This document shows positions 1-64,000 of a DNA stretch of 64,000 nt, piece after piece (position 1 is the stretch's first letter; each line of letters begins with the position of its first letter). The notes beneath the pieces were generated by a model. It ran no database searches. It saw nothing but the letters and a program-made list of their open reading frames with translations, and had not been told where the DNA came from. The stretch comes from Thiobacillus denitrificans DSM 12475 (GTDB lineage: Bacteria > Pseudomonadota > Gammaproteobacteria > Burkholderiales > Thiobacillaceae), in contig NZ_AQWL01000009.1 in NCBI RefSeq assembly GCF_000376425.1, positions 24,722-88,721 on the forward strand. The letters are read 5' to 3'. A program made the translations under genes and the position numbers.

Positions 1-3000
1 GTGAGCGCCAGCTCCGCCAGGTCGATGGCATCGAGATCGGCCTGCGTATAGGTGAGGCCTTCGCTCGCATCAGGTACGGCGCCGAAATTGATGCGCGTCG
101 CGCCCACCGCCAGCCTGCCGGCAACGGGTGCGCCGTTTCTGGCGAACACGGCCGAGCCCTTGAAATCATTGACCTGGGTTGCGTCGAGCGCGATCGAATC
201 AGCGGCGGCGATGGTGCTTTCGGCCTCGCCCATGAGCGCGCCTGCGCTGCGATCGGGGCTGCCGGTCCGCGCAAAGCCCGCGCGCGTCGAGGCGGCCCGC
301 ACGAACGCGCCGTTGCCCGCTATGCGGTACGCCCCGGCGTCGCCCGATTCGCCTTGCGCGTCGATGGCGCTGCCCGCCCTCAGCGTCAGGGTATCTTTCG
401 CCGCCAGCATCACTTCGGCGGCTTTCAGCGCGTGATCCGCGTCGTTGGCAAGCACGACGGCATCCGCACCGACCGTGATCGTCGTCGACTCGCCGCTGCT
501 GCTGCGCGTACCGCCCAGCAGCAGGCTGTCCGCGCCCAGCGCGTTGAGTTTGCCGGCGTCGAGCACGACCGCATCGGCGTCGATGCCGCTCGGCGTACCG
601 CTGGCGACAGCGAGTTTGAGCGCGCTGATATCCACCTGCGCACCCCGTCCGCCCGGCGCAGCGACAAAGTGATACGCCGCATCCAGTTTGAGCGCGTCTG
701 CGCCGCTGCCGCTCGTGCTCACCGACAGCAGGCCGGCATCCTGCGGGCGATGTTGGCCGTCGGCGAAGAATTGCGAAGCCCGGGCCAGAGAGAATTCGGA
801 ACGTGCGCGCACCTGGTCGCGCGTCATCACGAGCACGCCCTGCCAGTTCGCATCTTTCGGCGCGCCAGGCCGGCTGTCGGTCACATAGCCTGCGGCGATG
901 CGTACCCCATCCTGGCGACTGTAGGCCTGTCCCGGCAACACGTTCCGGATGCCGCTGTCGAGCTTGACCGCATACGCGCCAGGCAGCAGCGCGTAGTGCG
1001 CGGGGAGCAGGGTATACACGCCGTCCGCCAGCCCCGGCACGCCGGACAGATAAACCGCCTCGCCGCTGGCGCGGTCGAAACCTTCCTGCGGGTCGGCAGG
1101 CGCAAAACCGCCAGCGTAGCCGGGCAGGATGGCATAGGTGGCCTTGTCATTGAGGATGTCGCGCGAGCCGCCCGGGCCGACGGTGAACTCCCAGGCCTGC
1201 AGATCGCCGCCGCCGGCGAGGTCGAACCGGGCGCCGGCCTGCATGTCGATGCTGGCAGCTTCGGTACGGATCGATTTTTCCGTCAGCCCGTCCTGCGCGA
1301 TCTGGCCTGCCGGCACTTTGGCCGGATCGAGGTCGACCACCCAGTCGCGACCGTTCTGTAGCTTGCCGAAAGGCAGCAGGCTGCCCGGCGCCGCCGCAAC
1401 CGAGGTGAGGCTGCCGTCCCTGAATACCAGCGATTCGCTCGCCTTGAATTCCAGCTGGCCGAAGGGTGCCCACAGGTTGCCGTCCTGCACGATATGCTTC
1501 GCGTCCACCGTCAGGCTGCCCAGTGCCGACAGGGGCTGCACCGGCGCATCGGTAGTGCGGCTGAAGCTGACCGTCCTGCCGGGCGCCAGGATGCTCGCCT
1601 GACTCCAGGTTGCGGGCGCCACGACGGCGCCGTGGAACGCCAGGTCGGCGGCGGATTCGATCCGCGCGCTGGGCCGCGTGGGCGCCGTCGCGACCGTGGT
1701 GCCGCGCAGGCGAACGGCCTCGCTGCCGCTCAGTTCGGCACGCGCCATCCCGCGCAGCCGCAGATTGCCCGCCAGCTCCAGCAGGCGCGCATCGACCTTC
1801 AACACCCCCGAACCGGAATAGGCGCCGTCGCTGCCCAGGCGGTAGCCATCGTAGTTGCCGAGCAGGGCCGCATCGGCGGCGATGGCGGTATTGCCGCCGA
1901 CCGTCTCGATGCGGGCGGCGTCGAGTTTCACCTCCCGCAGCGGCAAGGTGCGGCCGGCGCCCAGATTCAGTCCGTCTTCCAGCCGGATCGCATCGCGGCT
2001 GGCAAGTGCGATGCGATCGAATCCGGCCTGTTCCAGCGCATCGGAAGCAATACGGGCGCGCACCGGGCTGGCATCCGGGATCGCGTCGCCCGGGGTCAGG
2101 CCCGCCGCCTGCGGCGCCACCGTGGGCGCCAGGCTCAGCACGCGGCTCTGCGCGTCGTAGGTGGCCTGACCCTCCTGCCGCGCGTTCCTGCTCAGGGTGG
2201 CGCTGAAGCTGCCGCCCCGATGGGAGGCGCTGCCGGCGTGCGCCGCCAGGGTGCCGTCCAGCAGCATGCCTTCCTCGGCAAACACGCTCAGCGTGCCGGC
2301 ATCGCTGCCCACCAGACGGCCCAGTCCGCCGGACTCGCTGGGCATATCCAGACGCACCGGTGCGGCGCCCGAGACGTCGATGCGCGACCCCGCTTCCGTC
2401 ACCACGTAGCCGGTCTGTGCGTCCAGCCTGACCGTGCCGCCGGCGAGGACCTCGCCCTGCGTCAGCCCTTTGCCGTCGGTGTAGGTCCGCGCGATGCCCG
2501 ACACGTCGAGCACGGCCTGTTCGCCCAGCCAGATCGGGTTCAGATTGGCCGGCCCGAACACCGCGCCGTTGCTGCGATCGAGCGTGGCGTCGATGGTACC
2601 GCCGCGCGCGATCAGCCGACCTTGGATGTCGATCGCGTTGCGCGCCTCCAGCGCGATGCGCGCGCCGGGATCGACCTCGATACGCGCACCCGTGCCGACC
2701 CGGATCTGGCCGGTTCCGGCGCCCGCCTGTTTGGCGGCCAGGCTGAGATGGGCGGCCTGGCGCACCCGGTCGTCGCGTTTCACGACCCGGGCGAAGTCTT
2801 CCACGCGGCTGCCGCTGGGGCGCAGCGCATACTCCGGCTGCACCTCCAGGCTGACGACGGTGGGGGTGATCGCGGTGTCGTCGGCGACGCTGAGCATGTT
2901 GAGCGCGGTCAGGCTGAAATCGGCAAAGCCGCCGCGTTCGAACAAGCCGGTCTCCAGATTCAGCGTGCCGTAGGCCGCATCAGGCGCGCCGCCTACCCGG

Positions 3001-5759
3001 ATGGTGTGGCTCGCCAGGCTGAGCTTGCCGCCCTTGCCGGTGGCGTGGCCCGCCAGATTGTCAGCCACCCCCTCGACGTCGTACGCCGCCACGCTGATAT
3101 CGCCGCCCTTGCCGGCGACCAGGGTGCCGTCGGCCCGCACATGGCCGCCGCTGCCGACGTCAATGCGCGCGTTCTCGCCGAGTTCGATCTCGCCTTGCGC
3201 AGTGTAGGCGCCGCCGCTGGCGCTCACATCGGCGGCCAGCGTCACCTTGCCGCCATTCACCAGGGGAAGTAGGCCGGCCGGTCCGCCACGTCCCGGCAGT
3301 TCGTTCACCCAGGCGCCGCGCGCCGACAGGGTGACGCCGTCGCCCACGGCCAGCCTGGGAGCGGACAGCACGCTGCCGGCGTTGTTCCTGGCAGCCAGAT
3401 CGATCGTTCCGCTGCTCGCCTCGATATCCGCCAGCACCGTCAGGCCATTGGCGACGATGCGCACACCACCGCCCTGCGGCGCGCGCAGCGCCTCGCGCAC
3501 CTCGGCGGCCTGGTTGCTGAAAATCTCCAGCGTCGCCACCTTGCCCCACCCCATCAGCGCGGGATTCACCACCAGCGCGTCCTTGAGTGCTTGCGGCAGC
3601 ACATCGCCGAACTTGAAGCCGGACGGCAGGGTGGCCCCGGTGCTGCTCACGTCCACTCGCTGGTTGAGCTTGTAGTCGTTGAGCGTGCCGTCGCCGATCG
3701 CATCGGTACCGAAAGTCAGGCGTGCGCCTGCCGGCTGCAGGCCGGCGCCGCGTTGCAACTCGCCGGTCGTGGTGCGGCCCTGCACATCGGCGGTCTGCAT
3801 CGCCACGGCCTTCATTCCAACCACGTCCAGCGCACCGGCGTCCTTGCCTTCGACATAGCCGGGGTCGTAGCGGTAACTCTGTCCCAGGTCGATCACTTCC
3901 TTGCGGTTCCAGCGACCGTAATCCTTCACGTAACGCGTGGCGATGCCGTCGTAGCGCGTCGCGGCGTCGGCATCGGCCAAATCGACCAGCCTGCCATTGC
4001 TGGAGAGCAGCGTGGTTTTCACGTTGGCGGCGGTGTACTGCACGCTGCCGCCCGAGAGATCGATGGTCACGCCGTTTTCCAGGATCGTTTCGCCCTGCGA
4101 GCGGATCGCCACGCTGCCGCCCGCGGTCGAACGTTCGGCCACCGTGCGTCCCAGATTGGCCTGGTAGCTTTCCAGGCTGTCCTGCGCGATGAGCGTGGAT
4201 TCACCGGCCTCGGCCCTGGCAAGTGCACGGTTGACGTCGACGTAGACCTTCTCGCCGCGCAAGGGGCCTTCCTGGTTGGCCGGCGTATCCTTCAGTTCGT
4301 CGCCGCGCAGTTCCACTTCGACGCCGTTGCGCGCGGCGGAGACCCGCACGTTCTCAAGCCCCGCCACGCTGATGCGCGCGCCGGCGGCGACATGGATGCG
4401 CGCCGTGTCCGACGCGGCCGTGCCGGCCCCGTCGAGCGAAGTCTTCTGGCGCAGCGTGGAGGGATCGTCGACCGCATCCATGCGCACTTCCGCCGCGGGC
4501 GCGTCGATGACGGCACCGCCTGCCATGCGAATGTCCTGCCCCAGCACCCGCACCTTCGATGCCCTGGCGAGACCGGCCCCGGTCGTGCCGTCCAGCACGG
4601 TGGTGGCGTCGGCCACCTCCGGCAACACTTCGGTCAGGCTGCTCCCGCCCAGCACCACGCGGCCGGAACGGGTCGAATCGACAGGCAGCTCGCCGCCGCC
4701 GGACTGGGTGTCCTTCGCCAGCAGATACACCGAGCCGTTGGACACCACCGAGGTGGTGGCGCGCGCGATGCCCAGCTGGTTCACCGCATAGCCGACCATG
4801 GTGACGTTGCCGCGCGGGGTCGAAAGCTCGCCCAGGTTGGTGACGTGGCCCAGCTTGTCCTCGGACGCGTTGGCGAGGCTCACTGCCTGGCCGTCGAGCT
4901 CGCCATCCTTCATGCCGGCGTTGGCCGTGTCGAAGCCGGTCAATCCGGCCGGGCTGTCCACCTCGACCAGCAGACCGCGCACATTCGCATCCTCGTCCGA
5001 GGCCGAACGCAGATACACCCTGCCGCCCGCCCCCGCGATCACCTGACCGTCGGGCGCCGTCACCGAGCCCTTGTTGACCACTGTGGGGGCGATCAGCATC
5101 ACCCGCCCCTGGCTGCCCGCAGTGATCCGCGCGCCTTCGAACACCTTGATGAAGCCGCGCCCTTCGCCGCCTTCGAAGTCTTTTTCAAACTGCGGATTGC
5201 CCGTGTCTCCCAGGAATGAATTGAGAAAATAGACGTCCTTGATATCCAGCGAGCTCGCGGTGAAGCTGTTCAGGTTCACCTGTGCGCCGCCCATGAAGGC
5301 GATGCCGTTGGGGTTGACCATCGTGAGGCTGGCTGTCTGGCCGGATGCCTGCGAAATACTGCCCGCGATGACGCTGGGGTTCTGGTCATGAATCCGGGCG
5401 AGCACCGAAAAATTGGCGCCTTGCACCAGGTTTTGTGTGGCGAGGCTGTCAACCTGGCGGAGCTGCACGTTGTGGCCTGCGCTGATGTTGAAGCTCTGGA
5501 AATTGACGATGGCCTTGTTGCCCACCTGGTTCAGATAGGCCTGCATGCCGCTCGCCTGATAACTTGCCGTGGTGCCCGGCACGGCAAAATTTACGCTCGC
5601 GACCGGCAGTTCGGCCTGGACCGGCCCCGCCAGCAGCACGCCGGCCAGCGCCAGCGCCGGACCGCTCGCCGCTTTTCCCTGGCGGCGCGCGGTTTCCGCC
5701 ACCGGCACCATCATGCCTGAAGTTATGTTGAACACCAGCCGATAACGGTTGCGATTCAT
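1..5759 (-). CDS. TpsA-type filamentous haemagglutinin-like adhesin (3' end off window)
   Basis: Reading leftward from ATG at 5759, one frame stays open to the window edge, giving at least 1919 residues. The N-terminus (MNRNRYRLVFN...) is an extended signal peptide region typical of TpsA proteins, followed by a hydrophobic stretch ending in VQA. Next comes a TPS/haemagglutination-activity domain (about residues 50-170) with the motif VNPNGIAF. The rest is a low-complexity beta-helix-like repeat region rich in G, A, D and V (many sensor-like IDVSGGxxxAxG turns). The partner transporter gene lies just upstream on the same strand. Expected role: secreted or surface adhesin. The C-terminus and any anchoring domain are not in the window. 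High confidence in family; ligand unknown. Confidence 0.93.
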   Translation of the reverse strand, partial: MNRNRYRLVFNITSGMMVPVAETARRQGKAASGPALALAGVLLAGPVQAELPVASVNFAVPGTTASYQASGMQAYLNQVGNKAIVNFQSFNISAGHNVQLRQVDSLATQNLVQGANFSVLARIHDQNPSVIAGSISQASGQTASLTMVNPNGIAFMGGAQVNLNSFTASSLDIKDVYFLNSFLGDTGNPQFEKDFEGGEGRGFIKVFEGARITAGSQGRVMLIAPTVVNKGSVTAPDGQVIAGAGGRVYLRSASDEDANVRGLLVEVDSPAGLTGFDTANAGMKDGELDGQAVSLANASEDKLGHVTNLGELSTPRGNVTMVGYAVNQLGIARATTSVVSNGSVYLLAKDTQSGGGELPVDSTRSGRVVLGGSSLTEVLPEVADATTVLDGTTGAGLARASKVRVLGQDIRMAGGAVIDAPAAEVRMDAVDDPSTLRQKTSLDGAGTAASDTARIHVAAGARISVAGLENVRVSAARNGVEVELRGDELKDTPANQEGPLRGEKVYVDVNRALARAEAGESTLIAQDSLESYQANLGRTVAERSTAGGSVAIRSQGETILENGVTIDLSGGSVQYTAANVKTTLLSSNGRLVDLADADAATRYDGIATRYVKDYGRWNRKEVIDLGQSYRYDPGYVEGKDAGALDVVGMKAVAMQTADVQGRTTTGELQRGAGLQPAGARLTFGTDAIGDGTLNDYKLNQRVDVSSTGATLPSGFKFGDVLPQALKDALVVNPALMGWGKVATLEIFSNQAAEVREALRAPQGGGVRIVANGLTVLADIEASSGTIDLAARNNAGSVLSAPRLAVGDGVTLSARGAWVNELPGRGGPAGLLPLVNGGKVTLAADVSASGGAYTAQGEIELGENARIDVGSGGHVRADGTLVAGKGGDISVAAYDVEGVADNLAGHATGKGGKLSLASHTIRVGGAPDAAYGTLNLETGLFERGGFADFSLTALNMLSVADDTAITPTVVSLEVQPEYALRPSGSRVEDFARVVKRDDRVRQAAHLSLAAKQAGAGTGQIRVGTGARIEVDPGARIALEARNAIDIQGRLIARGGTIDATLDRSNGAVFGPANLNPIWLGEQAVLDVSGIARTYTDGKGLTQGEVLAGGTVRLDAQTGYVVTEAGSRIDVSGAAPVRLDMPSESGGLGRLVGSDAGTLSVFAEEGMLLDGTLAAHAGSASHRGGSFSATLSRNARQEGQATYDAQSRVLSLAPTVAPQAAGLTPGDAIPDASPVRARIASDALEQAGFDRIALASRDAIRLEDGLNLGAGRTLPLREVKLDAARIETVGGNTAIAADAALLGNYDGYRLGSDGAYSGSGVLKVDARLLELAGNLRLRGMARAELSGSEAVRLRGTTVATAPTRPSARIESAADLAFHGAVVAPATWSQASILAPGRTVSFSRTTDAPVQPLSALGSLTVDAKHIVQDGNLWAPFGQLEFKASESLVFRDGSLTSVAAAPGSLLPFGKLQNGRDWVVDLDPAKVPAGQIAQDGLTEKSIRTEAASIDMQAGARFDLAGGGDLQAWEFTVGPGGSRDILNDKATYAILPGYAGGFAPADPQEGFDRASGEAVYLSGVPGLADGVYTLLPAHYALLPGAYAVKLDSGIRNVLPGQAYSRQDGVRIAAGYVTDSRPGAPKDANWQGVLVMTRDQVRARSEFSLARASQFFADGQHRPQDAGLLSVSTSGSGADALKLDAAYHFVAAPGGRGAQVDISALKLAVASGTPSGIDADAVVLDAGKLNALGADSLLLGGTRSSSGESTTITVGADAVVLANDADHALKAAEVMLAAKDTLTLRAGSAIDAQGESGDAGAYRIAGNGAFVRAASTRAGFARTGSPDRSAGALMGEAESTIAAADSIALDATQVNDFKGSAVFARNGAPVAGRLAVGATRINFGAVPDASEGLTYTQADLDAIDLAELAL

Positions 5760-5875
5760 GGGGTTTCCTTTAGCGCTGCGGCGCGAATAAAAAACAGGCG
5801 GCGCGGCAGTTATCCTCGTGCCCGGGGTACGGGTGCCTAGCTTAGCCCCGGGATAGGTCTTGCCTGTGTCATCCG

Positions 5876-5897
5876 GAATGAGCCGATCGGCTCATTC
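5876..5897. other. 22-bp perfect palindrome between tpsB and tpsA
   Basis: The half-site is GAATGAGCCGA and the two halves match perfectly, centred between 5886 and 5887. It overlaps the tpsB stop codon (5896-5898). As RNA it would form a tight hairpin but no U-tract follows, so it may be a processing or attenuation hairpin between transporter and adhesin rather than a classical terminator. Related copies occur at 10021-10036 and 15882-15903. Confidence 0.6.
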
Positions 5898-7452
5898 ACC
5901 ATTCGTAGCCCAGTCTGAAATGCCCGCGGCTGTCGCCCTTTTCGGTATCACCCAGGTCCCGCAGCGCCACCGCCCAGTCGATGCCGGCGGAGACGCCGCG
6001 CCATCCCTTCAGGCGCAGGCCGATGCCGGCGCCGGCCAGGGTGAAGCGGTCGTCCGCGGTGATCGGCTCGCGCACATGCACATAGCCGCCGTCGACGAAA
6101 ACCAGCAGATGCACATCGTCGAGCGAATCGGCCAGGCGCTTCGCAAAATTCGGCGTCGCCGCCTCCAGGCTCAGCGCCACGCCGTTGTCGCCCAGCGCGG
6201 CGGATTCGAGATAGCCGCGCACGCTGTCGACGCCGCCGATGGCGAACTGCTCGTTCGAGATCAGCGGCTGCGCGGCGAGCTGCCAGCTACCGCGCAGCTC
6301 GGCGCCCCAGCCGCTGGCCCAGCGCTCGCTGTGCGATGCGGTGCCGCGCAGATAGGCGTAATTGGCGCGCCCCTTGTAGCGCTTGTCGGCGAACTCCTGC
6401 TCGTCCGCCACCAGGCCGCGCAGATGGAAATTGAATGCCGCGCCGAGCCTGGTGCTGCGCCCCTCGCCCAGCCAGGTGCCGTCCCAGCCCACGGTGAACG
6501 GCAGGTAGGTGATCGGCGTGTTGAAGTCGCCGCCGCCGATCAGCGCGACCGACTGATCGAAGTCCTTGTAGTCCACCCCCATCGTCGCGGTGTGAAAGAA
6601 GCCTTCGCCGCGGCCGCGCAGCGGCACGATGTAGCGCGCCCCGAGGATGGTGCCGTTGCCCAGCACGTTGAGCGTGCCGACCGCCGCAACGTCGGATTCC
6701 GACTTGACGCCATACAGCGCAAGGTAGTTGCCCGACGCCAACGGCCAGGTGTAGCTGGCCGAGAACACCCGGCTTTCGTCAGTGTTCTCAGGCGCGGTCT
6801 GCAGCGTGATGCCCAGCCCATGCTGCTTCTGCCACAAATTGTCCCAGCGCAGGCTGGCGGTCAGGCGCGAGCGTGTCGTGTCCTGGCTATAGCGATCGTT
6901 GAGCTCGATATTTCCATGGAGCGGCAGGCGATCCTGCACCTTGAGGTCGACCTCGACCGTGCCCGGCGTCTTGCCGGGGCGCAGCACTGGCGTGATGCGG
7001 CGGTCGGCCGAACGGTTCAGCGCCGCCAGTTCCTTCTGCATCTGCGGGAAATTCGGCACCGTGCCCTCGGCCAGCTCCGGCACGCCCGCCTTGATCTCGC
7101 CGAGGCTGAAATAGCGCGACTCGACCACACGCAGCCGCTCCACCGGCGCCTCGGTCACCGCCAGCTTCACCACGCCGCCCTCCACCTTCTGCTGCGGGAT
7201 GCTCACCAGTACGGTGAGGTAGCCCGCGCCGTGATAGGCCTTCTCCAGCGCCTCGCGCGCCTTTTCCACGTCGGCGAGGCTTCTCTTTTCGCCGAGATGC
7301 GGATACACCGCCTGCTCGACCGTCACCACCGGCAGCAGCGTCGTGCCTTCCACCCGGTATTCGAATACGTCGAAACTGGCTTCCTGCGCATGGGCTGCGT
7401 TCATCGCACCCAGCACCGCAAGCCACACCATCCAGAACAGATTCATCATCAT
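5896..7452 (-). CDS. TpsB outer-membrane transporter (ShlB/FhaC/HecB family)
   Basis: 518 residues. A signal peptide (about residues 1-22, ending AHA) leads into a POTRA-containing periplasmic part (EYRVEGTTLLPVVTVEQAV... and PQQKVEGGVVKLAVTEAPVERL, about 25-180). A 16-strand-type beta-barrel follows, with the family motif VRGY in GGVDSVRGYLESA and a C-terminal aromatic residue (RLGYEW). It should secrete the TpsA protein encoded 136 bp downstream. Three consecutive ATG codons (7452, 7449, 7446) make the exact start uncertain, and the ribosome-binding site is weak. Length is slightly below the usual 550-580, consistent with a single clear POTRA plus a short second one. Confidence 0.92.
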   Translation of the reverse strand: MMMNLFWMVWLAVLGAMNAAHAQEASFDVFEYRVEGTTLLPVVTVEQAVYPHLGEKRSLADVEKAREALEKAYHGAGYLTVLVSIPQQKVEGGVVKLAVTEAPVERLRVVESRYFSLGEIKAGVPELAEGTVPNFPQMQKELAALNRSADRRITPVLRPGKTPGTVEVDLKVQDRLPLHGNIELNDRYSQDTTRSRLTASLRWDNLWQKQHGLGITLQTAPENTDESRVFSASYTWPLASGNYLALYGVKSESDVAAVGTLNVLGNGTILGARYIVPLRGRGEGFFHTATMGVDYKDFDQSVALIGGGDFNTPITYLPFTVGWDGTWLGEGRSTRLGAAFNFHLRGLVADEQEFADKRYKGRANYAYLRGTASHSERWASGWGAELRGSWQLAAQPLISNEQFAIGGVDSVRGYLESAALGDNGVALSLEAATPNFAKRLADSLDDVHLLVFVDGGYVHVREPITADDRFTLAGAGIGLRLKGWRGVSAGIDWAVALRDLGDTEKGDSRGHFRLGYEW

Positions 7453-7513
7453 TGCTCAGGCTGTTCGCACAGCCTTCGATTGCCACGAGCCCGCGGCGTC
7501 ACAAAACGAAACG

Positions 7514-7541
7514 GGCGATACGCGGTTTCCCGCGTATCGCC
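7514..7541 (-). terminator. Hairpin terminator after the PBP-like gene
   Basis: A perfect 11-bp stem (GGCGATACGCG with CGCGTATCGCC) and 6-nt loop, followed on the minus strand by a T-rich stretch (CGTTTCGTTTTG). It lies 43 bp beyond the stop of the 7585-9015 gene and would separate it from tpsB. Confidence 0.6.
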
Positions 7542-7584
7542 GCCACATCATCCCTCCCCGCGCAGGCGGAGGGCGGGTTGCCGC

Positions 7585-9015
7585 TTAGTCGTTGAAGTTA
7601 CGGTTGTACGGCGCACACTGGTTGCCGTTCAGGTAAGCCGCATCCAGCACCTGGGGGCCGCTGTAGGCGCCGCCGGGGATCGCCGCAGCGACGTTCTTCA
7701 GGTCGGAAATGCCGGCCAGAATGGCGGGGTTCTGGGCGTTGACCAGGAACTTGTCGAGCACGGCCTTCTTGGCGCCGGTGGTGCGCGAAGGCACGTTGAA
7801 GGAAATCCAGCCCTGCAGATCCCAGTCGCCGTTCTCATAGGTCGCCAGGGTCGGGAACTTGCCGTCGCCGCTGGTGACAGGCGGCAGTGCGGTGTTGTCC
7901 CAGGTCATGGTGCCGGCGCCGTCGAGCGAACGGAACTGCCACTGACCCGTGGCTTTGGAATCCTTCAGGCTGTCCATCGACAGCACGCCGATGGCCTTGT
8001 GGCCGCCCGCACCGAAGTCGACCGTCACCGGGTTGCCGGCGCGATCCTTGGTGGCGTAGGTGCCGCCGTCCACGGCCTTGATCAGGCAGTTGCGCACGTC
8101 GCCGGAGGTGGAGTTCTCGATCACGATCGGCGCGCCGATATCGCCCGTGTGGGTGAAGGTGCGGCTAGCCGGATCCCAGGTGGCGCCGGTACTGTCGCGG
8201 TCGAGGGGGATATTGACCAGATTTTCGCTACAGGGAAAATTGCCTGCCCACAGGTTCATCACGGCCTGGGTGCCCGAGCCCGGGGTACGGCGGCAGATCA
8301 CGATGTCGCCGCTGAGGCTGCCGTCGACCTGGTCCCAGGTGCCCACGTTGCCGGACATGATGGCAGAGACGATGGAGCGGGTGAATTTGGTGGTGGCGGG
8401 CACGTTATTGGTGACCGGAATGCCGAACGACAGGCCATAGATGGCGGTGGCGGTCAGGTCGGCCAGCTCGGCAGCGTTCAGCGAAGCGGCAGCGACTTCG
8501 CCTTCGGTGTTGATCGGCGCCTGGAATATTGCGGGGGCGACATCGGACACGCCGGCGTCGGGCACGCGGGTGTTGGTGCCGCAGACATAGGGGGTGACCG
8601 AAGTGCCGGAACCGGTGTCGCCGCAGGCGGCGGCGGTCACGTCGAGCGACTCGATGACTTCGGCGCGGGCAACCGGGTTCACGCCGAACACGGAACCGCC
8701 CTTGGTGCGGTAGACGATGATGGCGTTCTGACCGGCCCAGGCGCCGGTGCCGGCGGCCAGCTTGCCGGCGACCGCCTCGAAGTCCTTCGACGAGGCGGTG
8801 GTGTTGGCGAAGCGGATCGGCGTCGTGGCGCTATCGAAGGTGGCTGCGATGATGCCGGTGAAGCCCTTCTGCACGGCGGAGGCGCCGGAGATGAAGATGA
8901 CGCGGCCGTTGGCGTTGGCGTCGTTCAGCACGGCCTGCTCGGCAGCAGTCATGGCGGCGTTGGCGGAACCGGCGGCCAGGGCGGCGACGGCAAAAGCGAT
9001 TTGATGCAGTTTCAT
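7585..9015 (-). CDS. Exported PstS-like substrate-binding-fold protein
   Basis: 476 residues with a clear signal peptide (MKLHQIAFAVAALAAGSANA). The mature part contains ISGASAVQKGF near its N-terminus and, mid-protein, SIVSAIMSGNVGTWDQVDG followed by CRRTPGSGTQAVMNLW. These resemble the phosphate/periplasmic-binding (PBP-like) fold, where the S/T-G-S-G-T loop contacts ligand. There is no ABC permease or ATPase nearby, so uptake is doubtful and ligand binding outside the cell is an alternative. It is 67 bp downstream of a PEP-CTERM gene with a very similar leader (AGGAGCACTTC before ATG), suggesting one transcript. Family assignment is by motif only; specific function unknown. Confidence 0.7.
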   Translation of the reverse strand: MKLHQIAFAVAALAAGSANAAMTAAEQAVLNDANANGRVIFISGASAVQKGFTGIIAATFDSATTPIRFANTTASSKDFEAVAGKLAAGTGAWAGQNAIIVYRTKGGSVFGVNPVARAEVIESLDVTAAACGDTGSGTSVTPYVCGTNTRVPDAGVSDVAPAIFQAPINTEGEVAAASLNAAELADLTATAIYGLSFGIPVTNNVPATTKFTRSIVSAIMSGNVGTWDQVDGSLSGDIVICRRTPGSGTQAVMNLWAGNFPCSENLVNIPLDRDSTGATWDPASRTFTHTGDIGAPIVIENSTSGDVRNCLIKAVDGGTYATKDRAGNPVTVDFGAGGHKAIGVLSMDSLKDSKATGQWQFRSLDGAGTMTWDNTALPPVTSGDGKFPTLATYENGDWDLQGWISFNVPSRTTGAKKAVLDKFLVNAQNPAILAGISDLKNVAAAIPGGAYSGPQVLDAAYLNGNQCAPYNRNFND

Positions 9016-9082
9016 GAAGTGCTCCTAATTGGAAATCGGGGGCCGGGCCGGCTGGCACGCCGGCCGGCGGATACGCGATGAA

Positions 9083-9844
9083 TTACACGGACAGGCGGCG
9101 GCGGGCCATGAAGCCGACCAGGCCGAGGCCGGCGAGCATCAGGGCATAGGTGTCGGCCTCGGGTACCGGAGCGGCAGCCAGGTGCAGCGTGTTGTCGGCG
9201 CCGATCCAGGCATTGACGGCAAGGCTGCCGTCCATATATTCGTTGTACACGGAAGGAAGAATGCCGAAGCCGCCGGCATCGATGCGCATGAAGCCGAGGC
9301 CGCTGGCGTAGCTGTTGTTGACCAGGGTGCCGGCGTTGCTGAAGTTCAGCATGGTTCCAGCGTTGTCCCCGAACGAGGCCTTGCCAGCCCACGCCGCACT
9401 AGCAGCGGTCACAGCGACGGAATCGGCGCCTGCCAGCTCGACGTTGACGTTATTGATGAACGTCTGAGTAGCACCGGCAGCCGTGCGGATGACATCCGAG
9501 GTCTTGGTGGTGACAGGCTCGGGCGCTGTGTAAGTGGTCAGCAGGCGGCGGGCCCCCACGGTGTCGGTCGCCATGATGTTCCACTGCAGCGCGCCGGCAT
9601 TAACCACGCTGCCCAGGAAGCTGGTGAAGGTGCTGTCGGCAGTCCAGCTCATGTCGATAAAGCCGCCTTGAGCCAGCGTGGTCTGGAAAGCGTCGATGCT
9701 GACGTTCAGATCGCGGGTGTAGGAGCCGTTGGCATCCCAGATGTTGAAGAACAGTTCGCCGTTGCCGCCGGCACCGTTATCGATGGCAGCGTTGGCGGAA
9801 CCCGTGGCCAGCATGGCGGCCAGCGCGATCAGTTTGAGTTTCAT
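9083..9844 (-). CDS. PEP-CTERM sorting domain protein (first of five)
   Basis: 253 residues. N-terminal signal peptide (MKLKLIALAAMLATGSANA), a variable extracellular body, and a C-terminal PEP-CTERM tripartite signal: PVPEADTYALMLAGLGLVGF followed by the basic cluster ARRR. XrtB, encoded at 33.2-34.1 kb, is expected to cleave this tail. Start chosen for the strong Shine-Dalgarno AGAGGAGCACTAC. It leads a likely two-gene unit with the PBP-like protein. The body shows no recognised enzyme domain. Confidence 0.9.
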   Translation of the reverse strand: MKLKLIALAAMLATGSANAAIDNGAGGNGELFFNIWDANGSYTRDLNVSIDAFQTTLAQGGFIDMSWTADSTFTSFLGSVVNAGALQWNIMATDTVGARRLLTTYTAPEPVTTKTSDVIRTAAGATQTFINNVNVELAGADSVAVTAASAAWAGKASFGDNAGTMLNFSNAGTLVNNSYASGLGFMRIDAGGFGILPSVYNEYMDGSLAVNAWIGADNTLHLAAAPVPEADTYALMLAGLGLVGFMARRRLSV

Positions 9845-10061
9845 GTAGTGCTCCTCTTTTGAAAAAAAGACCCAGAAAGTTAGTGAAGCTTTCCGCCCCC
9901 CTGTGGGGCAGGCCTGCCGGCAAACGGCAAACCAACCGGAAATCGAGCCCGCGTGACTACGGACAGGGGGACTTTAGGGGGCGTGGATGACACCCGATGG
10001 GGAGACGAGGCGGTAAAAACTGAGCCGGATGGCTCATCCGCCGCTGCGCGGCGAATAAACC
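9845..10061. other. Non-coding stretch before element A
   Basis: No supported gene. The part next to 9844 carries the leader of the PEP-CTERM gene. A TGAGCC-GGAT-GGCTCA hairpin lies at 10021-10036, related to the palindrome at 5876-5897. No convincing sigma-54 or sigma-70 promoter could be read by eye. Confidence 0.5.
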
Positions 10062-10203
10062 AGAGCGCCCGCGAAGCGGGCTTCAAGTCAAAAGTTACAA
10101 GTTGCAAGTTGCAAGTTTCGAGCGAAACAAACGGCTGCACGCCCTGCCACGAACATCTTGTAACTTGAATCTTGCAACTTGAAGCCCGAGCAGCGGGCGC
10201 TCT
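10062..10203. repeat. Heptad-repeat element A, with extended terminal inverted repeats
   Basis: Left arm of CAAGTTN heptads (about 10083-10118), a core that, read on the minus strand, contains GTTCGTGGCAGGGC, and a right arm (about 10157-10183) of AACTTG heptads. The arms are enclosed by longer inverted termini: AGAGCGCCCGC...GCGGGCTTCAAG on the left and CTTGAAGCCCG...GCGGGCGCTCT on the right. The right terminus overlaps the epsA stop codon (10202-10204). The same right terminus occurs in element B. Confidence 0.75.
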
Positions 10204-10978
10204 ATTCCTTGTTGCGTATGGCCTGCGCGCGCAGGAAGCCCAGCCCGATCGCCTTGGCGACGGCCTGGCCGCGGGTGCGGACGACGAGTTTCTTCATCGC
10301 GTGGCGCAGGTGGTTCTTGACGGTGAGCATCGACAGGCCAAGAATGGCGGCGATTTCGTCGTTGGTCTTGCCTTCGCGAACCCAGGTGAGCACTTCGACT
10401 TCGCGCGCGGTGATGAGCCCGACGGGACGCTCGCTATCGGTGCGGGTGCGCGCTTCGTTGGCGAGCACCCGCACCAGGGTTGCCAGCAGGTGCGGCAGCA
10501 GGATGTCGAGATAGAGCGCGAGGCGGCCATCGAAAGGCACCCGCACGCGTGAAAAACTGGCGTACCCCCTGATCTGGCCGTTGATCCAGCTCATGCCGTG
10601 AAAGGCGACGTTTTTCAGTTCCAGATCGCTCAGTCGGGCATGCCAGCCACCGGCCTCGTCCTTATGCGCGGCGATCATGCGCGGCTCGCCGAAGGCCTGC
10701 CATTCCTGCGACAACTGGTTGATCAGGCCGTTTCCGGGATGAATGACGCGCTGGTAATGATCGTCCTTGAAATAGCGACAGGCGGTGAAGCGCTCGTGCA
10801 GCAGAAAACCGCTTTCATCCGCCAGTCCACACAGCAGGATTTCATGGGGAATGAGCGACTGCACCGGGCCGTGCACCCAGCTGAAAAAATGATGGCGCTG
10901 CGTCACCCGCCGCGAGGCGATCAGGATGCGCGCCAGATGGCCGCATTCTTCGTCGGTCAATTCATTGGTGTTGTGCAT
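10202..10978 (-). CDS. epsA: LuxR-type regulator EpsA of the XrtB exopolysaccharide locus
   Basis: 258 residues from ATG 10978, chosen for the good upstream AAGGGGAGC; an upstream in-frame extension lacks such a site. The N-terminal about 170 residues form a sensor-like domain with no recognisable response-regulator phosphoacceptor. The C-terminus is a LuxR/GerE helix-turn-helix (ITAREVEVLTWV...KTNDEIAAILGLSMLTVKNHL). This layout matches the EpsA regulator found with exosortase-B loci in betaproteobacteria (family knowledge). It is divergent from the EAL/GGDEF gene, with element B between them. Probable role: transcriptional control of exopolysaccharide and PEP-CTERM genes; target sites not identified. 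Confidence 0.82.
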   Translation of the reverse strand: MHNTNELTDEECGHLARILIASRRVTQRHHFFSWVHGPVQSLIPHEILLCGLADESGFLLHERFTACRYFKDDHYQRVIHPGNGLINQLSQEWQAFGEPRMIAAHKDEAGGWHARLSDLELKNVAFHGMSWINGQIRGYASFSRVRVPFDGRLALYLDILLPHLLATLVRVLANEARTRTDSERPVGLITAREVEVLTWVREGKTNDEIAAILGLSMLTVKNHLRHAMKKLVVRTRGQAVAKAIGLGFLRAQAIRNKE

Positions 10979-11035
10979 GGAGCTCCCCTTGGGCGGCGAG
11001 CATAGGCGTGGGCAATGACAGCGGCATGACATTTG

Positions 11036-11150
11036 CAGGATTCAAGATACAAGTCGCCAGGTGTTCGTGGCAGGGCTGAAAGCCGCTTGCTTCGCTTGAA
11101 TCTTGCAACTTGAATCTTGTAACTTGAAGCCCGCTTCGCGGGCGCTCTGC
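11036..11150. repeat. Heptad-repeat element B
   Basis: A short left arm (ATTCAAGATACAAG), a core GTTCGTGGCAGGGCTGAAAG then CCGCTTGCTTCGC, and a right arm TTGAATC-TTGCAAC-TTGAATC-TTGTAAC-TTGAAGC. It ends with the same GC-rich terminus (AAGCCCGCTTCGCGGGCGCTCT-like) as element A. It fills most of the 235-bp divergent intergenic region between epsA and the EAL/GGDEF gene. Confidence 0.75.
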
Positions 11151-11213
11151 TGTTCACACGCGCGTAACGCTGGCGGTCTATCGTCCACCAACCCCCATTC
11201 CCATACCTTCCCC

Positions 11214-13055
11214 ATGAGCCATGAAGAGTTGCGCCTGCATCTGGATCACATCCTGGCAAACGCGCGATTGATGACCTTGCTGCAGCCGATCCTCAACCTG
11301 GTCGACGGGCGGGTGATGGGCTACGAGGCGCTGTCGCGCGGGCCGTCCAACAGCCCGCTGCATGGGCCGCAGGCGCTGTTCCGCGTGGCCGAGCAGCACG
11401 GCCGGCTGGCGGCGCTCGATTGGGCCTGCATGCGCACGGCGCTGAGGACCTTCGCGCGGCTGAAACTGCCGGGCCAGCTGTTCGTGAATCTGTCGCCCGG
11501 CAGCCTGCTCGACGCGTCCTTCGCCCCGGTCGCAGTATTGGCGGCGCTGAACGACGCAGGCCTGGCCAGCAGCCAGGTGGTGATCGAAATCACCGAAAGC
11601 GCACCCGCGATCGACTACGCGCAATTGCGGCAGGTCGTCGCCAGATTGCGCACAGCCGGGATCGAGGTGGCCCTGGACGATCTGGGCGAGGGGTTTTCCA
11701 GCCTGCGGTTGTGGTCGGAGGTGAAGCCGGCTTTCGTCAAGATCGACAAGCATTTCATTTCCGGGATACACCAGGACCCCCACAAGGTCCAGTTCGTGCG
11801 GTCGATCAAGCTGCTGGCCGAAGGCGCGCATTCCCTGGTCATTGCCGAAGGCGTGGAAAGCACGTCCGAACTCGCGGTACTGAAAGACCTGGGCATCCGT
11901 TATGCGCAAGGCTATCTGATCGGCCGCCCCTCGCCGGTGCCGGTCCGGCTGCCGTCGCGCGAAGTGCAGGCATGCCTGCAATCCGGCACGGTCAGCGTGT
12001 TTCCCATGCCGCAAAGAAATGACGGCCTGCACGTATCGGCCAAAAGGCTGGTGATGTCCGCGCCGTCGGTGAGCCCGCAGACGGCCAGCCAGGACGCGCT
12101 TGAGCTGATGATGCAGCATCCCGACCTGCATGCGGTGGCTGTGGTGGACGACGGCATTCCGGTCGGCATCCTCCATCGCCCCGCCCTGCTCGACCAGTTC
12201 ATCACCCTGTACGGGCGCGAACTGCATGGCCGCAAACCCTGCCGCGACCTGATGGACGGCGACCCGCTGATCGTCGACAAGGCCACGCGCATGGCCGAGC
12301 TGTCGGAACTGGTGGTGAAAAAAGGCAAAACGGCCTTCACCCAGGGGTTCATCATTACCAGCGAAGGGCGCTACCTGGGGATGGGGTCGGGTTTCGACCT
12401 GATGCGCGAAGTGACCGAAATGCAGCTCGTCGCCGCGCGCTATGCCAACCCGCTCTCCGGCCTGCCTGGCAACGTTCCGCTCCAGGAGCACATGGAACGT
12501 CTGCTCACCAACGAACAGACCTTCGTCACCGCCTATTTCGACCTCGACCAGTTCAAGCCCTACAACGACGTCTACGGCTTCCGCCGCGGCGACGACATCA
12601 TCCAGCTGCTGGCGCGGATCATGCGCGAAAGCTGCAATCCCGAACTCGATTTCGTCGGCCACATCGGCGGAGACGATTTCGTCGTGCTGTTTCAGAGTCT
12701 CGACTGGGAAGTGCGCTGCCACGGCATGCTGGCCCGCTTCGACCGCGAATGCCGGACCCTGTTCAACCCCGAGCACGTGGCAGCCGGCGGCTACCGCAGC
12801 GAAGACCGCCGCGGCACCATGACTTTCCATGCGCTGGTGTCGCTGTCCATCGGCGCCGTCCTGGTCGACCCCACCCATTTCCACCAGTATCAGGAAGTCG
12901 CGCGCGCCGCCACCGAAGCCAAGCGCATGGCCAAGCGCACCGATGGCAGCATCCTGTTCATCGACCAGCGCAGAATGCCGTCCGGGCGCAAGCTGGCATC
13001 GGATGAAAACAAGCTGGCGCCGGATGAAGACCTGCCCCTGGCGAATTGCGCCTGA
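11214..13055 (+). CDS. EAL-CBS-GGDEF cyclic-di-GMP protein
   Basis: 613 residues, cytosolic, no membrane segment. Order: EAL domain (about 1-250; EALSRG at 38-43, NLSP, EITES, LDDLGEG, KIDKHFI, IAEGVE, QGYLIGRP), a CBS-pair region (about 275-395, ending near GYLIGR-distal ...TQGFIITSEGRYLGMGSG), then a GGDEF domain whose signature is GGDDF. The EAL metal and catalytic residues look present, so phosphodiesterase activity is plausible. GGDDF departs from GG(D/E)EF, so cyclase activity is doubtful. Start is ATG 11214; the frame remains open further upstream but that part reads through heptad repeats. Divergent neighbour of epsA. Confidence 0.85.
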   Translation: MSHEELRLHLDHILANARLMTLLQPILNLVDGRVMGYEALSRGPSNSPLHGPQALFRVAEQHGRLAALDWACMRTALRTFARLKLPGQLFVNLSPGSLLDASFAPVAVLAALNDAGLASSQVVIEITESAPAIDYAQLRQVVARLRTAGIEVALDDLGEGFSSLRLWSEVKPAFVKIDKHFISGIHQDPHKVQFVRSIKLLAEGAHSLVIAEGVESTSELAVLKDLGIRYAQGYLIGRPSPVPVRLPSREVQACLQSGTVSVFPMPQRNDGLHVSAKRLVMSAPSVSPQTASQDALELMMQHPDLHAVAVVDDGIPVGILHRPALLDQFITLYGRELHGRKPCRDLMDGDPLIVDKATRMAELSELVVKKGKTAFTQGFIITSEGRYLGMGSGFDLMREVTEMQLVAARYANPLSGLPGNVPLQEHMERLLTNEQTFVTAYFDLDQFKPYNDVYGFRRGDDIIQLLARIMRESCNPELDFVGHIGGDDFVVLFQSLDWEVRCHGMLARFDRECRTLFNPEHVAAGGYRSEDRRGTMTFHALVSLSIGAVLVDPTHFHQYQEVARAATEAKRMAKRTDGSILFIDQRRMPSGRKLASDENKLAPDEDLPLANCA

Positions 13056-13154
13056 CGCCTGCATCGTGCGCTATCTCCGCCCGGGCTCAGTCTGCGCGCC
13101 ACTGAACGGCGCAGGCCTGGGCGAGCAGGCAGGCGCGCCCAGGCGACAAAGCGC

Positions 13155-13682
13155 TCAGATGAAACGGCGGCGCGATACCATGAACCCGACCAGGCCCATA
13201 CCCGCCAGCAGCATGACGTAGGATTCCGCTTCGGGAATCGGCGCGGCGGCCAGCGCGCCGCCGTAGCTGCCGCCGAGCGTGCCGCTCACCTCGCCGGACA
13301 CGACGAACTGGTAGCCCATGGCGGCGGCCAGACTGGCGGCGATCGACAGGGTGTGGTTGATCGGCGTATCGTCGAACGCGATGACGTTGTCGGCGCTGTC
13401 CTTGAAAGCGATCATGAAATTGCTGATCTGGAATTCCTGTCCGGCGAACTGCGCAATGTCGAGGTTGATGGTGACCGCGGTGCCCACCGTGGTAGAGAGT
13501 GGCAGGATGTCGAACGTGTAGATATCGTTGATCACCGATCCGGCAGTAAAGCTGTTGCCGATGCTGACGGTCTGGCCGCTCAGGTTGCCGAGATATCCGG
13601 GCGTGGCGGCCGCGGCAGAACCCATGGCGGAGGCCAGCGAGAACGCCAGCAGCGTTTGCACGAATTTCATGAAGCACTCCAA
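13155..13682 (-). CDS. PEP-CTERM sorting domain protein (second)
   Basis: 175 residues. Signal peptide MKFVQTLLAFSLASAMGSAAA, a compact beta-rich body (about 25-140) and the C-terminal signal PIPEAESYVMLLAGMGLVGF followed by MVSRRR. Start ATG 13682 has GGAGTGCTTC just upstream, the same leader style as the other PEP-CTERM genes. It stands alone on the minus strand, converging with the EAL/GGDEF gene. Function beyond being an exported XrtB substrate is unknown. Confidence 0.88.
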   Translation of the reverse strand: MECFMKFVQTLLAFSLASAMGSAAAATPGYLGNLSGQTVSIGNSFTAGSVINDIYTFDILPLSTTVGTAVTINLDIAQFAGQEFQISNFMIAFKDSADNVIAFDDTPINHTLSIAASLAAAMGYQFVVSGEVSGTLGGSYGGALAAAPIPEAESYVMLLAGMGLVGFMVSRRRFI

Positions 13683-13995
13683 ATAAAACAGACCGATAGA
13701 TATAGCGCGTGATCGACTGGCAACCGGCCGCCCGCATCTGCTGCGCTTCTCCCAAAGCTGCGCGGGTCCTGGTGTTTCCGGCCCCGCCTCGCGACGGGTG
13801 TGGCTTTTCAGTACGCAGGCAGTGTGGCGCAGCGATGTTGCAGCCGGTGGTGGCCGCGGCGCTGCGGATATGGCACGTTCGGGCCAATGGGCCGCGCCGC
13901 CATGGCATCCGGACCATGCGGGTTTGCCTGCACTGTCATATGCGCCTCATCTTGCGGGGTAAGGATGAGGCTCCGGTCAAATCAGGTGAAATGCC
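13683..13995. other. Non-coding interval with an 8-bp-stem hairpin
   Basis: About 310 bp with no supported gene. A perfect hairpin GCCTCATC...GATGAGGC lies at 13944-13971, 12-nt loop, just upstream of the small plus-strand reading frame at 13996, where it could act on that message. A TGGCACG-like half sigma-54 motif near 13873 lacks the TTGC element. Confidence 0.45.
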
Positions 13996-14238
13996 ATGGA
14001 CACGAAAAACGGGATACGCGAAGCGCAGGCCCACCCGCTGGCGGAGGAAGCACGGCACGAACCCGGCGACGCACTGCCCGACGAGCACGACGACTACGCC
14101 GAACAATGCGATTACGCCGGCTGTTATCCGTGGCTGGCGGACGTCATCCGTGCCCAGCTGCGCCACAGAGCGGCCCTCAATGGCCTGCAGGGTGACGATG
14201 CGGCCGGGGAAGACGATTTACCGTACTGGACCGTCTGA
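13996..14238 (+). CDS. Small acidic hypothetical protein
   Basis: 80 residues, strongly acidic with clustered D/E (DEHDDYAEQCDYAGCYPWL), no signal peptide or membrane segment. ATG 13996 follows AGGTGAA at a good distance, and no annotated gene lies opposite it, which is why it is kept. No family recognised. It could be spurious: it is short and isolated between two minus-strand PEP-CTERM genes. Confidence 0.35.
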   Translation: MDTKNGIREAQAHPLAEEARHEPGDALPDEHDDYAEQCDYAGCYPWLADVIRAQLRHRAALNGLQGDDAAGEDDLPYWTV

Positions 14239-14284
14239 CGGAATCCGCCCCGCGATACACCCGGCATCCTGCGTCCTGCACCGC

Positions 14285-14313
14285 CAAAAAAAGACCCGCC
14301 GTGAGGCGGGCCA
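14285..14313 (-). terminator. Intrinsic terminator after the third PEP-CTERM gene
   Basis: On the minus strand GGCCCGCC-TCAC-GGCGGGTC is followed by an uninterrupted run of seven T. The stem is 6-8 bp with one mismatch. It lies about 150 bp past the stop of the 14461-15159 gene. Confidence 0.75.
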
Positions 14314-14460
14314 AGGATGCGCGTGAACGCATTGGATGAAACTCGACCCGCGCCATCGCTGGTCAGGCGACGCCGTTCGGGCGGCTCACGCCGGGCTGGC
14401 GGCGCAGCGCGCCGCTGCCGGTTTTCGTTGTATCGCTGCCGGGTTTTACTTCCGCCTGGC

Positions 14461-15159
14461 TTATTTTCGCGCGGCGCGGCGACGCAGCGCCGCCCAGCCG
14501 ACCAGACCCAGGCCCGCGAGCATCATGGCGTAGGTATCGGCTTCGGGCACCGGGGTGACCGCGACGGTACCCACGCTCAGGCCGGCAAATTTCTTCTCGA
14601 TGAAAGCCAGCGAGACGGGGTTCGAGGTCGATGCCAGCAGCAGGTTTTCCACGGTGACGTTGAGCACGCGCGCATCCAGGGCGGACACGTTGGCCGATGC
14701 CGTCGCGGTCCAGTTGTGCGTGGGTAGGCCGGGCGTGGTCAGCGGCACCGTCGGGGCGATACCGGTCGTCATGTCGGCCAGTGGCGCGGCGACGTCGAAG
14801 ACGCGAATCTGGCCGCCGACATCGACCGTGCCGCCGCTGCCAAGCAGCAGGTAATCGCCGCGCTCGACCAGATCGAGCGTGTTGAATGCGTAGCCCGAAC
14901 GCGCCGTCAGCGTGACGTTGATCGTGGCATTGGCGAGGGAAAAACCCGCGCCGTTGGACGACTGCGCATCGAAGGCCGTGGGGGTGAAGTACAGCGTATC
15001 GCCGGACACGCTGGCCGGGCCGAACAGACCGAGCCAGGCGTCATCGAAGCTGAAATCGACCGTGCTTCCGGACAGGGTGACGGGGGCTGCAGCCGCACCG
15101 CCAGAGAGGGCCTGACCGAGCACGAACATGCCTGCGGCCAGAAGATTCACGCGCTTCAT
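14461..15159 (-). CDS. PEP-CTERM sorting domain protein (third; paralogue of the fifth)
   Basis: 232 residues from ATG 15159 (AAGGAGTCAATC upstream); a longer in-frame extension exists but has no signal peptide. Signal peptide MKRVNLLAAGMFVLGQALSGGAAAA, body, then PVPEADTYAMMLAGLGLVGW and ALRRRAARK. The body aligns by eye along its length with the protein at 45820-46542: TVDFSFDDAWLGLFG against TVSFTFDSGLSGLFG, NVTVENLLLA against NVTIENILLA, and AFIEKKFAGL against AFIEKKFAAL. These are duplicated or co-inherited members of one family. Function unknown. Confidence 0.9.
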   Translation of the reverse strand: MKRVNLLAAGMFVLGQALSGGAAAAPVTLSGSTVDFSFDDAWLGLFGPASVSGDTLYFTPTAFDAQSSNGAGFSLANATINVTLTARSGYAFNTLDLVERGDYLLLGSGGTVDVGGQIRVFDVAAPLADMTTGIAPTVPLTTPGLPTHNWTATASANVSALDARVLNVTVENLLLASTSNPVSLAFIEKKFAGLSVGTVAVTPVPEADTYAMMLAGLGLVGWAALRRRAARK

Positions 15160-15304
15160 GATTGACTCCTTCTTGTGTGTGCAGAGTGGAAAACCTGACG
15201 CTGTCGCCCCGTCCACCTGCTGTGCGGCACGACACCCGAAAACCGTTTGGCCCGCGCTTGCGGCCGGCCCGCCTGCCTGCCGGACATCCGGCAAACAAGG
15301 CTCA

Positions 15305-15774
15305 GCGCACGCCGAAGGGGAAGCGAAGATCGCAACGCCACGACGGCGTGCGCATGAGACGTCGCCGAACGGACGTTCGGACGACAAGGAGCGGACGGGA
15401 CGTGGGAGACGTCCGGTCCTGGCATCGATGAACGACGCCGACTGCTTTCACGCGCACTGCCTGCTGTTTTATTTACCGGGTCGGGCGCCGGTTCTGCGAC
15501 CGGTCTGACCTGCCCGTTTTTTTACAAGCTGTTATCTGCCTCGCGGCCTTCTCCTGCCGGATTGCCGCGAATGGAAACCCGCGTCCAGGCGCACGCCGAA
15601 CCGGAATCTGCAATGGGAATGTCCGCGCAGCACCGTTTCGGCGTGCGCGTGGGATGTCGTTGCACGAACCAACGACCACAGAATGCGGGTGCCCCCGGAG
15701 AGCGGGACGACCCTGGCGCCGATCCTCCGGCGCCTTACTGCTTTTCACGCGCACTGCTTGTTGCTTTATTGTGT
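15305..15774. repeat. Two degenerate direct copies of a structured non-coding unit
   Basis: Copy 1 is 15305-15475 and copy 2 is 15589-15774. Each begins with an inverted repeat (15305-15314 with 15344-15353, stem GCGCACGCCG; 15589-15600 with 15637-15648, stem GCGCACGCCGAA). Each ends with a closely similar tail (ACTGCTTTCACGCGCACTGC then a T-rich end; copy 2 has TTTTC and TTGTTG variants). No gene is supported anywhere in 15160-16072. The remainder of that gap holds the PEP-CTERM leader, a T7 run near 15519 and a palindrome at 15882-15903. Confidence 0.6.
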
Positions 15775-15881
15775 ACAGCTTGTCTGCCGCGGCGCTCCGA
15801 ATCTGCTGTCCGGATGCTGCCTCGACTGGGGTGCATCCTACCGACCGAATATGTCAGGGCGTCGGGTTGAAACGCAGTCCT

Positions 15882-15903
15882 GAATGAGCTTATCGGCTCA
15901 TGC
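15882..15903. other. Near-copy of the 5876-5897 palindrome
   Basis: GAATGAGC-TTATCG-GCTCATGC differs from the 22-bp palindrome at 5876-5897 at three positions and keeps a 6-bp stem. It lies 37 bp before heptad element C. Confidence 0.55.
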
Positions 15904-15939
15904 AAGCACAGGATGCAGGCTGCCCGTCGCCGCCTTAAA

Positions 15940-16064
15940 GGTTCAAGTTGCAAGGTGCAAGTTACAAAGGGGCCGTGGCCGGGCATAAAGCCGCTCGCTC
16001 TCCTTGCACCTTGCACCTTGCACCTTGAAACTTGAAACTTGAAACTTGCACCTTGAAACTTGAA
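15940..16064. repeat. Heptad-repeat element C
   Basis: Left arm TTCAAGTTGCAAGGTGCAAG..., core GGCCGTGGCCGGGCATAAAG then CCGCTCGCT, and a long right arm of TTGCACC/TTGAAAC heptads running to within 9 bp of the rhomboid start codon. The core is nearly identical to that of element D. Confidence 0.8.
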
Positions 16065-16072
16065 CCCGCCTC

Positions 16073-16666
16073 ATGCCGCCGATCACGCTCGCCCTCATCC
16101 TGCTGAATGTCCTGGTCTATGCGCTCGAACTTGTCACCGGGCCGGAGATCATCCGCGTCTTCGGGCTATGGCCGCCGGGGTCGGGCGGTGCGTTTCATGT
16201 CTGGCAGCTGGTCACCTACAGCTTTCTGCACGGCTCGCTCCTGCACCTGGGATTCAACATGGTCGCCATCTGGATGTTCGGCGCCGAGCTGGAACGCCGC
16301 TGGGGCGACCTGCGCTACCTGCTGACCTACCTGGTCAGCGTGGTCGTCGCCGCGATGACACAGATCGCCGTCAGCGGCTATTTCCTGCACGCCAGCGGAC
16401 CCGTCATCGGTGCCTCCGGCGGCGTGTTCGGCCTGCTGCTGGCCTACGCGATGTATTTCCCCAACCGCGTCATCGTCATCATTTTCCTGCCTTTCATCCG
16501 CATCCCCGCGCGCACCTTCGTGCTCGGCTACGGCGCCGTCGAACTGTTTCTGGGGATCACCAACACCACCGCCGGCGTCGCCCACTTCGCTCACCTGGGC
16601 GGGCTGTTCGGCGGCTGGCTCAGCGTGCAGTATTTCCGCGGACGCGGACTGTTCGGCAAGCGCTGA
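16073..16666 (+). CDS. Rhomboid-family intramembrane serine protease
   Basis: 197 residues, six predicted membrane helices. Catalytic serine in GASGG (Ser115) and catalytic histidine in AHLGG (His174), with HLGFNM (Asn62) for the oxyanion site; WR-type loop ERRWGDL present. Short bacterial rhomboid architecture with no extra domain. Start ATG 16073 lacks a Shine-Dalgarno because heptad element C runs up to it, so translation signals may have been altered by the repeat. Substrate unknown; proteolysis of exported proteins is a family-level inference. Confidence 0.9.
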   Translation: MPPITLALILLNVLVYALELVTGPEIIRVFGLWPPGSGGAFHVWQLVTYSFLHGSLLHLGFNMVAIWMFGAELERRWGDLRYLLTYLVSVVVAAMTQIAVSGYFLHASGPVIGASGGVFGLLLAYAMYFPNRVIVIIFLPFIRIPARTFVLGYGAVELFLGITNTTAGVAHFAHLGGLFGGWLSVQYFRGRGLFGKR

Positions 16667-16669
16667 ACA

Positions 16670-16762
16670 GGTTCAAGTTACAAGACTCAAGATTCAAGGT
16701 GGTCGTGGCCGTGCATAAAGCCGCTCGCTGCTCTTGAGCCTTGCAACTTGAACCTTGAACCT
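16670..16762. repeat. Heptad-repeat element D
   Basis: Left arm TTCAAGTTACAAGACTCAAG..., core GGTCGTGGCCGTGCATAAAG then CCGCTCGCTGCTC, right arm TTGAGCC-TTGCAAC-TTGAACC-TTGAACC. It fills the gap between the convergent rhomboid (stop at 16666) and galE (stop at 16768) genes. Confidence 0.8.
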
Positions 16763-16767
16763 GCCTT

Positions 16768-17784
16768 TCAGGCATACCCCTCCGGGTTGCCCGACTGCCA
16801 GCGCCAGGCATCCGCGCACATCCGCGGCAGGTCGTACACCGCGCGCCAGCCCAGGTCGCGCGCGGCGCGCGACGGATCGGCCCAGCATTGCGCGACGTCT
16901 CCGGGGCGGCGGTCGACGATGGCATACGGTACTTTTTTCCCGCTGGCCGTCTCGAACGCGCGCACCATGTCGAGCACGGAAACGCCGCGCCCGGTGCCGA
17001 GGTTCCAGGTATGAAGGCCGCCATGGTGCTGCAGCCGGTTCAGCGCCGCCACATGCCCGCGCGCCAGGTCGACCACGTGGATGTAGTCGCGCACCCCGGT
17101 GCCGTCGGGGGTCGGATAGTCGCCGCCGAACACGTTGAGGTGCGGGCGCCGGCCCACCGCCACCTGCGCCACGTAGGGCATCAGGTTGTTGGGGATGCCG
17201 CGCGGGTCTTCGCCGATCAGCCCCGACTCGTGCGCCCCCACCGGATTGAAATAGCGCAGCAGCGCAATATTCCAGCTCTCGTCCACGCGCGCGATGTCGC
17301 GCAGCATCTCCTCGATGAAAAGCTTGGAACGGCCGTAGGGATTGGTCGCCGACAGCGGGAAATCCTCGGTGATCGGCACCGTCGCCGGGTCGCCGTACAC
17401 CGTGGCGGACGACGAGAACACCACCGACTTCACCCCCGACTCGGCCATCACCTCGAACAGCGCAATGCTGCCCGCGATGTTGTTGTCGTAATACAGCAGC
17501 GGCTTTTCCACCGACTCGCCTACCGCCTTGAGTCCCGCGAAATGCACCACCGCGTCGATCGCATGGCGGGCGAACAAAGCGCGCAGCGCCGCACGGTCGC
17601 GGATGTCGCCCTGCACGAAGTCCACCTGCCGGCCCGCGATCTGTCCCACCCGTTCGAGCGATTTCAGGCTGCTGTTCGACAGGTTGTCGAACACCACCAC
17701 CGCGTGCCCTGCCGCCAGGCATTCCACTGCGGTATGCGAGCCGATATAGCCGGCGCCGCCGGTCAATAAAACCTTCAATTTCAC
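16768..17784 (-). CDS. galE: UDP-glucose 4-epimerase
   Basis: 338 residues, the usual length. Extended short-chain dehydrogenase: NAD-binding GGAGYIGSH at residues 9-17, FSSSATVYG catalytic serine/threonine region, and the YxxxK pair in NPYGRSKLF. Interconverts UDP-glucose and UDP-galactose in the cytosol, supplying galactose for the exopolysaccharide. It converges with the rhomboid gene and ends 6 bp from heptad element D. Confidence 0.95.
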
Positions 17785-17828
17785 TCCCCTGTTTATTCTC
17801 GGGCCAGCATCCCGTTTATGCAGCCAAA

Positions 17829-18176
17829 CTATACAGCCCTGAATCGCCGACCGATTACATGGGTGGCAAGGATTCCAGTCAATACACCCAGCGTATCAGC
17901 CAACCAGTCATCCACGCCGGGCGAACGCCCCGGCAAAGCGAACTGATGCCATTCATCCCACCCGGCCAACAGCAGCCCGCCCACCAGCACCCATGGCCAG
18001 GCTCGGCGGCCCAGCCCCAGAACGAGCAGGCTGGCGAGAACCGCATACCAGGCCAGATGCGCGAGTTTGTCCCATGGCGGAGGGATCAAGCCGGCTGCCT
18101 CGGGCAGGCTGTTGCCCCACACGTACGCCGCCAGCAAAACCAGTGCTGTCAGCAATGCAAAGCGAGAGGCCGACAT
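17829..18176 (-). CDS. VanZ-like membrane protein
   Basis: 115 residues, about four membrane helices. Carries the VanZ-type pattern: [17 protein letters not shown] near residue 40 and [25 protein letters not shown] near residue 75. Its ATG directly follows the stop codon of the upstream transferase gene, so the two are translationally coupled. VanZ-like proteins are frequent near exosortase/EPS genes (family context), but their biochemical role there is not established. Confidence 0.8.
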
Positions 18177-18986
18177 TTAACCGCGCCCTGACAACAACTG
18201 CCGCGCCGCGCCCACGATGAACAGCGTATTCGTCACCAGATAGCGCTTCCACAGTCGCCCCGGCTCGGAAAGCAGACGGTGCAGCCATTCCAGTCCGTTG
18301 TCGCGCATCCAGGCTGGCGCCCGCTGCACTGTGCCGGCGTGGAAATCGAAGGCCGCGCCCACCCCGATCATTACCGCCTTGACCCGCAAAGGGCTGTCAT
18401 CGAGAGCCCCCTGCCCACGATGCGCCGCCATCCAGCGCTCCTGCTTGGGGCAGCCCAGGCCGACGAACACGATGCCCGCGCCGCTGGCATTGATCCGCTC
18501 CACCGCCGCCGCATCCTCATCCGGCGTCAGCGCACGGAACGGCGGCGACTCCATCGTGATGCGCAAATCCGGGAACGCCTGCCGCATGCGCCGCTCCAGC
18601 AGCGCCAGCGTCGCTTCGCTGCTGCCGTAGCAATAGACAGGCAGGTTTTCCGCTGCCGCCCGCTCGCACAGCGCCCACATCAGATCCGGCCCGCTGATGC
18701 GCGGCTGCCCGGCAAAGCCCTGGCGGCGCAGCATCCACGCCACCGGCGCGCCGTCCGGCGTCGCCATATCCGAGCCGTTGATGATGTCGCGATACCCCGC
18801 ATCGCGCGACGCGCTCACCACCACATGCACATTGCAGATCGTCACATAGCGGTTTTCGCGCGCATGCGCCCAGCCGAGCAGGCGGGCCACGGCGGCGTCC
18901 CACGACAGCGCGTCGATGTGTGCGCCGAGCACGCTACCGGTAGCCCGGCCATTTACTGGTTCCATTCTGTTTCTAGTCAAGTCCAT
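18177..18986 (-). CDS. WecG/TagA/CpsF-family glycosyltransferase
   Basis: About 269 residues from the first ATG (18986); ATG 18965 is an alternative. Family motifs: CNVHVVVSASRD, NGSDMATPDGAPVAWMLRRQG, RISGPDL, GSSEATL, and VFVGLGCPKQERWMA with the terminal GVGAAFDFHAGTVQRAPAW. These enzymes transfer N-acetylmannosamine-type or related sugars to lipid-linked intermediates (GT26). Expected at the inner face of the membrane in polysaccharide assembly. Followed without gap by the VanZ-like gene; donor sugar cannot be told from sequence. Confidence 0.88.
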   Translation of the reverse strand: MDLTRNRMEPVNGRATGSVLGAHIDALSWDAAVARLLGWAHARENRYVTICNVHVVVSASRDAGYRDIINGSDMATPDGAPVAWMLRRQGFAGQPRISGPDLMWALCERAAAENLPVYCYGSSEATLALLERRMRQAFPDLRITMESPPFRALTPDEDAAAVERINASGAGIVFVGLGCPKQERWMAAHRGQGALDDSPLRVKAVMIGVGAAFDFHAGTVQRAPAWMRDNGLEWLHRLLSEPGRLWKRYLVTNTLFIVGAARQLLSGRG

Positions 18987-19006
18987 TGCCTGCAAAGCGC
19001 GCCGTC

Positions 19007-20209
19007 TTAGCCTTCCCCTCTTGAACCTTGAATCTTGTAACTTGCGTCTTTGGCTTGTCGCTGCTCAGCCAGCACCCCGTCATAAATCTCCATCAGGCGC
19101 CGGTAATTCACCTCGGCAGAAAACTCGGCTAGGTATTGCACTCGGGCCTTTTGCCCCATCTCCGCCATCCCCTCGGGATGTGCCAGCGCCCAAGCCATCT
19201 TGTCGGCCAGGTCGCGTGGATTTCCCGGCTCGAACAGCAGACCGGTTTCGCCATCGCGAACGATGTCGGCCAGCGCGCCGATGCGGCTGGCAATCACCGG
19301 CAAGCCGCAGGCAAACGCCTCCACAATCGTGCGTGGAAAATTCTCGTACCAGATGCTCGGCACCACCAATGCCATCGCGCGGTTCATTTCCTGACGCACC
19401 ATCTCACCCGGCAGGCTGCCCAGGCAGGTCACGCCCGTCACGCCGTCCAACAAGCCCGCTTCGGGGCCGTCACCCGCCACCCGCAAAGCCGCATCGGGCA
19501 ACCGCGCCATGGCCCCGGCCAGCGTGGCCACGCCTTTTTCAGGCGACAGCCGCCCCACGAAGAGCAAGCCTGCGCGCAGCGCCGGTTCGGGCGCGGCAAA
19601 GTCCACAAAATTCGGCTTCACCACCACGCGCTCGGCAGGCAGGCCGCCTTCGATGAACTTGCCCCGACAAAACTCGTTCAGCGCAATATAGCGCGCCACC
19701 TTGTTGCGATACGTCCCCAGCCCGCGATGCAGCGCCAGCATTCCCGCCAGCGCCGCCGACGCAGCATGCGACCCCCGATAGCAAGCCCGCGCCACGCCGC
19801 GCCAGGGCAGCTGCCCCATGCAGTCCTCGCACACTGTCCCATCGCGCAGAAACAGTGCGTTCAAGCACATCAGGCGGAAGTTGTGTAGCGTCTGTACCAC
19901 CGGCACCCCGGCACGTGCAGCGGCCCAGTAGAGCGAAGGCGAAATTAGTGGAAACGTGTTGTGCGTGTGGATCACGTCGGGGCGAAAGCGCACGACCAGC
20001 GAGGCAAGATCATGTGGCGTGCGATCCGACCACAGTGTCTGCCGGGCAAGGGCCAGCGACGACATGCCGCCCACTTCGTCGTTGCTACGGGCATAAGTTT
20101 CCACCGCATGCCCATGCGCGCGCAGCAGCGCGATTTCCGACTCGACCACCGTGTCCTCGCCGCCGCGATGTTGATACGCGTTGTGGACGACCAGCACGCG
20201 GCACGCCAT
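19007..20209 (-). CDS. GT4-type glycosyltransferase with repeat-encoded C-terminus
   Basis: 400 residues, GT-B fold. N-terminal acceptor half with HNAYQHRGGEDTVVESE and HTHNTFPLISP; C-terminal donor half with FVGRLSPEKGVATL and IWYENFPRTIVEAFACGLPVI (E-x7-E type). A cysteine pair CEDCMG sits mid-protein. Its ATG shares one base with the preceding stop (TGATG). The last dozen residues (ASYKIQGSRGEG) are encoded by a heptad-repeat arm, so the original C-terminus has probably been replaced or extended. Likely assembles the exopolysaccharide repeat unit; linkage unknown. Confidence 0.88.
   Translation of the reverse strand: MACRVLVVHNAYQHRGGEDTVVESEIALLRAHGHAVETYARSNDEVGGMSSLALARQTLWSDRTPHDLASLVVRFRPDVIHTHNTFPLISPSLYWAAARAGVPVVQTLHNFRLMCLNALFLRDGTVCEDCMGQLPWRGVARACYRGSHAASAALAGMLALHRGLGTYRNKVARYIALNEFCRGKFIEGGLPAERVVVKPNFVDFAAPEPALRAGLLFVGRLSPEKGVATLAGAMARLPDAALRVAGDGPEAGLLDGVTGVTCLGSLPGEMVRQEMNRAMALVVPSIWYENFPRTIVEAFACGLPVIASRIGALADIVRDGETGLLFEPGNPRDLADKMAWALAHPEGMAEMGQKARVQYLAEFSAEVNYRRLMEIYDGVLAEQRQAKDASYKIQGSRGEG
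19018..19045. repeat. Heptad-repeat arm E (solo, inside a coding end)
   Basis: CTTGAACCTTGAATCTTG followed by TAACTTGCG: three to four heptads of the right-arm type. They are read in frame as the tail of the 19007-20209 glycosyltransferase. No left arm or core is seen within 100 bp. Confidence 0.75.
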
Positions 20210-21357
20210 CAGCTTGCCCGCCTCGAATGACGCGGCGCCTCCAGGCAGCGCGCAATACCATCGGCAAACCGGATCGCCATGTTTTCAACGGTGTATTCGC
20301 GTGCGCTTGCGGCACAACCAGTGCGCAAAGTTTCCATTGTCCCTGCATCGCGAACTACGTTCACACAGGCTGCGACATAGGATTTCAAATCGTCCGCTGT
20401 GATCACGCCGTTGATGTCATTTTCCAGATACGCGATTTCGGGACCATGGTTGCCACAGTCGGCAGTCATCATCGGCGTCTGGCAAACAAAGGCATCCATG
20501 ATTCCCAGTCCAAGTGCACCGGGGTTCAGCATTACGTGAGCCACAGACATGTAGGCGACCTTCTCGCGCCCGAATCGTGCGCCCACCCAGCGCGCCCACG
20601 GTTTGCCGTCGCACCACGCCTGCACCTTGTCTCGCTCTACTCCCTCGCCCACGATCAGCAACTGAAAATCGGGCACCACACTGCGGATGGCTTCGGAAGC
20701 CCCAAACAGGAATTCAAGCCGTTTGTCGGCGTAAAGCGAGCCTACAAACACCCCGACCGGCCCCGCACCGAAGCCCAGCGACTCGCGCAAGGCCTGTGTT
20801 TCCTCCACCTTCACCGATTCCCGCTGCCGTTGCAGTTCGGACGTATCCACCGCGTTGTTCAACACCGTGATGCGGGTATCGGGAAACCCTGCCGCCGTTA
20901 CCAGCCCGGCGCTCATCTGCGTATAGGCAAACCACCAGTCCACCCGGTTCGTTGTCCAGCGCTTGAAGCGCTCCTTGAGGCCGCTTGGATTGTCGCTTTG
21001 CAGGTTGGCGCCATGTCCCCAGAACGCCAGTTTGAAACAGCGTGACGCCAACATCAGTAGGTGATTCTGGATCAGCTTGTTTTCCTGGGTGACGATCACC
21101 AGATCCGCGCCTGCCAGATGGCGCTGCACCGGCTGCCAGCACAATCGACCGCCTGCCAGATAATGCGTCGGGATCATCCTGGCCCACGGAAGTTCGCCTG
21201 CATCATTTTTTTTCTCTTCGGCTGGCGTAGCCCTCCCAACCAAAAGTTCCAATTGGGCATTACGCTCTGCAAGCGCCATCCGTAGTGCCGCAAAAAGTGG
21301 AACGCGATAGTGGGTCAGGCGTCGCTGGATAATTACGATGCGCTTCATTTGGCACAT
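20209..21357 (-). CDS. Glycosyltransferase (GT-B, GT4-like)
   Basis: About 382 residues from ATG 21357, which overlaps the preceding stop (TGATG) and follows GGAAGAGG; ATG 21348 (MKRIVIIQRR) is an alternative. Begins IQRRLTHYRVPLF, as in transferases of exopolysaccharide and O-antigen loci. Donor half has VFVGSLYADKRLEFLF and GEGVERDKVQ; the usual E-x7-E region reads PGALGLGIMDAFVCQTPMM. Part of the overlapping gene chain from 24.9 to 19.0 kb. Specificity unknown. Confidence 0.83.
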   Translation of the reverse strand: MCQMKRIVIIQRRLTHYRVPLFAALRMALAERNAQLELLVGRATPAEEKKNDAGELPWARMIPTHYLAGGRLCWQPVQRHLAGADLVIVTQENKLIQNHLLMLASRCFKLAFWGHGANLQSDNPSGLKERFKRWTTNRVDWWFAYTQMSAGLVTAAGFPDTRITVLNNAVDTSELQRQRESVKVEETQALRESLGFGAGPVGVFVGSLYADKRLEFLFGASEAIRSVVPDFQLLIVGEGVERDKVQAWCDGKPWARWVGARFGREKVAYMSVAHVMLNPGALGLGIMDAFVCQTPMMTADCGNHGPEIAYLENDINGVITADDLKSYVAACVNVVRDAGTMETLRTGCAASAREYTVENMAIRFADGIARCLEAPRHSRRAS

Positions 21358-22256
21358 CACCTCTTCCGCAACACGCCCGGCTTAATCCGGCGTATTTCGC
21401 CCACAACAAGCTTGAAATAAGGCCAGGCAAAATAAACCAGCCATGCCAGCCCACCATGTCTGCGGGTGAAATGCTCCCATGAACGCGGGGGCAATCCCTT
21501 GCGGGACATCATTTTTCTCCAGCGAGCGGATAACGGCAGGCTGGCATCCAGGTAGGTGCCCGATGCGGGATTGTTCGAGCAGTGCCCAAAAAATCCTGGC
21601 GCGACAAATACCCGATATCCCTTTGCACGTGTACGCAGGGCGTAATCGGTATCGCCCATGGCGTGCTCGAACACGGGGTCCAGATTGCCCACTACCCGGA
21701 CAATCTGCATGGGGATGAGGACCACATTGCCATTCATCGCATGGCATTCGACGGGTTCGCTTTCATGCCATACGCTCTGATAGGTAAATGGCTTCCAGCG
21801 TTTTGGCGCAATATGCCCGCCATATGTCAGCCGCCCGGTTTTACGATCGGCAGTCGAGCCCACAACCACTACTGGCTGGCCATGCTTATGCCTGAGCGCG
21901 CATTCTGTTTCAAGCAGTCTGGCAATGGAATCGGACATCAATTCGGTATCGTCGTTCAGCCACAAAATGTAGTCCGCATCGCGCTCTATGGCACGCGCCT
22001 GCGCATGGTGCATACCGCGATTCCAGAACAGAGAGCCGTCGCCAGCCATCACGTCCACCCAAGGGTACTGCTCCCGCACTGCTGCCGCCGTGCCGTCGGT
22101 ACTGCCGTCATCCATCAGCACGGCATTTGGCTCAATGCCTGCCTGCCGGGTTGCTCCTTCAAACCGCCGCAGGCAGGCAAGTGTTGCTGCGCGGCGATTG
22201 AACGAAGTCATCACGACGATCAGACCGACTGGTTTCGACGGCACTGTTTTTATCAC
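21357..22256 (-). CDS. GT2-family glycosyltransferase
   Basis: 299 residues, GT-A fold. VVMTSFNRRAATLACL, first acidic motif DDGSTDGT, DxD-like motif WLNDDTELM, and the acceptor-side motif MGDTDYALRTRAKGY. The start is GTG 22256, overlapping the glycoside hydrolase stop by four bases (GTGA). Resembles rhamnosyl- or similar transferases of EPS clusters, but the donor sugar cannot be assigned. C-terminal about 60 residues are hydrophobic and basic (LAWLVYFAWPYFKLV), suggesting membrane association. Confidence 0.87.
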   Translation of the reverse strand: MIKTVPSKPVGLIVVMTSFNRRAATLACLRRFEGATRQAGIEPNAVLMDDGSTDGTAAAVREQYPWVDVMAGDGSLFWNRGMHHAQARAIERDADYILWLNDDTELMSDSIARLLETECALRHKHGQPVVVVGSTADRKTGRLTYGGHIAPKRWKPFTYQSVWHESEPVECHAMNGNVVLIPMQIVRVVGNLDPVFEHAMGDTDYALRTRAKGYRVFVAPGFFGHCSNNPASGTYLDASLPLSARWRKMMSRKGLPPRSWEHFTRRHGGLAWLVYFAWPYFKLVVGEIRRIKPGVLRKR

Positions 22257-23572
22257 TGCGCGATCCGTTCAAATGTATAGAAAGCCGGGTTCGGGGTAGC
22301 CAGCATTCTTTCAGCGCCTGGTGCGTTTTGCGTCGCCGCAACCCAGCTCGGCACCGCCGCCTGCCGGCTTGTGATGCGCAAACCTTCCGGCAATGGCACG
22401 TCGACAGAACCGGAGTTCTTTGGATTCCAGACAATTGCAAAAGACTTCGCATTTTTCTCGCCCCAACAGACCGTTGGTCGTCCGTCCTCGATATCGCAGC
22501 GATCCGGTTTCGCACCCAGCAACCAGCGCTGCGCCAGAAGCATGGCATCGCGGGACGGATGGAAACGACCCGTGCGATCCACCATGCCGCTCTTGTCGTT
22601 GTCCCATGCGTAGTAAAAATACTTGTCCAGCCCAGCGAAGGCGCCGAGAACGATCTGTCGGACCATCATCGCTGCACCCTCTTCACGCGTTATGCGTGCA
22701 ACGCCCTGCGGCAAAGGCTGTCCCAGTTCGTAAACTTCCAAGCCAGTCTCCGTATTCCATAATGGCATGCCGGCAACACCGTTCTTCTGCATCACACTGC
22801 GGACAGCCTTGATCTCCTTCAACATTCGCTCTTCGTTGCTGCCTGCATAAAAGTGATAGGCAACCGCTCGCACATAATCACGACCGCCTGCAGCCAAAAA
22901 CATGTCCAAGCGATCCGTCCCATTCACAAATCCGGGCGACAACAATATCGCGGATGGGTCTTCCTCGTTTAAAACCTGACGCGCTATACGCGCCATCTCG
23001 ACCATGTTTGCCACGCTCCCCGTATAAAATGCCTTGGCATCACGGTCACGCATGATATCCGGTGGGAACTTCGGCTCATTCCACAATTCGTAGCAGCAGA
23101 TTCTGCCCTGATAGCGACGCGATACCGCGCGCACATACGCTCGCCAGTCCTCCATATCGCGTGGTTCTGCTGCACAGCCCTTACCATAGCTGCACGTCTC
23201 ATCGGGACGCGCCGTGGCCCAAAGTGGCGTCGACCCCAGCGTGTAAAGCACCTTCACACCCCGCGCATTGGCCTCATTAACGTAATGATCAAGCCTGCTG
23301 AAGTTCCACTTGGCTGGTGCCGGTTGAACATCAGCCCACCGTGTTCGGCTATCCCATAAACGCAAATAACCAAATTGAAAGGGCGGCCAATCGGTTGGAA
23401 TGGCCTGCTCGCCCGGAATGAGCTGCAGGCGATGAAAATGAATGCCGAAATAGCCTGCGTCCAGCACCCGCGGCTGGCTGGGTGATATTTTCTCTACATC
23501 CGCAAGAATTTCCGACGCCACGATAGACAGCGAGACCACCGTCGCTATCGTAAGCATCCTCCACTCCTTCAT
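22253..23572 (-). CDS. Exported glycoside hydrolase, clan-A type (GH39/PslG-like)
   Basis: 439 residues. N-terminal hydrophobic signal (about 6-24). A TIM-barrel hydrolase signature: YELWNEPKFPP gives the proposed acid/base Glu166, and MPLWNTETGLE the proposed nucleophile Glu275. A C-terminal beta domain follows (about 355-439). Overlaps both neighbours by four bases (ATGA and GTGA), so it belongs to the same transcript as the polymerase and transferases. Probable role: periplasmic trimming or cleavage of the exopolysaccharide during export, as with PslG. Substrate is inference. Confidence 0.8.
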   Translation of the reverse strand: MKEWRMLTIATVVSLSIVASEILADVEKISPSQPRVLDAGYFGIHFHRLQLIPGEQAIPTDWPPFQFGYLRLWDSRTRWADVQPAPAKWNFSRLDHYVNEANARGVKVLYTLGSTPLWATARPDETCSYGKGCAAEPRDMEDWRAYVRAVSRRYQGRICCYELWNEPKFPPDIMRDRDAKAFYTGSVANMVEMARIARQVLNEEDPSAILLSPGFVNGTDRLDMFLAAGGRDYVRAVAYHFYAGSNEERMLKEIKAVRSVMQKNGVAGMPLWNTETGLEVYELGQPLPQGVARITREEGAAMMVRQIVLGAFAGLDKYFYYAWDNDKSGMVDRTGRFHPSRDAMLLAQRWLLGAKPDRCDIEDGRPTVCWGEKNAKSFAIVWNPKNSGSVDVPLPEGLRITSRQAAVPSWVAATQNAPGAERMLATPNPAFYTFERIAQ

Positions 23573-24936
23573 TTCGATTCAGCCATTTTGTAGCCAGGTG
23601 TCATCCCAGAGAAAACCGACACAGTCCTAGCATTTGCAGCCAGGTAGCCGATCAGAACGCCATAAAAGGCCCCTTGCAGATAAAAGCCCTGATAGGGAAT
23701 GAAATAGAGCAGGTTCGCAACAAGGATAGCGAGCAATACCGAGGAGAGCGTCGTATCCGCTGAATTCGCCTGCAGACTTTCACGCACCCCTCGACGCAAG
23801 TAGTAATGCACCCACAAAAACATCAGCAAGCCAACGGTCCCCACACGCAACAGCAGCTGGATATAAAAATTGTGAGGGGAGTAGTCTTTAAAATGTCCCT
23901 GAACCCAGCGTTCATACCCCGTTCCATAAGGGTTTCCCAACACCCACTCCTTTGGACCCGCATGGGAAAAATCGCGCAACAACACCTGCCATCCCAGCAA
24001 CCGATCCATGTGCGTCCCCTCGGATGCCGTAACCGAAGTGGCCGATGTTGCGATTGTTTCTGTCACACGATTAGTTGGGTTGAATGCGATCAAGCCAGCC
24101 ATCAACCCAGCCAACACCAGCCCCATGCCGAGGATGGGAAAGGCCTTCGCCGATACGGCCGAACGCTCATGCCAGGCCACGATTGCAAAAGCGCCTATTG
24201 CCGCAACCCAGACCGAGCGATGTTGCAAAACCACGACCATGCCCAGCATAAAAATCGCCACAACCAATGCCGTCATCTTCGAATCGCGCAACCACATCGC
24301 GAAATACGCTGCACCGACGACCGCAAGAAAAAAGGTCGGATTGGAACCTATCACGCGGAATTCACTGCTGGCACCTGCCCACTTCACCAGTCCTTCGGAC
24401 ACGAATCCATACTTCAGTCCCACCCAGCGATAAACGGCAACCAGAACCACCAGCCAGGCGGTCCACTGCGCGATGCGCCAAAGCTTTTTAAGAACATCCG
24501 GGGAGTAGGTAAAGCTTGCGAAGTACAGGCCTGCCATCCAGAAATAAAAATTGGGCCGAGCCTCCACGCCTGCGGCGCTACCAAACTCCACCAACCCAAC
24601 CGCCAATGAGGCAAGCAACACACCACCAAACGCAAGCCATATCCCATAAACCGCACGCCGGTGTGGAAACTCAAAAAAAAGAACCCGCATAACCAGCGCC
24701 GCAGCCAAAAGCGCAAACGCCAAATCATTGGAGGTGAGTTGAATCCCCACAGGAATAAACGGCGCCGAGACAAAAGCAGTCTCGATAAGAAAGGCCATGC
24801 CCACCATCCACGCGCCAGCTGTGACGCGCGATGCCGTCGCAATGACCATCCAGAACCCGACCAAGGCGAACAGCGCCGCAAATACAAAAGGTATCGCGGT
24901 AAATACATAGCGCAGCGTCAAGAAAAACCATTCCAT
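23569..24936 (-). CDS. O-antigen-ligase-like polysaccharide polymerase (Wzy-type)
   Basis: 455 residues with about ten to twelve membrane helices. The large periplasmic loop and following motif (DYSPHNFYIQLLLRVGTVGLL) are typical of the Wzy_C/O-antigen ligase superfamily, as are LQHRSVWVAAIGAF and the RLLGWQVLLRDF region. In a Wzx/Wzy cluster with no core-lipopolysaccharide genes, a polymerase role is more likely than a ligase role. Overlaps the glycoside hydrolase by four bases. Confidence 0.85.
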   Translation of the reverse strand: MEWFFLTLRYVFTAIPFVFAALFALVGFWMVIATASRVTAGAWMVGMAFLIETAFVSAPFIPVGIQLTSNDLAFALLAAALVMRVLFFEFPHRRAVYGIWLAFGGVLLASLAVGLVEFGSAAGVEARPNFYFWMAGLYFASFTYSPDVLKKLWRIAQWTAWLVVLVAVYRWVGLKYGFVSEGLVKWAGASSEFRVIGSNPTFFLAVVGAAYFAMWLRDSKMTALVVAIFMLGMVVVLQHRSVWVAAIGAFAIVAWHERSAVSAKAFPILGMGLVLAGLMAGLIAFNPTNRVTETIATSATSVTASEGTHMDRLLGWQVLLRDFSHAGPKEWVLGNPYGTGYERWVQGHFKDYSPHNFYIQLLLRVGTVGLLMFLWVHYYLRRGVRESLQANSADTTLSSVLLAILVANLLYFIPYQGFYLQGAFYGVLIGYLAANARTVSVFSGMTPGYKMAESK

Positions 24937-24947
24937 TTCTGGCTTCC

Positions 24948-25685
24948 TCAGACTTCCAACCTGGAGCTTCGGAAAAACACGCCATCCATTTGAAGCATGC
25001 GGCCACTCGATTGGTTAACGAAACCAGGCATGACGCTCCAAAGCTCAAATCCCCTTGCCGCAAGCCATTCAATCATTGCTTTATATAAAACTTGACCTTC
25101 ATATAGAGGCACAAGAGACAACTCCAGTTGAATGCCATGAACACGTGGCAGCAAGGATTCCGCACCTTCGAGAACGGGCATTTCATATCCTTGAGTATCG
25201 ACCTTGAGCAGCAGCTTCCTGCTTTGTTCGATGAATGGGTGAATCACCCCATCCAGACGATTCAATGGCACTTTTTCAGTGCCGACATAGCGTGACTGAG
25301 GCGCAGCGGATTCATGCGAGGATTGCATGGGCAGGATCGAACTGCTCGTTGAATTGCCGGCGACATTGATTTCAATTTCACCGGCCGATGCGCCGATTGC
25401 CATGCGAGATGCAATTTGCCACGCGGTGTCACCCGCTGCCGCGTCTACGAGTTTTCCATGCGCCTCCGCCAGCGGCTCGAACGACAGGATGGCACCCGTA
25501 TAGCCGCCCTGTCGCAGCATTTTTCCATACCCCCCGTCATTGGCGCCAACGTCCAGAATCGTATCGATCTTGTGCGTTTCAAACAGCTTGAAAAGCCGCG
25601 CGATATCCGACTGCGCAGGGTTATACCAGTTGACCTCGACGCCGGCCTTGAGAGCAAGTTCTTTGATCGAATGCAAAATCGTCAT
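24948..25685 (-). CDS. FkbM-family methyltransferase
   Basis: 245 residues. SAM-binding motif ILDVGANDGGYGKMLRQGGY (about 39-58), then ILSFEPLAEAHGKL. FkbM C-terminal elements LLKVDTQGYEMPVLEGAESLL and LVPLYEGQVLYKAMIEWLAARGF are present. Expected to O-methylate a sugar of the repeat unit. Its ATG overlaps the preceding glycosyltransferase stop by four bases. Confidence 0.9.
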   Translation of the reverse strand: MTILHSIKELALKAGVEVNWYNPAQSDIARLFKLFETHKIDTILDVGANDGGYGKMLRQGGYTGAILSFEPLAEAHGKLVDAAAGDTAWQIASRMAIGASAGEIEINVAGNSTSSSILPMQSSHESAAPQSRYVGTEKVPLNRLDGVIHPFIEQSRKLLLKVDTQGYEMPVLEGAESLLPRVHGIQLELSLVPLYEGQVLYKAMIEWLAARGFELWSVMPGFVNQSSGRMLQMDGVFFRSSRLEV

Positions 25686-26908
25686 ACCAATAACCTTTCT
25701 TCATGCCGGACCAGTGCTTCATGCATAACATTCTGGTAAATCAACTCATATGCGCTGATCACACGATCTGCGGTAAAGCTCTCCTGAACACGTATGCGCG
25801 CTGTTTTCACATAGCTCTTATATGCCACTGGACTTGAAAGCAGGACCAACATCGCATCCTTCATGGCAACTGGCGAGGTCACATCGGTAACCTCCCCCCC
25901 CTCACCAATCACCCAGGGCACGGCCCCGCTTGACTGCCCACCCACTACCGGCACGCCCAGCGACATTGCCTCGGCAATCGACATGCCGAAGGTTTCTTCC
26001 AGCGACGGGTGCAGCAGCAAATCGGATTCTGCGAGTTTGGCGAGCAATTCCGGGTAAGACTGTGGCCCCATGAATTGCACGCCATTGGTCAAACCTTTTG
26101 ACTTGGCCCAGGATTCGGCCTTACCACCCACGCCATAGTCGTTGCCCATGATGCAGAGTTGGGCACCAGGTATTTGACGGCGCAACAGAGAAAAGGCGAG
26201 TAACGCTGGCTGGGGATTTTTGAGTGCGCCCCAGCCGTTGAGCACCATGGCAATGCGCGGGTGCGTGGGATTGTATTGCCGGGTGGATGCGACAAGATAC
26301 GCCGAGTGTTCCGGCAATGGATTGGGCACGACAGTAATCGGAACGCGCGCGTAGCTTTCGAGCTTTTGCTTCAGATAAGGCGAAACGGCAGTGAGATATT
26401 GCGCCTGTTTCAGTACGCGAAGCGCCATGAAATAACGCACCAAGCGATAAGGATTGGGCGAGTACCTCAAGACAACCTGCGGCGCATCGTGACACGTGAC
26501 CAGATTGGGAAGATTGCTTTCCAATGCCCCTAGTGCGAACTCATAGCTCCAGTGGGCATGCACCAGATCAGGCGCATCGTCCAGCATGGCCTGGCTGAGC
26601 GCGGCACGCTCGTGCCTGAAAGCATCGGCAGCGCGCCCCCAATGCCCTTGACTGAAGCGAAACGCACGCGGACGCACAGGACAGTAGGTGATTTTGAAGC
26701 GGTCGCCGGCAGCGGTGACACGCTTCGACAGCGGCACATCGGCCGAAGTGGTGTAGGAAAATATATGATGGCCACGTTCAAGCAACGCCCCGATCAACGT
26801 GCCGAGCAAGGGTGCACCAGCGTAGCCACGCGGTAGTCCGGAGCTCTTGCCATCGACAAATTGGGCAATGCTTTCGGTGGAAATTGGGCCTGCGATACCG
26901 ATACGCAT
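25682..26908 (-). CDS. GT4-family glycosyltransferase
   Basis: 408 residues. N-terminal GPISTESIAQFVDG..., middle VHAHWSYEFALGALE, and donor-binding SDLLLHPSLEETFGMSIAEAMSLGVPVVGG with the E-x7-E pair. Standard retaining GT-B glycosyltransferase acting on the cytosolic face. Start ATG 26908 lies 2 bp from the upstream stop, so the two are coupled. Specificity unknown. Confidence 0.9.
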   Translation of the reverse strand: MRIGIAGPISTESIAQFVDGKSSGLPRGYAGAPLLGTLIGALLERGHHIFSYTTSADVPLSKRVTAAGDRFKITYCPVRPRAFRFSQGHWGRAADAFRHERAALSQAMLDDAPDLVHAHWSYEFALGALESNLPNLVTCHDAPQVVLRYSPNPYRLVRYFMALRVLKQAQYLTAVSPYLKQKLESYARVPITVVPNPLPEHSAYLVASTRQYNPTHPRIAMVLNGWGALKNPQPALLAFSLLRRQIPGAQLCIMGNDYGVGGKAESWAKSKGLTNGVQFMGPQSYPELLAKLAESDLLLHPSLEETFGMSIAEAMSLGVPVVGGQSSGAVPWVIGEGGEVTDVTSPVAMKDAMLVLLSSPVAYKSYVKTARIRVQESFTADRVISAYELIYQNVMHEALVRHEERLLV

Positions 26909-26910
26909 GA

Positions 26911-27984
26911 TTAGCCCAGACCCGTTTCCCGCTCGGAAAACAGCTCATCCTGGATGATTTCCAGGATGTCGCCATAAACCCTGTCTGCATGGAAATGGCG
27001 CCGCATGTGCTCGGCGGCGGCCATGCCAAGCTCGATGCGCTTTTCTACAGGCATGGATAGCAGATACAACGCGATGTCGACCGCTTCCTGCGGCGAGTGA
27101 AACCAGTACAAACCCGGAATGCCGCCATAGACCACTTCATACCCACGCTGGTGGTTGGTGAGGAAGGGCACGCCATTGGAAAGGCTAATGACCAACCGGT
27201 CAGACGAGTTCATGGGCAAGCCGGGAAAATGATCCCAGGATATGCTCATCCAGGCACTGCGCGTCATGTCGCGTTGCTGGACATAGGGTATCGACCCGCG
27301 CGCGTAGGGTTTGCCACGCCAGCCAGCCCCCCCTCCATAAACGGCAAAGCGATCGCCCAGCATATTGTGGAACGTGTTCGCCAATTGCTTGCGCTGCCTC
27401 CCCCCGGGCAGATATAAGCCGGGGATGCGTTTGATGCTGTGTAGATTGGCGATCATCACGGCATCCAGCGGGCGCTGCCGGGTCGGTTCCCATGGCAGGC
27501 CAAAGCGCTCATCATCGTACGAGTTGTGCGAGAACCGGATTCGCGAAGCACCAGCCTTGCGGGCGGCTTCGGCAAGGTAACCGAGACCGACAAGAAAAGC
27601 GAGATCCGACGCACCCATGACCGCCTTCAATGTCGAATCCAGCGGCTTGACGATCTGCCCGTAAGGGTCGCCCTCCCACACTACAAGCTTTGGCTTGCTC
27701 GGGGTCGCCTTGAGCTTCTGGAAAAAAACCGGGTCGGCCGGATACGTATTGTTCATGTGCTGAACAAAAATCACGTCAGGCGAAAATTCGCGTGCGGCAT
27801 TTAGCAAATCTTCCAGTGCGCGACGATGGCCACCCAATGCTTTGTCACGCACCAAATAGGAATAAGCCTGATAAGCACCGAGTTTGCCTTCGGCCAATGC
27901 TCGCTCGAATGCGCGACGCGGCCCGACCTGATCGCCTTCGGTTCCTTCGTTTGGCAGGTAAAACAAACGCAGAGAATGTTTCAT
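26911..27984 (-). CDS. Glycosyltransferase, CgeB-like
   Basis: 357 residues. N-terminal half with FSPDVIFVQHMNNTYPAD and LVVWEGDPYG; C-terminal half with SSDRLVISLSNGVPFLTN, GIPGLYWFHSPQEAVDIALYLLS and MRRHFHADRVYGDIL. This matches the glycosyl-transferase-1/CgeB type seen in capsule and spore-coat loci. It sits 12 bp downstream of the flippase. Donor and acceptor unknown. Confidence 0.78.
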   Translation of the reverse strand: MKHSLRLFYLPNEGTEGDQVGPRRAFERALAEGKLGAYQAYSYLVRDKALGGHRRALEDLLNAAREFSPDVIFVQHMNNTYPADPVFFQKLKATPSKPKLVVWEGDPYGQIVKPLDSTLKAVMGASDLAFLVGLGYLAEAARKAGASRIRFSHNSYDDERFGLPWEPTRQRPLDAVMIANLHSIKRIPGLYLPGGRQRKQLANTFHNMLGDRFAVYGGGAGWRGKPYARGSIPYVQQRDMTRSAWMSISWDHFPGLPMNSSDRLVISLSNGVPFLTNHQRGYEVVYGGIPGLYWFHSPQEAVDIALYLLSMPVEKRIELGMAAAEHMRRHFHADRVYGDILEIIQDELFSERETGLG

Positions 27985-27996
27985 GCTTGTTTGGTT

Positions 27997-29478
27997 TTAG
28001 TTTGTTCTGGAAACGATGATGAAACGGCCCAAGTAAGGGAGGCGCTGAGCCAATTCTTCCATGACAGCCAATCGTCCAAGCGCCCTTCTGCTTAGCCAGG
28101 AAACACCTAGTAGCGCCAGCCCTCCCGCAGCAATCTCAAGCAACAGATGAAGCAAAATCGGCACTTCGGCCGGCAGGACATGCGCCGCGATCCAGATTAC
28201 GCCAAATGAGACCACGCCGGACAGCAGGGCGATCGAAAGTATCAGGCCAAACTCGCGTATTGGCGGCTGCAACAGCCGGACAATCAGCCATGTCATCAAT
28301 GTGAAACGCGTCCATTCAGCCACGACGATGGCCGCCGCAACGCCCAACACGCCATAGGGCAGCAGTATCGCGAATGCCACAATTTGCATTGCGAGCACAG
28401 TCGCCTGTACTCGCAATTTGGATTTGAGCTGCCCCATGGCATCAAGGGTGATGCCAACCAGATGTGACAGATATTGGGGCGCTACCGCCAGTGCAAGCAT
28501 TTGCAGGATGGGGATAGCTTCCAGCCATTTTTCGCCGAGCAGCACCCAGACGATGTCGGGTGCAGCCGCGATCATGCCGAGCGAGACAGCAAATGCGTAG
28601 CTGCCTATGATCAGTGCACTGACCTGCAGGCTGGCAATCTGCCGCTGGTTGCCCAGCCGGCTGATGACGGGAAAAAGCGCGCGCGTGATGATGTTGGCGG
28701 GCTGTTGCACCGGCAGGTTACTCAACAGGGAGGCGCGCCCATAGATGCCCGCCGCCGCGGGCCCGAAGAACTTGCCGACGATGAGCGAATCGAGGCTGCC
28801 GCTCAGGAATTCGATGAAGCCGATAAGCGAGTAGCGTGCCCCAAAACAGAAGAAGTGGGCGCGCTGGTGTTTGTGATGGCGCCAGCCGAATTCGTGGCGA
28901 CTGAATAGGTAGGACAGGCTTGTACTAAGGATGCTTTGCGACAGCACGGCCCCCACCAGCGCCCACACGCCGAAATCCAGATACGCCAGGGTGATGCCGA
29001 CCAGGCCATAACCCAGCACGTAGGCAATGATCTCGACGATGGCGACATGCTTGAAACGCATCTCGCGACGCAACAGACTCAAGGACACGGCTGACAAACC
29101 GCCCAGCAGGAAATTGACCGACAGGGCTTGAATAACCGGTTCCAGCATCGGCATGACGAAATAATCGGCGATAAAAGGCGCGGCGATGATTGCGATGATG
29201 GTGCAGATTGCCGAGATGCCGAGCGATACGCTGAGCGCGGCACGTACGTCGCCATCGGTGAGTTCGGGTTTCTGGATGAGCGCGGGCCCGACACCCAACT
29301 GCGCAAAGTACGTCAGAAAACGCAACATGACATTGGCGATGGCGATCAGTCCGAAGTGCACCGGATCGAGCAGGCGCGCCATGACGGCCATGAACACCAG
29401 TTGGAACAGGACGTTCACGACCGTGGACAGCCCCCCCCATCCGATGCCGTGGAGGGTTTTGCCGAGGGAGCTAGCCAT
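27997..29478 (-). CDS. Wzx-type lipid-linked oligosaccharide flippase
   Basis: 493 residues, about 12-14 membrane helices. N-terminal GIGWGGLSTVVNVLFQLVFM, ARLLDPVHFGLIAIANVMLR and LGVGPALIQ are hallmarks of the WzxC/RfbX-like polysaccharide transporter family. It would flip undecaprenyl-linked repeat units to the periplasm for the polymerase at 23.6 kb. First gene of the tightly packed transferase block; 57 bp downstream of fcl. Confidence 0.9.
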   Translation of the reverse strand: MASSLGKTLHGIGWGGLSTVVNVLFQLVFMAVMARLLDPVHFGLIAIANVMLRFLTYFAQLGVGPALIQKPELTDGDVRAALSVSLGISAICTIIAIIAAPFIADYFVMPMLEPVIQALSVNFLLGGLSAVSLSLLRREMRFKHVAIVEIIAYVLGYGLVGITLAYLDFGVWALVGAVLSQSILSTSLSYLFSRHEFGWRHHKHQRAHFFCFGARYSLIGFIEFLSGSLDSLIVGKFFGPAAAGIYGRASLLSNLPVQQPANIITRALFPVISRLGNQRQIASLQVSALIIGSYAFAVSLGMIAAAPDIVWVLLGEKWLEAIPILQMLALAVAPQYLSHLVGITLDAMGQLKSKLRVQATVLAMQIVAFAILLPYGVLGVAAAIVVAEWTRFTLMTWLIVRLLQPPIREFGLILSIALLSGVVSFGVIWIAAHVLPAEVPILLHLLLEIAAGGLALLGVSWLSRRALGRLAVMEELAQRLPYLGRFIIVSRTN

Positions 29479-29535
29479 GACGAAGCATTCCCCGCCCTGC
29501 AGGTACTACGGTTCTGCGGTGGGCGGGTGTCATGG

Positions 29536-30606
29536 TCATGCGTTTGCCGCGATGAAATCCCGGTACGCCGCAGCCAGCCCGTCCCGCATGGTGGTTGTGG
29601 CCTGCCACCCCATGGCATTCAGCCGCCCCACGTCCATCAGCTTCCTCGGCGTGCCGTCCGGCTTGCTGGCATCGAATTCGAGCCTGCCCGCGTAACCCAC
29701 GGTGGCGGCCACGGCTTCTGCAAGCTCGCGAATGCTGAGGTCGTGCCCCACGCCAATGTTCATCAGCGGCGCCAGGCCGTCGTTGCGGTCCTGCCCCAGC
29801 AGCGAAACGAACTTGTCATCCGGCAGGTTCATCAGGTAGACGCAGGCGTCGGCCATGTCCTCGCTGTAGAGGAATTCGCGCTTCGGCGTGCCGGTTCCCC
29901 ACACGGAAACAGCAGGTTCAAGTTGCAAGTTGCAAGTTGCAAGGAGGCGGTCCTTGAGGTCCTGGGGGATGGGGCCGTTTTTGGCTTCGTCCTGCTCGAT
30001 GGCGGCCCAGTTGCGCTCGGATGCGAGCTTGGCCAGATGAAACTTGCGGATCATGGCCGGGATCACGTGCGAGTTCATCAGGTTGTAGTTGTCGCCGGGG
30101 CCGTACAGGTTGGTGGGCATCACCGCCAGGTACTGGGTCTGGTACTGCCGGTTGTAGGCCCAGCACATTTCGATGCCGGCGATCTTGGCCAGCGCGTACG
30201 GCCGGTTGGTCGGCTCCAGTTCGCTGGTCAGCAGGTGCTCTTCCTTCATCGGCTGCGGCGCGAGCTTGGGGTAGATGCAGCTGGAGCCGAGGAACAGCAG
30301 GCGCTTCACCTCGTTCCTGTATGCAGCGTGGATGATGTTGGTCTGGATGGCGAGGTTGTCGCGAATGAATTCGGCAGGATAGATGTTGTTGGCGTGGATG
30401 CCGCCGACCTTGGCCGCGGCGAGGAAGACGTAGTCGGGTTTTTCCTGCTCGAAGAAGGCTGCGACGGCGGCCTGGTCGGTGAGATCGAGTTCGGCGTGGG
30501 TACGCGTCAGGAAGTTCGTGTAGCCCTTGGCGCGCAGGTTGCGCATGAGCGCGGTGCCCACCAGGCCACGATGGCCGGCGATGTAGATTTTAGAATCCAA
30601 TTTCAA
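29536..30606 (-). CDS. fcl: GDP-L-fucose synthase carrying a repeat-encoded insertion
   Basis: 356 residues. NADP-binding GHRGLVG at 11-17, GSSCIYP, catalytic YxxxK (Tyr137, Lys141), and terminal [19 protein letters not shown], all canonical. Residues 222-230 (LATCNLQLE) are encoded by a heptad-repeat arm at 29917-29946, lying in a loop that varies in length in the family, before [11 protein letters not shown]. There is no ATG at the N-terminus: the frame opens with TTG codons at 30606 or 30600 inside or beside repeat arm G1, so the native start may have been replaced. Converts the gmd product to GDP-L-fucose. Catalytic residues are intact, so activity is plausible. Confidence 0.85.
29917..29946. 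repeat. Heptad-repeat arm F, in frame within fcl
   Basis: GTTCAAGTTGCAAGTTGCAA continuing to GTTGCAAGG: four heptads of left-arm type. The frame is preserved across it. No right arm is found within the gene. Confidence 0.8.
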
Positions 30607-30677
30607 GTTACAAGTCCCAAGTTACAAAACTCAAGTTACAAAACTCAAGTTACAAGATTCAAGTTACAAGTCTCAAG
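30601..30677. repeat. Heptad-repeat arm G1 at the fcl start
   Basis: The longest array in the window: about ten heptads of CAAGTTA/CAAGTCC/CAAAACT type. It overlaps the first codons of fcl and occupies its ribosome-binding region. Together with G2 and G3 it bounds the four-helix-bundle gene. Confidence 0.85.
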
Positions 30678-30893
30678 GGAGGCCTGGAACTTGCGATCTG
30701 AAACATGCTACGCATATCTTTTGCACCCAAATTGAGGTCACAGTTTGTGATCTCGAAACCATCCGGTGCTCCGAAGGCATCATCGGTTGCCAGTTCATTC
30801 CAGCCAGGTGGTCACAACTCGTGACCACCTGGGTCTGTGTACTGCTACATTGCAGAGGTTGCAGGTCCAGGCACTTCCCTTGTAACTTGCAAC
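30678..30893. other. Gap between arm G1 and the four-helix gene: palindromes, possible gene remnant, arm G2
   Basis: Contains an imperfect palindrome GAGGTCACAGTTTGTGATCTC-like at about 30733-30753 and a perfect 11-bp inverted repeat CAGGTGGTCAC-AACTC-GTGACCACCTG at about 30808-30834. Read on the plus strand the first palindrome encodes KLRSQFVISK, resembling part of the ORF6N/KilA-N domain, so a decayed gene remnant is possible. A short heptad arm (G2, CTTGTAACTTGCAACT) follows at 30877-30899, overlapping the end of the four-helix gene. Confidence 0.4.
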
Positions 30894-31247
30894 TCAATTC
30901 TTCTGTGTCCTGATTGTCTGCATCAATCCATGCAGCATGCGCGAGATTTCTTCTGCTTCTTTGATCCACTGCATACCTGTATCGCGCTCGATGTAGCCAA
31001 TATCAATGCCAATATAAATTTGCGTCCTGAATTCGCCTGCAGAACCCTTCGCATAATTCAGGAAGTTGGTCGTTTCCTTTGCCGGCTCACGCTCATAACC
31101 TTCAGCAATATTGGATGGAATCGACAACCCAGCCCGCGTAATCTGATCGCAAAACCCAAAATCTTTAAGATCTCTCAGCGATTTATACAGATCCGCACTC
31201 AACCGTGCCGATCGCTTCCAAACTGCCAGATCCTCAAACCGGGCCAA
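30894..31247 (-). CDS. Four-helix-bundle protein (23S-IVP/bAvd-like, TIGR02436 type)
   Basis: 117 residues, the family's usual size. Opens RFEDLAVWKRSARLSADLY and contains the hallmark QITRAGLSIPSNIAEGYERE, then TTNFLNYAKGSAGEFRTQIYIGIDIGYI. The start is TTG 31247 preceded by AAGGAAG at good spacing; no ATG fits. The gene lies between inverted heptad arms (G1 and G2 to the left, G3 to the right) and between gmd and fcl, which it separates. Members of this family are encoded in 23S rRNA intervening sequences and resemble the accessory protein of diversity-generating retroelements; they bind nucleic acid or reverse transcriptase in those settings. No reverse transcriptase is seen here. Confidence 0.9.
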   Translation of the reverse strand: MARFEDLAVWKRSARLSADLYKSLRDLKDFGFCDQITRAGLSIPSNIAEGYEREPAKETTNFLNYAKGSAGEFRTQIYIGIDIGYIERDTGMQWIKEAEEISRMLHGLMQTIRTQKN

Positions 31248-31254
31248 GGTCGCT

Positions 31255-31288
31255 TCCTTGAAACTTGTTACTTGTAACTTGCAACTGC
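31255..31288. repeat. Heptad-repeat arm G3 between gmd and the four-helix gene
   Basis: CCTTGAAACTTGTTACTTG then TAACTTGCAACTG, right-arm type. It ends 1 bp from the gmd stop codon and supplies the ribosome-binding region of the four-helix gene on the minus strand. Confidence 0.8.
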
Positions 31289-31289
31289 T

Positions 31290-32375
31290 TTACTCGTGAT
31301 AATCCATGGCCTTGTAGCCGTGCTTCTTCACCAGTTCGTCACGCTCTGCAGCTTTGAGATCTTCGCGCACCATCTCGGCGACGAGCTCGTCGAAGCTGAT
31401 CTTCGGCGTCCAGCCGAGCTTGTTCTTGGCCTTGCTGGGGTCGCCCAGCAGGGTTTCGACTTCGGTGGGACGGAAGTAGCGCGGATCGACGGCGACGATG
31501 CATTTGCCGTGGGCATCAAAGCCCTTCTCGTCCACGCCCTGGCCTTCCCAGCGGATTTCCATTCCAAGCTCCTTGGCGGCGGCGTTGACGAAATCCCTGA
31601 CCGAGTACTGCACGCCGGTGGCGATGACGAAATCCTCGGGTTTGTCCTGCTGCAGCATCAGCCACTGCATTTCGACGTAGTCCCTGGCGTGGCCCCAGTC
31701 GCGCTTGGCGTCCATGTTGCCGAGGAAGAGGCAATCCTGCAGACCCAACTTGATTCTGGCCAGGGCGCGGGTGATCTTGCGGGTGACGAAGGTTTCGCCG
31801 CGGATCGGGCTTTCGTGGTTGAACAGGATGCCGTTGCAGGCGTACATGCCGTAGGCTTCGCGGTAGTTGACGGTGATCCAGTAGGCATACAGCTTGGCCA
31901 CCGCATAGGGGCTCCGCGGGTAGAAGGGGGTGGTTTCCTTCTGCGGGGTTTCCTGCACCAGGCCGTAGAGTTCGCTGGTGGACGCCTGGTAGAAGCGGGT
32001 TTTCTTTTCCAGGCCGAGGATGCGGATGGCCTCCAGTATGCGCAGCGCGCCCAGGGCGTCGGAGTTGGCGGTGTACTCGGGTTCCTCGAAGCTGACGGCG
32101 ACGTGGCTCTGCGCGGCAAGGTTGTAGATTTCGTCGGGCTGCACCTGCTGGATGATGCGGATCAGGCTGGAGCTGTCGGTGAGGTCGCCGTGATGCAGGA
32201 TGAACTTGCGGCCGGTCTCGTGCGGGTCCTGGTACAGGTGGTCGATGCGGTCGGTGTTGAACAGCGAGGTGCGGCGCTTGATGCCGTGCACTTCGTAGCC
32301 CTTGCCCAGCAGGAGTTCGGCAAGGTAGGCGCCGTCCTGGCCGGTGACGCCGGTGATGAGTGCTTTTTTGGTCAT
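31290..32375 (-). CDS. gmd: GDP-mannose 4,6-dehydratase
   Basis: 361 residues from ATG 32375; a TTG 21 bases upstream is less likely. NADP-binding [16 protein letters not shown], the catalytic STSELYG triad region, [15 protein letters not shown] (YxxxK), and [19 protein letters not shown]. Converts GDP-mannose to GDP-4-keto-6-deoxymannose, the substrate of fcl, giving GDP-fucose for the exopolysaccharide. It follows epsI by 83 bp, placing fucose supply in the XrtB locus. Confidence 0.96.
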
Positions 32376-32458
32376 GGTATTTCCGTCTGGTCCCAAATAA
32401 TTAGAGCAAATCCGTCAAACGGCAAACGCTCCCTGTTCGCCACCCCAGGGGTGGCGCA

Positions 32459-33148
32459 TCAGGAGGCGAACCTGCCGGTGATGCGTTCCCGCTCGGCATC
32501 GCGCATGGCGGCGAGCATCGAGCGGATGAAATCGGTCTGGTTGTCGTAGGCGCCCGTCTCGTCGCGGTCGATCGACGACACGCGCACCAGCATGCCGTCG
32601 GGAATGACGCCGGTGAGGGTATAGCGCATCTGCGCAAGCTTCATGCGCAGCCCGAACTGGGTCTGCTGGTCGCCCACCACCACCCAGTAGGTAATCGGCT
32701 CGTTGCGCTGGCCCTGCGCGGCGACCAGACGCTTGATCGGCAGTTCGCCGTATTGCGTGCTGAGCACGGCCGGCCGGGTATCCTTCACCACCTGGAAGCC
32801 CTGCGCCGGATAGCACACCTCGGGACGGTGGGTCTGCATGCCTTCGCCATGGCTGCCGCCATAGGCGATCGACAACATGATGCGTTTGCCTGCGCCATTG
32901 ACATAGGTGCGGGTCAGGGTCTGGCTGTAGGTTTCATCGATGACCTTTTGCAGCTCTGGCGTGACCAGCAGGGTGGCGATAGTTTCGTCGACTTTCCACT
33001 CGCCGAAGCGGGCCGGAACCAGGGTTTCCAGATCGATCTGCGATTCGGCATCGGCCAGTTTGGTGGTGGGTTTGAGCGCCAGCGCCATGCCTGCCGCGGT
33101 GAACATGCACAGGCCGATGACAAGATGCTTGAAGCTGATGAGTTTCAT
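32459..33148 (-). CDS. epsI: Exosortase-associated EpsI family protein
   Basis: 229 residues. N-terminal membrane-anchor/signal segment (about 7-25), then a periplasmic domain with FGEWKVDE, SIAYGGSHGEGMQTHRPEVCYPAQGF and LVRVSSIDRDE, the EpsI signature containing the conserved Cys of HRPEVCYP. EpsI is found beside or fused to exosortases; its precise biochemical role is not settled. Lies 15 bp downstream of xrtB. Confidence 0.92.
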   Translation of the reverse strand: MKLISFKHLVIGLCMFTAAGMALALKPTTKLADAESQIDLETLVPARFGEWKVDETIATLLVTPELQKVIDETYSQTLTRTYVNGAGKRIMLSIAYGGSHGEGMQTHRPEVCYPAQGFQVVKDTRPAVLSTQYGELPIKRLVAAQGQRNEPITYWVVVGDQQTQFGLRMKLAQMRYTLTGVIPDGMLVRVSSIDRDETGAYDNQTDFIRSMLAAMRDAERERITGRFAS

Positions 33149-33163
33149 GTCCGGTTTCCGTAA

Positions 33164-34063
33164 TCAGATCTGTGTCACGGCGCGCTTGCGGTCGGGGAAG
33201 ATGAAGCCCAGCACCCAGTCCAGCACGAACAGGAACAGCAGTCCGATGACGAACAGCATGATACCGGCAAAGCCATGCAGGAAGCCCTGCCCCGCTTCGT
33301 CGCCCAGGTGGTAGGTCACCAGGATCAGCACCATGACGCGCACGATGTTGGCGGCAAACGCGATCGGGATGATCGCCGCCATGATGATGAGGTTGCGCGC
33401 AACGCTGGTGCGCTGCATCAGGTACAGATACAAGAGGCCCATGGCCGACAGGCTGAACATGGAATGCAGGCCGGAACACGCATCGGCTACCAGCAGCTGG
33501 TATTGCCCGACGGTGAGCACCACGCCGCTGCGGGCGATGGGGTAGCCGGCGGCATACAGCACCTGTTCGGCGATGACCGAGATGTATTGCTTGAGCGGGC
33601 CGGTGACAGCGTCCACCAGGAAGCCCGGCAGCGGCACCATGAACAGCAGGAAGAACAGCGCAAACCACAACGCCCGCGCCGCCGACAGCCCCAGGGTGAT
33701 GAGCAGCACGCCGAGGATGACCGGGATCTGCGAGCCGACCTCCATCAACAGAATGTCCTGCGAGCGGCCCATCGCATAGACCAGCAGGCCAAACCCCAGC
33801 AGGAACCAGCCGGTTGCCGCCTCGCTGCGCGTGGGCGCAGTGCCAGCGCCGTTCATGAATACGGCGTGCTGCTGCCAGATCAGATACAGCGCGACCACCA
33901 GCACGATGGGGCCGTGCGCGTAATCGTCTGAATTCCACAGGCCGTGCGCCATCCCCCAATAGGTCGGCACATACAGCACCAGCAGGCCGAGCACGATCGG
34001 CCACCAGGCTTTGAGAGGCACCAGGGCGTCGAGTGCGGAGGCGCGCGGGGCGAGCGTATTCAT
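33164..34063 (-). CDS. xrtB: Exosortase B (XrtB)
   Basis: 299 residues from ATG 34063, 4 bp after epsG. Eight or so membrane helices and the exosortase catalytic set: Cys196 in VADACSGLHSM, Arg242 in ANIVRVMVL, His263 in FLHGFAG. A transpeptidase-like membrane protease predicted to cleave the PEP-CTERM tails of the five substrate proteins in this window and pass them to the surface polysaccharide or membrane. The long N-terminus and the EpsG/EpsI neighbours fit XrtB rather than XrtA. Confidence 0.94.
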   Translation of the reverse strand: MNTLAPRASALDALVPLKAWWPIVLGLLVLYVPTYWGMAHGLWNSDDYAHGPIVLVVALYLIWQQHAVFMNGAGTAPTRSEAATGWFLLGFGLLVYAMGRSQDILLMEVGSQIPVILGVLLITLGLSAARALWFALFFLLFMVPLPGFLVDAVTGPLKQYISVIAEQVLYAAGYPIARSGVVLTVGQYQLLVADACSGLHSMFSLSAMGLLYLYLMQRTSVARNLIIMAAIIPIAFAANIVRVMVLILVTYHLGDEAGQGFLHGFAGIMLFVIGLLFLFVLDWVLGFIFPDRKRAVTQI

Positions 34064-34067
34064 GCGT

Positions 34068-34955
34068 TCAATCCAGGACGACGGCGCCCACGATCTGCGC
34101 ACCGGAGAGGGTGATTTTTTCCTTCAGCTCGGCCAGCGGGCTGATGCGGCTGACGTTGCGGCGGGTGGCGATGAGCATGCCGCCGATGCGCGCCGCGACC
34201 AGCTGGAAATCAGAGCTGAGCTGCGACGGCGCGGTATCGACCAGGATGATGTCATAGCTGGTTTCCAGCCCGGACAGCAGTGCGCCGAATGCCGGCCGCG
34301 CCAGCAGTTCGGCCGGGTTGGGCGGCGGCGAACCGGCTGGCAGCACGGACAGCGTATGGAAGGGCTTGATGGTATGCACCTGCAGCGAAGGCACACGTTC
34401 GGCCAGAATATCGGACAGCCCCATGCCGTTGCCCAGGTTGAAGATGTCCTGCTGGCGCGGCCGCCGCATGTTGGCGTCGACCAGCAGCACCTTGCGCCCC
34501 ATCTGCGCGAACAGCACCGCCAGGTTGGCGGCCAGGTAGCTTGCGCCCTCGTCGGCGCGCGCGCTACCGATCGCCAGCGTCTTGCGGCCATCCTTGAACC
34601 AGCGCAGCAGCAGTTCGGAGCGCACCGAGCGCAGCGCTTCGGCTTCCTTGCCGTAGGGCGCGGTGGCGGCGGTGAGTTCGGGGCTGAGGCTGGCCTCGGC
34701 GGCGGGAATATAGGGGTATTCGAACTGGTGCGACAGCGCCTGCCGGATATCGGCCTCGTCGACCAGGCCGAGCTTTTGCGCCGCTTCGCCGAAGCGCAGG
34801 TTCTGCTCCTGTTGCAGCTGGAGCACGCGCTCCATGTCCTGCGGCTTGAGTTTGCCGGCATCCTGCAGCAGCTTGCCGATATGGGCTTCGGCGCGGATGC
34901 TGGCCGCCGCCTGGGCGATGCGGTCCTGCTCGCTGGTGCTTGTGAGTGAATTCAT
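34068..34955 (-). CDS. epsG: EpsG, chain-length tyrosine-kinase-like ATPase of the XrtB locus
   Basis: 295 residues. N-terminal about 90 residues resemble the type II secretion ATPase N-domain (IGKLLQDAGKLKPQDMERVL...DEADIRQALSHQFEYPYI). A CpsD/BY-kinase-like ATPase follows, with Walker A-prime VLLVDANMRRP and Walker B IILVDTAPS. The P-loop position reads SARADEGASYLAANLA (131-146), with Ala138 where a lysine or arginine precedes the Ser in related proteins. No tyrosine-rich tail is present. Partner of EpsF in controlling polymer length; kinase activity is doubtful. Confidence 0.88.
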   Translation of the reverse strand: MNSLTSTSEQDRIAQAAASIRAEAHIGKLLQDAGKLKPQDMERVLQLQQEQNLRFGEAAQKLGLVDEADIRQALSHQFEYPYIPAAEASLSPELTAATAPYGKEAEALRSVRSELLLRWFKDGRKTLAIGSARADEGASYLAANLAVLFAQMGRKVLLVDANMRRPRQQDIFNLGNGMGLSDILAERVPSLQVHTIKPFHTLSVLPAGSPPPNPAELLARPAFGALLSGLETSYDIILVDTAPSQLSSDFQLVAARIGGMLIATRRNVSRISPLAELKEKITLSGAQIVGAVVLD

Positions 34956-34987
34956 GATTGACCTCGACTTTGGGCGGTGTACGTGGC

Positions 34988-36376
34988 TCAGGCCATCGCG
35001 ACACGGTTGCGGCGAAACAGGCGACGCAGCATTTCAAGGACACGTCCCTTGCGGGACACTTCGCCGAGTACCGGGATTTCGAGCGCGGCGGCGATATCCT
35101 GGCCGGAACGCACACGGCGATCCAGCAGCTCGACCAGGAAGCCCAGGCCCACGCCCAGCAGGGTGCCGAAGAACACCGCCAGCAGCAGATTGAACATCAC
35201 ACGCGGCTTGGATGCCTGGGTGGGAACCGTGGCGGGATTCAGCACCGCGATGTCGGTCTGCGTGGACTGCGATTCCATGCGGGTCTGGCTGTAGCGCTGC
35301 AGGGCGCCGTCGTAGATGCGCTGGGCATTTTCCAGGTCGCGCGCCAGCAGCGAGGCTTCCTCGCGCTGCTGTTTCAGCGCCAGCACTTTGGCTTTTTGCC
35401 GCTCGAATGCGCCGGCGAGTTCGCTGAAGCGCTGGCGGGCCGCCCCCGCGGTGGCGCCGACCCCGCGCGTGGCGGTGCCGAGCTCATGGGCGAGTTTGGC
35501 CTTGTAGCTGCTCACCTCGGCCTGCAGGCGAATGAATTCGGGGTGGTTGGCGCCCACCCGCTTGGCCAGTTCGGCCAGCTTGCCCTCGCCTTGCGCCACT
35601 TGCGCCTTGAGGTTCTGCACCACCGGATTGTTGATGACCTCCGGCAGGCTGCCGCTGTCGCGGGTGCGTGAGCTGGCGTCGAACGACGCTGATTGCGCTG
35701 CCACCATCTGCCCGGCCAGGTCGGCCATGCGGCGGGTTTCGACGTCGAGCCGTTCCTCGGATTCGACCAGGCCTTTCTCACGCTGGTAGGCATTGAGCTT
35801 CTGCTGTGCGTCTTCCAGGTTGGTCCGCAACTGCGCAATCTGCTGGTCGTACCAGGTGGCGGTCTGCTTGGCGGGCGCCACGCGCAGATCAAGGTTGGTT
35901 TCGATGTAGGCCTTGGCGAAGGCATTGGCGACGATCGCGGCAAAGCGCGGATCGGAACCGGTAAAGCCGATGGAAATGATGCTGGATTCGCGCGAGGGCT
36001 CGGCGCTGATCTGTTGCAGCAGCACGCCGCCCAGCCATTGCTCGATCGTGCCTTGCCCTTCCGTGGCCTCCATGAACTGCTGACGGGTCGCCGGGTTCTC
36101 CGCCAGTTTCAGCTCGCGCACCACGCGGCCCGCCACCTGGCTGCTGTTGATGATGTCGATCTGCGTGGCCATGTAGCCGGGGAACATCTGCGACGGCAGC
36201 AGCTGGCCGGTTATGGGGTCCTTGCTCTTGGAATCGATGATCATCGTGGCGGTCGCCGTGTACTGCTTGGGCAGCAGCAGGCTCACGACCGCGGTGACAA
36301 CCACGGTGAACAGCAGCACGCCGAGGATGATCCACTTGCGCGCGTTGAGGATCAGCAGGAATTGAGTGAAGTTCAT
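34988..36376 (-). CDS. epsF: EpsF, Wzz-type chain-length determinant
   Basis: 462 residues. Membrane helix at about 14-34, Wzz domain with PKQYTATATMIIDSKSKDP, long periplasmic coiled coil (about 180-360), and a second helix near 405-425 (FNLLLAVFFGTLLGVGLGFLVEL) followed by a short cytoplasmic basic tail. Family TIGR03017-like. Works with EpsG and the EpsE export pore on exopolysaccharide export. Ribosome-binding site AAAGGACG; 32 bp upstream of epsG. Confidence 0.93.
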   Translation of the reverse strand: MNFTQFLLILNARKWIILGVLLFTVVVTAVVSLLLPKQYTATATMIIDSKSKDPITGQLLPSQMFPGYMATQIDIINSSQVAGRVVRELKLAENPATRQQFMEATEGQGTIEQWLGGVLLQQISAEPSRESSIISIGFTGSDPRFAAIVANAFAKAYIETNLDLRVAPAKQTATWYDQQIAQLRTNLEDAQQKLNAYQREKGLVESEERLDVETRRMADLAGQMVAAQSASFDASSRTRDSGSLPEVINNPVVQNLKAQVAQGEGKLAELAKRVGANHPEFIRLQAEVSSYKAKLAHELGTATRGVGATAGAARQRFSELAGAFERQKAKVLALKQQREEASLLARDLENAQRIYDGALQRYSQTRMESQSTQTDIAVLNPATVPTQASKPRVMFNLLLAVFFGTLLGVGLGFLVELLDRRVRSGQDIAAALEIPVLGEVSRKGRVLEMLRRLFRRNRVAMA

Positions 36377-36387
36377 GGTGACGTCCT

Positions 36388-37182
36388 TTAGAACAGGCTT
36401 TCCTTGACGTAGATCACGTCGTCTTTTTTCACCATGTCGGCGAGCCGGGCTTCGAGCTCCTGCATGGCGCCGTTCTCGCCGCGACGCAGAATCCGGATGC
36501 CGCGCTGAGTGCCGCGCGCGTTGACGCCGCCGCCCATCGACAGGGCCTGCACCACGCTCATGTTCTGCTCCAGGCGGAACGCGCCGGGGCGCTGCACTTC
36601 GCCATAGATGTAGAACATCGGCTGGCGCGCCACGTTGATGATGTCGCCGTCCTGCACCAGTTCGTTGCTGGCTTCACCACCCGGCCGGAACAGCGCAATG
36701 ACGTCGATGTCGCGGTATTCGGGCTTGCCGTCACGGGTGCGCACCAGGGTGACGGTATCCGAGCCGTCGATGATGATGCCGCCGGCCAGCGCCAGCGCAT
36801 CGGAAACGCGGCTGACTTTTTCCAACGTGTACTTGCCGGGCCGGTTGACCCGCCCCAGCACCGAGATCTGCTGGCTGCGATATTGCATCACGTTGAGGGT
36901 GACGAAGGGTTCGAGGATGAAGCCACCCTTGCTCAGGCGCTGCGCGATCTCGGTTTCGCCCCGCGCGGGGGTGATGCCGGCCAGCTTGACGTCGCCGATC
37001 AACGGGAAGGTGATGCCGCCGTTTTCGCCCACGCGCGCCTCGGTGGTGAGATCGGGCTGTCCGTACACCGTGATGCGCAGCACGTCGCCGGTGCCCATGC
37101 GGTAATCGTTGTCCGCGCTCCATGCAGGCGCCGCCGGCAGCAACGCACACACCATCAAAACACTACGCCACCATCTCCTCAT
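36388..37182 (-). CDS. epsE: EpsE, polysaccharide export (Wza-like) protein
   Basis: 264 residues. Signal peptide (about 1-23, PAAPAWSA), Poly_export domain (DYRMGTGDVLRITVYGQPDLTTEARV), then SLBB domains (ISVLGRVNRPGKYTL and FYIYGEVQRPGAFRLEQNMSV). Predicted outer-membrane export channel component. No lipobox cysteine is visible. First gene of an epsE-F-G-xrtB-epsI run with gaps of 4-32 bp; the 267 bp before it contain no gene and are the likely promoter region. Confidence 0.93.
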   Translation of the reverse strand: MRRWWRSVLMVCALLPAAPAWSADNDYRMGTGDVLRITVYGQPDLTTEARVGENGGITFPLIGDVKLAGITPARGETEIAQRLSKGGFILEPFVTLNVMQYRSQQISVLGRVNRPGKYTLEKVSRVSDALALAGGIIIDGSDTVTLVRTRDGKPEYRDIDVIALFRPGGEASNELVQDGDIINVARQPMFYIYGEVQRPGAFRLEQNMSVVQALSMGGGVNARGTQRGIRILRRGENGAMQELEARLADMVKKDDVIYVKESLF

Positions 37183-37449
37183 TGCATCTCTCCAATCGGT
37201 GGCAGCTGCAAAGGCTGTCCACTCTTCTCTCTGAAATATTTACCTGCAGGCAACCCGCTAAGTTGATTGCCCTTTGCTTCCGCCGCGGCCAGCCTACCCG
37301 CTTGTTGCTTCAAACATGTGACGTGCCGCCGGTCCGCATCGGCTGGCGGACATTCTAGCCCTGTCCATGGTCAAAACCACCCAACCGCAACCAGCCTGTA
37401 TGGCAAGACCCATGCCCGGAGCGGGCGCGCCGGCACCCCGCCGCCGCGC

Positions 37450-38631
37450 TCAGAAATCGGCCCGCACACTCACAAACACCGAACGAAACGTGTAATCGTT
37501 GACAGCCACGTTGGAGTCCCGTCGCCCCGCCTGCACCCCGAGATCGATCGTGACCATGCGTATCGGCGCATAGCTCAGCGACAGCGAGCCGCTCAGGGTG
37601 TCTTCGTCGCGCTGAACGAGCCCGGGGATGACCACGCCGGTGTCGCCCTCGAAACTGCGGTTCTCGAAACTGCCGCTGGCGCGCAGCGTGACCCTGGAAG
37701 TAAGCAGCCAGGCCGCGCCCAGGCTGGTGCCGGTGTTCAACTGATAGCTGGCGTTGAGATCGTCCGAGTTCGCGATCTCGCGATAGGCTGCCCAGGTCAG
37801 CATGGTCTTGCCGGTGGGAAAATAATCCGCCGACAGGCGCCCCGTCACCCCCGAGAAATCGCGTTGCGACTGGGTGTCGTTCTCGCGCCGGGTATAACCG
37901 ATTCTTCCATGCGCCGTCAGCTTGCCGGTGAGGCTCCAGTCGCCCAGCAGGTTGTATTCGGTCTGCGTGTAGAAGCGGTCGAGATAGATGACCGGACGAT
38001 GGGGGTACTCGCCATCCACCTGCCGCAACTGGACGCGCAGCTTGCTGCCCTTGGGTGTGGTGTAGCCCAGCGTGGCCGACACGCTGGTGTCTTCGTAATC
38101 CAGTGTTGCCTGTTGCGCGGTGCTGTTGGTCGAGGTGGCCGCGGCCGCGCCCAGCCCCGCATGCCAGCGCGGATGAAACTGCCAGTCGGCATTGGCAAAG
38201 CGGTTTTCGCGGGTGACCGTATTGTTGACCGGCAAGCCCAGCTGATCGCTGAGGCTGCTCTGAGTGGTGCTTTCGGTTGCACCCACCTGCCCCGACCAGC
38301 GGTTGCCCAGCCGCCAGTTCCAATTCAGCCGGTAGTCGGAGCCGTCGTAGTCCAGATTGGAATAATGGGAAAAACGCACCAGGCTCTTGCTGGCGCTGGC
38401 AATCACGCGCTGGCGTCCCGGCTGCCAGTCGACGTTCAGCCCGGCGCTCAATACGCCGTACTGGTCCGACAGCTGCGGCACCAGGTTTTTTTCGCTCTCG
38501 GCCAGGCGGTACAGGTTGCTGTCGTAATAGCGCGCGTAGGAAACGAAGGGCTGAAAGGTGTCGCCCTCCTTCGCCGTTGCCGGCAGGGCCAGCAACGCGC
38601 CCAGCACCACGCACGACAGCCGGGCTTTCAC
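37450..38631 (-). CDS. epsL: EpsL, XrtB-associated outer-membrane beta-barrel protein
   Basis: 393 residues from GTG 38631, which overlaps the protease stop codon by three bases (GTGA); the frame is open far upstream but a signal peptide (LSCVVLGALLALPATA) begins only here. Alternating amphipathic strands to a C-terminal phenylalanine (SVFVSVRADF) indicate a beta-barrel. Matches the exosortase-locus EpsL porin type. Probably forms the outer-membrane exit for the polymer with EpsE. Confidence 0.88.
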   Translation of the reverse strand: MKARLSCVVLGALLALPATAKEGDTFQPFVSYARYYDSNLYRLAESEKNLVPQLSDQYGVLSAGLNVDWQPGRQRVIASASKSLVRFSHYSNLDYDGSDYRLNWNWRLGNRWSGQVGATESTTQSSLSDQLGLPVNNTVTRENRFANADWQFHPRWHAGLGAAAATSTNSTAQQATLDYEDTSVSATLGYTTPKGSKLRVQLRQVDGEYPHRPVIYLDRFYTQTEYNLLGDWSLTGKLTAHGRIGYTRRENDTQSQRDFSGVTGRLSADYFPTGKTMLTWAAYREIANSDDLNASYQLNTGTSLGAAWLLTSRVTLRASGSFENRSFEGDTGVVIPGLVQRDEDTLSGSLSLSYAPIRMVTIDLGVQAGRRDSNVAVNDYTFRSVFVSVRADF

Positions 38632-39293
38632 CAGAAGCTCCACTGGCCGGTGGCCACCACATAGGCGCCGAGCAGGCCGTTGGTGACGGCGTGCGCGACG
38701 ATGGGCGCCCACAGGTTGCGAGTGCGGATATACAGCCAGCCGTAAGCCAGACCGGCAACCAGGCCGGCCAGCCACTGCAGGTGCTCGACGGCGAACAGCG
38801 CGCTGGCGATCAGCAGCGCCTTGAGACCGATCCGTGCCGGATCGAGCGCCAGAAAATCGGACTGCTGCACCCAGCGCTGCAGGAACGAGCGCCAGAACAG
38901 CTCTTCCATCACCGGCACCACCAGCGCGGCGCCGGCGATGCGGAACGCCACCAGCAGCCAGTCGATGCGGTCGGATCCATCGGTGGGGTCGTAGCCTTCG
39001 CCCACCTCGCCCATCAGCATCCAGCCGGCGTCGAGGTTGACCCACAGCACCAGCACCACGATGCCCACCGCCAGCGACAGCAGCAGGTGTCCCAGCGACA
39101 GGCCCCAGGTTTTGAGTTCGCCGTAATGGCGCCACAGTACCGCCAGCGCCAGAGCCACCAGCCCGGCCTTGAGCGGATACAGCCAGCGTGCGTCGAAACC
39201 GGGCGCCCAGCCGGGCAGCAGGCCTTCCAGCGCAAGCAGGGCGATATACAGCCCGAACGGCAGGCTGCGGACGAAAATGGGGGACGTCAGCAC
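38628..39293 (-). CDS. CAAX-type (CPBP) intramembrane protease, PEP-CTERM associated
   Basis: 221 residues, about seven membrane helices. CPBP motifs VMEELFWRSFLQRW, FAVEHLQWLAGL and APIVAHAVTNGLLGAY. This is the type named CAAX prenyl protease-related in exosortase loci. Only GTG 39293 is available as start: an in-frame TAA within heptad element H lies 21 bases upstream and no ATG occurs, so the repeat may have reshaped the start. Exact substrate unknown. Confidence 0.87.
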   Translation of the reverse strand: MLTSPIFVRSLPFGLYIALLALEGLLPGWAPGFDARWLYPLKAGLVALALAVLWRHYGELKTWGLSLGHLLLSLAVGIVVLVLWVNLDAGWMLMGEVGEGYDPTDGSDRIDWLLVAFRIAGAALVVPVMEELFWRSFLQRWVQQSDFLALDPARIGLKALLIASALFAVEHLQWLAGLVAGLAYGWLYIRTRNLWAPIVAHAVTNGLLGAYVVATGQWSFW

Positions 39294-39308
39294 GGACGCG
39301 AGACCGGT

Positions 39309-39405
39309 GAGTTACAAGTTACAAGTTGCAAGAGTCTGCGAAAGCGCGCGGCACGCCGCCCACCAGCTGTCGTCTTGAACCTTGTAACTTGTCCCTTGTA
39401 CCTGC
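39309..39405. repeat. Heptad-repeat element H
   Basis: Left arm GTTACAAGTTACAAGTTGCA (39311-39330), a 40-bp core (AGTCTGCGAAAGCGCGCGGC...) and right arm CTTGAACCTTGTAACTTG then TCCCTTGTACC (39373-39403). It fills the gap between epsD (stop at 39410) and the protease start (39293). The core is only loosely like those of A-D. Confidence 0.75.
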
Positions 39406-39409
39406 TTTT

Positions 39410-40372
39410 TTACTTGAGTCCGGAAATGCCCTTGCTGATCGCGTCGGCGTCAGCATCGGGCGCAGCCGGAGCAGCGTCGGCAGCCGGTGCGGCTGGCTTC
39501 TCGGCAGGCGCCGCGGCTTCCTTGCCGGCATCGGCAAACTCGCCCACATATTCGATCGTGGCGGCGGCCTTCAATGCATCCAGTTCGGCCTTGGCTGCCT
39601 TCTGGCGCGCCTCCGTCTGCAACAGGCGGGTGATCGCCGGCTTGGCCTGCTCCAGCGTCACCGGCTGCACCTGCGAATCCGCCAGCACGACGACCAGCAG
39701 GCCGTCCGGCGCATTCACCACCATCGCCTGGCCGTCGGGCATCTTGGCCAGTTGCGGCAGGAGTTGCAGCGGCAGCTGCTCGGCCGGTTTGACGCCCTGC
39801 GCCGCTTTGACCGGAAGGTTCTCCGCTTTCAGCCAGGCGGCGAAATCGTTCAGGTTTTTGGATGTGCCCAGCTGGGCGCGGATCGCATCGTGCTTGTCTG
39901 CCGGCGCCTTGATCGAGAGTTCCTGCAGGCGATAGATCTTGCGCTTGGCGAACAGCTCGGGGTGATTATCGAAATATGTCGACACCTCGGCATCGGACGG
40001 CTCGGCCGGCGTGCCCAGCTTGCGGCTCATATAGGCCTCGGCCAGAACCTGGCGGCGCGCGGCATCCAGCGCCTGCACCACGGTGGGGTCGCGGTCCAGC
40101 TTGTCGGTCAGCGCCTTCTGCACCAGCAGTTCCTGGTCCACCAGATTGCGTACCACCTGCAACGAAGCCGCCTTGGATTTTTCCGCGTCGAGATTGGGAA
40201 TGCGCTGCAGCGCGTAGTTCACCTGATGCACCGTGAGCTCGGTGCCGTTGACCTTGGCCGCCACCTGGGTCGCCGCCTTCTCGCCCGTTGCCGTCTCCTC
40301 TTTCTTGTCGCCGCAACCCACAACCAGCGCGGCAATCAACAACGGCAGGACCAGCTTCTTCAAACCTTGCAT
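39410..40372 (-). CDS. epsD: EpsD, exported SurA/PpiC-type peptidyl-prolyl isomerase lipoprotein
   Basis: 320 residues. Lipoprotein signal with lipobox LVVGC (Cys20). SurA_N-like helical part (KVNGTELTVHQVNYAL...LVDQELLVQKAL), a PPIase-like segment (YRLQELSIKAPADKHDAI), then an Ala/Pro-rich tail. EpsD is the XrtB-locus isomerase thought to help fold exported proteins. Good Shine-Dalgarno GAGGAAG before ATG 40372. The PPIase domain appears degenerate, so a chaperone role is likely. Confidence 0.88.
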   Translation of the reverse strand: MQGLKKLVLPLLIAALVVGCGDKKEETATGEKAATQVAAKVNGTELTVHQVNYALQRIPNLDAEKSKAASLQVVRNLVDQELLVQKALTDKLDRDPTVVQALDAARRQVLAEAYMSRKLGTPAEPSDAEVSTYFDNHPELFAKRKIYRLQELSIKAPADKHDAIRAQLGTSKNLNDFAAWLKAENLPVKAAQGVKPAEQLPLQLLPQLAKMPDGQAMVVNAPDGLLVVVLADSQVQPVTLEQAKPAITRLLQTEARQKAAKAELDALKAAATIEYVGEFADAGKEAAAPAEKPAAPAADAAPAAPDADADAISKGISGLK

Positions 40373-40585
40373 TTTGTCTTCCTCTTGATCCGGATTATTG
40401 GAAATTATGTGGTGCGAATGTTACAGCAAGCACAGCGGCAGAGATCGCATGCAGGAAACATGCCAAATCAGAAATACGTGAAAAGTTTTCGATGCGGGAT
40501 GAAAGCGATTCTATATGGCCCATCAATTTCAATAGCGTGATCCTGCAATGCTGCCATTCGCGCTCCCTTGCGTACTTCCTGAACA

Positions 40586-40614
40586 CAAAAAGCCGGGAAC
40601 ACCGCCCCCGGCTT
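40586..40614 (-). terminator. Intrinsic terminator after the FadL-OmpA gene
   Basis: On the minus strand AAGCCGGG...CCCGGCTT forms an 8-bp stem with a 9-nt loop and is followed by TTTGTG. It lies 25 bp past the stop codon. Confidence 0.75.
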
Positions 40615-40638
40615 GACAAAACGATTCCGGCTGGGCGA

Positions 40639-42516
40639 TCAGAATTCCAGTGCCATACCTGCCGTCACGAGGTCGATGTCATATTCTTTCCGGTCGAAGC
40701 GTTCCCACTCGACGCGAAGATTCAGATTGTCGAGCAGCGCGTAGCTGATGCCCACCCCATAGTTGGGCTCATAGCTGTCGTCGCCGCTTCGCACCGTGAG
40801 TGCGGTACCGTTCTTCACCTTGACGTCGGCAAGCATGTAGGCCGCACCCAGCTTGCCCATCACCGACAATTTCCCGGTAACCGGATAGCTGACCACTGCG
40901 CCCAGTGTCCAGGCATCGGCCGCCACGTTCGTGACGACCGCTCCGGTTCTGGCCGTCATGTCGTTGAGATTGGCATAACCGCCCTCGACGCCGAGGTACT
41001 TGTTGAACTGGTAGCCGCCGTAAACCTTCCAGCCTTCGGTGCGGGTATTGGCAGAGGCTTCGTCAATGTCCCCGTATTTCGACTGCCCGATTCCCAGACC
41101 TGCATACCAGCCGTCGAAGTTGATGCCGGCCCAGTCGCTTTCGCCGTATTCTTCCAGCGCGACCGGGCCCGGGTCGAGCACCCAGCCGAAGGTGAGGCCG
41201 AACATGTTCTGGTGCATGTTGAACGAGGCGCAATTAAGGATATTCTGGCCGCAAGCCGTCTGGCTGTTTGAGGCTGCATACATATACGTCCCAGAAACTT
41301 CCAGGTTGTCATTCGCCTTGTAAGTGAAGCCCAACGAGTAATGCCGTTCCACCGTGGCAGGAGCCAACAGGTTGAAAGTCACCTGGTTGTCCGGAATTGG
41401 GCTCTTGCCGTAGTTGTAGCCAGCCCGCAGCTTTAGCTTGTTGTTCACGCCATACTGAACGCCCAGTTTGTAGACAGTCTGGTCGGTCCAACCGAAACCC
41501 ATACCATTGTCCATGCCCAGTTGCTTGTCTGTTGTCCCCGTCTTGATTGTGTCGGCAACAGAAGGTATGCCCATTGGCCCAACGGGCGAACTCATTCCAG
41601 GATTACCCACCGAGGCAACATTGCTGTAATTGATCCGCATAACATCGGCGGCAACAACCAGATTCTTGACAGGCTTGATCGCAATACCAATACCGTAGTT
41701 TTCTGGTATATCGAAATCGCCTTGCTCCGCAAACAGACCTCGGTACTTGTCAAACTTGGTCATATAGGCCTTGGACGCGTAGGTCAGGCCGACGTTCAGC
41801 CGGTCGTCCATGAACTTACCCAGCCAGCCTAAGCGGATACCTGCACCATAACTATAATCAAAACCGTTATCCGTCATATGGGCCGGATCTGACGTGATTT
41901 TGAAAACAGGCGCTAATGTTTGGAAATATGGGAAAGCAGCGAGCCCGTACGCACGAAAGCGCGTTTCAGCCAGCACAAGCGAGGCACCGATAGCATGTTC
42001 TTCATTGATCTTGTAGGCGACAGTTATCGGGACCAATACCTGCATCATGTCCACACCAACTTTCTGGTCCCTTGGTGGAACACTGTCATTGAATGAGAAA
42101 AAGTTATCCGGATAGGTTGTATTCATCCCTCCGTTGCCAACTACGGCAAGGGCAACATGTAGCTTGTCATCCAGCGGCATGCTGAATCCCATTTCCGGCA
42201 TGATGAAATACTTCGCGTCACTTTCGACATTTCCATGAAATCCATAAAAATAATCGCCACCTGCATCGGCACCCACGGCAGCATGCCGCTCTGGATTGAA
42301 CACAGCGAAGCCCATATCGCCGCGCATGCCAATATTGACCGCATTGGCCGGGTTAGCCGCGGTGGACAGGGAATCACGGCCATAAGCAATACCAACACCA
42401 CCCATACCCTGTGACCGGATTCCAAAACCCGGCAGGAAATAACCATTGGTGGCATGAACCGGGAACGCAGCCATACAGGCCGCGGTTAACACCGCGTGTT
42501 TTAGAGTGAAACGCAT
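40639..42516 (-). CDS. FadL/TodX-type outer-membrane channel fused to an OmpA-like beta-barrel
   Basis: 625 residues from ATG 42516 (GGAGGAGAT upstream; an in-frame extension upstream is not needed). Signal peptide MRFTLKHAVLTAACMAAFPVHA. Residues about 23-460 form a FadL/OMPP1 protein: TNGYFLPGFGIRSQGMGGVG hatch start, AANPANAV, GWTDQTVYKLGVQYG. Residues about 469-625 form a separate 8-strand OmpA-like barrel (GWYAGLGIGQSKYGD...GGYQFNKYLGVEGGYANL...MALEF). FadL channels usually end after the first barrel at about 430-460, so this is a double-barrel fusion. Predicted hydrophobic-compound uptake. Confidence 0.88.
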   Translation of the reverse strand: MRFTLKHAVLTAACMAAFPVHATNGYFLPGFGIRSQGMGGVGIAYGRDSLSTAANPANAVNIGMRGDMGFAVFNPERHAAVGADAGGDYFYGFHGNVESDAKYFIMPEMGFSMPLDDKLHVALAVVGNGGMNTTYPDNFFSFNDSVPPRDQKVGVDMMQVLVPITVAYKINEEHAIGASLVLAETRFRAYGLAAFPYFQTLAPVFKITSDPAHMTDNGFDYSYGAGIRLGWLGKFMDDRLNVGLTYASKAYMTKFDKYRGLFAEQGDFDIPENYGIGIAIKPVKNLVVAADVMRINYSNVASVGNPGMSSPVGPMGIPSVADTIKTGTTDKQLGMDNGMGFGWTDQTVYKLGVQYGVNNKLKLRAGYNYGKSPIPDNQVTFNLLAPATVERHYSLGFTYKANDNLEVSGTYMYAASNSQTACGQNILNCASFNMHQNMFGLTFGWVLDPGPVALEEYGESDWAGINFDGWYAGLGIGQSKYGDIDEASANTRTEGWKVYGGYQFNKYLGVEGGYANLNDMTARTGAVVTNVAADAWTLGAVVSYPVTGKLSVMGKLGAAYMLADVKVKNGTALTVRSGDDSYEPNYGVGISYALLDNLNLRVEWERFDRKEYDIDLVTAGMALEF

Positions 42517-42672
42517 ATCTCCTCCGGGAGTTTTATTGGAATTGAGAGCCCAATGGGTGAGGTATTCCGCTCTCCCCAAAGGCTGGTTCAAGATTACAGG
42601 TGGCATGCCTATATGTAGTGCCACACAGTGATCACCGAACAGACCTTGTACAGAATGTTGGATAGACCCAAA

Positions 42673-42708
42673 CAAGCAATACGGCGGGTTAACCCGCCGT
42701 ATTGCTTG
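42673..42708. terminator. 36-bp perfect palindrome downstream of the fourth PEP-CTERM gene
   Basis: Half-site CAAGCAATACGGCGGGTT mirrored exactly around 42690/42691 with GTTAAC at the centre. On the minus strand it is followed by TTTGGG, so it may terminate the PEP-CTERM transcript, but the poor T-tract and zero loop also allow a protein-binding site. A second hairpin GTCCCGG...CCGGGAC lies beside it at about 42710-42733. Confidence 0.6.
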
Positions 42709-42761
42709 AGTCCCGGCCGGGCTGACCGGGACAATTGAAGCGGCCTATCAGCCGCATTCAA

Positions 42762-43427
42762 TCAGGCCGTCAACTTGCGACGACGCACTGCGAAGCCCAC
42801 CAGGCCCAGACCAGCCAGCATCATGCCGTAGGTCGAAGCTTCGGGAACGGGGGCTGCAGCGACGTGCTGCATATTGAAGTTGGCGCTAAAGCCGGGGAAG
42901 GCACCGTCTACCATGCGGGCACCCAGAATGCCATCGCCCTCGACGTCCGTGGAGGTATAAGTAGTCACGCCACCAGAGGTGGCCACGTCCCATACCAGGA
43001 ACACGTCAATGCCAGAGGTTGCGCCCCAGTTAAAGTTGATGTTGCCACCAAGTTGGCCTGCGCCCACCGTAAAGGTGTAGAAGCCATCACCGTTCGCCAG
43101 CGGAGCATTGGCAATGCCTGACAATTCGTTCGAGCCATCACCATTGACGCTGACAGTGTGGGTACCAGTTCCGTACAGCGTGCCACCATTGGCGGTCCAG
43201 GAGGTCCATTGGAAGGTATCGGTGGCTACCAGGCTGAAAGTGCCCGCTGCAATATCAATCTGACCCGTTACCGCAGCCGCGTCGCCAGCCTGGTTATCGC
43301 TGGCATCCATATTGAAACCACCCGGGTTCTTCATAATGAATTCTCCGGTCCAATTTACCGGATCAGCCAGGGCAACACTGGAAGCACCGACAAGCGCAAC
43401 TGCCAATAAGGTTTTTGTGAATTTCAT
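42762..43427 (-). CDS. PEP-CTERM sorting domain protein (fourth)
   Basis: 221 residues. Signal peptide MKFTKTLLAVALVGASSVALA, body with WTGEFIMKNPGGFNMD, GQIDIAAGTFSL, FNWGATSGIDVFLVWDV, and tail PVPEASTYGMMLAGLGLVGF plus AVRRRK. Probable secreted surface protein processed by XrtB. A sigma-54-like promoter lies 115 bp upstream, matching the PrsK/PrsR-controlled sigma-54 promoters described for PEP-CTERM genes in other bacteria. Codon use and GC are slightly lower than its neighbours. Confidence 0.92.
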   Translation of the reverse strand: MKFTKTLLAVALVGASSVALADPVNWTGEFIMKNPGGFNMDASDNQAGDAAAVTGQIDIAAGTFSLVATDTFQWTSWTANGGTLYGTGTHTVSVNGDGSNELSGIANAPLANGDGFYTFTVGAGQLGGNINFNWGATSGIDVFLVWDVATSGGVTTYTSTDVEGDGILGARMVDGAFPGFSANFNMQHVAAAPVPEASTYGMMLAGLGLVGFAVRRRKLTA

Positions 43428-43541
43428 TTTTTAAGTCTCCTCATGTAGATATGTATCGATCGATTTATCAACTACATCCTCCTGCCACATGGTGTAAATA
43501 TTCTTTGCACCGAATAGTTACCTTCGCGGCGACAAGCACTT

Positions 43542-43557
43542 AGCAATGGCCGTTCCA
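43542..43557 (-). promoter_or_regulatory. Sigma-54-type promoter of the fourth PEP-CTERM gene
   Basis: Minus strand TGGAACGGCCATTGCT compares with TGGCACG-N4-TTGC(A/T): one mismatch, with GG and GC at the required 10-bp spacing. It lies 115 bp before ATG 43427. No enhancer-binding protein gene is in the window. Confidence 0.6.
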
Positions 43558-43903
43558 GCTTGGCAGAATTTTTATTTATGGCTTTTACAATCAATCATTT
43601 AACAATTTTATCTAGTTGTTTTGGATGCTGCGACTAGTAGGTTTGGATCATGTCTGTAAAATAATCCGACAAAAATGACCAAAAAAATGGCTAAACAGGC
43701 CATGAAAAATGAAAGCCAGACAGGATTCCTGGGCGTTAATATGGAATTAGTTGTTTTGTATCAATTAGATGGTATTTTTATACTCTATTTTATTGATGTG
43801 TAAAATTTATCGACAAATCGTTTGTTCATATGTTTAATTGATATGAACATAGATCCAGTTTTGCCTTGGGCGGGGATATGCAGCCGTGGGGCCTGGCCTC
43901 GCC
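43558..43903. other. AT-rich non-coding island
   Basis: About 300 bp (43575-43850) of markedly AT-rich DNA in a GC-rich region, with no supported gene. TTAGTTGTTTTG-type sequence occurs twice (about 43613 and 43750). It may be the upstream activating region of the sigma-54 promoter or a patch of foreign DNA. Confidence 0.5.
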
Positions 43904-43980
43904 AGTTCAAGATTCAAGGTTCAGCAGGCGGATGCTCAGCACAGGTGATACCCCCTTGCAACCTGTCTCTTGAATCTTGC
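43904..43980. repeat. Heptad-repeat element I
   Basis: Left arm GTTCAAGATTCAAGGTTCA and right arm CTTGCAACCTGTCTCTTG then AATCTTGC around a 35-bp core without clear likeness to A-D. It ends 4 bp from the stop codon of the EpsB-like gene. Confidence 0.7.
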
Positions 43981-43984
43981 GTAT

Positions 43985-45367
43985 TCAATACGCATTCTGG
44001 TCGCGCCAGACGACGGCGAGAGTCTTGCCAATGATCATGAGGTCGAACACCAGCGACCAGTTGCGCATGTAGTCGATGTCGTACTGGACGCGGGCGCGCA
44101 TCTTGTCGAGGGTTTCGGTCTCGCCGCGCAGGCCGTTGACCTGGGCCCAGCCGGTGATGCCGGGCTTGACCTTGTGGCGCAGCATGTAGCCCTTGATGAG
44201 CTTGCGGTACTGCTCGTTGTGGGCGACGGCATGGGGGCGCGGACCGACCACGCTCATGCGGCCCTGCAAGACGTTGATGAACTGCGGCAGTTCATCGAGC
44301 GAGGTGCGGCGGATGAAGGCACCGAAGCGGGTGATGCGGGGGTCGCTGCGGCCGGCCTGGCGGATGATGTCGCCATCGTCGCAGACACGCATGGAGCGGA
44401 ATTTGTAGACGAGGATTTCCTGGCCGTCGAGGCCGTAGCGGCGCTGCTTGAAAATGACGGGGCCGGGCGAGGACAGCTTGACGCCGGCGGCCAGGACAAG
44501 CAGCAGCGGCCAGATCATCAGCAGGATGAGGCTGGCGATGACAAGATCGCTGATGCGTTTGCCGATGCCGGACACGCCGAGGGTAGGGGTTTCAGTGAGC
44601 GCTACCACGGGCATGCCGTGGATGTGGTCGACCCGCGCCTGGATCAGGTCGGAGACGAAGATGTCGGGCACGAAATAGACCGAGGTGGTGGTGTCGCGCA
44701 GGGCGTCGAGCAGGCCCAGGGTGCGCGGCTGGGCGGCCATCGGCAGGGTGATGTAGACGAGGTCGATGCCGTTGCGGTTGACGTAGCTGGGGATGTCGGC
44801 CAGCTTGCCGAGCAGTTTTTTCGGGTCGGCCAGTTCGGTGCGTTCGACGGCGCGGTCGTCGAAAAAACCGACCACATCCACGCCCAGCGCGCGGTCGTTG
44901 GCGAAGCGGCCGCGCAATTCGGTGCCCAGATGCCCCGCGCCGACGATAAGGGCGCGGCGGCGTCCGCCTTCCAGCAGCAGCAGGCGCGGCAGAAGCTTGC
45001 GCACTACCCGATGCGCCACCCACATGGCGATGGGGGTGGCGAGCATCCACGCCATCACCAGATCGGGGGGGAACCAGTCGAGATAGCCGGTGGAATAGCC
45101 GAACAGTAGGATCAGCCCGGACAAAAAGAACCAGGGCATGACGACCTCGTTCCAGAAGGCGCGCAGGGTGACTTCGGGCCATTTGCCGGGAAAGGTCAGG
45201 GTGAAGACGATCAGGGCCAGGATGGGATACGGGCCACGGAACGGTTCGTCGTAATACAGCGTGCAGCCGATCAGCACCAGCACCGCCACGAAGGGGTCGA
45301 GCAGGATCTTAGTCAACGAGACGACGGAAAGCTGCTGCCGAAACAGCCACTGATTATGGTTTGTCAT
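43985..45367 (-). CDS. epsB: Undecaprenyl-phosphate sugar phosphotransferase (EpsB/WcaJ type)
   Basis: About 460 residues from ATG 45367 (GGAG upstream; GTG 45370 also possible). Four N-terminal membrane helices, a CoA-binding-like Rossmann domain (ALIVGAGHLGTEL), a fifth helix, and the catalytic domain: KRISDLVIASLILLMIWPLL, GPVIFKQRRYGLDGQEILVYKFRSM, RTSLDELPQFINVLQGRMSVVGPRPH and PGITGWAQVNGLRGET. It starts repeat-unit synthesis by placing hexose-1-phosphate on undecaprenyl phosphate. Located apart from the main block, as in other XrtB loci. A strong hairpin precedes its start. Confidence 0.92.
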   Translation of the reverse strand: MTNHNQWLFRQQLSVVSLTKILLDPFVAVLVLIGCTLYYDEPFRGPYPILALIVFTLTFPGKWPEVTLRAFWNEVVMPWFFLSGLILLFGYSTGYLDWFPPDLVMAWMLATPIAMWVAHRVVRKLLPRLLLLEGGRRRALIVGAGHLGTELRGRFANDRALGVDVVGFFDDRAVERTELADPKKLLGKLADIPSYVNRNGIDLVYITLPMAAQPRTLGLLDALRDTTTSVYFVPDIFVSDLIQARVDHIHGMPVVALTETPTLGVSGIGKRISDLVIASLILLMIWPLLLVLAAGVKLSSPGPVIFKQRRYGLDGQEILVYKFRSMRVCDDGDIIRQAGRSDPRITRFGAFIRRTSLDELPQFINVLQGRMSVVGPRPHAVAHNEQYRKLIKGYMLRHKVKPGITGWAQVNGLRGETETLDKMRARVQYDIDYMRNWSLVFDLMIIGKTLAVVWRDQNAY

Positions 45368-45373
45368 CACTCC

Positions 45374-45396
45374 AAACGCATCGTGCCGATGCGTTT
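45374..45396 (-). promoter_or_regulatory. 10-bp-stem hairpin touching the EpsB-like ribosome-binding site
   Basis: AAACGCATCG and CGATGCGTTT flank a 3-nt loop. On the message the GGAG site begins right after the stem, 7 bp before the ATG, so pairing or a bound protein could hinder initiation. As DNA it is an operator-like inverted repeat. Confidence 0.55.
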
Positions 45397-45819
45397 CTCC
45401 TCAGGCCTGTGGACAGGCGAATTATTTTTTTGTCGTAGCCCTGGCCGGGGCGATCCCGGGTTCGGGTGAATTATCTGGCAAAAGCAAAAACCGAAGGTTA
45501 CCGGACCGTGAAATCGACGGCGCTCGCTGCGGCTTCGATAGCCCGATCCGGTTTATCCGCGCTGCGGACGGCCGTCTGTCATGACGGAAAAAAACCTGGA
45601 CCGAACGCATGGAACGTTTGTACCAACCCGGGCTCGCCCACCCTTCTATCACATACACGACCATGAATAAACCGGATCGGTCGTCCGACAGAAAACACCC
45701 ACGATCCGCACCACCGTGCGGCCATCTTCCCGCCGCCGGGTGATAGCGGAACCCGATCACCCGGCCTGCAAAAAAGCTTTCTGCCTGAAGCCGGGAAACG
45801 GGACTGCGGTAATCGGCGA
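45397..45819. other. Non-coding interval upstream of the EpsB-like gene
   Basis: About 420 bp without a supported gene. A 12-bp perfect inverted repeat, GATCCGGTTTAT at 45545-45556 and ATAAACCGGATC at 45667-45678, encloses about 110 bp. The promoter of the EpsB-like gene must lie here but no consensus could be fixed by eye. Confidence 0.5.
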
Positions 45820-46542
45820 TCAGGTGGGCGCGCGTGACTTGCGGCGCGCCGCAAAGCCGATCAAGCCTAGCCCGGCAAGGAACAACGCATAGGTCTGCGG
45901 CTCCGGAACGGGCGCGGTGACGATGGCGAGCGCGGCAAATTTTTTCTCAATGAAAGCGGCACTGCCGGCGCTGATGCTGTTGGCAAGCAGGATGTTTTCG
46001 ATGGTGACGTTGACGCCGTTGACTATACCGTCCACTCCGCCCCAGCCGGCCGGGATCGTCACGCCCGTATGGGACGTCCAGTCGGTGGTCTGGAAATCCG
46101 CCATGCTGGTTACAGCGGTGAGCGGCAGGGCGGTCTTGATTTTGCCGCTGGCAGCGGGCAGCAGCGGCGCTTCCAGGTCACGCACGAGGAGCTTGCCGCC
46201 CACCGCCACGCTGGAGCCCGCACCGATATTGTAGTAATCGCCGTCTTCCGTCAGGTTGACGGCCGACAGCAGATAGCCGGAATGGGCGTTGACCACGATG
46301 TTGAACGTCTGGCTGGCGGCAGCGAACCCTGAGCCATTGAAAGCCTGCGCCTTGTAGGTAGTGGGCGTGAAGGACAGGATGTCGCCCACTACCGTTGGCG
46401 TGCCGAAAAGCCCGCTCAAGCCGCTGTCGAACGTAAAGCTGACGGTGGCGCCCGCAACCGTGACGGGAATGGCCAGCGCCTGGCCACTCAGCATCGCGGC
46501 CGTCAGGCCCAGCACGACTGCCGTTTGTTTGAGTAATTTCAT
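45820..46542 (-). CDS. PEP-CTERM sorting domain protein (fifth; paralogue of the third)
   Basis: 240 residues. Signal peptide MKLLKQTAVVLGLTAAMLSGQALA, body homologous to the protein at 14461-15159 (see the shared AFIEKKFA segment before the tail), and PVPEPQTYALFLAGLGLIGF plus AARRK. Start ATG 46542 has AGGAGTGC upstream. Stands alone on the minus strand. Function unknown beyond predicted export and XrtB processing. Confidence 0.92.
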   Translation of the reverse strand: MKLLKQTAVVLGLTAAMLSGQALAIPVTVAGATVSFTFDSGLSGLFGTPTVVGDILSFTPTTYKAQAFNGSGFAAASQTFNIVVNAHSGYLLSAVNLTEDGDYYNIGAGSSVAVGGKLLVRDLEAPLLPAASGKIKTALPLTAVTSMADFQTTDWTSHTGVTIPAGWGGVDGIVNGVNVTIENILLANSISAGSAAFIEKKFAALAIVTAPVPEPQTYALFLAGLGLIGFAARRKSRAPT

Positions 46543-46909
46543 TTTGCACTCCTCCTATCGGTTCCTGAGAACCCAATATGACTCCCCTGGACGCCTGCTC
46601 GACGACATCCGAGGCAGGGCGTTTGCTTTGTATCGTTTTTCTATCGTTTTTATCGTTTTTTTACAGTATGCCTACGCTGCGCCCGGCAAGCCGTTCGCTT
46701 GCGCCACATGGCATCCGGCTTCGCGGAAAAAAGTCAAAAAAAAACATCCACTTGACCGGGCGGGCTAAGCAACATGCATGCCGGGGAGGCACTTTTCGCA
46801 TCATCCTCTTGTTTGCTTGCTGTTTTTTTTTCTGTAACACGGCAAACCCATGGCGAACCATGCCGGGATGTAAAGAAGCCCGACAGCGCGGCATGGCGCG
46901 CGCCCGAAA
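46543..46909. other. Non-coding interval with phased T-tracts
   Basis: About 370 bp with no supported gene. At 46631-46662 TATCGTTTTT is repeated three times in tandem, placing T-runs about 10 bp apart, the pattern of intrinsically curved DNA, roughly 90-120 bp upstream of the fifth PEP-CTERM gene. Confidence 0.55.
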
Positions 46910-49747
46910 CTACAGCAAACGGTCGGCCCAGGCATGCATCTCCTGCGGGCGCTGGAAGTAATAGCCCTGGAAGCGCTCGCAGCCCTGCTGGCGCAGGAAG
47001 GCGAACTGGGCTTCGTTTTCCACCCCTTCGGCCACCACTTCGAAATGCAGATGGCGAGCCATCGACAGGATCGTCTCCACCAGGGCGACGTCATTGGGGT
47101 CGTGCGGAATGTCATGCACGAAGCTCTTGTCGATTTTCAATTCGGACAGGGGCAGGCGCTTCAGGTAAGCCAGCGAAGAATAGCCGGTGCCGAAATCGTC
47201 GATGGCGAAGCGCAGACCCAGCGCCGCCAGTTCGGTCATGCGTGCCACCGACTCGGAGGCGTGCTCGACCAGCTGGTTTTCGGTGATTTCCAGCGTGAGA
47301 TAGGTGGGGTCGGCGCCGGTGGCGGCAAGGATTTCCCTGACCCGCTGCACGAAATCGGCCTGGTGAAACTGCCGTGGGCTGACGTTGACGGCAATGCGCA
47401 GGCCGCGGCCTGCGGCGTCGAGCTGGGCGATGAGGGTGCAGGCTTCGCGCAGCACCCACTCGCCCAGCGGCACGATGAGGCCGGATTCTTCGGCCAGCGG
47501 AATGAAGCTCGACGGCATCACCAGACCACGGCGCGGATGCCGCCAGCGCACCAGCGCTTCGGCCCCGATCACCCTGCCGCCGGCATCGACCTGCGATTGC
47601 AGATGCAGTTCGAAGCTGCGGTCGCGCACCGCCTCGCGCAATTCGTGATCGAGGGCATAGCGCTCGGCGACGGCTTCCTGCATGGCGGGCTCGAAATAGG
47701 CGAGGGCGTTGCGGCCGCCCTCCTTGGCCCGGTACATGGCGGTATCGGCCTCGCGCATGAGGTCGTCGACACTTTCTGTTTTCTTCGGAAACAGGGTGAT
47801 GCCGATGCTGGCGGTGGCGAGGTATTCCTGGCCGCCGATGTTTACCGGGTTATCCAGCATGCTGCGGATTTTCTCTGCCACCGCCATGACCAGAGCGCCG
47901 GCATCCTCCGGATTTGCCGCCAGATCGGGCAGCAGGATCACGAACTCGTCGCCGCCCAGCCGCGCCACCGTGTCTTCCTGGCGCAGGGCGTACGCCAGCC
48001 GCCTGGCCACTTCGCGCAGCACGGCGTCTCCCGTCGCATGGCCATGCACATCGTTGATGCGCTTGAACTGGTCGAGATCGACGAACAGCACGGCGCCGTA
48101 GCGCCGGTTGCGGCGCGCAGCCGCGAGCGCCTGGGCCAGCCGGTCGAGGAACAGGACGCGGTTGGGCAGTTCCGTCAGTGCATCATGGTAGGCCAGGCGT
48201 TCGATTTCGGCTTCGGCCCGCTTGGCGTCCGTGACGTCCATGCAGTGCCCGACATAGCCGAGGAACTGGCCCTGGGTATCGTAGCGCGGACTGCCCCGGT
48301 CGATGACCCAGCGATACTCGCCGCTGGCGTTACGCAGCCGGTATTCGATCGAAAACGGCTTCCGCCGGTCGAAGGCCTCGCGACAGGCCTCGACACTGCG
48401 CGAACGATCCTCGGGATGGATCCCTTCGGCCCAACCCGAACCCAGTTCCTGCTCCAGCGAGTGGCCGGTAAAGCGCAGCCAGAGCTCGTTGACATAATCG
48501 CACGCCATATCCGGTCCGGCAGTCCACACCAGCGCCTGTCCGCTGTTGGCGAGGTCGCGAAAATGCTGTTCGCTGTTGGCCAGGTCCTCGCGCAGCCGGT
48601 ATTCCGCCGAGATATCGCGGAATACCAGCACCACGCCCTGCAAAGCGCCCTTGGCATTGCGGATCGGGGCAGCGCTGTCGGCGATGTGGTAGCGCGCACC
48701 GTTGCGCGCTACCAGCACGGCATGGTTGGCCAGCCCCATCCCCTGCCCCTCGCGGACGACGCGCGCCACCGGAATCTCTGCCGGCGCGCCGGTGAGGGCA
48801 TTTTCGATCACGAATACGTCCGCGATGGGCCGCCCCAGGGCTTCGGCCTGGGTCCAGCCGGTGAGGCTTTCCGCCACCGGATTCATCAGGGTAATCCGTT
48901 CCCCGGTATCGGTAGCCAGCAGGCCATCGCCGATGGAATGCAGGGTGATGGCCAGCCGTTCCTCGCTGGTGGCCAGGTTTGCCTGCGTCTCCTGAATAGC
49001 GCGCGCCATGGCATTGAAGCTTCCGGCCAGCTTCGCAATTTCCAGTGCGCCCTCTTCCGGCACCGTCACATCCAGCTGCCCGCTGCGCAGGGTATCCGCC
49101 GCCTGCGCCAGGCGTCCCAGTGGCGAGGCCACATGGCGATGCAGCATCCAGCCCAGGAGACCGATCAGCAGCAGGCTGGCGGTCAGGTCCGCCGCACGCG
49201 CCTTGAACACGAACTCGCGCATCATCAGCCGGTCGCGAGCGAGATCGAATCCGACGTACACCGCGCCCTGCCGCCGGCTGCGCAACTGCTGCGCTTCGCC
49301 CGCCAGCTGGAACGGCTGCATGGCGGCGATGTGCACCCCGTCCGCAGTGGTCGGAAAAAATACCGGGAGCTTCCCTTGCCTGATCAGGGCGAAGCGACGC
49401 ATGTCGAAACCCGGCAGCACCTCGGTAACGAGTCGGCCGCGCCAGGCATAGCGGTGGGCCGCCAGCACGCGGCCGCTGTCGTCGAGCAGCAGCACGGCCT
49501 CCGTGCGCTGGTCGGCCGCCACCTGCGCCATATCCGCTTCCACCAGTTCCCGGCTGGTTTCCCAGCCCTGCTCCGCCATGCGCGCCAGATGGGCGGTGTG
49601 GGTCAGGATATCCATCCTGGCCTGCTGGCCAAGCTGGTCCAGGCGCTTGTCCAGCACATTCACCAGCGACACCCCGAGCACCACCAGCAGCAGCAGCGCC
49701 AGCCCGACCGGCAGGGTGATGCGCAGGGGCAGACGCCGCATCCTCAT
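46910..49747 (-). CDS. Membrane sensor with PAS-PAS-GGDEF-EAL domains
   Basis: 945 residues. Helix 1 at about 10-32, a periplasmic region of about 150 residues, helix 2 at about 186-204, HAMP (204-256), PAS (about 262-385), second PAS with PAC (about 395-510), GGDEF (intact [10 protein letters not shown]) and EAL (intact [30 protein letters not shown]). Both catalytic signatures are complete, so synthesis and breakdown of c-di-GMP are both possible. Its ATG overlaps the stop of the upstream binding-protein gene (ATGA), coupling the two. Confidence 0.93.
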
Positions 49748-50709
49748 GGCGACACCGGCAGAAAACGCGGATCGGCCAGTCCTGCCAGCGTGGGTGATTG
49801 CCTCAGCAATCCGGCGGAAACCATGATGCGAGCGACGTTGCCGGCCGCAGGCACAAGGCCGGGGCTGGGCTCCTCCAGCCAGCCACGGTTGGCCGCAAGA
49901 TCCATGAAGCGGATGCCCGCGAGTGCCGCGCGCACCTTGTCCGGGCTGACGCCAAGGCGTGGAGCCATGCGGCGAAAGGCGTCGTCGGGTGCGGCATGCA
50001 GATAATCCAGCGCCCGGAAATAGCCCGCCAGCAATTGCCGGAAGCTGTCGGGAGACCGTTCCAGGGCATCGGTCCGCGCCACCAGCGTGTCCACGATCAG
50101 GCCGGGAAAATGACTGCTGTCGTACAGGCGCCGCGCGCCCTCTGCCTGCAGCTGCGTGGCGAAGGGCTCCCAGCTGACCAGCGCATCCACCTTGCCCGCA
50201 AGGTAGGCCCGCAGCTGGTGGTCGCCGGTAATCCGCAGCTTGACGATGTCGCGGGGCGTCAAGCCTGCCGCTTCGAGCGACTTGACCAGCATCAGCGCAC
50301 CAGCGGCGGTCTCATCCACGCCAATGCGTTTGCCCCTGAGATCCTCCAGCCGTTCGATACCGGGGCGGCTCATGATGACATCCGCTCCGGCGGAATCGTC
50401 GAAGACCAGAATGGCGCGCACGTCCAGCCCGCCTTCGCGGGCAAGCAGGTATTCGTCGAGGGTGAGCGTGGCCGCTTCCACATCCCCTGTGGCCAGCGAC
50501 ATGAGATTGGCCGTGTTGGAGGGCATTTCCACCAGACGCAGGGTATTGGCGTCATACAGTCCCAGTTCACGCGCAAGAAACAGGGGTTCGGAACCGATCC
50601 AGAGCATGCCCCCGACGCGCGTGAGTGGCGGCGGGCCGCTGCAGCCTGCGGCCAGCGCAAGCGGCGCCAGTGCGCTGGCCGCAAGAAAACGACGGCGCCC
50701 CTTGTCCAT
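49744..50709 (-). CDS. NMT1/SsuA-type ABC substrate-binding lipoprotein
   Basis: About 321 residues from ATG 50709; ATG 50739 is an alternative. The N-terminus has both a twin-arginine look (RRRFLAA) and a lipobox (LALAAGC). The body matches nitrate/sulfonate/taurine-type binding proteins: WIGSEPLFLARELGLYD, ATGDVEAATLTLDEYLLA, DLRGKRIGVDETAAGALML, KVDALVSWEPFATQL. No permease or ATPase gene adjoins it. The overlap with the GGDEF/EAL sensor suggests it presents a ligand to that sensor's periplasmic region. Ligand unknown. Confidence 0.85.
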   Translation of the reverse strand: MDKGRRRFLAASALAPLALAAGCSGPPPLTRVGGMLWIGSEPLFLARELGLYDANTLRLVEMPSNTANLMSLATGDVEAATLTLDEYLLAREGGLDVRAILVFDDSAGADVIMSRPGIERLEDLRGKRIGVDETAAGALMLVKSLEAAGLTPRDIVKLRITGDHQLRAYLAGKVDALVSWEPFATQLQAEGARRLYDSSHFPGLIVDTLVARTDALERSPDSFRQLLAGYFRALDYLHAAPDDAFRRMAPRLGVSPDKVRAALAGIRFMDLAANRGWLEEPSPGLVPAAGNVARIMVSAGLLRQSPTLAGLADPRFLPVSP

Positions 50710-50946
50710 CTCCACACCCTTTAGCCGGCGGTCCGTCATCGGCCTTCCGGACCCACTGTTTTTTGCCGGGAAACCGGATTCATGGGCAATATCTCATGTA
50801 CTCGCCCCGTTATTTTCGGTTAGTCAGGCCGTTATCCGGCCGGTCAGACAGGATAATGCCCCTATAACCAGTAGGCAGATGATCGCTGGATTGATGCCGG
50901 AATGGCAAGCTTCAACGCTGTATTGCCTTTTGCTGAGACAAACGAG

Positions 50947-52230
50947 ATGGAAGAATTGATCGCCTGGTTACCCGCCGAACTGACCTCGCTGCCGCGCTAC
51001 GTGGTGGCGCTGGCGATCGGCCTGCTGATGGGGCTGGAGCGCGAGCGCAATCCGGCGGCGAAGGCGGGCCTGCGCACGTTTGCGCTGACCGCGCTGCTGG
51101 GGGTGCTGGCGGCGCATCTGGCAACGGCGCTGGGCGAGCCATGGCTGATCGCTGTGGGTCTGATGCTGGTCGGCGCGATGATCATTGCAGCCTACGTGCG
51201 CGCGCCGCAACAAGCCGACGGCGACCCGGGAACGACCACGGTGGCGGCGCTGATGCTGTGCTACGGGCTTGGCGTGCTGGTATGGCACGACGAAACCCAG
51301 CTGGCGGTGATGCTGGGGATTACGACCACCCTGCTGCTGTATTTCAAGCCCGAGCTGCGCGGCCTGAGCGAGCGGATTTCGCGGCGTGACCTGCTGTCGA
51401 TGCTGCAGTTTGCAGTGCTGGCGCTGATCATCCTGCCGCTGCTGCCGAACCGCAACTACGGCCCCTACGGCGCGCTCAACCCGTATCAGATCTGGTGGAT
51501 GGTGGTACTGATCGCCGGCGTGGGACTGGCGGGCTACGCCGCGTTGCGCCTGGTCGGGCAGCAGCGCGGCGCGGTGATGCTGGGCCTGCTCGGCGGGCTG
51601 GTGTCGTCCACCGCCACGACTCTGGCGTTCAGCCGCCACGCCCGCGCCAGCCGCGACATGATACCGGTCGCGGTGATCGTCATCGTGCTGGCCAACCTGA
51701 TGGTGCTGGTGCGGCTGGGCGTGCTGGCCGCGGTTGTCGCGCCCTCGGTCCTGCCGCAATTGCTGCCGGTGCTGCTCGGCGGACTGATCGTCGGCGGCAT
51801 CGGCGCCGCCTACGGTGTGCAGCGCCTGCGGCCACAAGGCGAGCTGCCGGAGTTGGCGATTGAAAACCCTACCGAACTGCGTACGGCGCTCGGCTTCGGC
51901 CTGATGTACGGGGTGGTGCTGCTGGCGGCGGCCTGGCTGTCCGACTTGCTGGGCACGCGCGGCCTGTATGCGGTGGCGCTGGTGTCGGGGCTGACCGACG
52001 TCGACGCCATCACGCTGTCGAGCCTGCGCCTGCACAATCTGGACAAGCTGTCGGTGGAGGGCGTGGTCAACATCATCACCCTTGCGGTGCTGGCCAATCT
52101 GGTCTTCAAATCCACGCTCACCCTCGCCATCGGCGGCGGGCAGATGGCGCGCCACGCCATCGCCGGCATGGGCGCGGCGGGACTGGGGCTGGTCGCGGCC
52201 TGGGCTATAATTCGCGGCTTTTCCGCATAA
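50947..52230 (+). CDS. MgtC/DUF4010 membrane protein
   Basis: About 427 residues from ATG 50947 ([18 protein letters not shown]), chosen because the conserved part starts here; ATG 50902 would add 15 residues. The N-terminal domain has the MgtC-like [14 protein letters not shown]...[18 protein letters not shown]. The C-terminal two thirds form the DUF4010 domain with about nine helices ([34 protein letters not shown]). Transport or sensing role not established. Ends 15 bp before prfB. Confidence 0.82.
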
Positions 52231-52245
52231 ACGCCGAACACCATC

Positions 52246-53350
52246 ATGGAAGCCGAAAGCCTCAATCAGATCGAATCCAGCCTCGCCGACCTGGGCGAGC
52301 GTGCCACCCAGCTCAGGGGGTTTCTTTGACTACGATCACAAGAAAGACCGCCTCGAAGAAGTAGTCCGCCTGTCCGAAGCGCCCGACTTCTGGAACGACG
52401 CCGCCCGCGCCCAGGAACTGGGCCGCGAACGCAAGTCGCTGGAAGACGTGGTGCTGGTGCTCGACCGCGTGGCATCGGGCCTGAAGGATGCAGCCGAGCT
52501 GTTCGGGATGGCACGCGAGGAAAACGACGACGATACCCTCGCCGCGGTGCAGTCCGACATCGAGACCATCGAAAAGGATGTCTCCACGCTGGAATTCCGC
52601 CGCATGTTCAACAATCCGGCCGACCCCAGCAACTGCTTCATCGACATCCAGGCCGGTGCCGGCGGCACCGAGGCCTGCGACTGGGCATCGATGCTGCTGC
52701 GGCAATACCTGAAATACGCCGAGCGCAAGGGCTTCAAGGCGGAACTGCTGGAAGAATCCGAGGGCGACGTCGCCGGCATCAAGTCCGCCAGCATCAAGAT
52801 CGAGGGCGACTACGCCTACGGCACCCTGCGCACCGAAACCGGGGTGCACCGCCTGGTGAGAAAGTCCCCGTTCGACTCGTCCGGCGGCCGCCACACCAGT
52901 TTCGCCAGCGTGTTCGTCTACCCGGAAGCCGACGATTCGATCGAGGTGGAAATCAACCCCGCCGACCTCAGGATCGACACCTATCGCGCGTCCGGCGCCG
53001 GCGGCCAGCACATCAACAAGACCGACTCGGCGGTGCGCATCACCCACCTGCCCAGCGGCATCGTGGTGCAGTGCCAGAACGACCGTTCGCAGCACAAGAA
53101 CCGCGCCGAGGCGATGTCGATGCTGAAATCGAAGCTCTACGAAGCCGAGTTACGCAAACGTCAGGCCGAACAGGACAAGCTCGAAGCCGGCAAATCGGAT
53201 GTCGGCTGGGGCCACCAGATCCGTTCGTACGTGCTCGACAACTCGCGCATCAAGGATCTGCGCACCAACGTCGAAGTCTCCGCCACGCAGAAGGTGCTGG
53301 ACGGCGACCTGGACGTGTTCATCGAAGCCAGCCTCAAGCAAGGCGTGTAA
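52246..53350 (+). CDS. prfB: Peptide chain release factor 2 (programmed +1 frameshift)
   Basis: Translated as 52246-52326 joined to 52328-53350, about 367 residues, the family's normal length. The first 27 codons end CTT-TGA; slipping one base gives CTT-GAC and enters the long frame ([13 protein letters not shown]...). The peptide-anticodon motif is [15 protein letters not shown] and the catalytic motif is [10 protein letters not shown]. Releases peptides at UGA and UAA. The frameshift makes expression self-limiting: plentiful RF2 reads the UGA and stops. Confidence 0.96.
52315..52330 (+). promoter_or_regulatory. prfB recoding site
   Basis: AGGGGGTTTCTTTGAC: internal Shine-Dalgarno-like AGGGGG, slippery CTT, stop TGA followed by C. 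It differs from the well-known site only in TTT for TAT. Confidence 0.93.
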
Positions 53351-53491
53351 ACGTCCCCTTCGCAGCCGCCGGCCGTCGGGCCGCGCGGGTCCACGTCAAC
53401 ATGCGTCGCCCGCCGACGCATGGGTTCCGTCCGTCCTACAGCCACGCCGCCCGATCGGTGGGCGCATCAGGGTTCCGCCTGGCACGCGCCC

Positions 53492-53519
53492 CTTGAATTC
53501 CAGCAGGCCGCACATAGAT
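53492..53519 (+). promoter_or_regulatory. Putative sigma-32 (heat-shock) promoter
   Basis: CTTGAA at 53492-53497, 13-bp spacer, then CACATAGAT at 53511-53519, resembling CTTGAA-N13-CCCCATnT. It lies 56 bp before the first small heat-shock gene, which has an ideal AAGGAGG ribosome-binding site. Confidence 0.5.
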
Positions 53520-53574
53520 CCTAAAGAAGGGAAGCCGGTACCCTTTATCCCCGTTTATCCAAGGAGGTTACGAC

Positions 53575-54006
53575 ATGCTCTATCGCTCGTTTTTTCCCCG
53601 CGACCTGTACGCGGACATGGATCGCCTGCAGCGTGAAATGCAGCAGGCCCTGGACCTTTCCCCGAATATCCGCGGCCTCGCGCGCGGTTTTCCTGCGCTG
53701 AATATCGGCGGCACCGCGAAATCGGTGGAGATTTATGCCTTTGCCCCCGGCATCGATCCGGCCAGCCTCGAGGTGCAGATCGAAAAAGGCGTGCTGACCG
53801 TCGCCGGCGAACGCAAGGACGACGAAATGGCGGAGAAGGCCGCCGTGCACATCAACGAACGCTACGCCGGCCGTTTCCGCCGTGTCGTGGCATTACCCGA
53901 CGACGTCGACGCCAACGCCTGCGAGGCGCAATACCGCGACGGCGTGCTGCACATCAGCATTCCCCGCAGCGAAAGCGCGCAACCGCGCCGCATTGCCATT
54001 CATTGA
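53575..54006 (+). CDS. Small heat-shock protein Hsp20 (first of three)
   Basis: 143 residues. N-terminal arm MLYRSFFPRDLYADMDRLQREMQQAL, alpha-crystallin domain (about 45-135: SVEIYAFAPGIDPASLEVQIEKGVLTVAGERK, ERYAGRFRRVVALPDDVD, AQYRDGVLHISIPRSE). ATP-independent holdase for unfolding proteins. Starts a tandem of three paralogues; AAGGAGG just upstream. Lacks an IxI tail, ending RRIAIH. Confidence 0.93.
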   Translation: MLYRSFFPRDLYADMDRLQREMQQALDLSPNIRGLARGFPALNIGGTAKSVEIYAFAPGIDPASLEVQIEKGVLTVAGERKDDEMAEKAAVHINERYAGRFRRVVALPDDVDANACEAQYRDGVLHISIPRSESAQPRRIAIH

Positions 54007-54018
54007 GGAGCAACGACC

Positions 54019-54417
54019 ATGGCCGACAACACGCTTGCCACCCAGACCCGGACCACCCAGTCCGACACTGACGCCGCGCGCGCCGAGGCTGCGCTGCTGC
54101 CGCCGGTGGACGTCATCGAGGATGCCGGCGGCATCACGCTCTATGCCGATCTGCCAGGCGTACCCAAGGACAAACTGAACCTGCATATCGAAGCCGACCG
54201 GCTAACCATCGATGCCGACATCGCGCTCGACATGCCCGAAGGTATGCAGCCCAGTCATGCGGAAGTGGGTCTGGTCCGCTATCACCGAGCGTTCACGCTG
54301 TCGAAGGAGCTGGACACCGAGAAGGTCGGCGCCGAATTCAGCAATGGCGTGCTGAAACTGCGCATACCGAAGGCGGAACACGCGCAGCCGCGACGCATTG
54401 AAGTGCGCGCTGCGTAA
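54019..54417 (+). CDS. Small heat-shock protein Hsp20 (second of three)
   Basis: 132 residues. Alpha-crystallin domain with EDAGGITLYADLPGVPKDKLNLHIEADRLTIDADI, VGLVRYHRAFTLSKELDTEKVGAEFSNGVLKLRIPKAE. Only 12 bp separate it from the first hsp20 gene (GGAGCAACG as ribosome-binding site), so they share a transcript. The G-V-L-xL-P motif is present. Confidence 0.93.
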   Translation: MADNTLATQTRTTQSDTDAARAEAALLPPVDVIEDAGGITLYADLPGVPKDKLNLHIEADRLTIDADIALDMPEGMQPSHAEVGLVRYHRAFTLSKELDTEKVGAEFSNGVLKLRIPKAEHAQPRRIEVRAA

Positions 54418-54453
54418 CCGTTGCCGGAGCGCATCCCTGCGCTCCGGCAACGG
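54418..54453 (+). other. 16-bp perfect stem between the second and third hsp20 genes
   Basis: CCGTTGCCGGAGCGCA and its exact complement flank a TCCC loop, starting right after the stop codon of the second gene. With no following T-run it is unlikely to terminate fully. It could stabilise the upstream message or reduce read-through into the third gene. Confidence 0.6.
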
Positions 54454-54475
54454 TACATGAACAAGGAGATTCGGG

Positions 54476-54982
54476 ATGAGATTCGATAACCTGAAGGAAA
54501 ATGTCGAGACCCTGTGGGACAACGTGGCCGAGGGGGGCCGCCACTTATGGCGTTCCGCCGCGGGTGCGCTGACCCGCTTCAAGCCTGGCGACGCGACCAA
54601 CCTGCCGCCTGCTGCGGCCGTGGACGATACCGCCTACATCCCCAGCCAGGGATGGTCGATGCTGGGCGGCGACGTGTTCGAGGACGATCAGCGCCTGGTG
54701 GTGCGGATCGAAGTGCCCGGAATGGAAAAGGAAGACCTCAAACTCGAGGTGCTCGACGACGCTCTGCTGGTTCACGGCGAAAAACGCTTTGCCCACGAAT
54801 CGACCGAAGGCCGCTGGCGGGTGATGCAGTGTGCCTACGGTAATTTCCGCCGCCGGATTCCCTTGCCCGCCGAGGTCAAGGCCGACGAAGCGCGGGTGAG
54901 CTACAAAAACGGCGTGCTGCGGGTAGAGTTGCCCAAGTCGTCTCCCGGGCGCAGCCGTGCGGTGAGCATCGCGGTGGAATGA
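54476..54982 (+). CDS. Small heat-shock protein Hsp20 (third of three)
   Basis: 168 residues, with a longer N-terminal arm (about 60 residues, MRFDNLKENVETLWDNVAEG...) than its neighbours. Alpha-crystallin domain: EDDQRLVVRIEVPGMEKEDLKLEVLDDALLVHGEKRF, YGNFRRRIPLPAEVKADEARVSYKNGVLRVELPK. Ribosome-binding site AAGGAG. Separated from the second gene by a strong stem-loop. Diverged from the other two in arm and core. Confidence 0.92.
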   Translation: MRFDNLKENVETLWDNVAEGGRHLWRSAAGALTRFKPGDATNLPPAAAVDDTAYIPSQGWSMLGGDVFEDDQRLVVRIEVPGMEKEDLKLEVLDDALLVHGEKRFAHESTEGRWRVMQCAYGNFRRRIPLPAEVKADEARVSYKNGVLRVELPKSSPGRSRAVSIAVE

Positions 54983-55129
54983 GCGGCGCATGCCGCGAGT
55001 CCCGGCTGCGCGCGCGTCATCCACAATAGGGCCGGTTTCAGGGATTATCCCGGCCTGCCCATCGAAAACCGGGTGTAATCTCCTTCCCATTGCCCAACGG
55101 CATTCCTTCTGCCCGCCGCCGGAGACTCC

Positions 55130-57832
55130 ATGCGCACCGAAACGCCCGTCACGCTGTATCTCAAGGATTACGCCCCGCCCGCCTGGCTGATCGACACCGT
55201 CGATCTTCATGTTGCAATTTTCGAGGGGCATGCCGACGTCAAAACCCGTCTCGCCTGCCGCCGCAATCCAGCCGCCGTAGCCGGCCCGATGGTACTGAAC
55301 GGCGAGGCACTGGAACTGGTCAGCCTCACGCTCGACGGCACACCACTCGACCCGGCACGCTACGCTCAGGCCGGCGAACGGCTGACGATTGACGCGTCGC
55401 TGCCGGATGAATGCATGCTGGAAACCGTGGTGCGCATTCATCCGGACAAGAACACCCAGCTGTCGGGGCTGTACCGGTCGAAAGACGGCTATTTCACCCA
55501 ATGCGAGGCGGAAGGTTTCCGCCGCATCACCTTCTTCCCGGACCGGCCCGACGTGATGGCAAAGTTCAGCTGCGCGGTGGAAGCCGACCGCGAACGCTTT
55601 CCGCAGCTGCTATCCAACGGCAATCCCGTCGCAGCCGGTGCGTGCGCCGGCGATGCGACGCGCCACTGGGCGCGCTGGGAAGACCCCTACGCCAAGCCCT
55701 GCTACCTGTTCGCGCTGGTGGCGGCCAGGCTCGACGTGCTGGAAGACGAATACGTGACCGCGTCCGGCCGCCGCGTGCAGCTCCAGATTTTCGTCGAACC
55801 CGGCAAGCTCGACCAGTGCGGCCACGCGATGGCGGCGCTGAAAAAAGCCATGCGCTGGGACGAGCAGCGCTTCGGGCTGGAATACGACCTCGACCGCTAC
55901 ATGATCGTCGCTGTCGGCGACTTCAACATGGGCGCGATGGAGAACAAGGGCCTCAACATTTTCAACACGAAATACGTGCTGGCGCGTCCCGACACCGCGA
56001 CCGACGCCGACTACCAGGGCATCGACCGCGTGGTGGCGCACGAGTACTTCCACAACTGGACCGGCAACCGCGTCACCTGCCGCGACTGGTTCCAGCTGTC
56101 GCTCAAAGAGGGGTTGACGGTATTCCGCGACCAGGAATTCGGCGCCGACACGCATTCGCGCGCGGTCACGCGCATCCAGGAAGTGCGCGCCCTGCGCATC
56201 GGCCAGTTCCCCGAAGACGCGGGACCGATGGCGCACCCGATCCGGCCGGCCTCCTACGCCGAGATCAACAATTTCTACACCGCCACCGTCTACAACAAGG
56301 GCGCGGAAGTCATCCGCATGATGCACACCCTGCTCGGACGCGACGCTTTCCGCCGCGGCATGGATCTTTACTTCCGGCGCCACGACGGCCAGGCCGTCAC
56401 CTGCGAGGATTTCGTCGCAGCGATGCAGGACGCCTCCGGCGTCGATCTCACGCAGTTCCGCCGCTGGTACGCGCGCGCCGGCACGCCGCGCCTGCATGCC
56501 GAAACGGCGTACGACGCCGTGGCCCGGCGCTACACGCTCACGCTCACCCAGCATCTCGCGCCCACCGCCTACGAAAAGCGACTGGCCGAATCGGGGCAGC
56601 CGGTCGTCGAGGGCGTGCTGCACATTCCCGTCGCGCTCGGCCTCGTCCTGCCCGACGGCAGCGACGCGCCGCTGCGACTCGCCGGCGAGCCGAACGCCGT
56701 CGGCACCACCCGCGTGCTGTCGCTCACCGAACCCACTCAGACCTTCATCTTCGAAGGCGTGCCTGCTGCGCCGGTCGCCTCGCTGCTGCGCGATTTCTCC
56801 GCGCCGGTGCTGCTCGAACTGGACCAGACCGACTTTGAGCTCGCGCACCTGATGGCCCACGACTCCGACGCCTTCAACCGCTGGGAAGCCGGACAGCGGC
56901 TGGCAACACGCGTCCTGCTCGCCGGCGTCGCCGCCGGCGGCAGCGGCACCGACTGGATACCCGACGCCTTCGTCGCCGCCTGCGGCCGCGTCCTCGACGA
57001 CGGCCTCGCCGGCGACCCCGCGCTCGCCGCCGAAGCGCTCAACCTGCCTGCCGAAGCCGTGCTCGCCGAAGCGGTGGTTGCCCAGGGCGACACCATCGAC
57101 CCCGAAGCCATCCACACCGCACGCGTGACCCTGCGCCGCCACCTCGCCGCCCGCCTACGCGACAAACTCGAAGCCGTGTGGACCACCCTCGCCCCCACCA
57201 CCGCCTACGCCCCCGACGGCTCGCAGGTCGGCCAGCGCGCCCTGCGCAACGCCTGCCTCGCTTATCTCGCCGAAAGCGATGCGGAGTATTTGCAGGCGTC
57301 GGTCGTGCCGCGCCTCACCGCCCAGCTCGCGGCGGGCGGCAACATGACCAATCAGATCGCTGCGCTGGCCACGCTCGCCAACCTCGACCTGCCCGAACGC
57401 GAAGCCGCACTCGCCGATTTCTACTCGCACTGGCAAACCGAAGCCCTGGTCATCGACAAGTGGTTCTCGGTGCAGGCCACCTCGCGCCTGCCCGGCACCG
57501 TCGGCCACATGCGCGCGCTAATGCAGCACCCTGCCTTCGACCTGAAAAACCCCAACCGCGTCTACGCCCTGATCCGCGGCTTCTGCGGCGCCAACCCGCG
57601 CCACTTCCACGCCGCCGACGGCAGCGGCTACGCGCTGGCCGCCGACGTCATCAGCGACCTGCAGGCGATGAATCCGCAGGTCGCGTCACGCATCGCCCGC
57701 AGCTTCGACCGCTGGCGTCAGTTCGACGCGGGCCGGCAGGCGCACGCGCGCGCCGCGCTGGAGCGCATCGCGGCAGTCGAGGATCTGGCGAAGGATGTGG
57801 CGGAGGTGGTGGGGAATGCGTTGAAGGCTTGA
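55130..57832 (+). CDS. pepN: Aminopeptidase N (M1 family)
   Basis: 900 residues, near the bacterial PepN length. Substrate motif GAMEN at 268-272, zinc ligands HEYFHNWTGNR (His304, His308, and downstream Glu in LKEGLTVFRDQEF). N-terminal beta domain and C-terminal DUF3458-type helical domains follow. Cytosolic zinc exopeptidase releasing N-terminal residues. Ribosome-binding site CCGGAGAC before ATG 55130. Converges with the apr operon. Confidence 0.96.
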   Translation: MRTETPVTLYLKDYAPPAWLIDTVDLHVAIFEGHADVKTRLACRRNPAAVAGPMVLNGEALELVSLTLDGTPLDPARYAQAGERLTIDASLPDECMLETVVRIHPDKNTQLSGLYRSKDGYFTQCEAEGFRRITFFPDRPDVMAKFSCAVEADRERFPQLLSNGNPVAAGACAGDATRHWARWEDPYAKPCYLFALVAARLDVLEDEYVTASGRRVQLQIFVEPGKLDQCGHAMAALKKAMRWDEQRFGLEYDLDRYMIVAVGDFNMGAMENKGLNIFNTKYVLARPDTATDADYQGIDRVVAHEYFHNWTGNRVTCRDWFQLSLKEGLTVFRDQEFGADTHSRAVTRIQEVRALRIGQFPEDAGPMAHPIRPASYAEINNFYTATVYNKGAEVIRMMHTLLGRDAFRRGMDLYFRRHDGQAVTCEDFVAAMQDASGVDLTQFRRWYARAGTPRLHAETAYDAVARRYTLTLTQHLAPTAYEKRLAESGQPVVEGVLHIPVALGLVLPDGSDAPLRLAGEPNAVGTTRVLSLTEPTQTFIFEGVPAAPVASLLRDFSAPVLLELDQTDFELAHLMAHDSDAFNRWEAGQRLATRVLLAGVAAGGSGTDWIPDAFVAACGRVLDDGLAGDPALAAEALNLPAEAVLAEAVVAQGDTIDPEAIHTARVTLRRHLAARLRDKLEAVWTTLAPTTAYAPDGSQVGQRALRNACLAYLAESDAEYLQASVVPRLTAQLAAGGNMTNQIAALATLANLDLPEREAALADFYSHWQTEALVIDKWFSVQATSRLPGTVGHMRALMQHPAFDLKNPNRVYALIRGFCGANPRHFHAADGSGYALAADVISDLQAMNPQVASRIARSFDRWRQFDAGRQAHARAALERIAAVEDLAKDVAEVVGNALKA

Positions 57833-57931
57833 CCGGCAAGGTTGGCGCATTGCCCATGCAGGGCGATGATGCGGGATTTGTTGGCCGCTCCGCTATCGGC
57901 CCGACCTGTCAGGTGAGCGTGGCCTGCGCTT

Positions 57932-58093
57932 TTACGGCTTCTTGGGCGTGGTGTATTTCACCACTTTATGGAACGGTTCCCAGATAGTCTCGTAACCGAC
58001 GTAACCCTTCTCGGTCGGCGCTTTTTGCCGGGTTGTCAGAAAGCGTGATTTGCCTTCCGGGACGGGACGCTTGGTTTTGGTGGGTTCGCTCAT
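57932..58093 (-). CDS. Small basic protein at the end of the apr operon (53 residues)
   Basis: ATG 58093, TAA at 57932-57934; 53 residues rich in Lys, Pro and Thr (MSEPTKTKRPVPEGKSRFL... ending KYTTPKKP). GACGAGGTAAACC gives a Shine-Dalgarno at fair distance. It lies 74 bp after the SlyD-like gene on the same strand and third positions are GC-biased as in neighbours. Contains GYVGYETIWEPFHKVVKY. No family recognised; association with the apr genes is by position only. Confidence 0.65.
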   Translation of the reverse strand: MSEPTKTKRPVPEGKSRFLTTRQKAPTEKGYVGYETIWEPFHKVVKYTTPKKP

Positions 58094-58167
58094 GGTTTAC
58101 CTCGTCTCTTTGGAAATGGGGGGCTTGGCCGACATCAGGCCTGTCGCGGATGCGATTTGCGCACCAT

Positions 58168-58677
58168 TCAAATGGGAACGGCGCGACAGTCGTTCAGGGC
58201 AGGGGACGCTTCCACCTTGCCGCCGTACCGGATTTCCTCATCCGTGGCATCACGTACCCTTAGTATTTCAAGCTTGAAAATCACTTCCCGGCCGCACAGC
58301 GGGTTATTGCCGTCAATCGTCACCGTTCTGGCGTCCACCCGGGTCACCAGAAAACTCCTGGTTTGGCCATTGTCGTTTTCCATCAGGATGGCCGTGCCGA
58401 CTTCACGGTAGGCCTCAGGGACATTCGCGATGGCTTCGATAATCACCAGTGCTTCATCCCGGGGGCCGTATATGTCGTTGCAGTCTATGTGTACCTCGAT
58501 GATATCGCCCTCGGATTTGCTCTCCAGCGCGTCCATGACCCGGGGCGACAAGATCGCGTTGACGCCGTGAACATAGCCCAGAGGAAACTCGACCAGCGTC
58601 AGCACCTGGCGTGTTTTCCGGTCGATCACCTTGTAGGTCAGTTCGACATATTTGTTGGCTTCGACGATGGCTTTCAT
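58168..58677 (-). CDS. SlyD-like FKBP-type peptidyl-prolyl isomerase
   Basis: 169 residues. FKBP core split by an insert-in-flap: KYVELTYKVID, FPLGYVHGVNAILSPRVMDAL, GDIIEVHIDCNDIYGPRDEAL, then VTIDGNNPLCGREVIFKLEILRVRDAT. It lacks the His/Cys-rich metal-binding tail of E. coli SlyD. Probably helps fold or mature an operon product such as the reductase. Fifteen bp downstream of the 129-residue gene. Confidence 0.85.
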   Translation of the reverse strand: MKAIVEANKYVELTYKVIDRKTRQVLTLVEFPLGYVHGVNAILSPRVMDALESKSEGDIIEVHIDCNDIYGPRDEALVIIEAIANVPEAYREVGTAILMENDNGQTRSFLVTRVDARTVTIDGNNPLCGREVIFKLEILRVRDATDEEIRYGGKVEASPALNDCRAVPI

Positions 58678-58692
58678 GGATGTCCTGAAGTT

Positions 58693-59082
58693 TCAGAAAA
58701 TGGAGGCGGCAAAGATGCGTACCTCGCCCTGTTCATAGCCCAGCACCAGACGCCCGAGCCATTCACCTTCCTTCTTCGTGCTGCGGACCCGGTACAGCAC
58801 CGTGACATGCCGGCCTCTCCGGATGATGCCCAGGTAATCCCATTCCGGGTGCAGGCTTCGGGTCAGTTCGCTGTTGGCGAACTGTTTGCCGAGTTCGATC
58901 TCATTCAGACCGAGCAGCAGGTCGTAGGAAAACTTGCGGATGAATTTTCCGTACTGCCCCTGGTTGGAGTATTTAATCAGGTCGCGCCACATAGGGTGGG
59001 CAAGCTCCAGAATCGCCTCGTCGCTGTGTTCGATGATGTTCATGGAGGTCTGGGGGGTGGCCTGAACGACAGAAGTGGTCAT
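58693..59082 (-). CDS. Uncharacterised 129-residue protein in the apr operon
   Basis: Start ATG 59082 follows AAGGAATTGCCC; a longer in-frame extension runs back into the aprA end and is rejected. No signal peptide or membrane segment. Contains WRDLIKYSNQGQYGKFIRKF, LHPEWDYLGIIRRGRHVTVLYR and EWLGRLVLGYEQGEVRIFAASIF, an alpha-then-beta pattern that could be an NTF2-like fold, but no family was recognised. Lies 98 bp after aprA and 15 bp before the SlyD-like gene. Confidence 0.75.
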   Translation of the reverse strand: MTTSVVQATPQTSMNIIEHSDEAILELAHPMWRDLIKYSNQGQYGKFIRKFSYDLLLGLNEIELGKQFANSELTRSLHPEWDYLGIIRRGRHVTVLYRVRSTKKEGEWLGRLVLGYEQGEVRIFAASIF

Positions 59083-59180
59083 GGGCAATTCCTTGTAGGG
59101 TCGCGAAAAAACCTGCGCAGGAACGTGCGGGTTTTCAGGGAAGATAGCGGCGGCCAGCAGGCTGGTGTCGCGGCCGCGGT

Positions 59181-61049
59181 TTACTCGTCCTTGCCGACCA
59201 GGTGGTAGCACGGGGCTTTTTCCATGGTGTATTCGCCGGTCGCGGGATCGCGACGCGATACGGTGAGGACATGCCAGTTTGCATCGTCGAGCTTCATCGC
59301 ATCCCCCCGATAGTAGTAACCCGGCCAGCGGGTTTCCTTGCGGAACAGGGTGTGTTGCATGACCGCCTCAGAGGTGAGGTGGCGATGCTTCAGCTCCCAG
59401 GCGCGCAGCAGTTCGTGGATGTCCTCGGCGGCAATTTTCTCAAGGTCCTCTTCCATGATCTTGAGTTTTTTCAGGCCGATTTGCAGCAGCTTGTCGTTGG
59501 TCATGTAGTTGACCGTCGCCCCTGCGCAGTACTCGTCCATCAGCTTCTGCAGACGGTCGAGGCCCTGCCGGGGATTGATGTAGTTCGGGTTGACGCTACC
59601 CGCCGTGATTTCGTTGCGGTTGACCTTGTAATGCTCCATCGGCTTGAAGATTTCTTCACCGCGGCGCCGGATCTGCGTATCAGAAACCTGGATGCCCTCG
59701 GCCTTGCCGTCGTCGATGTATTTGCACGCAGCCTTGGCGGCCAGACGGCCTTCGGTAAACGAGCCCGACGAGAACGCGTGCGGCGTGCCGCCGACGGCAT
59801 CGCCCGCGCCGAATAGACCCTCGACCGTGGTCATGCGGTTGTAGCCCCAGTAGTACTCCGGAGGGGAAATATCCTCGGGGCCTGAACACCAGGCGCCGCA
59901 ACCGGTCGCGTGCGAGCCCATCACATACGGCTCGGAGGTGGTCAGTTCCGGGTTTTCATACTTCGGATTGACATCGGTCGCCGCCCACAGCACGGCCTGG
60001 CCCACGGTCATGCCAAGAAAGTTATGCCAGCCGATCTCCTCCAGATGCGGATCCTGGAAGGCCTCCATCGTCACCATGTGGATAGGACCGCGACCGGCGT
60101 TCACCTCGGAAATGAATGCGTGGTTGCGCAGACAGGTCGGAATAGGCTTGTGGGACAGATGCTGCCCCTCGGTATCCAGATATTCCTTGCCGACCATTTC
60201 AGTCAGCGCGGGGAACCACTTCGACTCGTACTCTTCGCCATTACAGTTCTGCGTGTAGGTCTTGAGGTGCAGGAAGTAAGCTCCCACCGGACCGTAACCA
60301 TCCTTGAATCGCGCCAGTACGATACGGTTTTCCATCTGGGTCATTTTTGCGCCCGCCTGGATCATCAGGCCATAGGCCGAGCCCGACGACCACGGGGCAT
60401 ACCAGACGCGGCCCGCACCTTCACCCACTGAGCGCGGCTTGAAGATGTTGGAGGCTCCGCCCGCGCCGACGATCACCGTCCTGGATTTGAAGACGTGGTA
60501 ATCCCCGGTGCGGACGTTAAAGCCGACCGCCCCGGCCACGCGATTCTCCTTGGCGTCATCCATCAGCAGATGGGTGATGCAGATCCGGTTAAAGACCTTG
60601 TCGGCGGATTTCTTGGCCGCCTCGGCGACGATCGGCTTGTAGGATTCGCCGTGAATCATGATCTGCCAACGCCCCTCGCGCTGATAGTGGCCGGTCTTGG
60701 GGTCGCGCATGATCGGCAGGCCCCACTCTTCGAACTGGTGAACGGCGGAGTCGACGTGACGCGCCATATCGAACAGCAAGTCTTCGCGCACCATCCCCAT
60801 CAGGTCCATCCGCGCGTAACGGACGTGATCTTCAGGCTTGTTCTCGCCCCAACGCGTGCCCATGTAACAGTTGATCGCATAGAGGCCCTGGGCCACTGCG
60901 CCCGAACGGTCCATGTTGGCCTTTTCGGCAATGACGATCTTCTTGTCCTGCCCCCAGTAGCGCGCTTCCCACGCAGCACCCGTGCCGCCCAGGCCCGCGC
61001 CTACGACAAGGATGTCGATGTTGTCTTCGACAATGGTCTTGTAAGCCAT
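59181..61049 (-). CDS. aprA: Adenylylsulfate reductase, alpha subunit
   Basis: 622 residues. FAD-binding VVGAGLGGTGAAWEARYWG at the N-terminus; SGAVAQGLYAINCYMG, catalytic-site region RWQIMIHGESYKP, and FGAGDAVGGTPHAFSSGSFTEGRLAA are typical of AprA. In sulfur oxidisers the enzyme runs in reverse, joining sulfite and AMP to form adenylylsulfate and passing electrons via AprB. One-base overlap with aprB (TGATG). Confidence 0.97.
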   Translation of the reverse strand: MAYKTIVEDNIDILVVGAGLGGTGAAWEARYWGQDKKIVIAEKANMDRSGAVAQGLYAINCYMGTRWGENKPEDHVRYARMDLMGMVREDLLFDMARHVDSAVHQFEEWGLPIMRDPKTGHYQREGRWQIMIHGESYKPIVAEAAKKSADKVFNRICITHLLMDDAKENRVAGAVGFNVRTGDYHVFKSRTVIVGAGGASNIFKPRSVGEGAGRVWYAPWSSGSAYGLMIQAGAKMTQMENRIVLARFKDGYGPVGAYFLHLKTYTQNCNGEEYESKWFPALTEMVGKEYLDTEGQHLSHKPIPTCLRNHAFISEVNAGRGPIHMVTMEAFQDPHLEEIGWHNFLGMTVGQAVLWAATDVNPKYENPELTTSEPYVMGSHATGCGAWCSGPEDISPPEYYWGYNRMTTVEGLFGAGDAVGGTPHAFSSGSFTEGRLAAKAACKYIDDGKAEGIQVSDTQIRRRGEEIFKPMEHYKVNRNEITAGSVNPNYINPRQGLDRLQKLMDEYCAGATVNYMTNDKLLQIGLKKLKIMEEDLEKIAAEDIHELLRAWELKHRHLTSEAVMQHTLFRKETRWPGYYYRGDAMKLDDANWHVLTVSRRDPATGEYTMEKAPCYHLVGKDE

Positions 61050-61531
61050 CAGTAGTACACCCCTTCCTTCATCACGAGGCGGTTCGATTCCAGCGTATGC
61101 AGATCGCCTTCGTCCATGCGAATGTATTTGGGCTCGTTGAACAACAACTGGCTATCACGCATCGCCTGGCTGGGCGCGGGCACAGCGGAGAGTTGCGGGA
61201 TGTGTTTGCCCCAGGGCTTGGTCGTGATCGGCGCCAGCAGCTCCATGTCCTTTTCGCCGTTGCGGAACTTGATGCGCCAGGCAATGACGCCTTTTTCCTC
61301 GTCGCGACGGACGCGTACCGAGTGGCCCAGCGGGGCGAAGTCGGCGTAACCGCGTACATCGATCGCATCATGCGGACAGGCCTTGACGCACGAGTAGCAC
61401 TCCCAGCACATGTTCGGCTCGATGTTGTAGGCGCGCCGCGTGACTTTATCGATGTGCATGATGTCCGACGGACAGATGTCGACGCAGTGTCCGCAGCCAT
61501 CGCAGCGTGTCATGTACACAAAGGTAGGCAT
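61049..61531 (-). CDS. aprB: Adenylylsulfate reductase, beta subunit (2 x [4Fe-4S])
   Basis: 160 residues. Two CxxCxxCxxxC clusters: Cys10/13/16/20 (CDGCGHCVDIC) and Cys42/45/48/52 (CWECYSCVKAC). The C-terminal part (SAVPAPSQAMRDSQLLFNEPKYIRMDEGDL) wraps AprA in known structures. Electron carrier between AprA and the membrane anchor. Starts 36 bp downstream of aprM. Confidence 0.97.
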   Translation of the reverse strand: MPTFVYMTRCDGCGHCVDICPSDIMHIDKVTRRAYNIEPNMCWECYSCVKACPHDAIDVRGYADFAPLGHSVRVRRDEEKGVIAWRIKFRNGEKDMELLAPITTKPWGKHIPQLSAVPAPSQAMRDSQLLFNEPKYIRMDEGDLHTLESNRLVMKEGVYY

Positions 61532-61567
61532 GGTGTACCTCTCGATTCTGCTGGATTGGTAGGGCCA

Positions 61568-62416
61568 TTAAAAATGGCTGGGCGCTTCACGCTTGATGCC
61601 CAGTCCCATATTGGGCGGATGGGCCCCCAGGTAGGCCGGGACATCAGGAAACCTCGCCTGCACTTCAGGATCCGACGGATCGTAGATGGCGGGCATGTTT
61701 TCCCTCGAACCATCCGCCTTGATGACGCGCTTCTGGAAAGCGGCCGCGGGCTTGAAGAACATGTGCGCGAATTTGGACCAATACACCGAGCCGAAGAGCA
61801 GCGTGCTGAAGGCGACGAACAATATGAAGAACAGCATGTTCAGCGTGCCGAGTCCCATGGTGAAAGACCAGAGCAGCGCGAAGGTGGCCATGCCAAGCAG
61901 GCCGATGATGAAAAGGTCTCCGCGCCCGTTCAACCGATACCACTTGACGCCCTCGGAGGCGACGTCGACACGGATACTGAACCAGAACCAGTACCCCCCC
62001 AGGCACAGCATGACCGCGCCCAGGTGCCACAGCAGCGCCAGGATGGCCGGCGCCGAATCTTCCAGGGTCGGATAGGCAAAGATCAGTATCGCCGTGGTGA
62101 CGACAAAAATGATGAAGCCGTACATGGTGAAGAGGTGCGAAATGCGGCGCTTCAGATTGGCGAATTCGCCCGAGGTCAGCACCTCCTTGCCGACGGTCTT
62201 CAAGGCCAGTGCGCTTTTTTCGCCCGTACCTAGCGTGCGCGTCGCGTTCTTCCTGGCCTTCCTGGCATTCTCGAAAAAATACCGGGCACTTTTCTTGTGA
62301 AGCATGTCGAGCACCGTCCCGACCACCACCAGAAGGAGCATCAGCACGACGTATGCCTGCATCGCAGCCGGGGGGATGACCGCGGCGAGTTCGGCGAAGG
62401 GGTTGCTAGCGATCAT
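61568..62416 (-). CDS. aprM: AprM, membrane anchor of adenylylsulfate reductase
   Basis: 282 residues with about five or six membrane helices (AYVVLMLLLVVVGTVL, LFTMYGFIIFVVTTAILIFA, ALLWHLGAVMLCLGGYWFWF, LFIIGLLGMATFALLW, LNMLFFILFVAFSTLLFG) and histidines suited to haem or quinone contact. Gene order aprM-aprB-aprA is characteristic of betaproteobacterial sulfur oxidisers such as Thiobacillus, where AprM replaces QmoABC as link to quinones (family knowledge). Confidence 0.92.
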   Translation of the reverse strand: MIASNPFAELAAVIPPAAMQAYVVLMLLLVVVGTVLDMLHKKSARYFFENARKARKNATRTLGTGEKSALALKTVGKEVLTSGEFANLKRRISHLFTMYGFIIFVVTTAILIFAYPTLEDSAPAILALLWHLGAVMLCLGGYWFWFSIRVDVASEGVKWYRLNGRGDLFIIGLLGMATFALLWSFTMGLGTLNMLFFILFVAFSTLLFGSVYWSKFAHMFFKPAAAFQKRVIKADGSRENMPAIYDPSDPEVQARFPDVPAYLGAHPPNMGLGIKREAPSHF

Positions 62417-62459
62417 GGCATCCGGTCTCCTCAGGCCTCAAAAATACGAACACGAGTCC

Positions 62460-62471
62460 TTCGTATACGAA
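62460..62471. promoter_or_regulatory. 12-bp palindrome in the aprM leader
   Basis: TTCGTATACGAA, perfect, 43 bp before the aprM start. An additional ACGAA half-site lies at about 62447. Operator-like, but no regulator gene adjoins. Confidence 0.4.
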
Positions 62472-62593
62472 ATAGCTAGGCGCCTGGAGATACATATTGA
62501 AAACACACTGCCCCGATGCCCCGACTCGCAATTCGCTGTCGCTCCGTGATTTGGCATCCTCGGTCAATCTCTATGGCGCAACTCAATTCATGC

Positions 62594-62621
62594 ACCATAG
62601 GGTAGACAGCTTTATTTTCAA
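62594..62621 (-). promoter_or_regulatory. Candidate sigma-70 promoter of the apr operon
   Basis: Minus strand TTGAAA (62621-62616), 16-bp spacer, TATGGT (62599-62594), giving a leader of about 170 nt before aprM. The rest of 62417-62781 shows no gene. Confidence 0.4.
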
Positions 62622-62781
62622 GGGAAATTTACCGGCCGAGAAACGAGCGGAGAATGTCGACGGTTCTCAATGCGGAGGTTTCTGTTCGCGTTACCGGGCA
62701 ACCCTATTATTCACGGCTTCACCTCTGGGTTGCCGGCGCAAGCCCGCGTCTGACAGACGAAACTTACGGCAATAGTGCCGG

Positions 62782-64000
62782 TTAACCCTCCGCCACCACC
62801 CCCAGCACCGCCTCGCCGTAGGCCTCCAGCTTCTTCGTCCCCAGTCCCGATATCTCGCCCAGCTCCGTCAGCGTGGCGGGACGACGTGCAGCGATCTCGC
62901 GCAGGGTGGCGTCGTGCAGGATGACGTAGGCGGGCACGCCTTTCTCGTTGGCGGTTTCGCGGCGCCAGGCGCGCAGCGAGAGGAACAGCGGATCCTCGTC
63001 GTCGTGGACGCCGGTGCCGGAACTGGGGGCGAAGCGCGATTTCCTGCTGCGTGCCGGGCGCGCTTCGATGGCGCGCAGCATCACGGTTTCCTCGCCCTTC
63101 AGCACCGGCCTGGCGGCCTGGGTGAGTTTCAACGCGCCGTAGGCGCTGTGATCGACCTCGAGCAGCCCGCGCACCACCAGCTGGCGCAGCACGGCGCGCC
63201 AAACCTTGTCGGTCTGGCTCGCGCCGATGCCGAACACACTCAGCTGGCTGTGGCCAAAGCGATCGATTTTCTCGGTGGTCTTGCCGAGCAGCACATCGAT
63301 GACGTGGCCGGCGCCGAAGCGCTGGCCGGTGCGGTAGACCGTGCTCAACAACTTCTGCGCGGCCTCGGTGCCATCCCACAGCGTGGGTGGATTGAGGCAC
63401 ACGTCGCAGTTGCCGCACGGCGGGCTGGCCTCGCCGAAGTAGGCGAGCAGCGCGACGCGACGGCAGCTGGCGGCTTCGGCGAGGCCGACCAGGGCGTCGA
63501 GCTTGGCGTGGCCGATACGCTTGTGGCTGTCTTCGGCCTCGCCCTCGTCGATGAAACGGCGCTGCGTCACCACATCCTGCAGGCCCCACGCCATCCACGC
63601 CTCGGCCGGTTCGCCGTCGCGACCGGCGCGGCCGGTTTCCTGGTAGTAGCCCTCGACCGAGCGCGGCAGGTCCAGATGCGCGACGAAGCGCACGTCGGGT
63701 TTGTCGATGCCCATGCCGAAGGCGAGCGTGGCGACCATGATCACGCCGTCCTCGCGCAGGAATTTTTCCTGATGGCGGCGGCGCGTCTCGTTGTCCATGC
63801 CGCCGTGGTAGGGCAGCGCGGTGAGGCCGGCCTGCCTGAGCGCGTCGGCGGTTTCCTCGACCTTCTTGCGCGTGCTGCAGTAGACGATGCCGGCTTCGCC
63901 TTTGTGCTCGGCCAGGAAATCCAGCAGCTGGCGGCGCGGCTCGGTCTTTTCGGCAATGCGATAGCGGATGTTGGGGCGGTCGAAGCTGGCGACGAAGACG
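62782..64000 (-). CDS. recQ: ATP-dependent DNA helicase RecQ (5' end off window)
   Basis: At least 406 residues visible. Helicase C-terminal motifs: FDRPNIRYR, GIVYCSTRKKVEE, PYHGGMDNETRRRHQ, VATLAFGMGIDKPDVRFV (motif V) and YYQETGRAGRDG (motif VI). Zinc ligands follow in ASCRRVALLAYFGE and CGNCDVC, then winged-helix RQC and a C-terminal HRDC (LREIAARRPATLTELGEISGLG). The Walker A part lies beyond the right edge. 3'-5' helicase of recombinational repair. Confidence 0.95.
   Translation of the reverse strand, partial: VFVASFDRPNIRYRIAEKTEPRRQLLDFLAEHKGEAGIVYCSTRKKVEETADALRQAGLTALPYHGGMDNETRRRHQEKFLREDGVIMVATLAFGMGIDKPDVRFVAHLDLPRSVEGYYQETGRAGRDGEPAEAWMAWGLQDVVTQRRFIDEGEAEDSHKRIGHAKLDALVGLAEAASCRRVALLAYFGEASPPCGNCDVCLNPPTLWDGTEAAQKLLSTVYRTGQRFGAGHVIDVLLGKTTEKIDRFGHSQLSVFGIGASQTDKVWRAVLRQLVVRGLLEVDHSAYGALKLTQAARPVLKGEETVMLRAIEARPARSRKSRFAPSSGTGVHDDEDPLFLSLRAWRRETANEKGVPAYVILHDATLREIAARRPATLTELGEISGLGTKKLEAYGEAVLGVVAEG

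Follow-up and report, generated by a model that had tools for sequence, protein, structure and literature searches.

Heptad-armed palindromic elements in Thiobacillus denitrificans and their relation to genes for the 23S rRNA-intervening sequence protein

The window, a stretch of 64,000 nucleotides from Thiobacillus denitrificans DSM 12475, contains the gene-less elements A to F, two single arms and one element with a gene between its arms (Table 1). The first-pass annotation had described interspersed heptad elements with inverted arms; these were confirmed and coordinates were assigned to A to F and to its two solo arms at 19.0 and 29.9 kb. For the copy placed at 30.6 to 31.3 kb both arms were found, but the gene for a 23S rRNA-intervening sequence protein (IVP) between them had been missed, and this gene is the key to the nature of the family. 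The restriction of the family to 10 to 44 kb is true inside the window; elements are, however, also present on contigs C1 to C9 and C22 of the same genome.

Table 1. Positions of the heptad-repeat features in the window
Feature	Position	Strand	Remarks
Element A	10084..10181	-	heptad hairpin with no gene; core in opposite direction to B-D; RNA fold z -4.8
Element B	11043..11126	+	gene-less heptad hairpin, type I core; RNA fold z -3.2
Element C	15944..16062	+	gene-less; 9-unit right arm; orthologous site in G030 filled
Element D	16674..16757	+	gene-less; flanked by convergent rhomboid and epimerase genes
Single CTTG arm	19020..19044		lies in a glycosyltransferase gene (19007-20209, - strand), coding part of its C-terminal end
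Single CAAG arm	29919..29943		in frame within fcl-like epimerase gene, coding LLATCNLQL
Left (CAAG) arm	30604..30677	+	adjoins TTG start of fcl-like gene; 216 nt from IVP reading frame
Short CTTG stretch	30876..30890		beside IVP gene; direction as right arm
IVP gene	30894..31247	-	117 aa; 23S rRNA-intervening sequence protein, four-helix bundle
Right (CTTG) arm	31257..31281	-	8 bp from gmd stop
Element E	39315..39398	+	gene-less; at E site in relatives, heptad arms or short GC hairpin
Element F	43908..43979	+	short arms; weak hairpin, z -1.6

The gene-bearing element (30604 to 31281) measures 678 bp end to end, with arms on either side of one intact gene, and sits between gmd and the fcl-like gene, not inside 23S rRNA. 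The encoded protein matched PF05635 with an E value of 9e-32 and also TIGR02436. Among the window elements a PF05635 gene was present in this composite only and in none of the gene-less A to F. The inverted CAAG and CTTG arms flanking the gene are complementary termini able to form a stem, and in G013 and G016 a complete small hairpin occupies the position of the short CTTG stretch. The IVP protein at gmd-fcl is under purifying selection: for orthologues in seven relatives, dN/dS ranged from 0.02 to 0.10 over the 13 pairs, out of 21, for which dS was finite, pairs with L278 being left out. No match to the window IVP was obtained in 50,697 phage records by tblastn at E values up to 1e-5.

The repeat unit was found to be CAAG followed by three free bases (CAAGNNN) and not CAAGTTN as originally read, as, across the 72 hits of CAAGTTN in the genome, mismatches averaged 2.1 per CAAG position versus 23.2 per TT position. 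With at most 2 mismatches allowed, the pattern (CAAGNNN)3CAAG gave 67 + 70 matches in the genome versus 15 + 0 with the reversed pattern, and the looser CAAGTTN pattern 39 + 50 versus 25 + 8 for its control. A motif-free scan of the window returned inverted arrays at period 7 (four) and the harmonic 14 (four) only, with none at periods 4 to 6 and 8 to 13. Random slippage alone was ruled out as the origin, in agreement with the first-pass annotation, because CAAG is constant while the triad varies and the period is limited to 7/14, with octads in two loci. The constant arm orientation was likewise borne out: adjacent exact arms of at least three units in the home-genome stretches read were ordered LR (CAAG arm, then CTTG arm) in 13 cases, RL in none and LL in one.

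Many further copies were found in the genome and its relatives. Heptad arms, mostly as inverted pairs, were located at about 30 sites of the home genome and in 28 of 36 other Thiobacillus genomes. Element cores recur at unlinked loci; the core attributed to A, B, C and D alike was seen directly in all four, although A carries it in the opposite direction, and the core of D is inverted relative to its flanks when compared with G030 (alignment score 62 reversed, 10 forward). The arms, with a period of 7 and sometimes 8, fold into hairpins, and the suggestion of an RNA-folding element was upheld by z scores of about -3.2 or lower for 9 of the 10 elements folded. No known RNA family matched window positions 9000 to 45000 at the Rfam gathering score. 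According to a home-made gene caller, which was unreliable at elements B and C and beside nusB, 21 of 28 home-genome elements lay no more than 30 nt from the 3' end of a gene. Other positions were between the divergent genes hrcA and nadK, in an rRNA spacer and within a gene, and the flanking genes tested had no function in common. A T run adjoins some elements (G024 at the E site, L141 at cheZ-fliR).

Comparison with relatives showed fixed sites with turnover of motif and core. The same sites held CAAG heptads, inverted heptads of other motifs (here called dialects), a plain GC hairpin or nothing. At hrcA-nadK, nusB and cinA the stems are built of 7-nt units with alternative motif classes per site, and the motif differs between species at one site (dialects assigned by eye). 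The E site has a short GC hairpin in place of heptads in 9 of 30 relatives. At cheZ-fliR a GC-rich hairpin is present in T. thioparus and L151, L141 and L150 look intermediate, and the others carry heptads. Orthologous sites with and without an element were both found, the unresolved locus L246 being counted as empty. The filled and empty sites read showed no target-site duplication on inspection by eye; their junctions are blurred by heptad drift. Of the MITE-like reading in the first-pass annotation, the dispersal, the shared core and the inverted termini stood, but the target duplications that it proposed to look for were not seen, and most of the copies compared are not at fresh insertion sites but at orthologous sites that stay fixed while the interior turns over quickly. 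The IVP elements of Thiobacillus are distributed over five shared sites and one singleton, each site having more or less its own IVP lineage, and no recent jump was seen among these sites. Dialect follows IVP lineage with 6 changes, against a possible minimum of 5 and a mean of 28.7 after shuffling; here dialects were assigned by eye and IVP lineage is confounded with site.

Most IVP genes examined were framed by inverted heptad arms. In the strict test both arms had to be tandem and mutually reverse-complementary, with one on each side of the IVP gene. Using 200-nt flanks, inverted pairs of arms with a period of 7 or 8 were present at 98 of 122 IVP loci (Thiobacillus 43/48, other Pseudomonadota 43/57, plasmid 12/17) versus 2 of 349 shifted controls; using 300-nt flanks the numbers were 104 of 122 versus 3 of 315, and the loci that failed were 24 and 18, respectively. 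The window copy passed with 300-nt flanks only, because its CAAG arm is remote from the gene and the CTTG stretch lies in between. The median arm length at IVP loci was 4.5 to 5 units. A looser arm score gave a best period of 7 at 113 of the 122 loci and of 8 at 5 (controls, 24 and 7 of 333). As this score left arm complementarity unforced and rewarded L278 and L279 for same-direction arms, the framing claim is based on the strict test. Armless IVP genes outside the home genome had been suggested by a flank test for CAAG only, and reading of the flanks revealed other dialects. The idea that any small insert is framed by heptads was countered by seven non-IVP inserts at the gmd-fcl junction, none of which was framed by inverted heptads in its outer 150 nt; the non-IVP insert L265 carried degenerate CAAG heptads on one side. 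G297, a genome of the same family, possesses a true 23S rRNA IVS with CAGG-type heptad arms.

Genomes with a CAGG-armed IVP contained more heptads of the same dialect. The median number of CAGG pattern matches was 92 in 15 such genomes versus 12.5 in 42 genomes without (Mann-Whitney, 7e-7). With six independent pairs on a 30-genome tree, 4.3 to 4.9 pointed the same way and 0 the opposite way (sign test, p 0.0625 to 0.25). For TGAGC the association is based on 3 genomes (p 0.01) and for CAAG on 4 (p 0.042). In a search with one protein query, IVP hits were lacking in some genomes rich in matches, for example G010, G073 and G080 with 53 to 67 TGAGC matches. The IVP loci of two other genomes, G151 and G297, are armed, yet 200-kb samples of both were free of gene-less inverted arrays with a period of 7 or 8, as were samples from two genomes without an IVP. 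Judging from the samples of G151 and G297, the presence of an IVP is not enough for gene-less spread elsewhere.

Similar arrangements have been described in other bacteria. Passages of PMC4990558 report paired termini and tandem heptamers ahead of the S23p gene in the IVS of Coxiella burnetii. The gene-bearing element resembles 23S rRNA IVSs in having an IVP-family gene between complementary termini, as does the heptad-armed 23S rRNA copy of G297, but it lies between protein genes and most home-genome members are gene-less. The P6b stem of the Nostoc trnL intron is built from heptads that belong to either of two motif classes, and one class has repeatedly and independently replaced the other at that one site (PMC4476775, in the passages available), which parallels the swapping of motif classes at fixed Thiobacillus sites; in contrast, it is a single locus inside a group I intron, and those passages do not mention an IVP gene. 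The intergenic heptamers of Xanthomonas are conserved at positions 1 to 4 and 6, and inverted pairs numbered 70 in Xcc and 75 in Xac, from 186 and 183 repeat patterns (PMC4692102, in part). Unlike the Thiobacillus elements, the G-rich heptamers of Xanthomonas and Nostoc were studied as quadruplex-forming repeats, and the term 'four helix' is absent from the text of PMC4692102. The TAACTGA heptamers of Beggiatoaceae are intergenic, with 169 direct sets in one genome and one inverted set; they differ in this direct order, and no core or gene between arms is described in the portion of PMC4679880 consulted.

The window repeats are probably heptad-armed, IVS-like palindromic elements of which the full form carries an IVP and A to F are gene-less members. 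Such an element would end on both sides in an array of roughly five degenerate 7-nt units, the two arrays being inverted relative to each other and each unit being a conserved CAAG tetrad with three nearly free bases; the full form would hold a gene of the IVP/S23/four-helix-bundle family between its arms, as at 30604 to 31281, and the short forms (A to F) a core only. The solved IVP-related structures 2GSC (an IVP relative named XCC0516) and 2RLD list five chains each. A five-chain IVP ring may bind the tetrads of its own dialect, each subunit contacting about one unit of an arm that is either RNA or extruded single-stranded DNA. Such binding would maintain the element, occasionally copy it and so drive its spread, and IVP would also work in trans on hairpins that lack the gene. 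From one copying event to the next, slippage and arm-to-arm templating would alter the arms, giving flipped cores and replaced dialects. The 23S rRNA IVS would be a member that landed in rRNA, from which RNase III would excise the paired arms.

It is rather unlikely that nothing moved and that the hairpins arose in place. In that case they would be stems at mRNA 3' ends or bidirectional terminators, with arms lengthened by template switching and by slippage in 7-nt steps, and IVP genes would have entered them later. The nearby gene 3' ends indicated by the home-made caller, the cheZ-fliR series and the GC hairpins at the E site are consistent with such an origin, but slippage does not hold CAAG fixed with a drifting triad, the same cores are found at unlinked loci, and elements also occur between divergent genes, in an rRNA spacer and within a gene. 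Moreover, the samples of G151 and G297 offered no free heptad hairpins to enter. MITEs and REPINs are short dispersed palindromes, and the Thiobacillus elements share with MITEs the terminal inverted repeats, the many copies and the common interior. Dispersal, common cores and filled and empty sites would suit a conventional MITE or REPIN mobilised by a host transposase (IS or RAYT). This is nevertheless highly improbable, as the arms are tandem heptads of variable length and changing motif, neither a target duplication nor a fixed terminal sequence was seen, and the gene between the arms is an IVP, no transposase having been found there. A sequence-specific regulator with the arrays as its binding sites, an idea put forward for the Beggiatoaceae repeats in passages of PMC4679880, would explain the conserved tetrad at a 7-nt pitch and the many copies close to gene ends. 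This reading is improbable: the neighbouring genes tested share no function, species differ in motif at one site, and neighbouring arms are inverted here, versus direct repeats with one inverted case there.

Beyond the window, it is quite possible, though short of probable, that IVP/S23 four-helix-bundle proteins are dialect-specific binders of tandem heptad arms, each subunit of a five-fold ring taking up one 7-nt unit. Arm and protein together would then form an unnamed class of palindromic mobile elements, including 23S rRNA IVSs, the Thiobacillus dialect hairpins, the intergenic heptamers of Xanthomonas and cyanobacteria and the Nostoc trnL P6b stem, so far described separately. What IVS elements and the S23p/IVP protein do, and where they come from, is called unclear in passages of PMC4990558, and heptameric repeats are over-represented in many bacterial genomes, with detailed literature lacking, according to part of PMC4692102. 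The location of IVP genes mostly between inverted heptad arms links these two questions, and an intergenic hairpin family that swaps its motif between species and keeps its site is a good system for studying the co-evolution of a repeat and its reader.

The arms described in the first-pass annotation were present in the window, as six inverted elements without genes (A to F) and four single arms. Their constant orientation was also borne out, since CAAG followed by CTTG was the sole inverted order (left-right 13, right-left 0, left-left 1). The proposed CAAGTTN unit held for its CAAG part (2.1 mismatches per position) but not for TT (23.2), as counted at 72 places that deviate by 1 to 3 mismatches from three such units, a set excluding perfect copies and exact tandem duplicates. 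The heptad unit consists of CAAG and a triad of loosely constrained bases; in the home genome, Thiobacillus denitrificans DSM 12475, the 146 triads read from exact arms were of 29 kinds, most often ATT (24), TTG (23), GTT (21) and TTA (19). Folding of the copies as RNA, also suggested earlier, yielded z scores of about -3.2 or lower in nine of ten elements (one at -3.19) and of -1.6 in element F. No Rfam match at the gathering score was obtained within window positions 9000-45000.

Inverted heptad elements and single arms in the window
Feature	Position	Arms
Element A	10084-10181	left CAAGNNN, right NNNCTTG
Element B	11043-11126	left CAAGNNN, right NNNCTTG
Element C	15944-16062	left CAAGNNN, right NNNCTTG
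Element D	16674-16757	left CAAGNNN, right NNNCTTG
Element E	39315-39398	left CAAGNNN, right NNNCTTG
Element F	43908-43979	left CAAGNNN, right NNNCTTG
Single arm	19020-19044	
Single arm	29919-29943	
Single arm	30604-30677	
Single arm	31257-31281	

A genome search revealed many further copies. With up to two mismatches, (CAAGNNN)3CAAG gave 67 and 70 matches in the home genome versus 15 and 0 for the reversed pattern; these counts exceed those of arrays, as one long array yields several matches. The stretches examined contained 32 clusters, four being copies of one rRNA spacer, and with this spacer counted once the cluster script found both arms in 18 of 29; two additional one-armed clusters were visible in loci L061 and L069. 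Arms of mostly one repeated heptad, which look like recent growth, were seen in L126 of genome G030 (602-811, 23 CAAG units) and in L074 of the home genome (2628-2736, 16 CTTG units). With up to one mismatch, the pattern matched in 28 of 36 other Thiobacillus genomes and in 6 of 24 genomes from other families of the order, and the reversed control also matched, mostly with low counts, in 10 of 37 genus genomes (home included). A motif-free scan was made of flagellar loci chosen by fliF, independently of repeats. The 35 Thiobacillus-like loci (641 kb), grouped by title and identity, contained inverted arrays of period 7 (n=10), 14 (n=14) and 8 (n=5) and none of periods 4-6 or 9-13, while the other 45 loci (888 kb) contained none of any period. 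The octad arrays were of the CACAGAG type, four in T. denitrificans RG and one in L205; this octad counterpart of the heptad hairpins lay at 8069, 13311, 20570 and 21051 of L142 (strain RG) and at 10185 of L205. Octad arms were also noticed elsewhere at some genes for 23S rRNA-intervening-sequence proteins (IVPs; L392, L427, L430, L456 and L458).

Orthologous sites were found both with and without the elements. Among 30 loci of the E site judged by eye, 18 had CAAG-type arms, nine a short GC hairpin instead and two other contents, with one not classed; filled and empty states were intermixed on the flanking-gene tree. In the 20 rows of cheZ-fliR, heptads were present in the home genome and four other species, and a GC-rich hairpin occurred in T. 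thioparus and L151, L141 and L150 looking intermediate; the remaining rows were without heptads, GC-rich hairpin or REP-like repeat. REP-like GTGGGAGCGGCTTTAGCCGCGA repeats were seen in L147 and L202 where relatives hold heptad hairpins. At three further sites, hrcA-nadK, the junction following nusB and a position downstream of cinA, the arms differed between species, with CAAG, CAGG, TAGG, TGAGC, GAGAG or TRAGG heptads, left arms being purine-rich and right arms pyrimidine-rich (assigned by eye; 26, 28 and 28 of 30 loci readable, some without heptads). The same core may persist under changed arms, and cores also recurred at unlinked sites. Interiors were flipped in element D relative to G030 (alignment score 10 forward, 62 reversed) and at hrcA-nadK relative to G062 (59 and 178) and G030 (36 and 84); no flip occurred in element C, nor in element E compared with its closest relatives. 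A CAAG hairpin was present in all four home-genome copies (L066 3627-3686 and three copies) of the tRNA-Ala/tRNA-Ile rRNA spacer, which was longer and different in four other readable genomes. Outside rRNA, a home-made gene caller, wrong at least beside nusB, placed the 3' end of a gene no more than 30 nt away from 21 of 28 elements; others lay between divergent genes, within genes or where a gene begins. The target duplications sought under the earlier MITE-like reading were seen by eye at none of the compared filled and empty sites, and no fresh insertion was seen at the compared sites.

The arms at 30604 and 31257 flank a 117-aa IVP gene (PF05635, E 9e-32; TIGR02436) whose neighbours are gmd and an epimerase gene read as fcl. 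In the home genome 216 nt separate the CAAG arm from the IVP gene, and this interval contains a short CTTG stretch and a possible gene remnant. The palindromes GAGGTCACAGTTTGTGATCTC and AGGTGGTCACAACTCGTGACCACCT, seen there at 30680-30880, resemble a stretch in putative ORF6N-like inserts at gmd-fcl (L251, L262 and L277) and are possibly part of such a remnant. The arms were close to the gene on both sides in G078 and G070, and an additional small hairpin lay beside it in G013 and G016. Among 30 gmd-fcl loci, eight carried a CAAG-armed IVP gene (truncated in G030 by the end of the contig), 12 were empty (21 nt), seven held other inserts, two had about 100 nt with a heptad trace and one was not classed. 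The seven other inserts, which read as putative ORF6N-like or HepT/MNT-like, all lacked an inverted heptad pair, one having heptads on one side. Of the 21 pairs among seven IVP copies, 13 gave a finite dS, and their dN/dS was 0.02-0.10; several dS values were near saturation.

Inverted arms flanked most of the IVP genes examined. Searching 57 Thiobacillus genomes with the protein returned 50 rows from 33 of them (49 loci used, 48 measurable), and a family search across the phylum matched 52 of 299 genomes in 81 rows (58 used, 57 measurable, after dropping the home genome, one contig-edge row and 21 fragments or weak rows). A third set comprised 21 mostly cyanobacterial plasmid records (17 used, four near-duplicates left out). 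With a score combining complementarity and the tandem identity of the two flanks at each period, the best period was 7 in 113 of 122 loci (46/48, 53/57 and 14/17) and 8 in five, against 24 and 7 of 333 shifted windows from the same loci; 116 of 122 exceeded the 95th percentile of the controls. As this score does not force complementarity, a strict test was added, which required two 26-nt arms with tandem repetition of at least 60% and reverse complementarity of at least 62%. At period 7 or 8, 98 of 122 loci passed within 200 nt (43/48, 43/57 and 12/17) versus 2 of 349 controls, and within 300 nt 104 (46, 45 and 13) versus 3 of 315; other periods gave only 0-2 loci per set. The failures at 300 nt were L303 and L305 (Thiobacillus), L375, L383, L387, L391, L394, L397, L431, L434, L442, L448, L450 and L451 (phylum) and L401-L404 (plasmids). 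Motifs differed widely (e.g. GTAGGCA, GTGAGAT, GGGATTC and CAGGGAA), and arms had 4-6 units in 75/92, 81/108 and 14/20 cases (the last from 10 plasmid loci; medians 4.5-5). In cyanobacterial plasmids L406, L459 and L458 the IVP gene was seen flanked by cas6 and cas4, or by cas10 and a cmr3-family gene. In L445 and L446, from a genome of the same family, the IVP gene lies inside 23S rRNA (Rfam LSU) with CAGG-type arms; a genuine rRNA intervening sequence and the intergenic elements thus have a common arm design.

Excerpts of published work describe a 28-bp stem made by inverted repeats at the termini, with tandem heptamers preceding the S23p gene, in the Coxiella intervening sequence (PMC4990558), two mutually replacing heptad classes, one of which forms each Nostoc trnL P6b stem (PMC4476775), many inverted heptamer pairs in Xanthomonas (PMC4692102), TAACTGA repeats (PMC4679880) and heptamer families in a bacterial satellite survey (PMC6749651). 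A rule of IVP genes between inverted heptad arms was not found stated in the titles and abstract beginnings of the matches listed by searches of mainly non-subscription literature.

Thiobacillus IVP genes occupied gmd-fcl, a site beside a transketolase-domain gene, a nucleotidyltransferase/dehydratase-like site, yebC-ruvC, one further site and one singleton. Six groups of arm motif required 6 changes on the IVP tree (minimum possible 5, shuffled mean 28.7; 48 of 49 loci); as IVP lineage and site largely coincide, this tree alone does not prove recognition. CAGG pattern matches had a median of 92 in 15 genomes with a CAGG-armed IVP versus 12.5 in 42 without (p 7e-7), the label being scattered on a 30-genome tree (8 changes, no fewer than shuffled). 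In six independent pairs on this tree the match number went in the same direction in 4.3-4.9 on average and never in the opposite one, with p at least 0.0625 because the pairs were so few. The TGAGC and CAAG associations, based on three and four genomes, had the same direction (CAAG counts covering 37 genomes only).

IVP genes could merely have landed in heptad hairpins already there. Against this, 200-kb samples of the IVP-bearing genomes G151 and G297 contained no gene-less inverted arrays of period 7 or 8; samples of the IVP-free G162 and G043 contained none either. Because the G151 and G297 samples lacked such arrays, the abundance of gene-less copies is not due to the IVP alone; this result, like the lack of fresh insertions and target duplications at the compared sites, counts against spread driven by the IVP. 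IVPs are probably rings with five-fold symmetry and relatives of Avd, a protein of diversity-generating retroelements. Five chains are listed in both related solved structures, 2GSC and 2RLD, a number near the five units of a typical arm. In the mechanism proposed here, the two arms would pair, either within a transcript as RNA or as extruded DNA, and tandem tetrads would be read by the IVP ring. Slippage and templating between the arms could then change the number of units, spread a changed tetrad along the array and produce flips.
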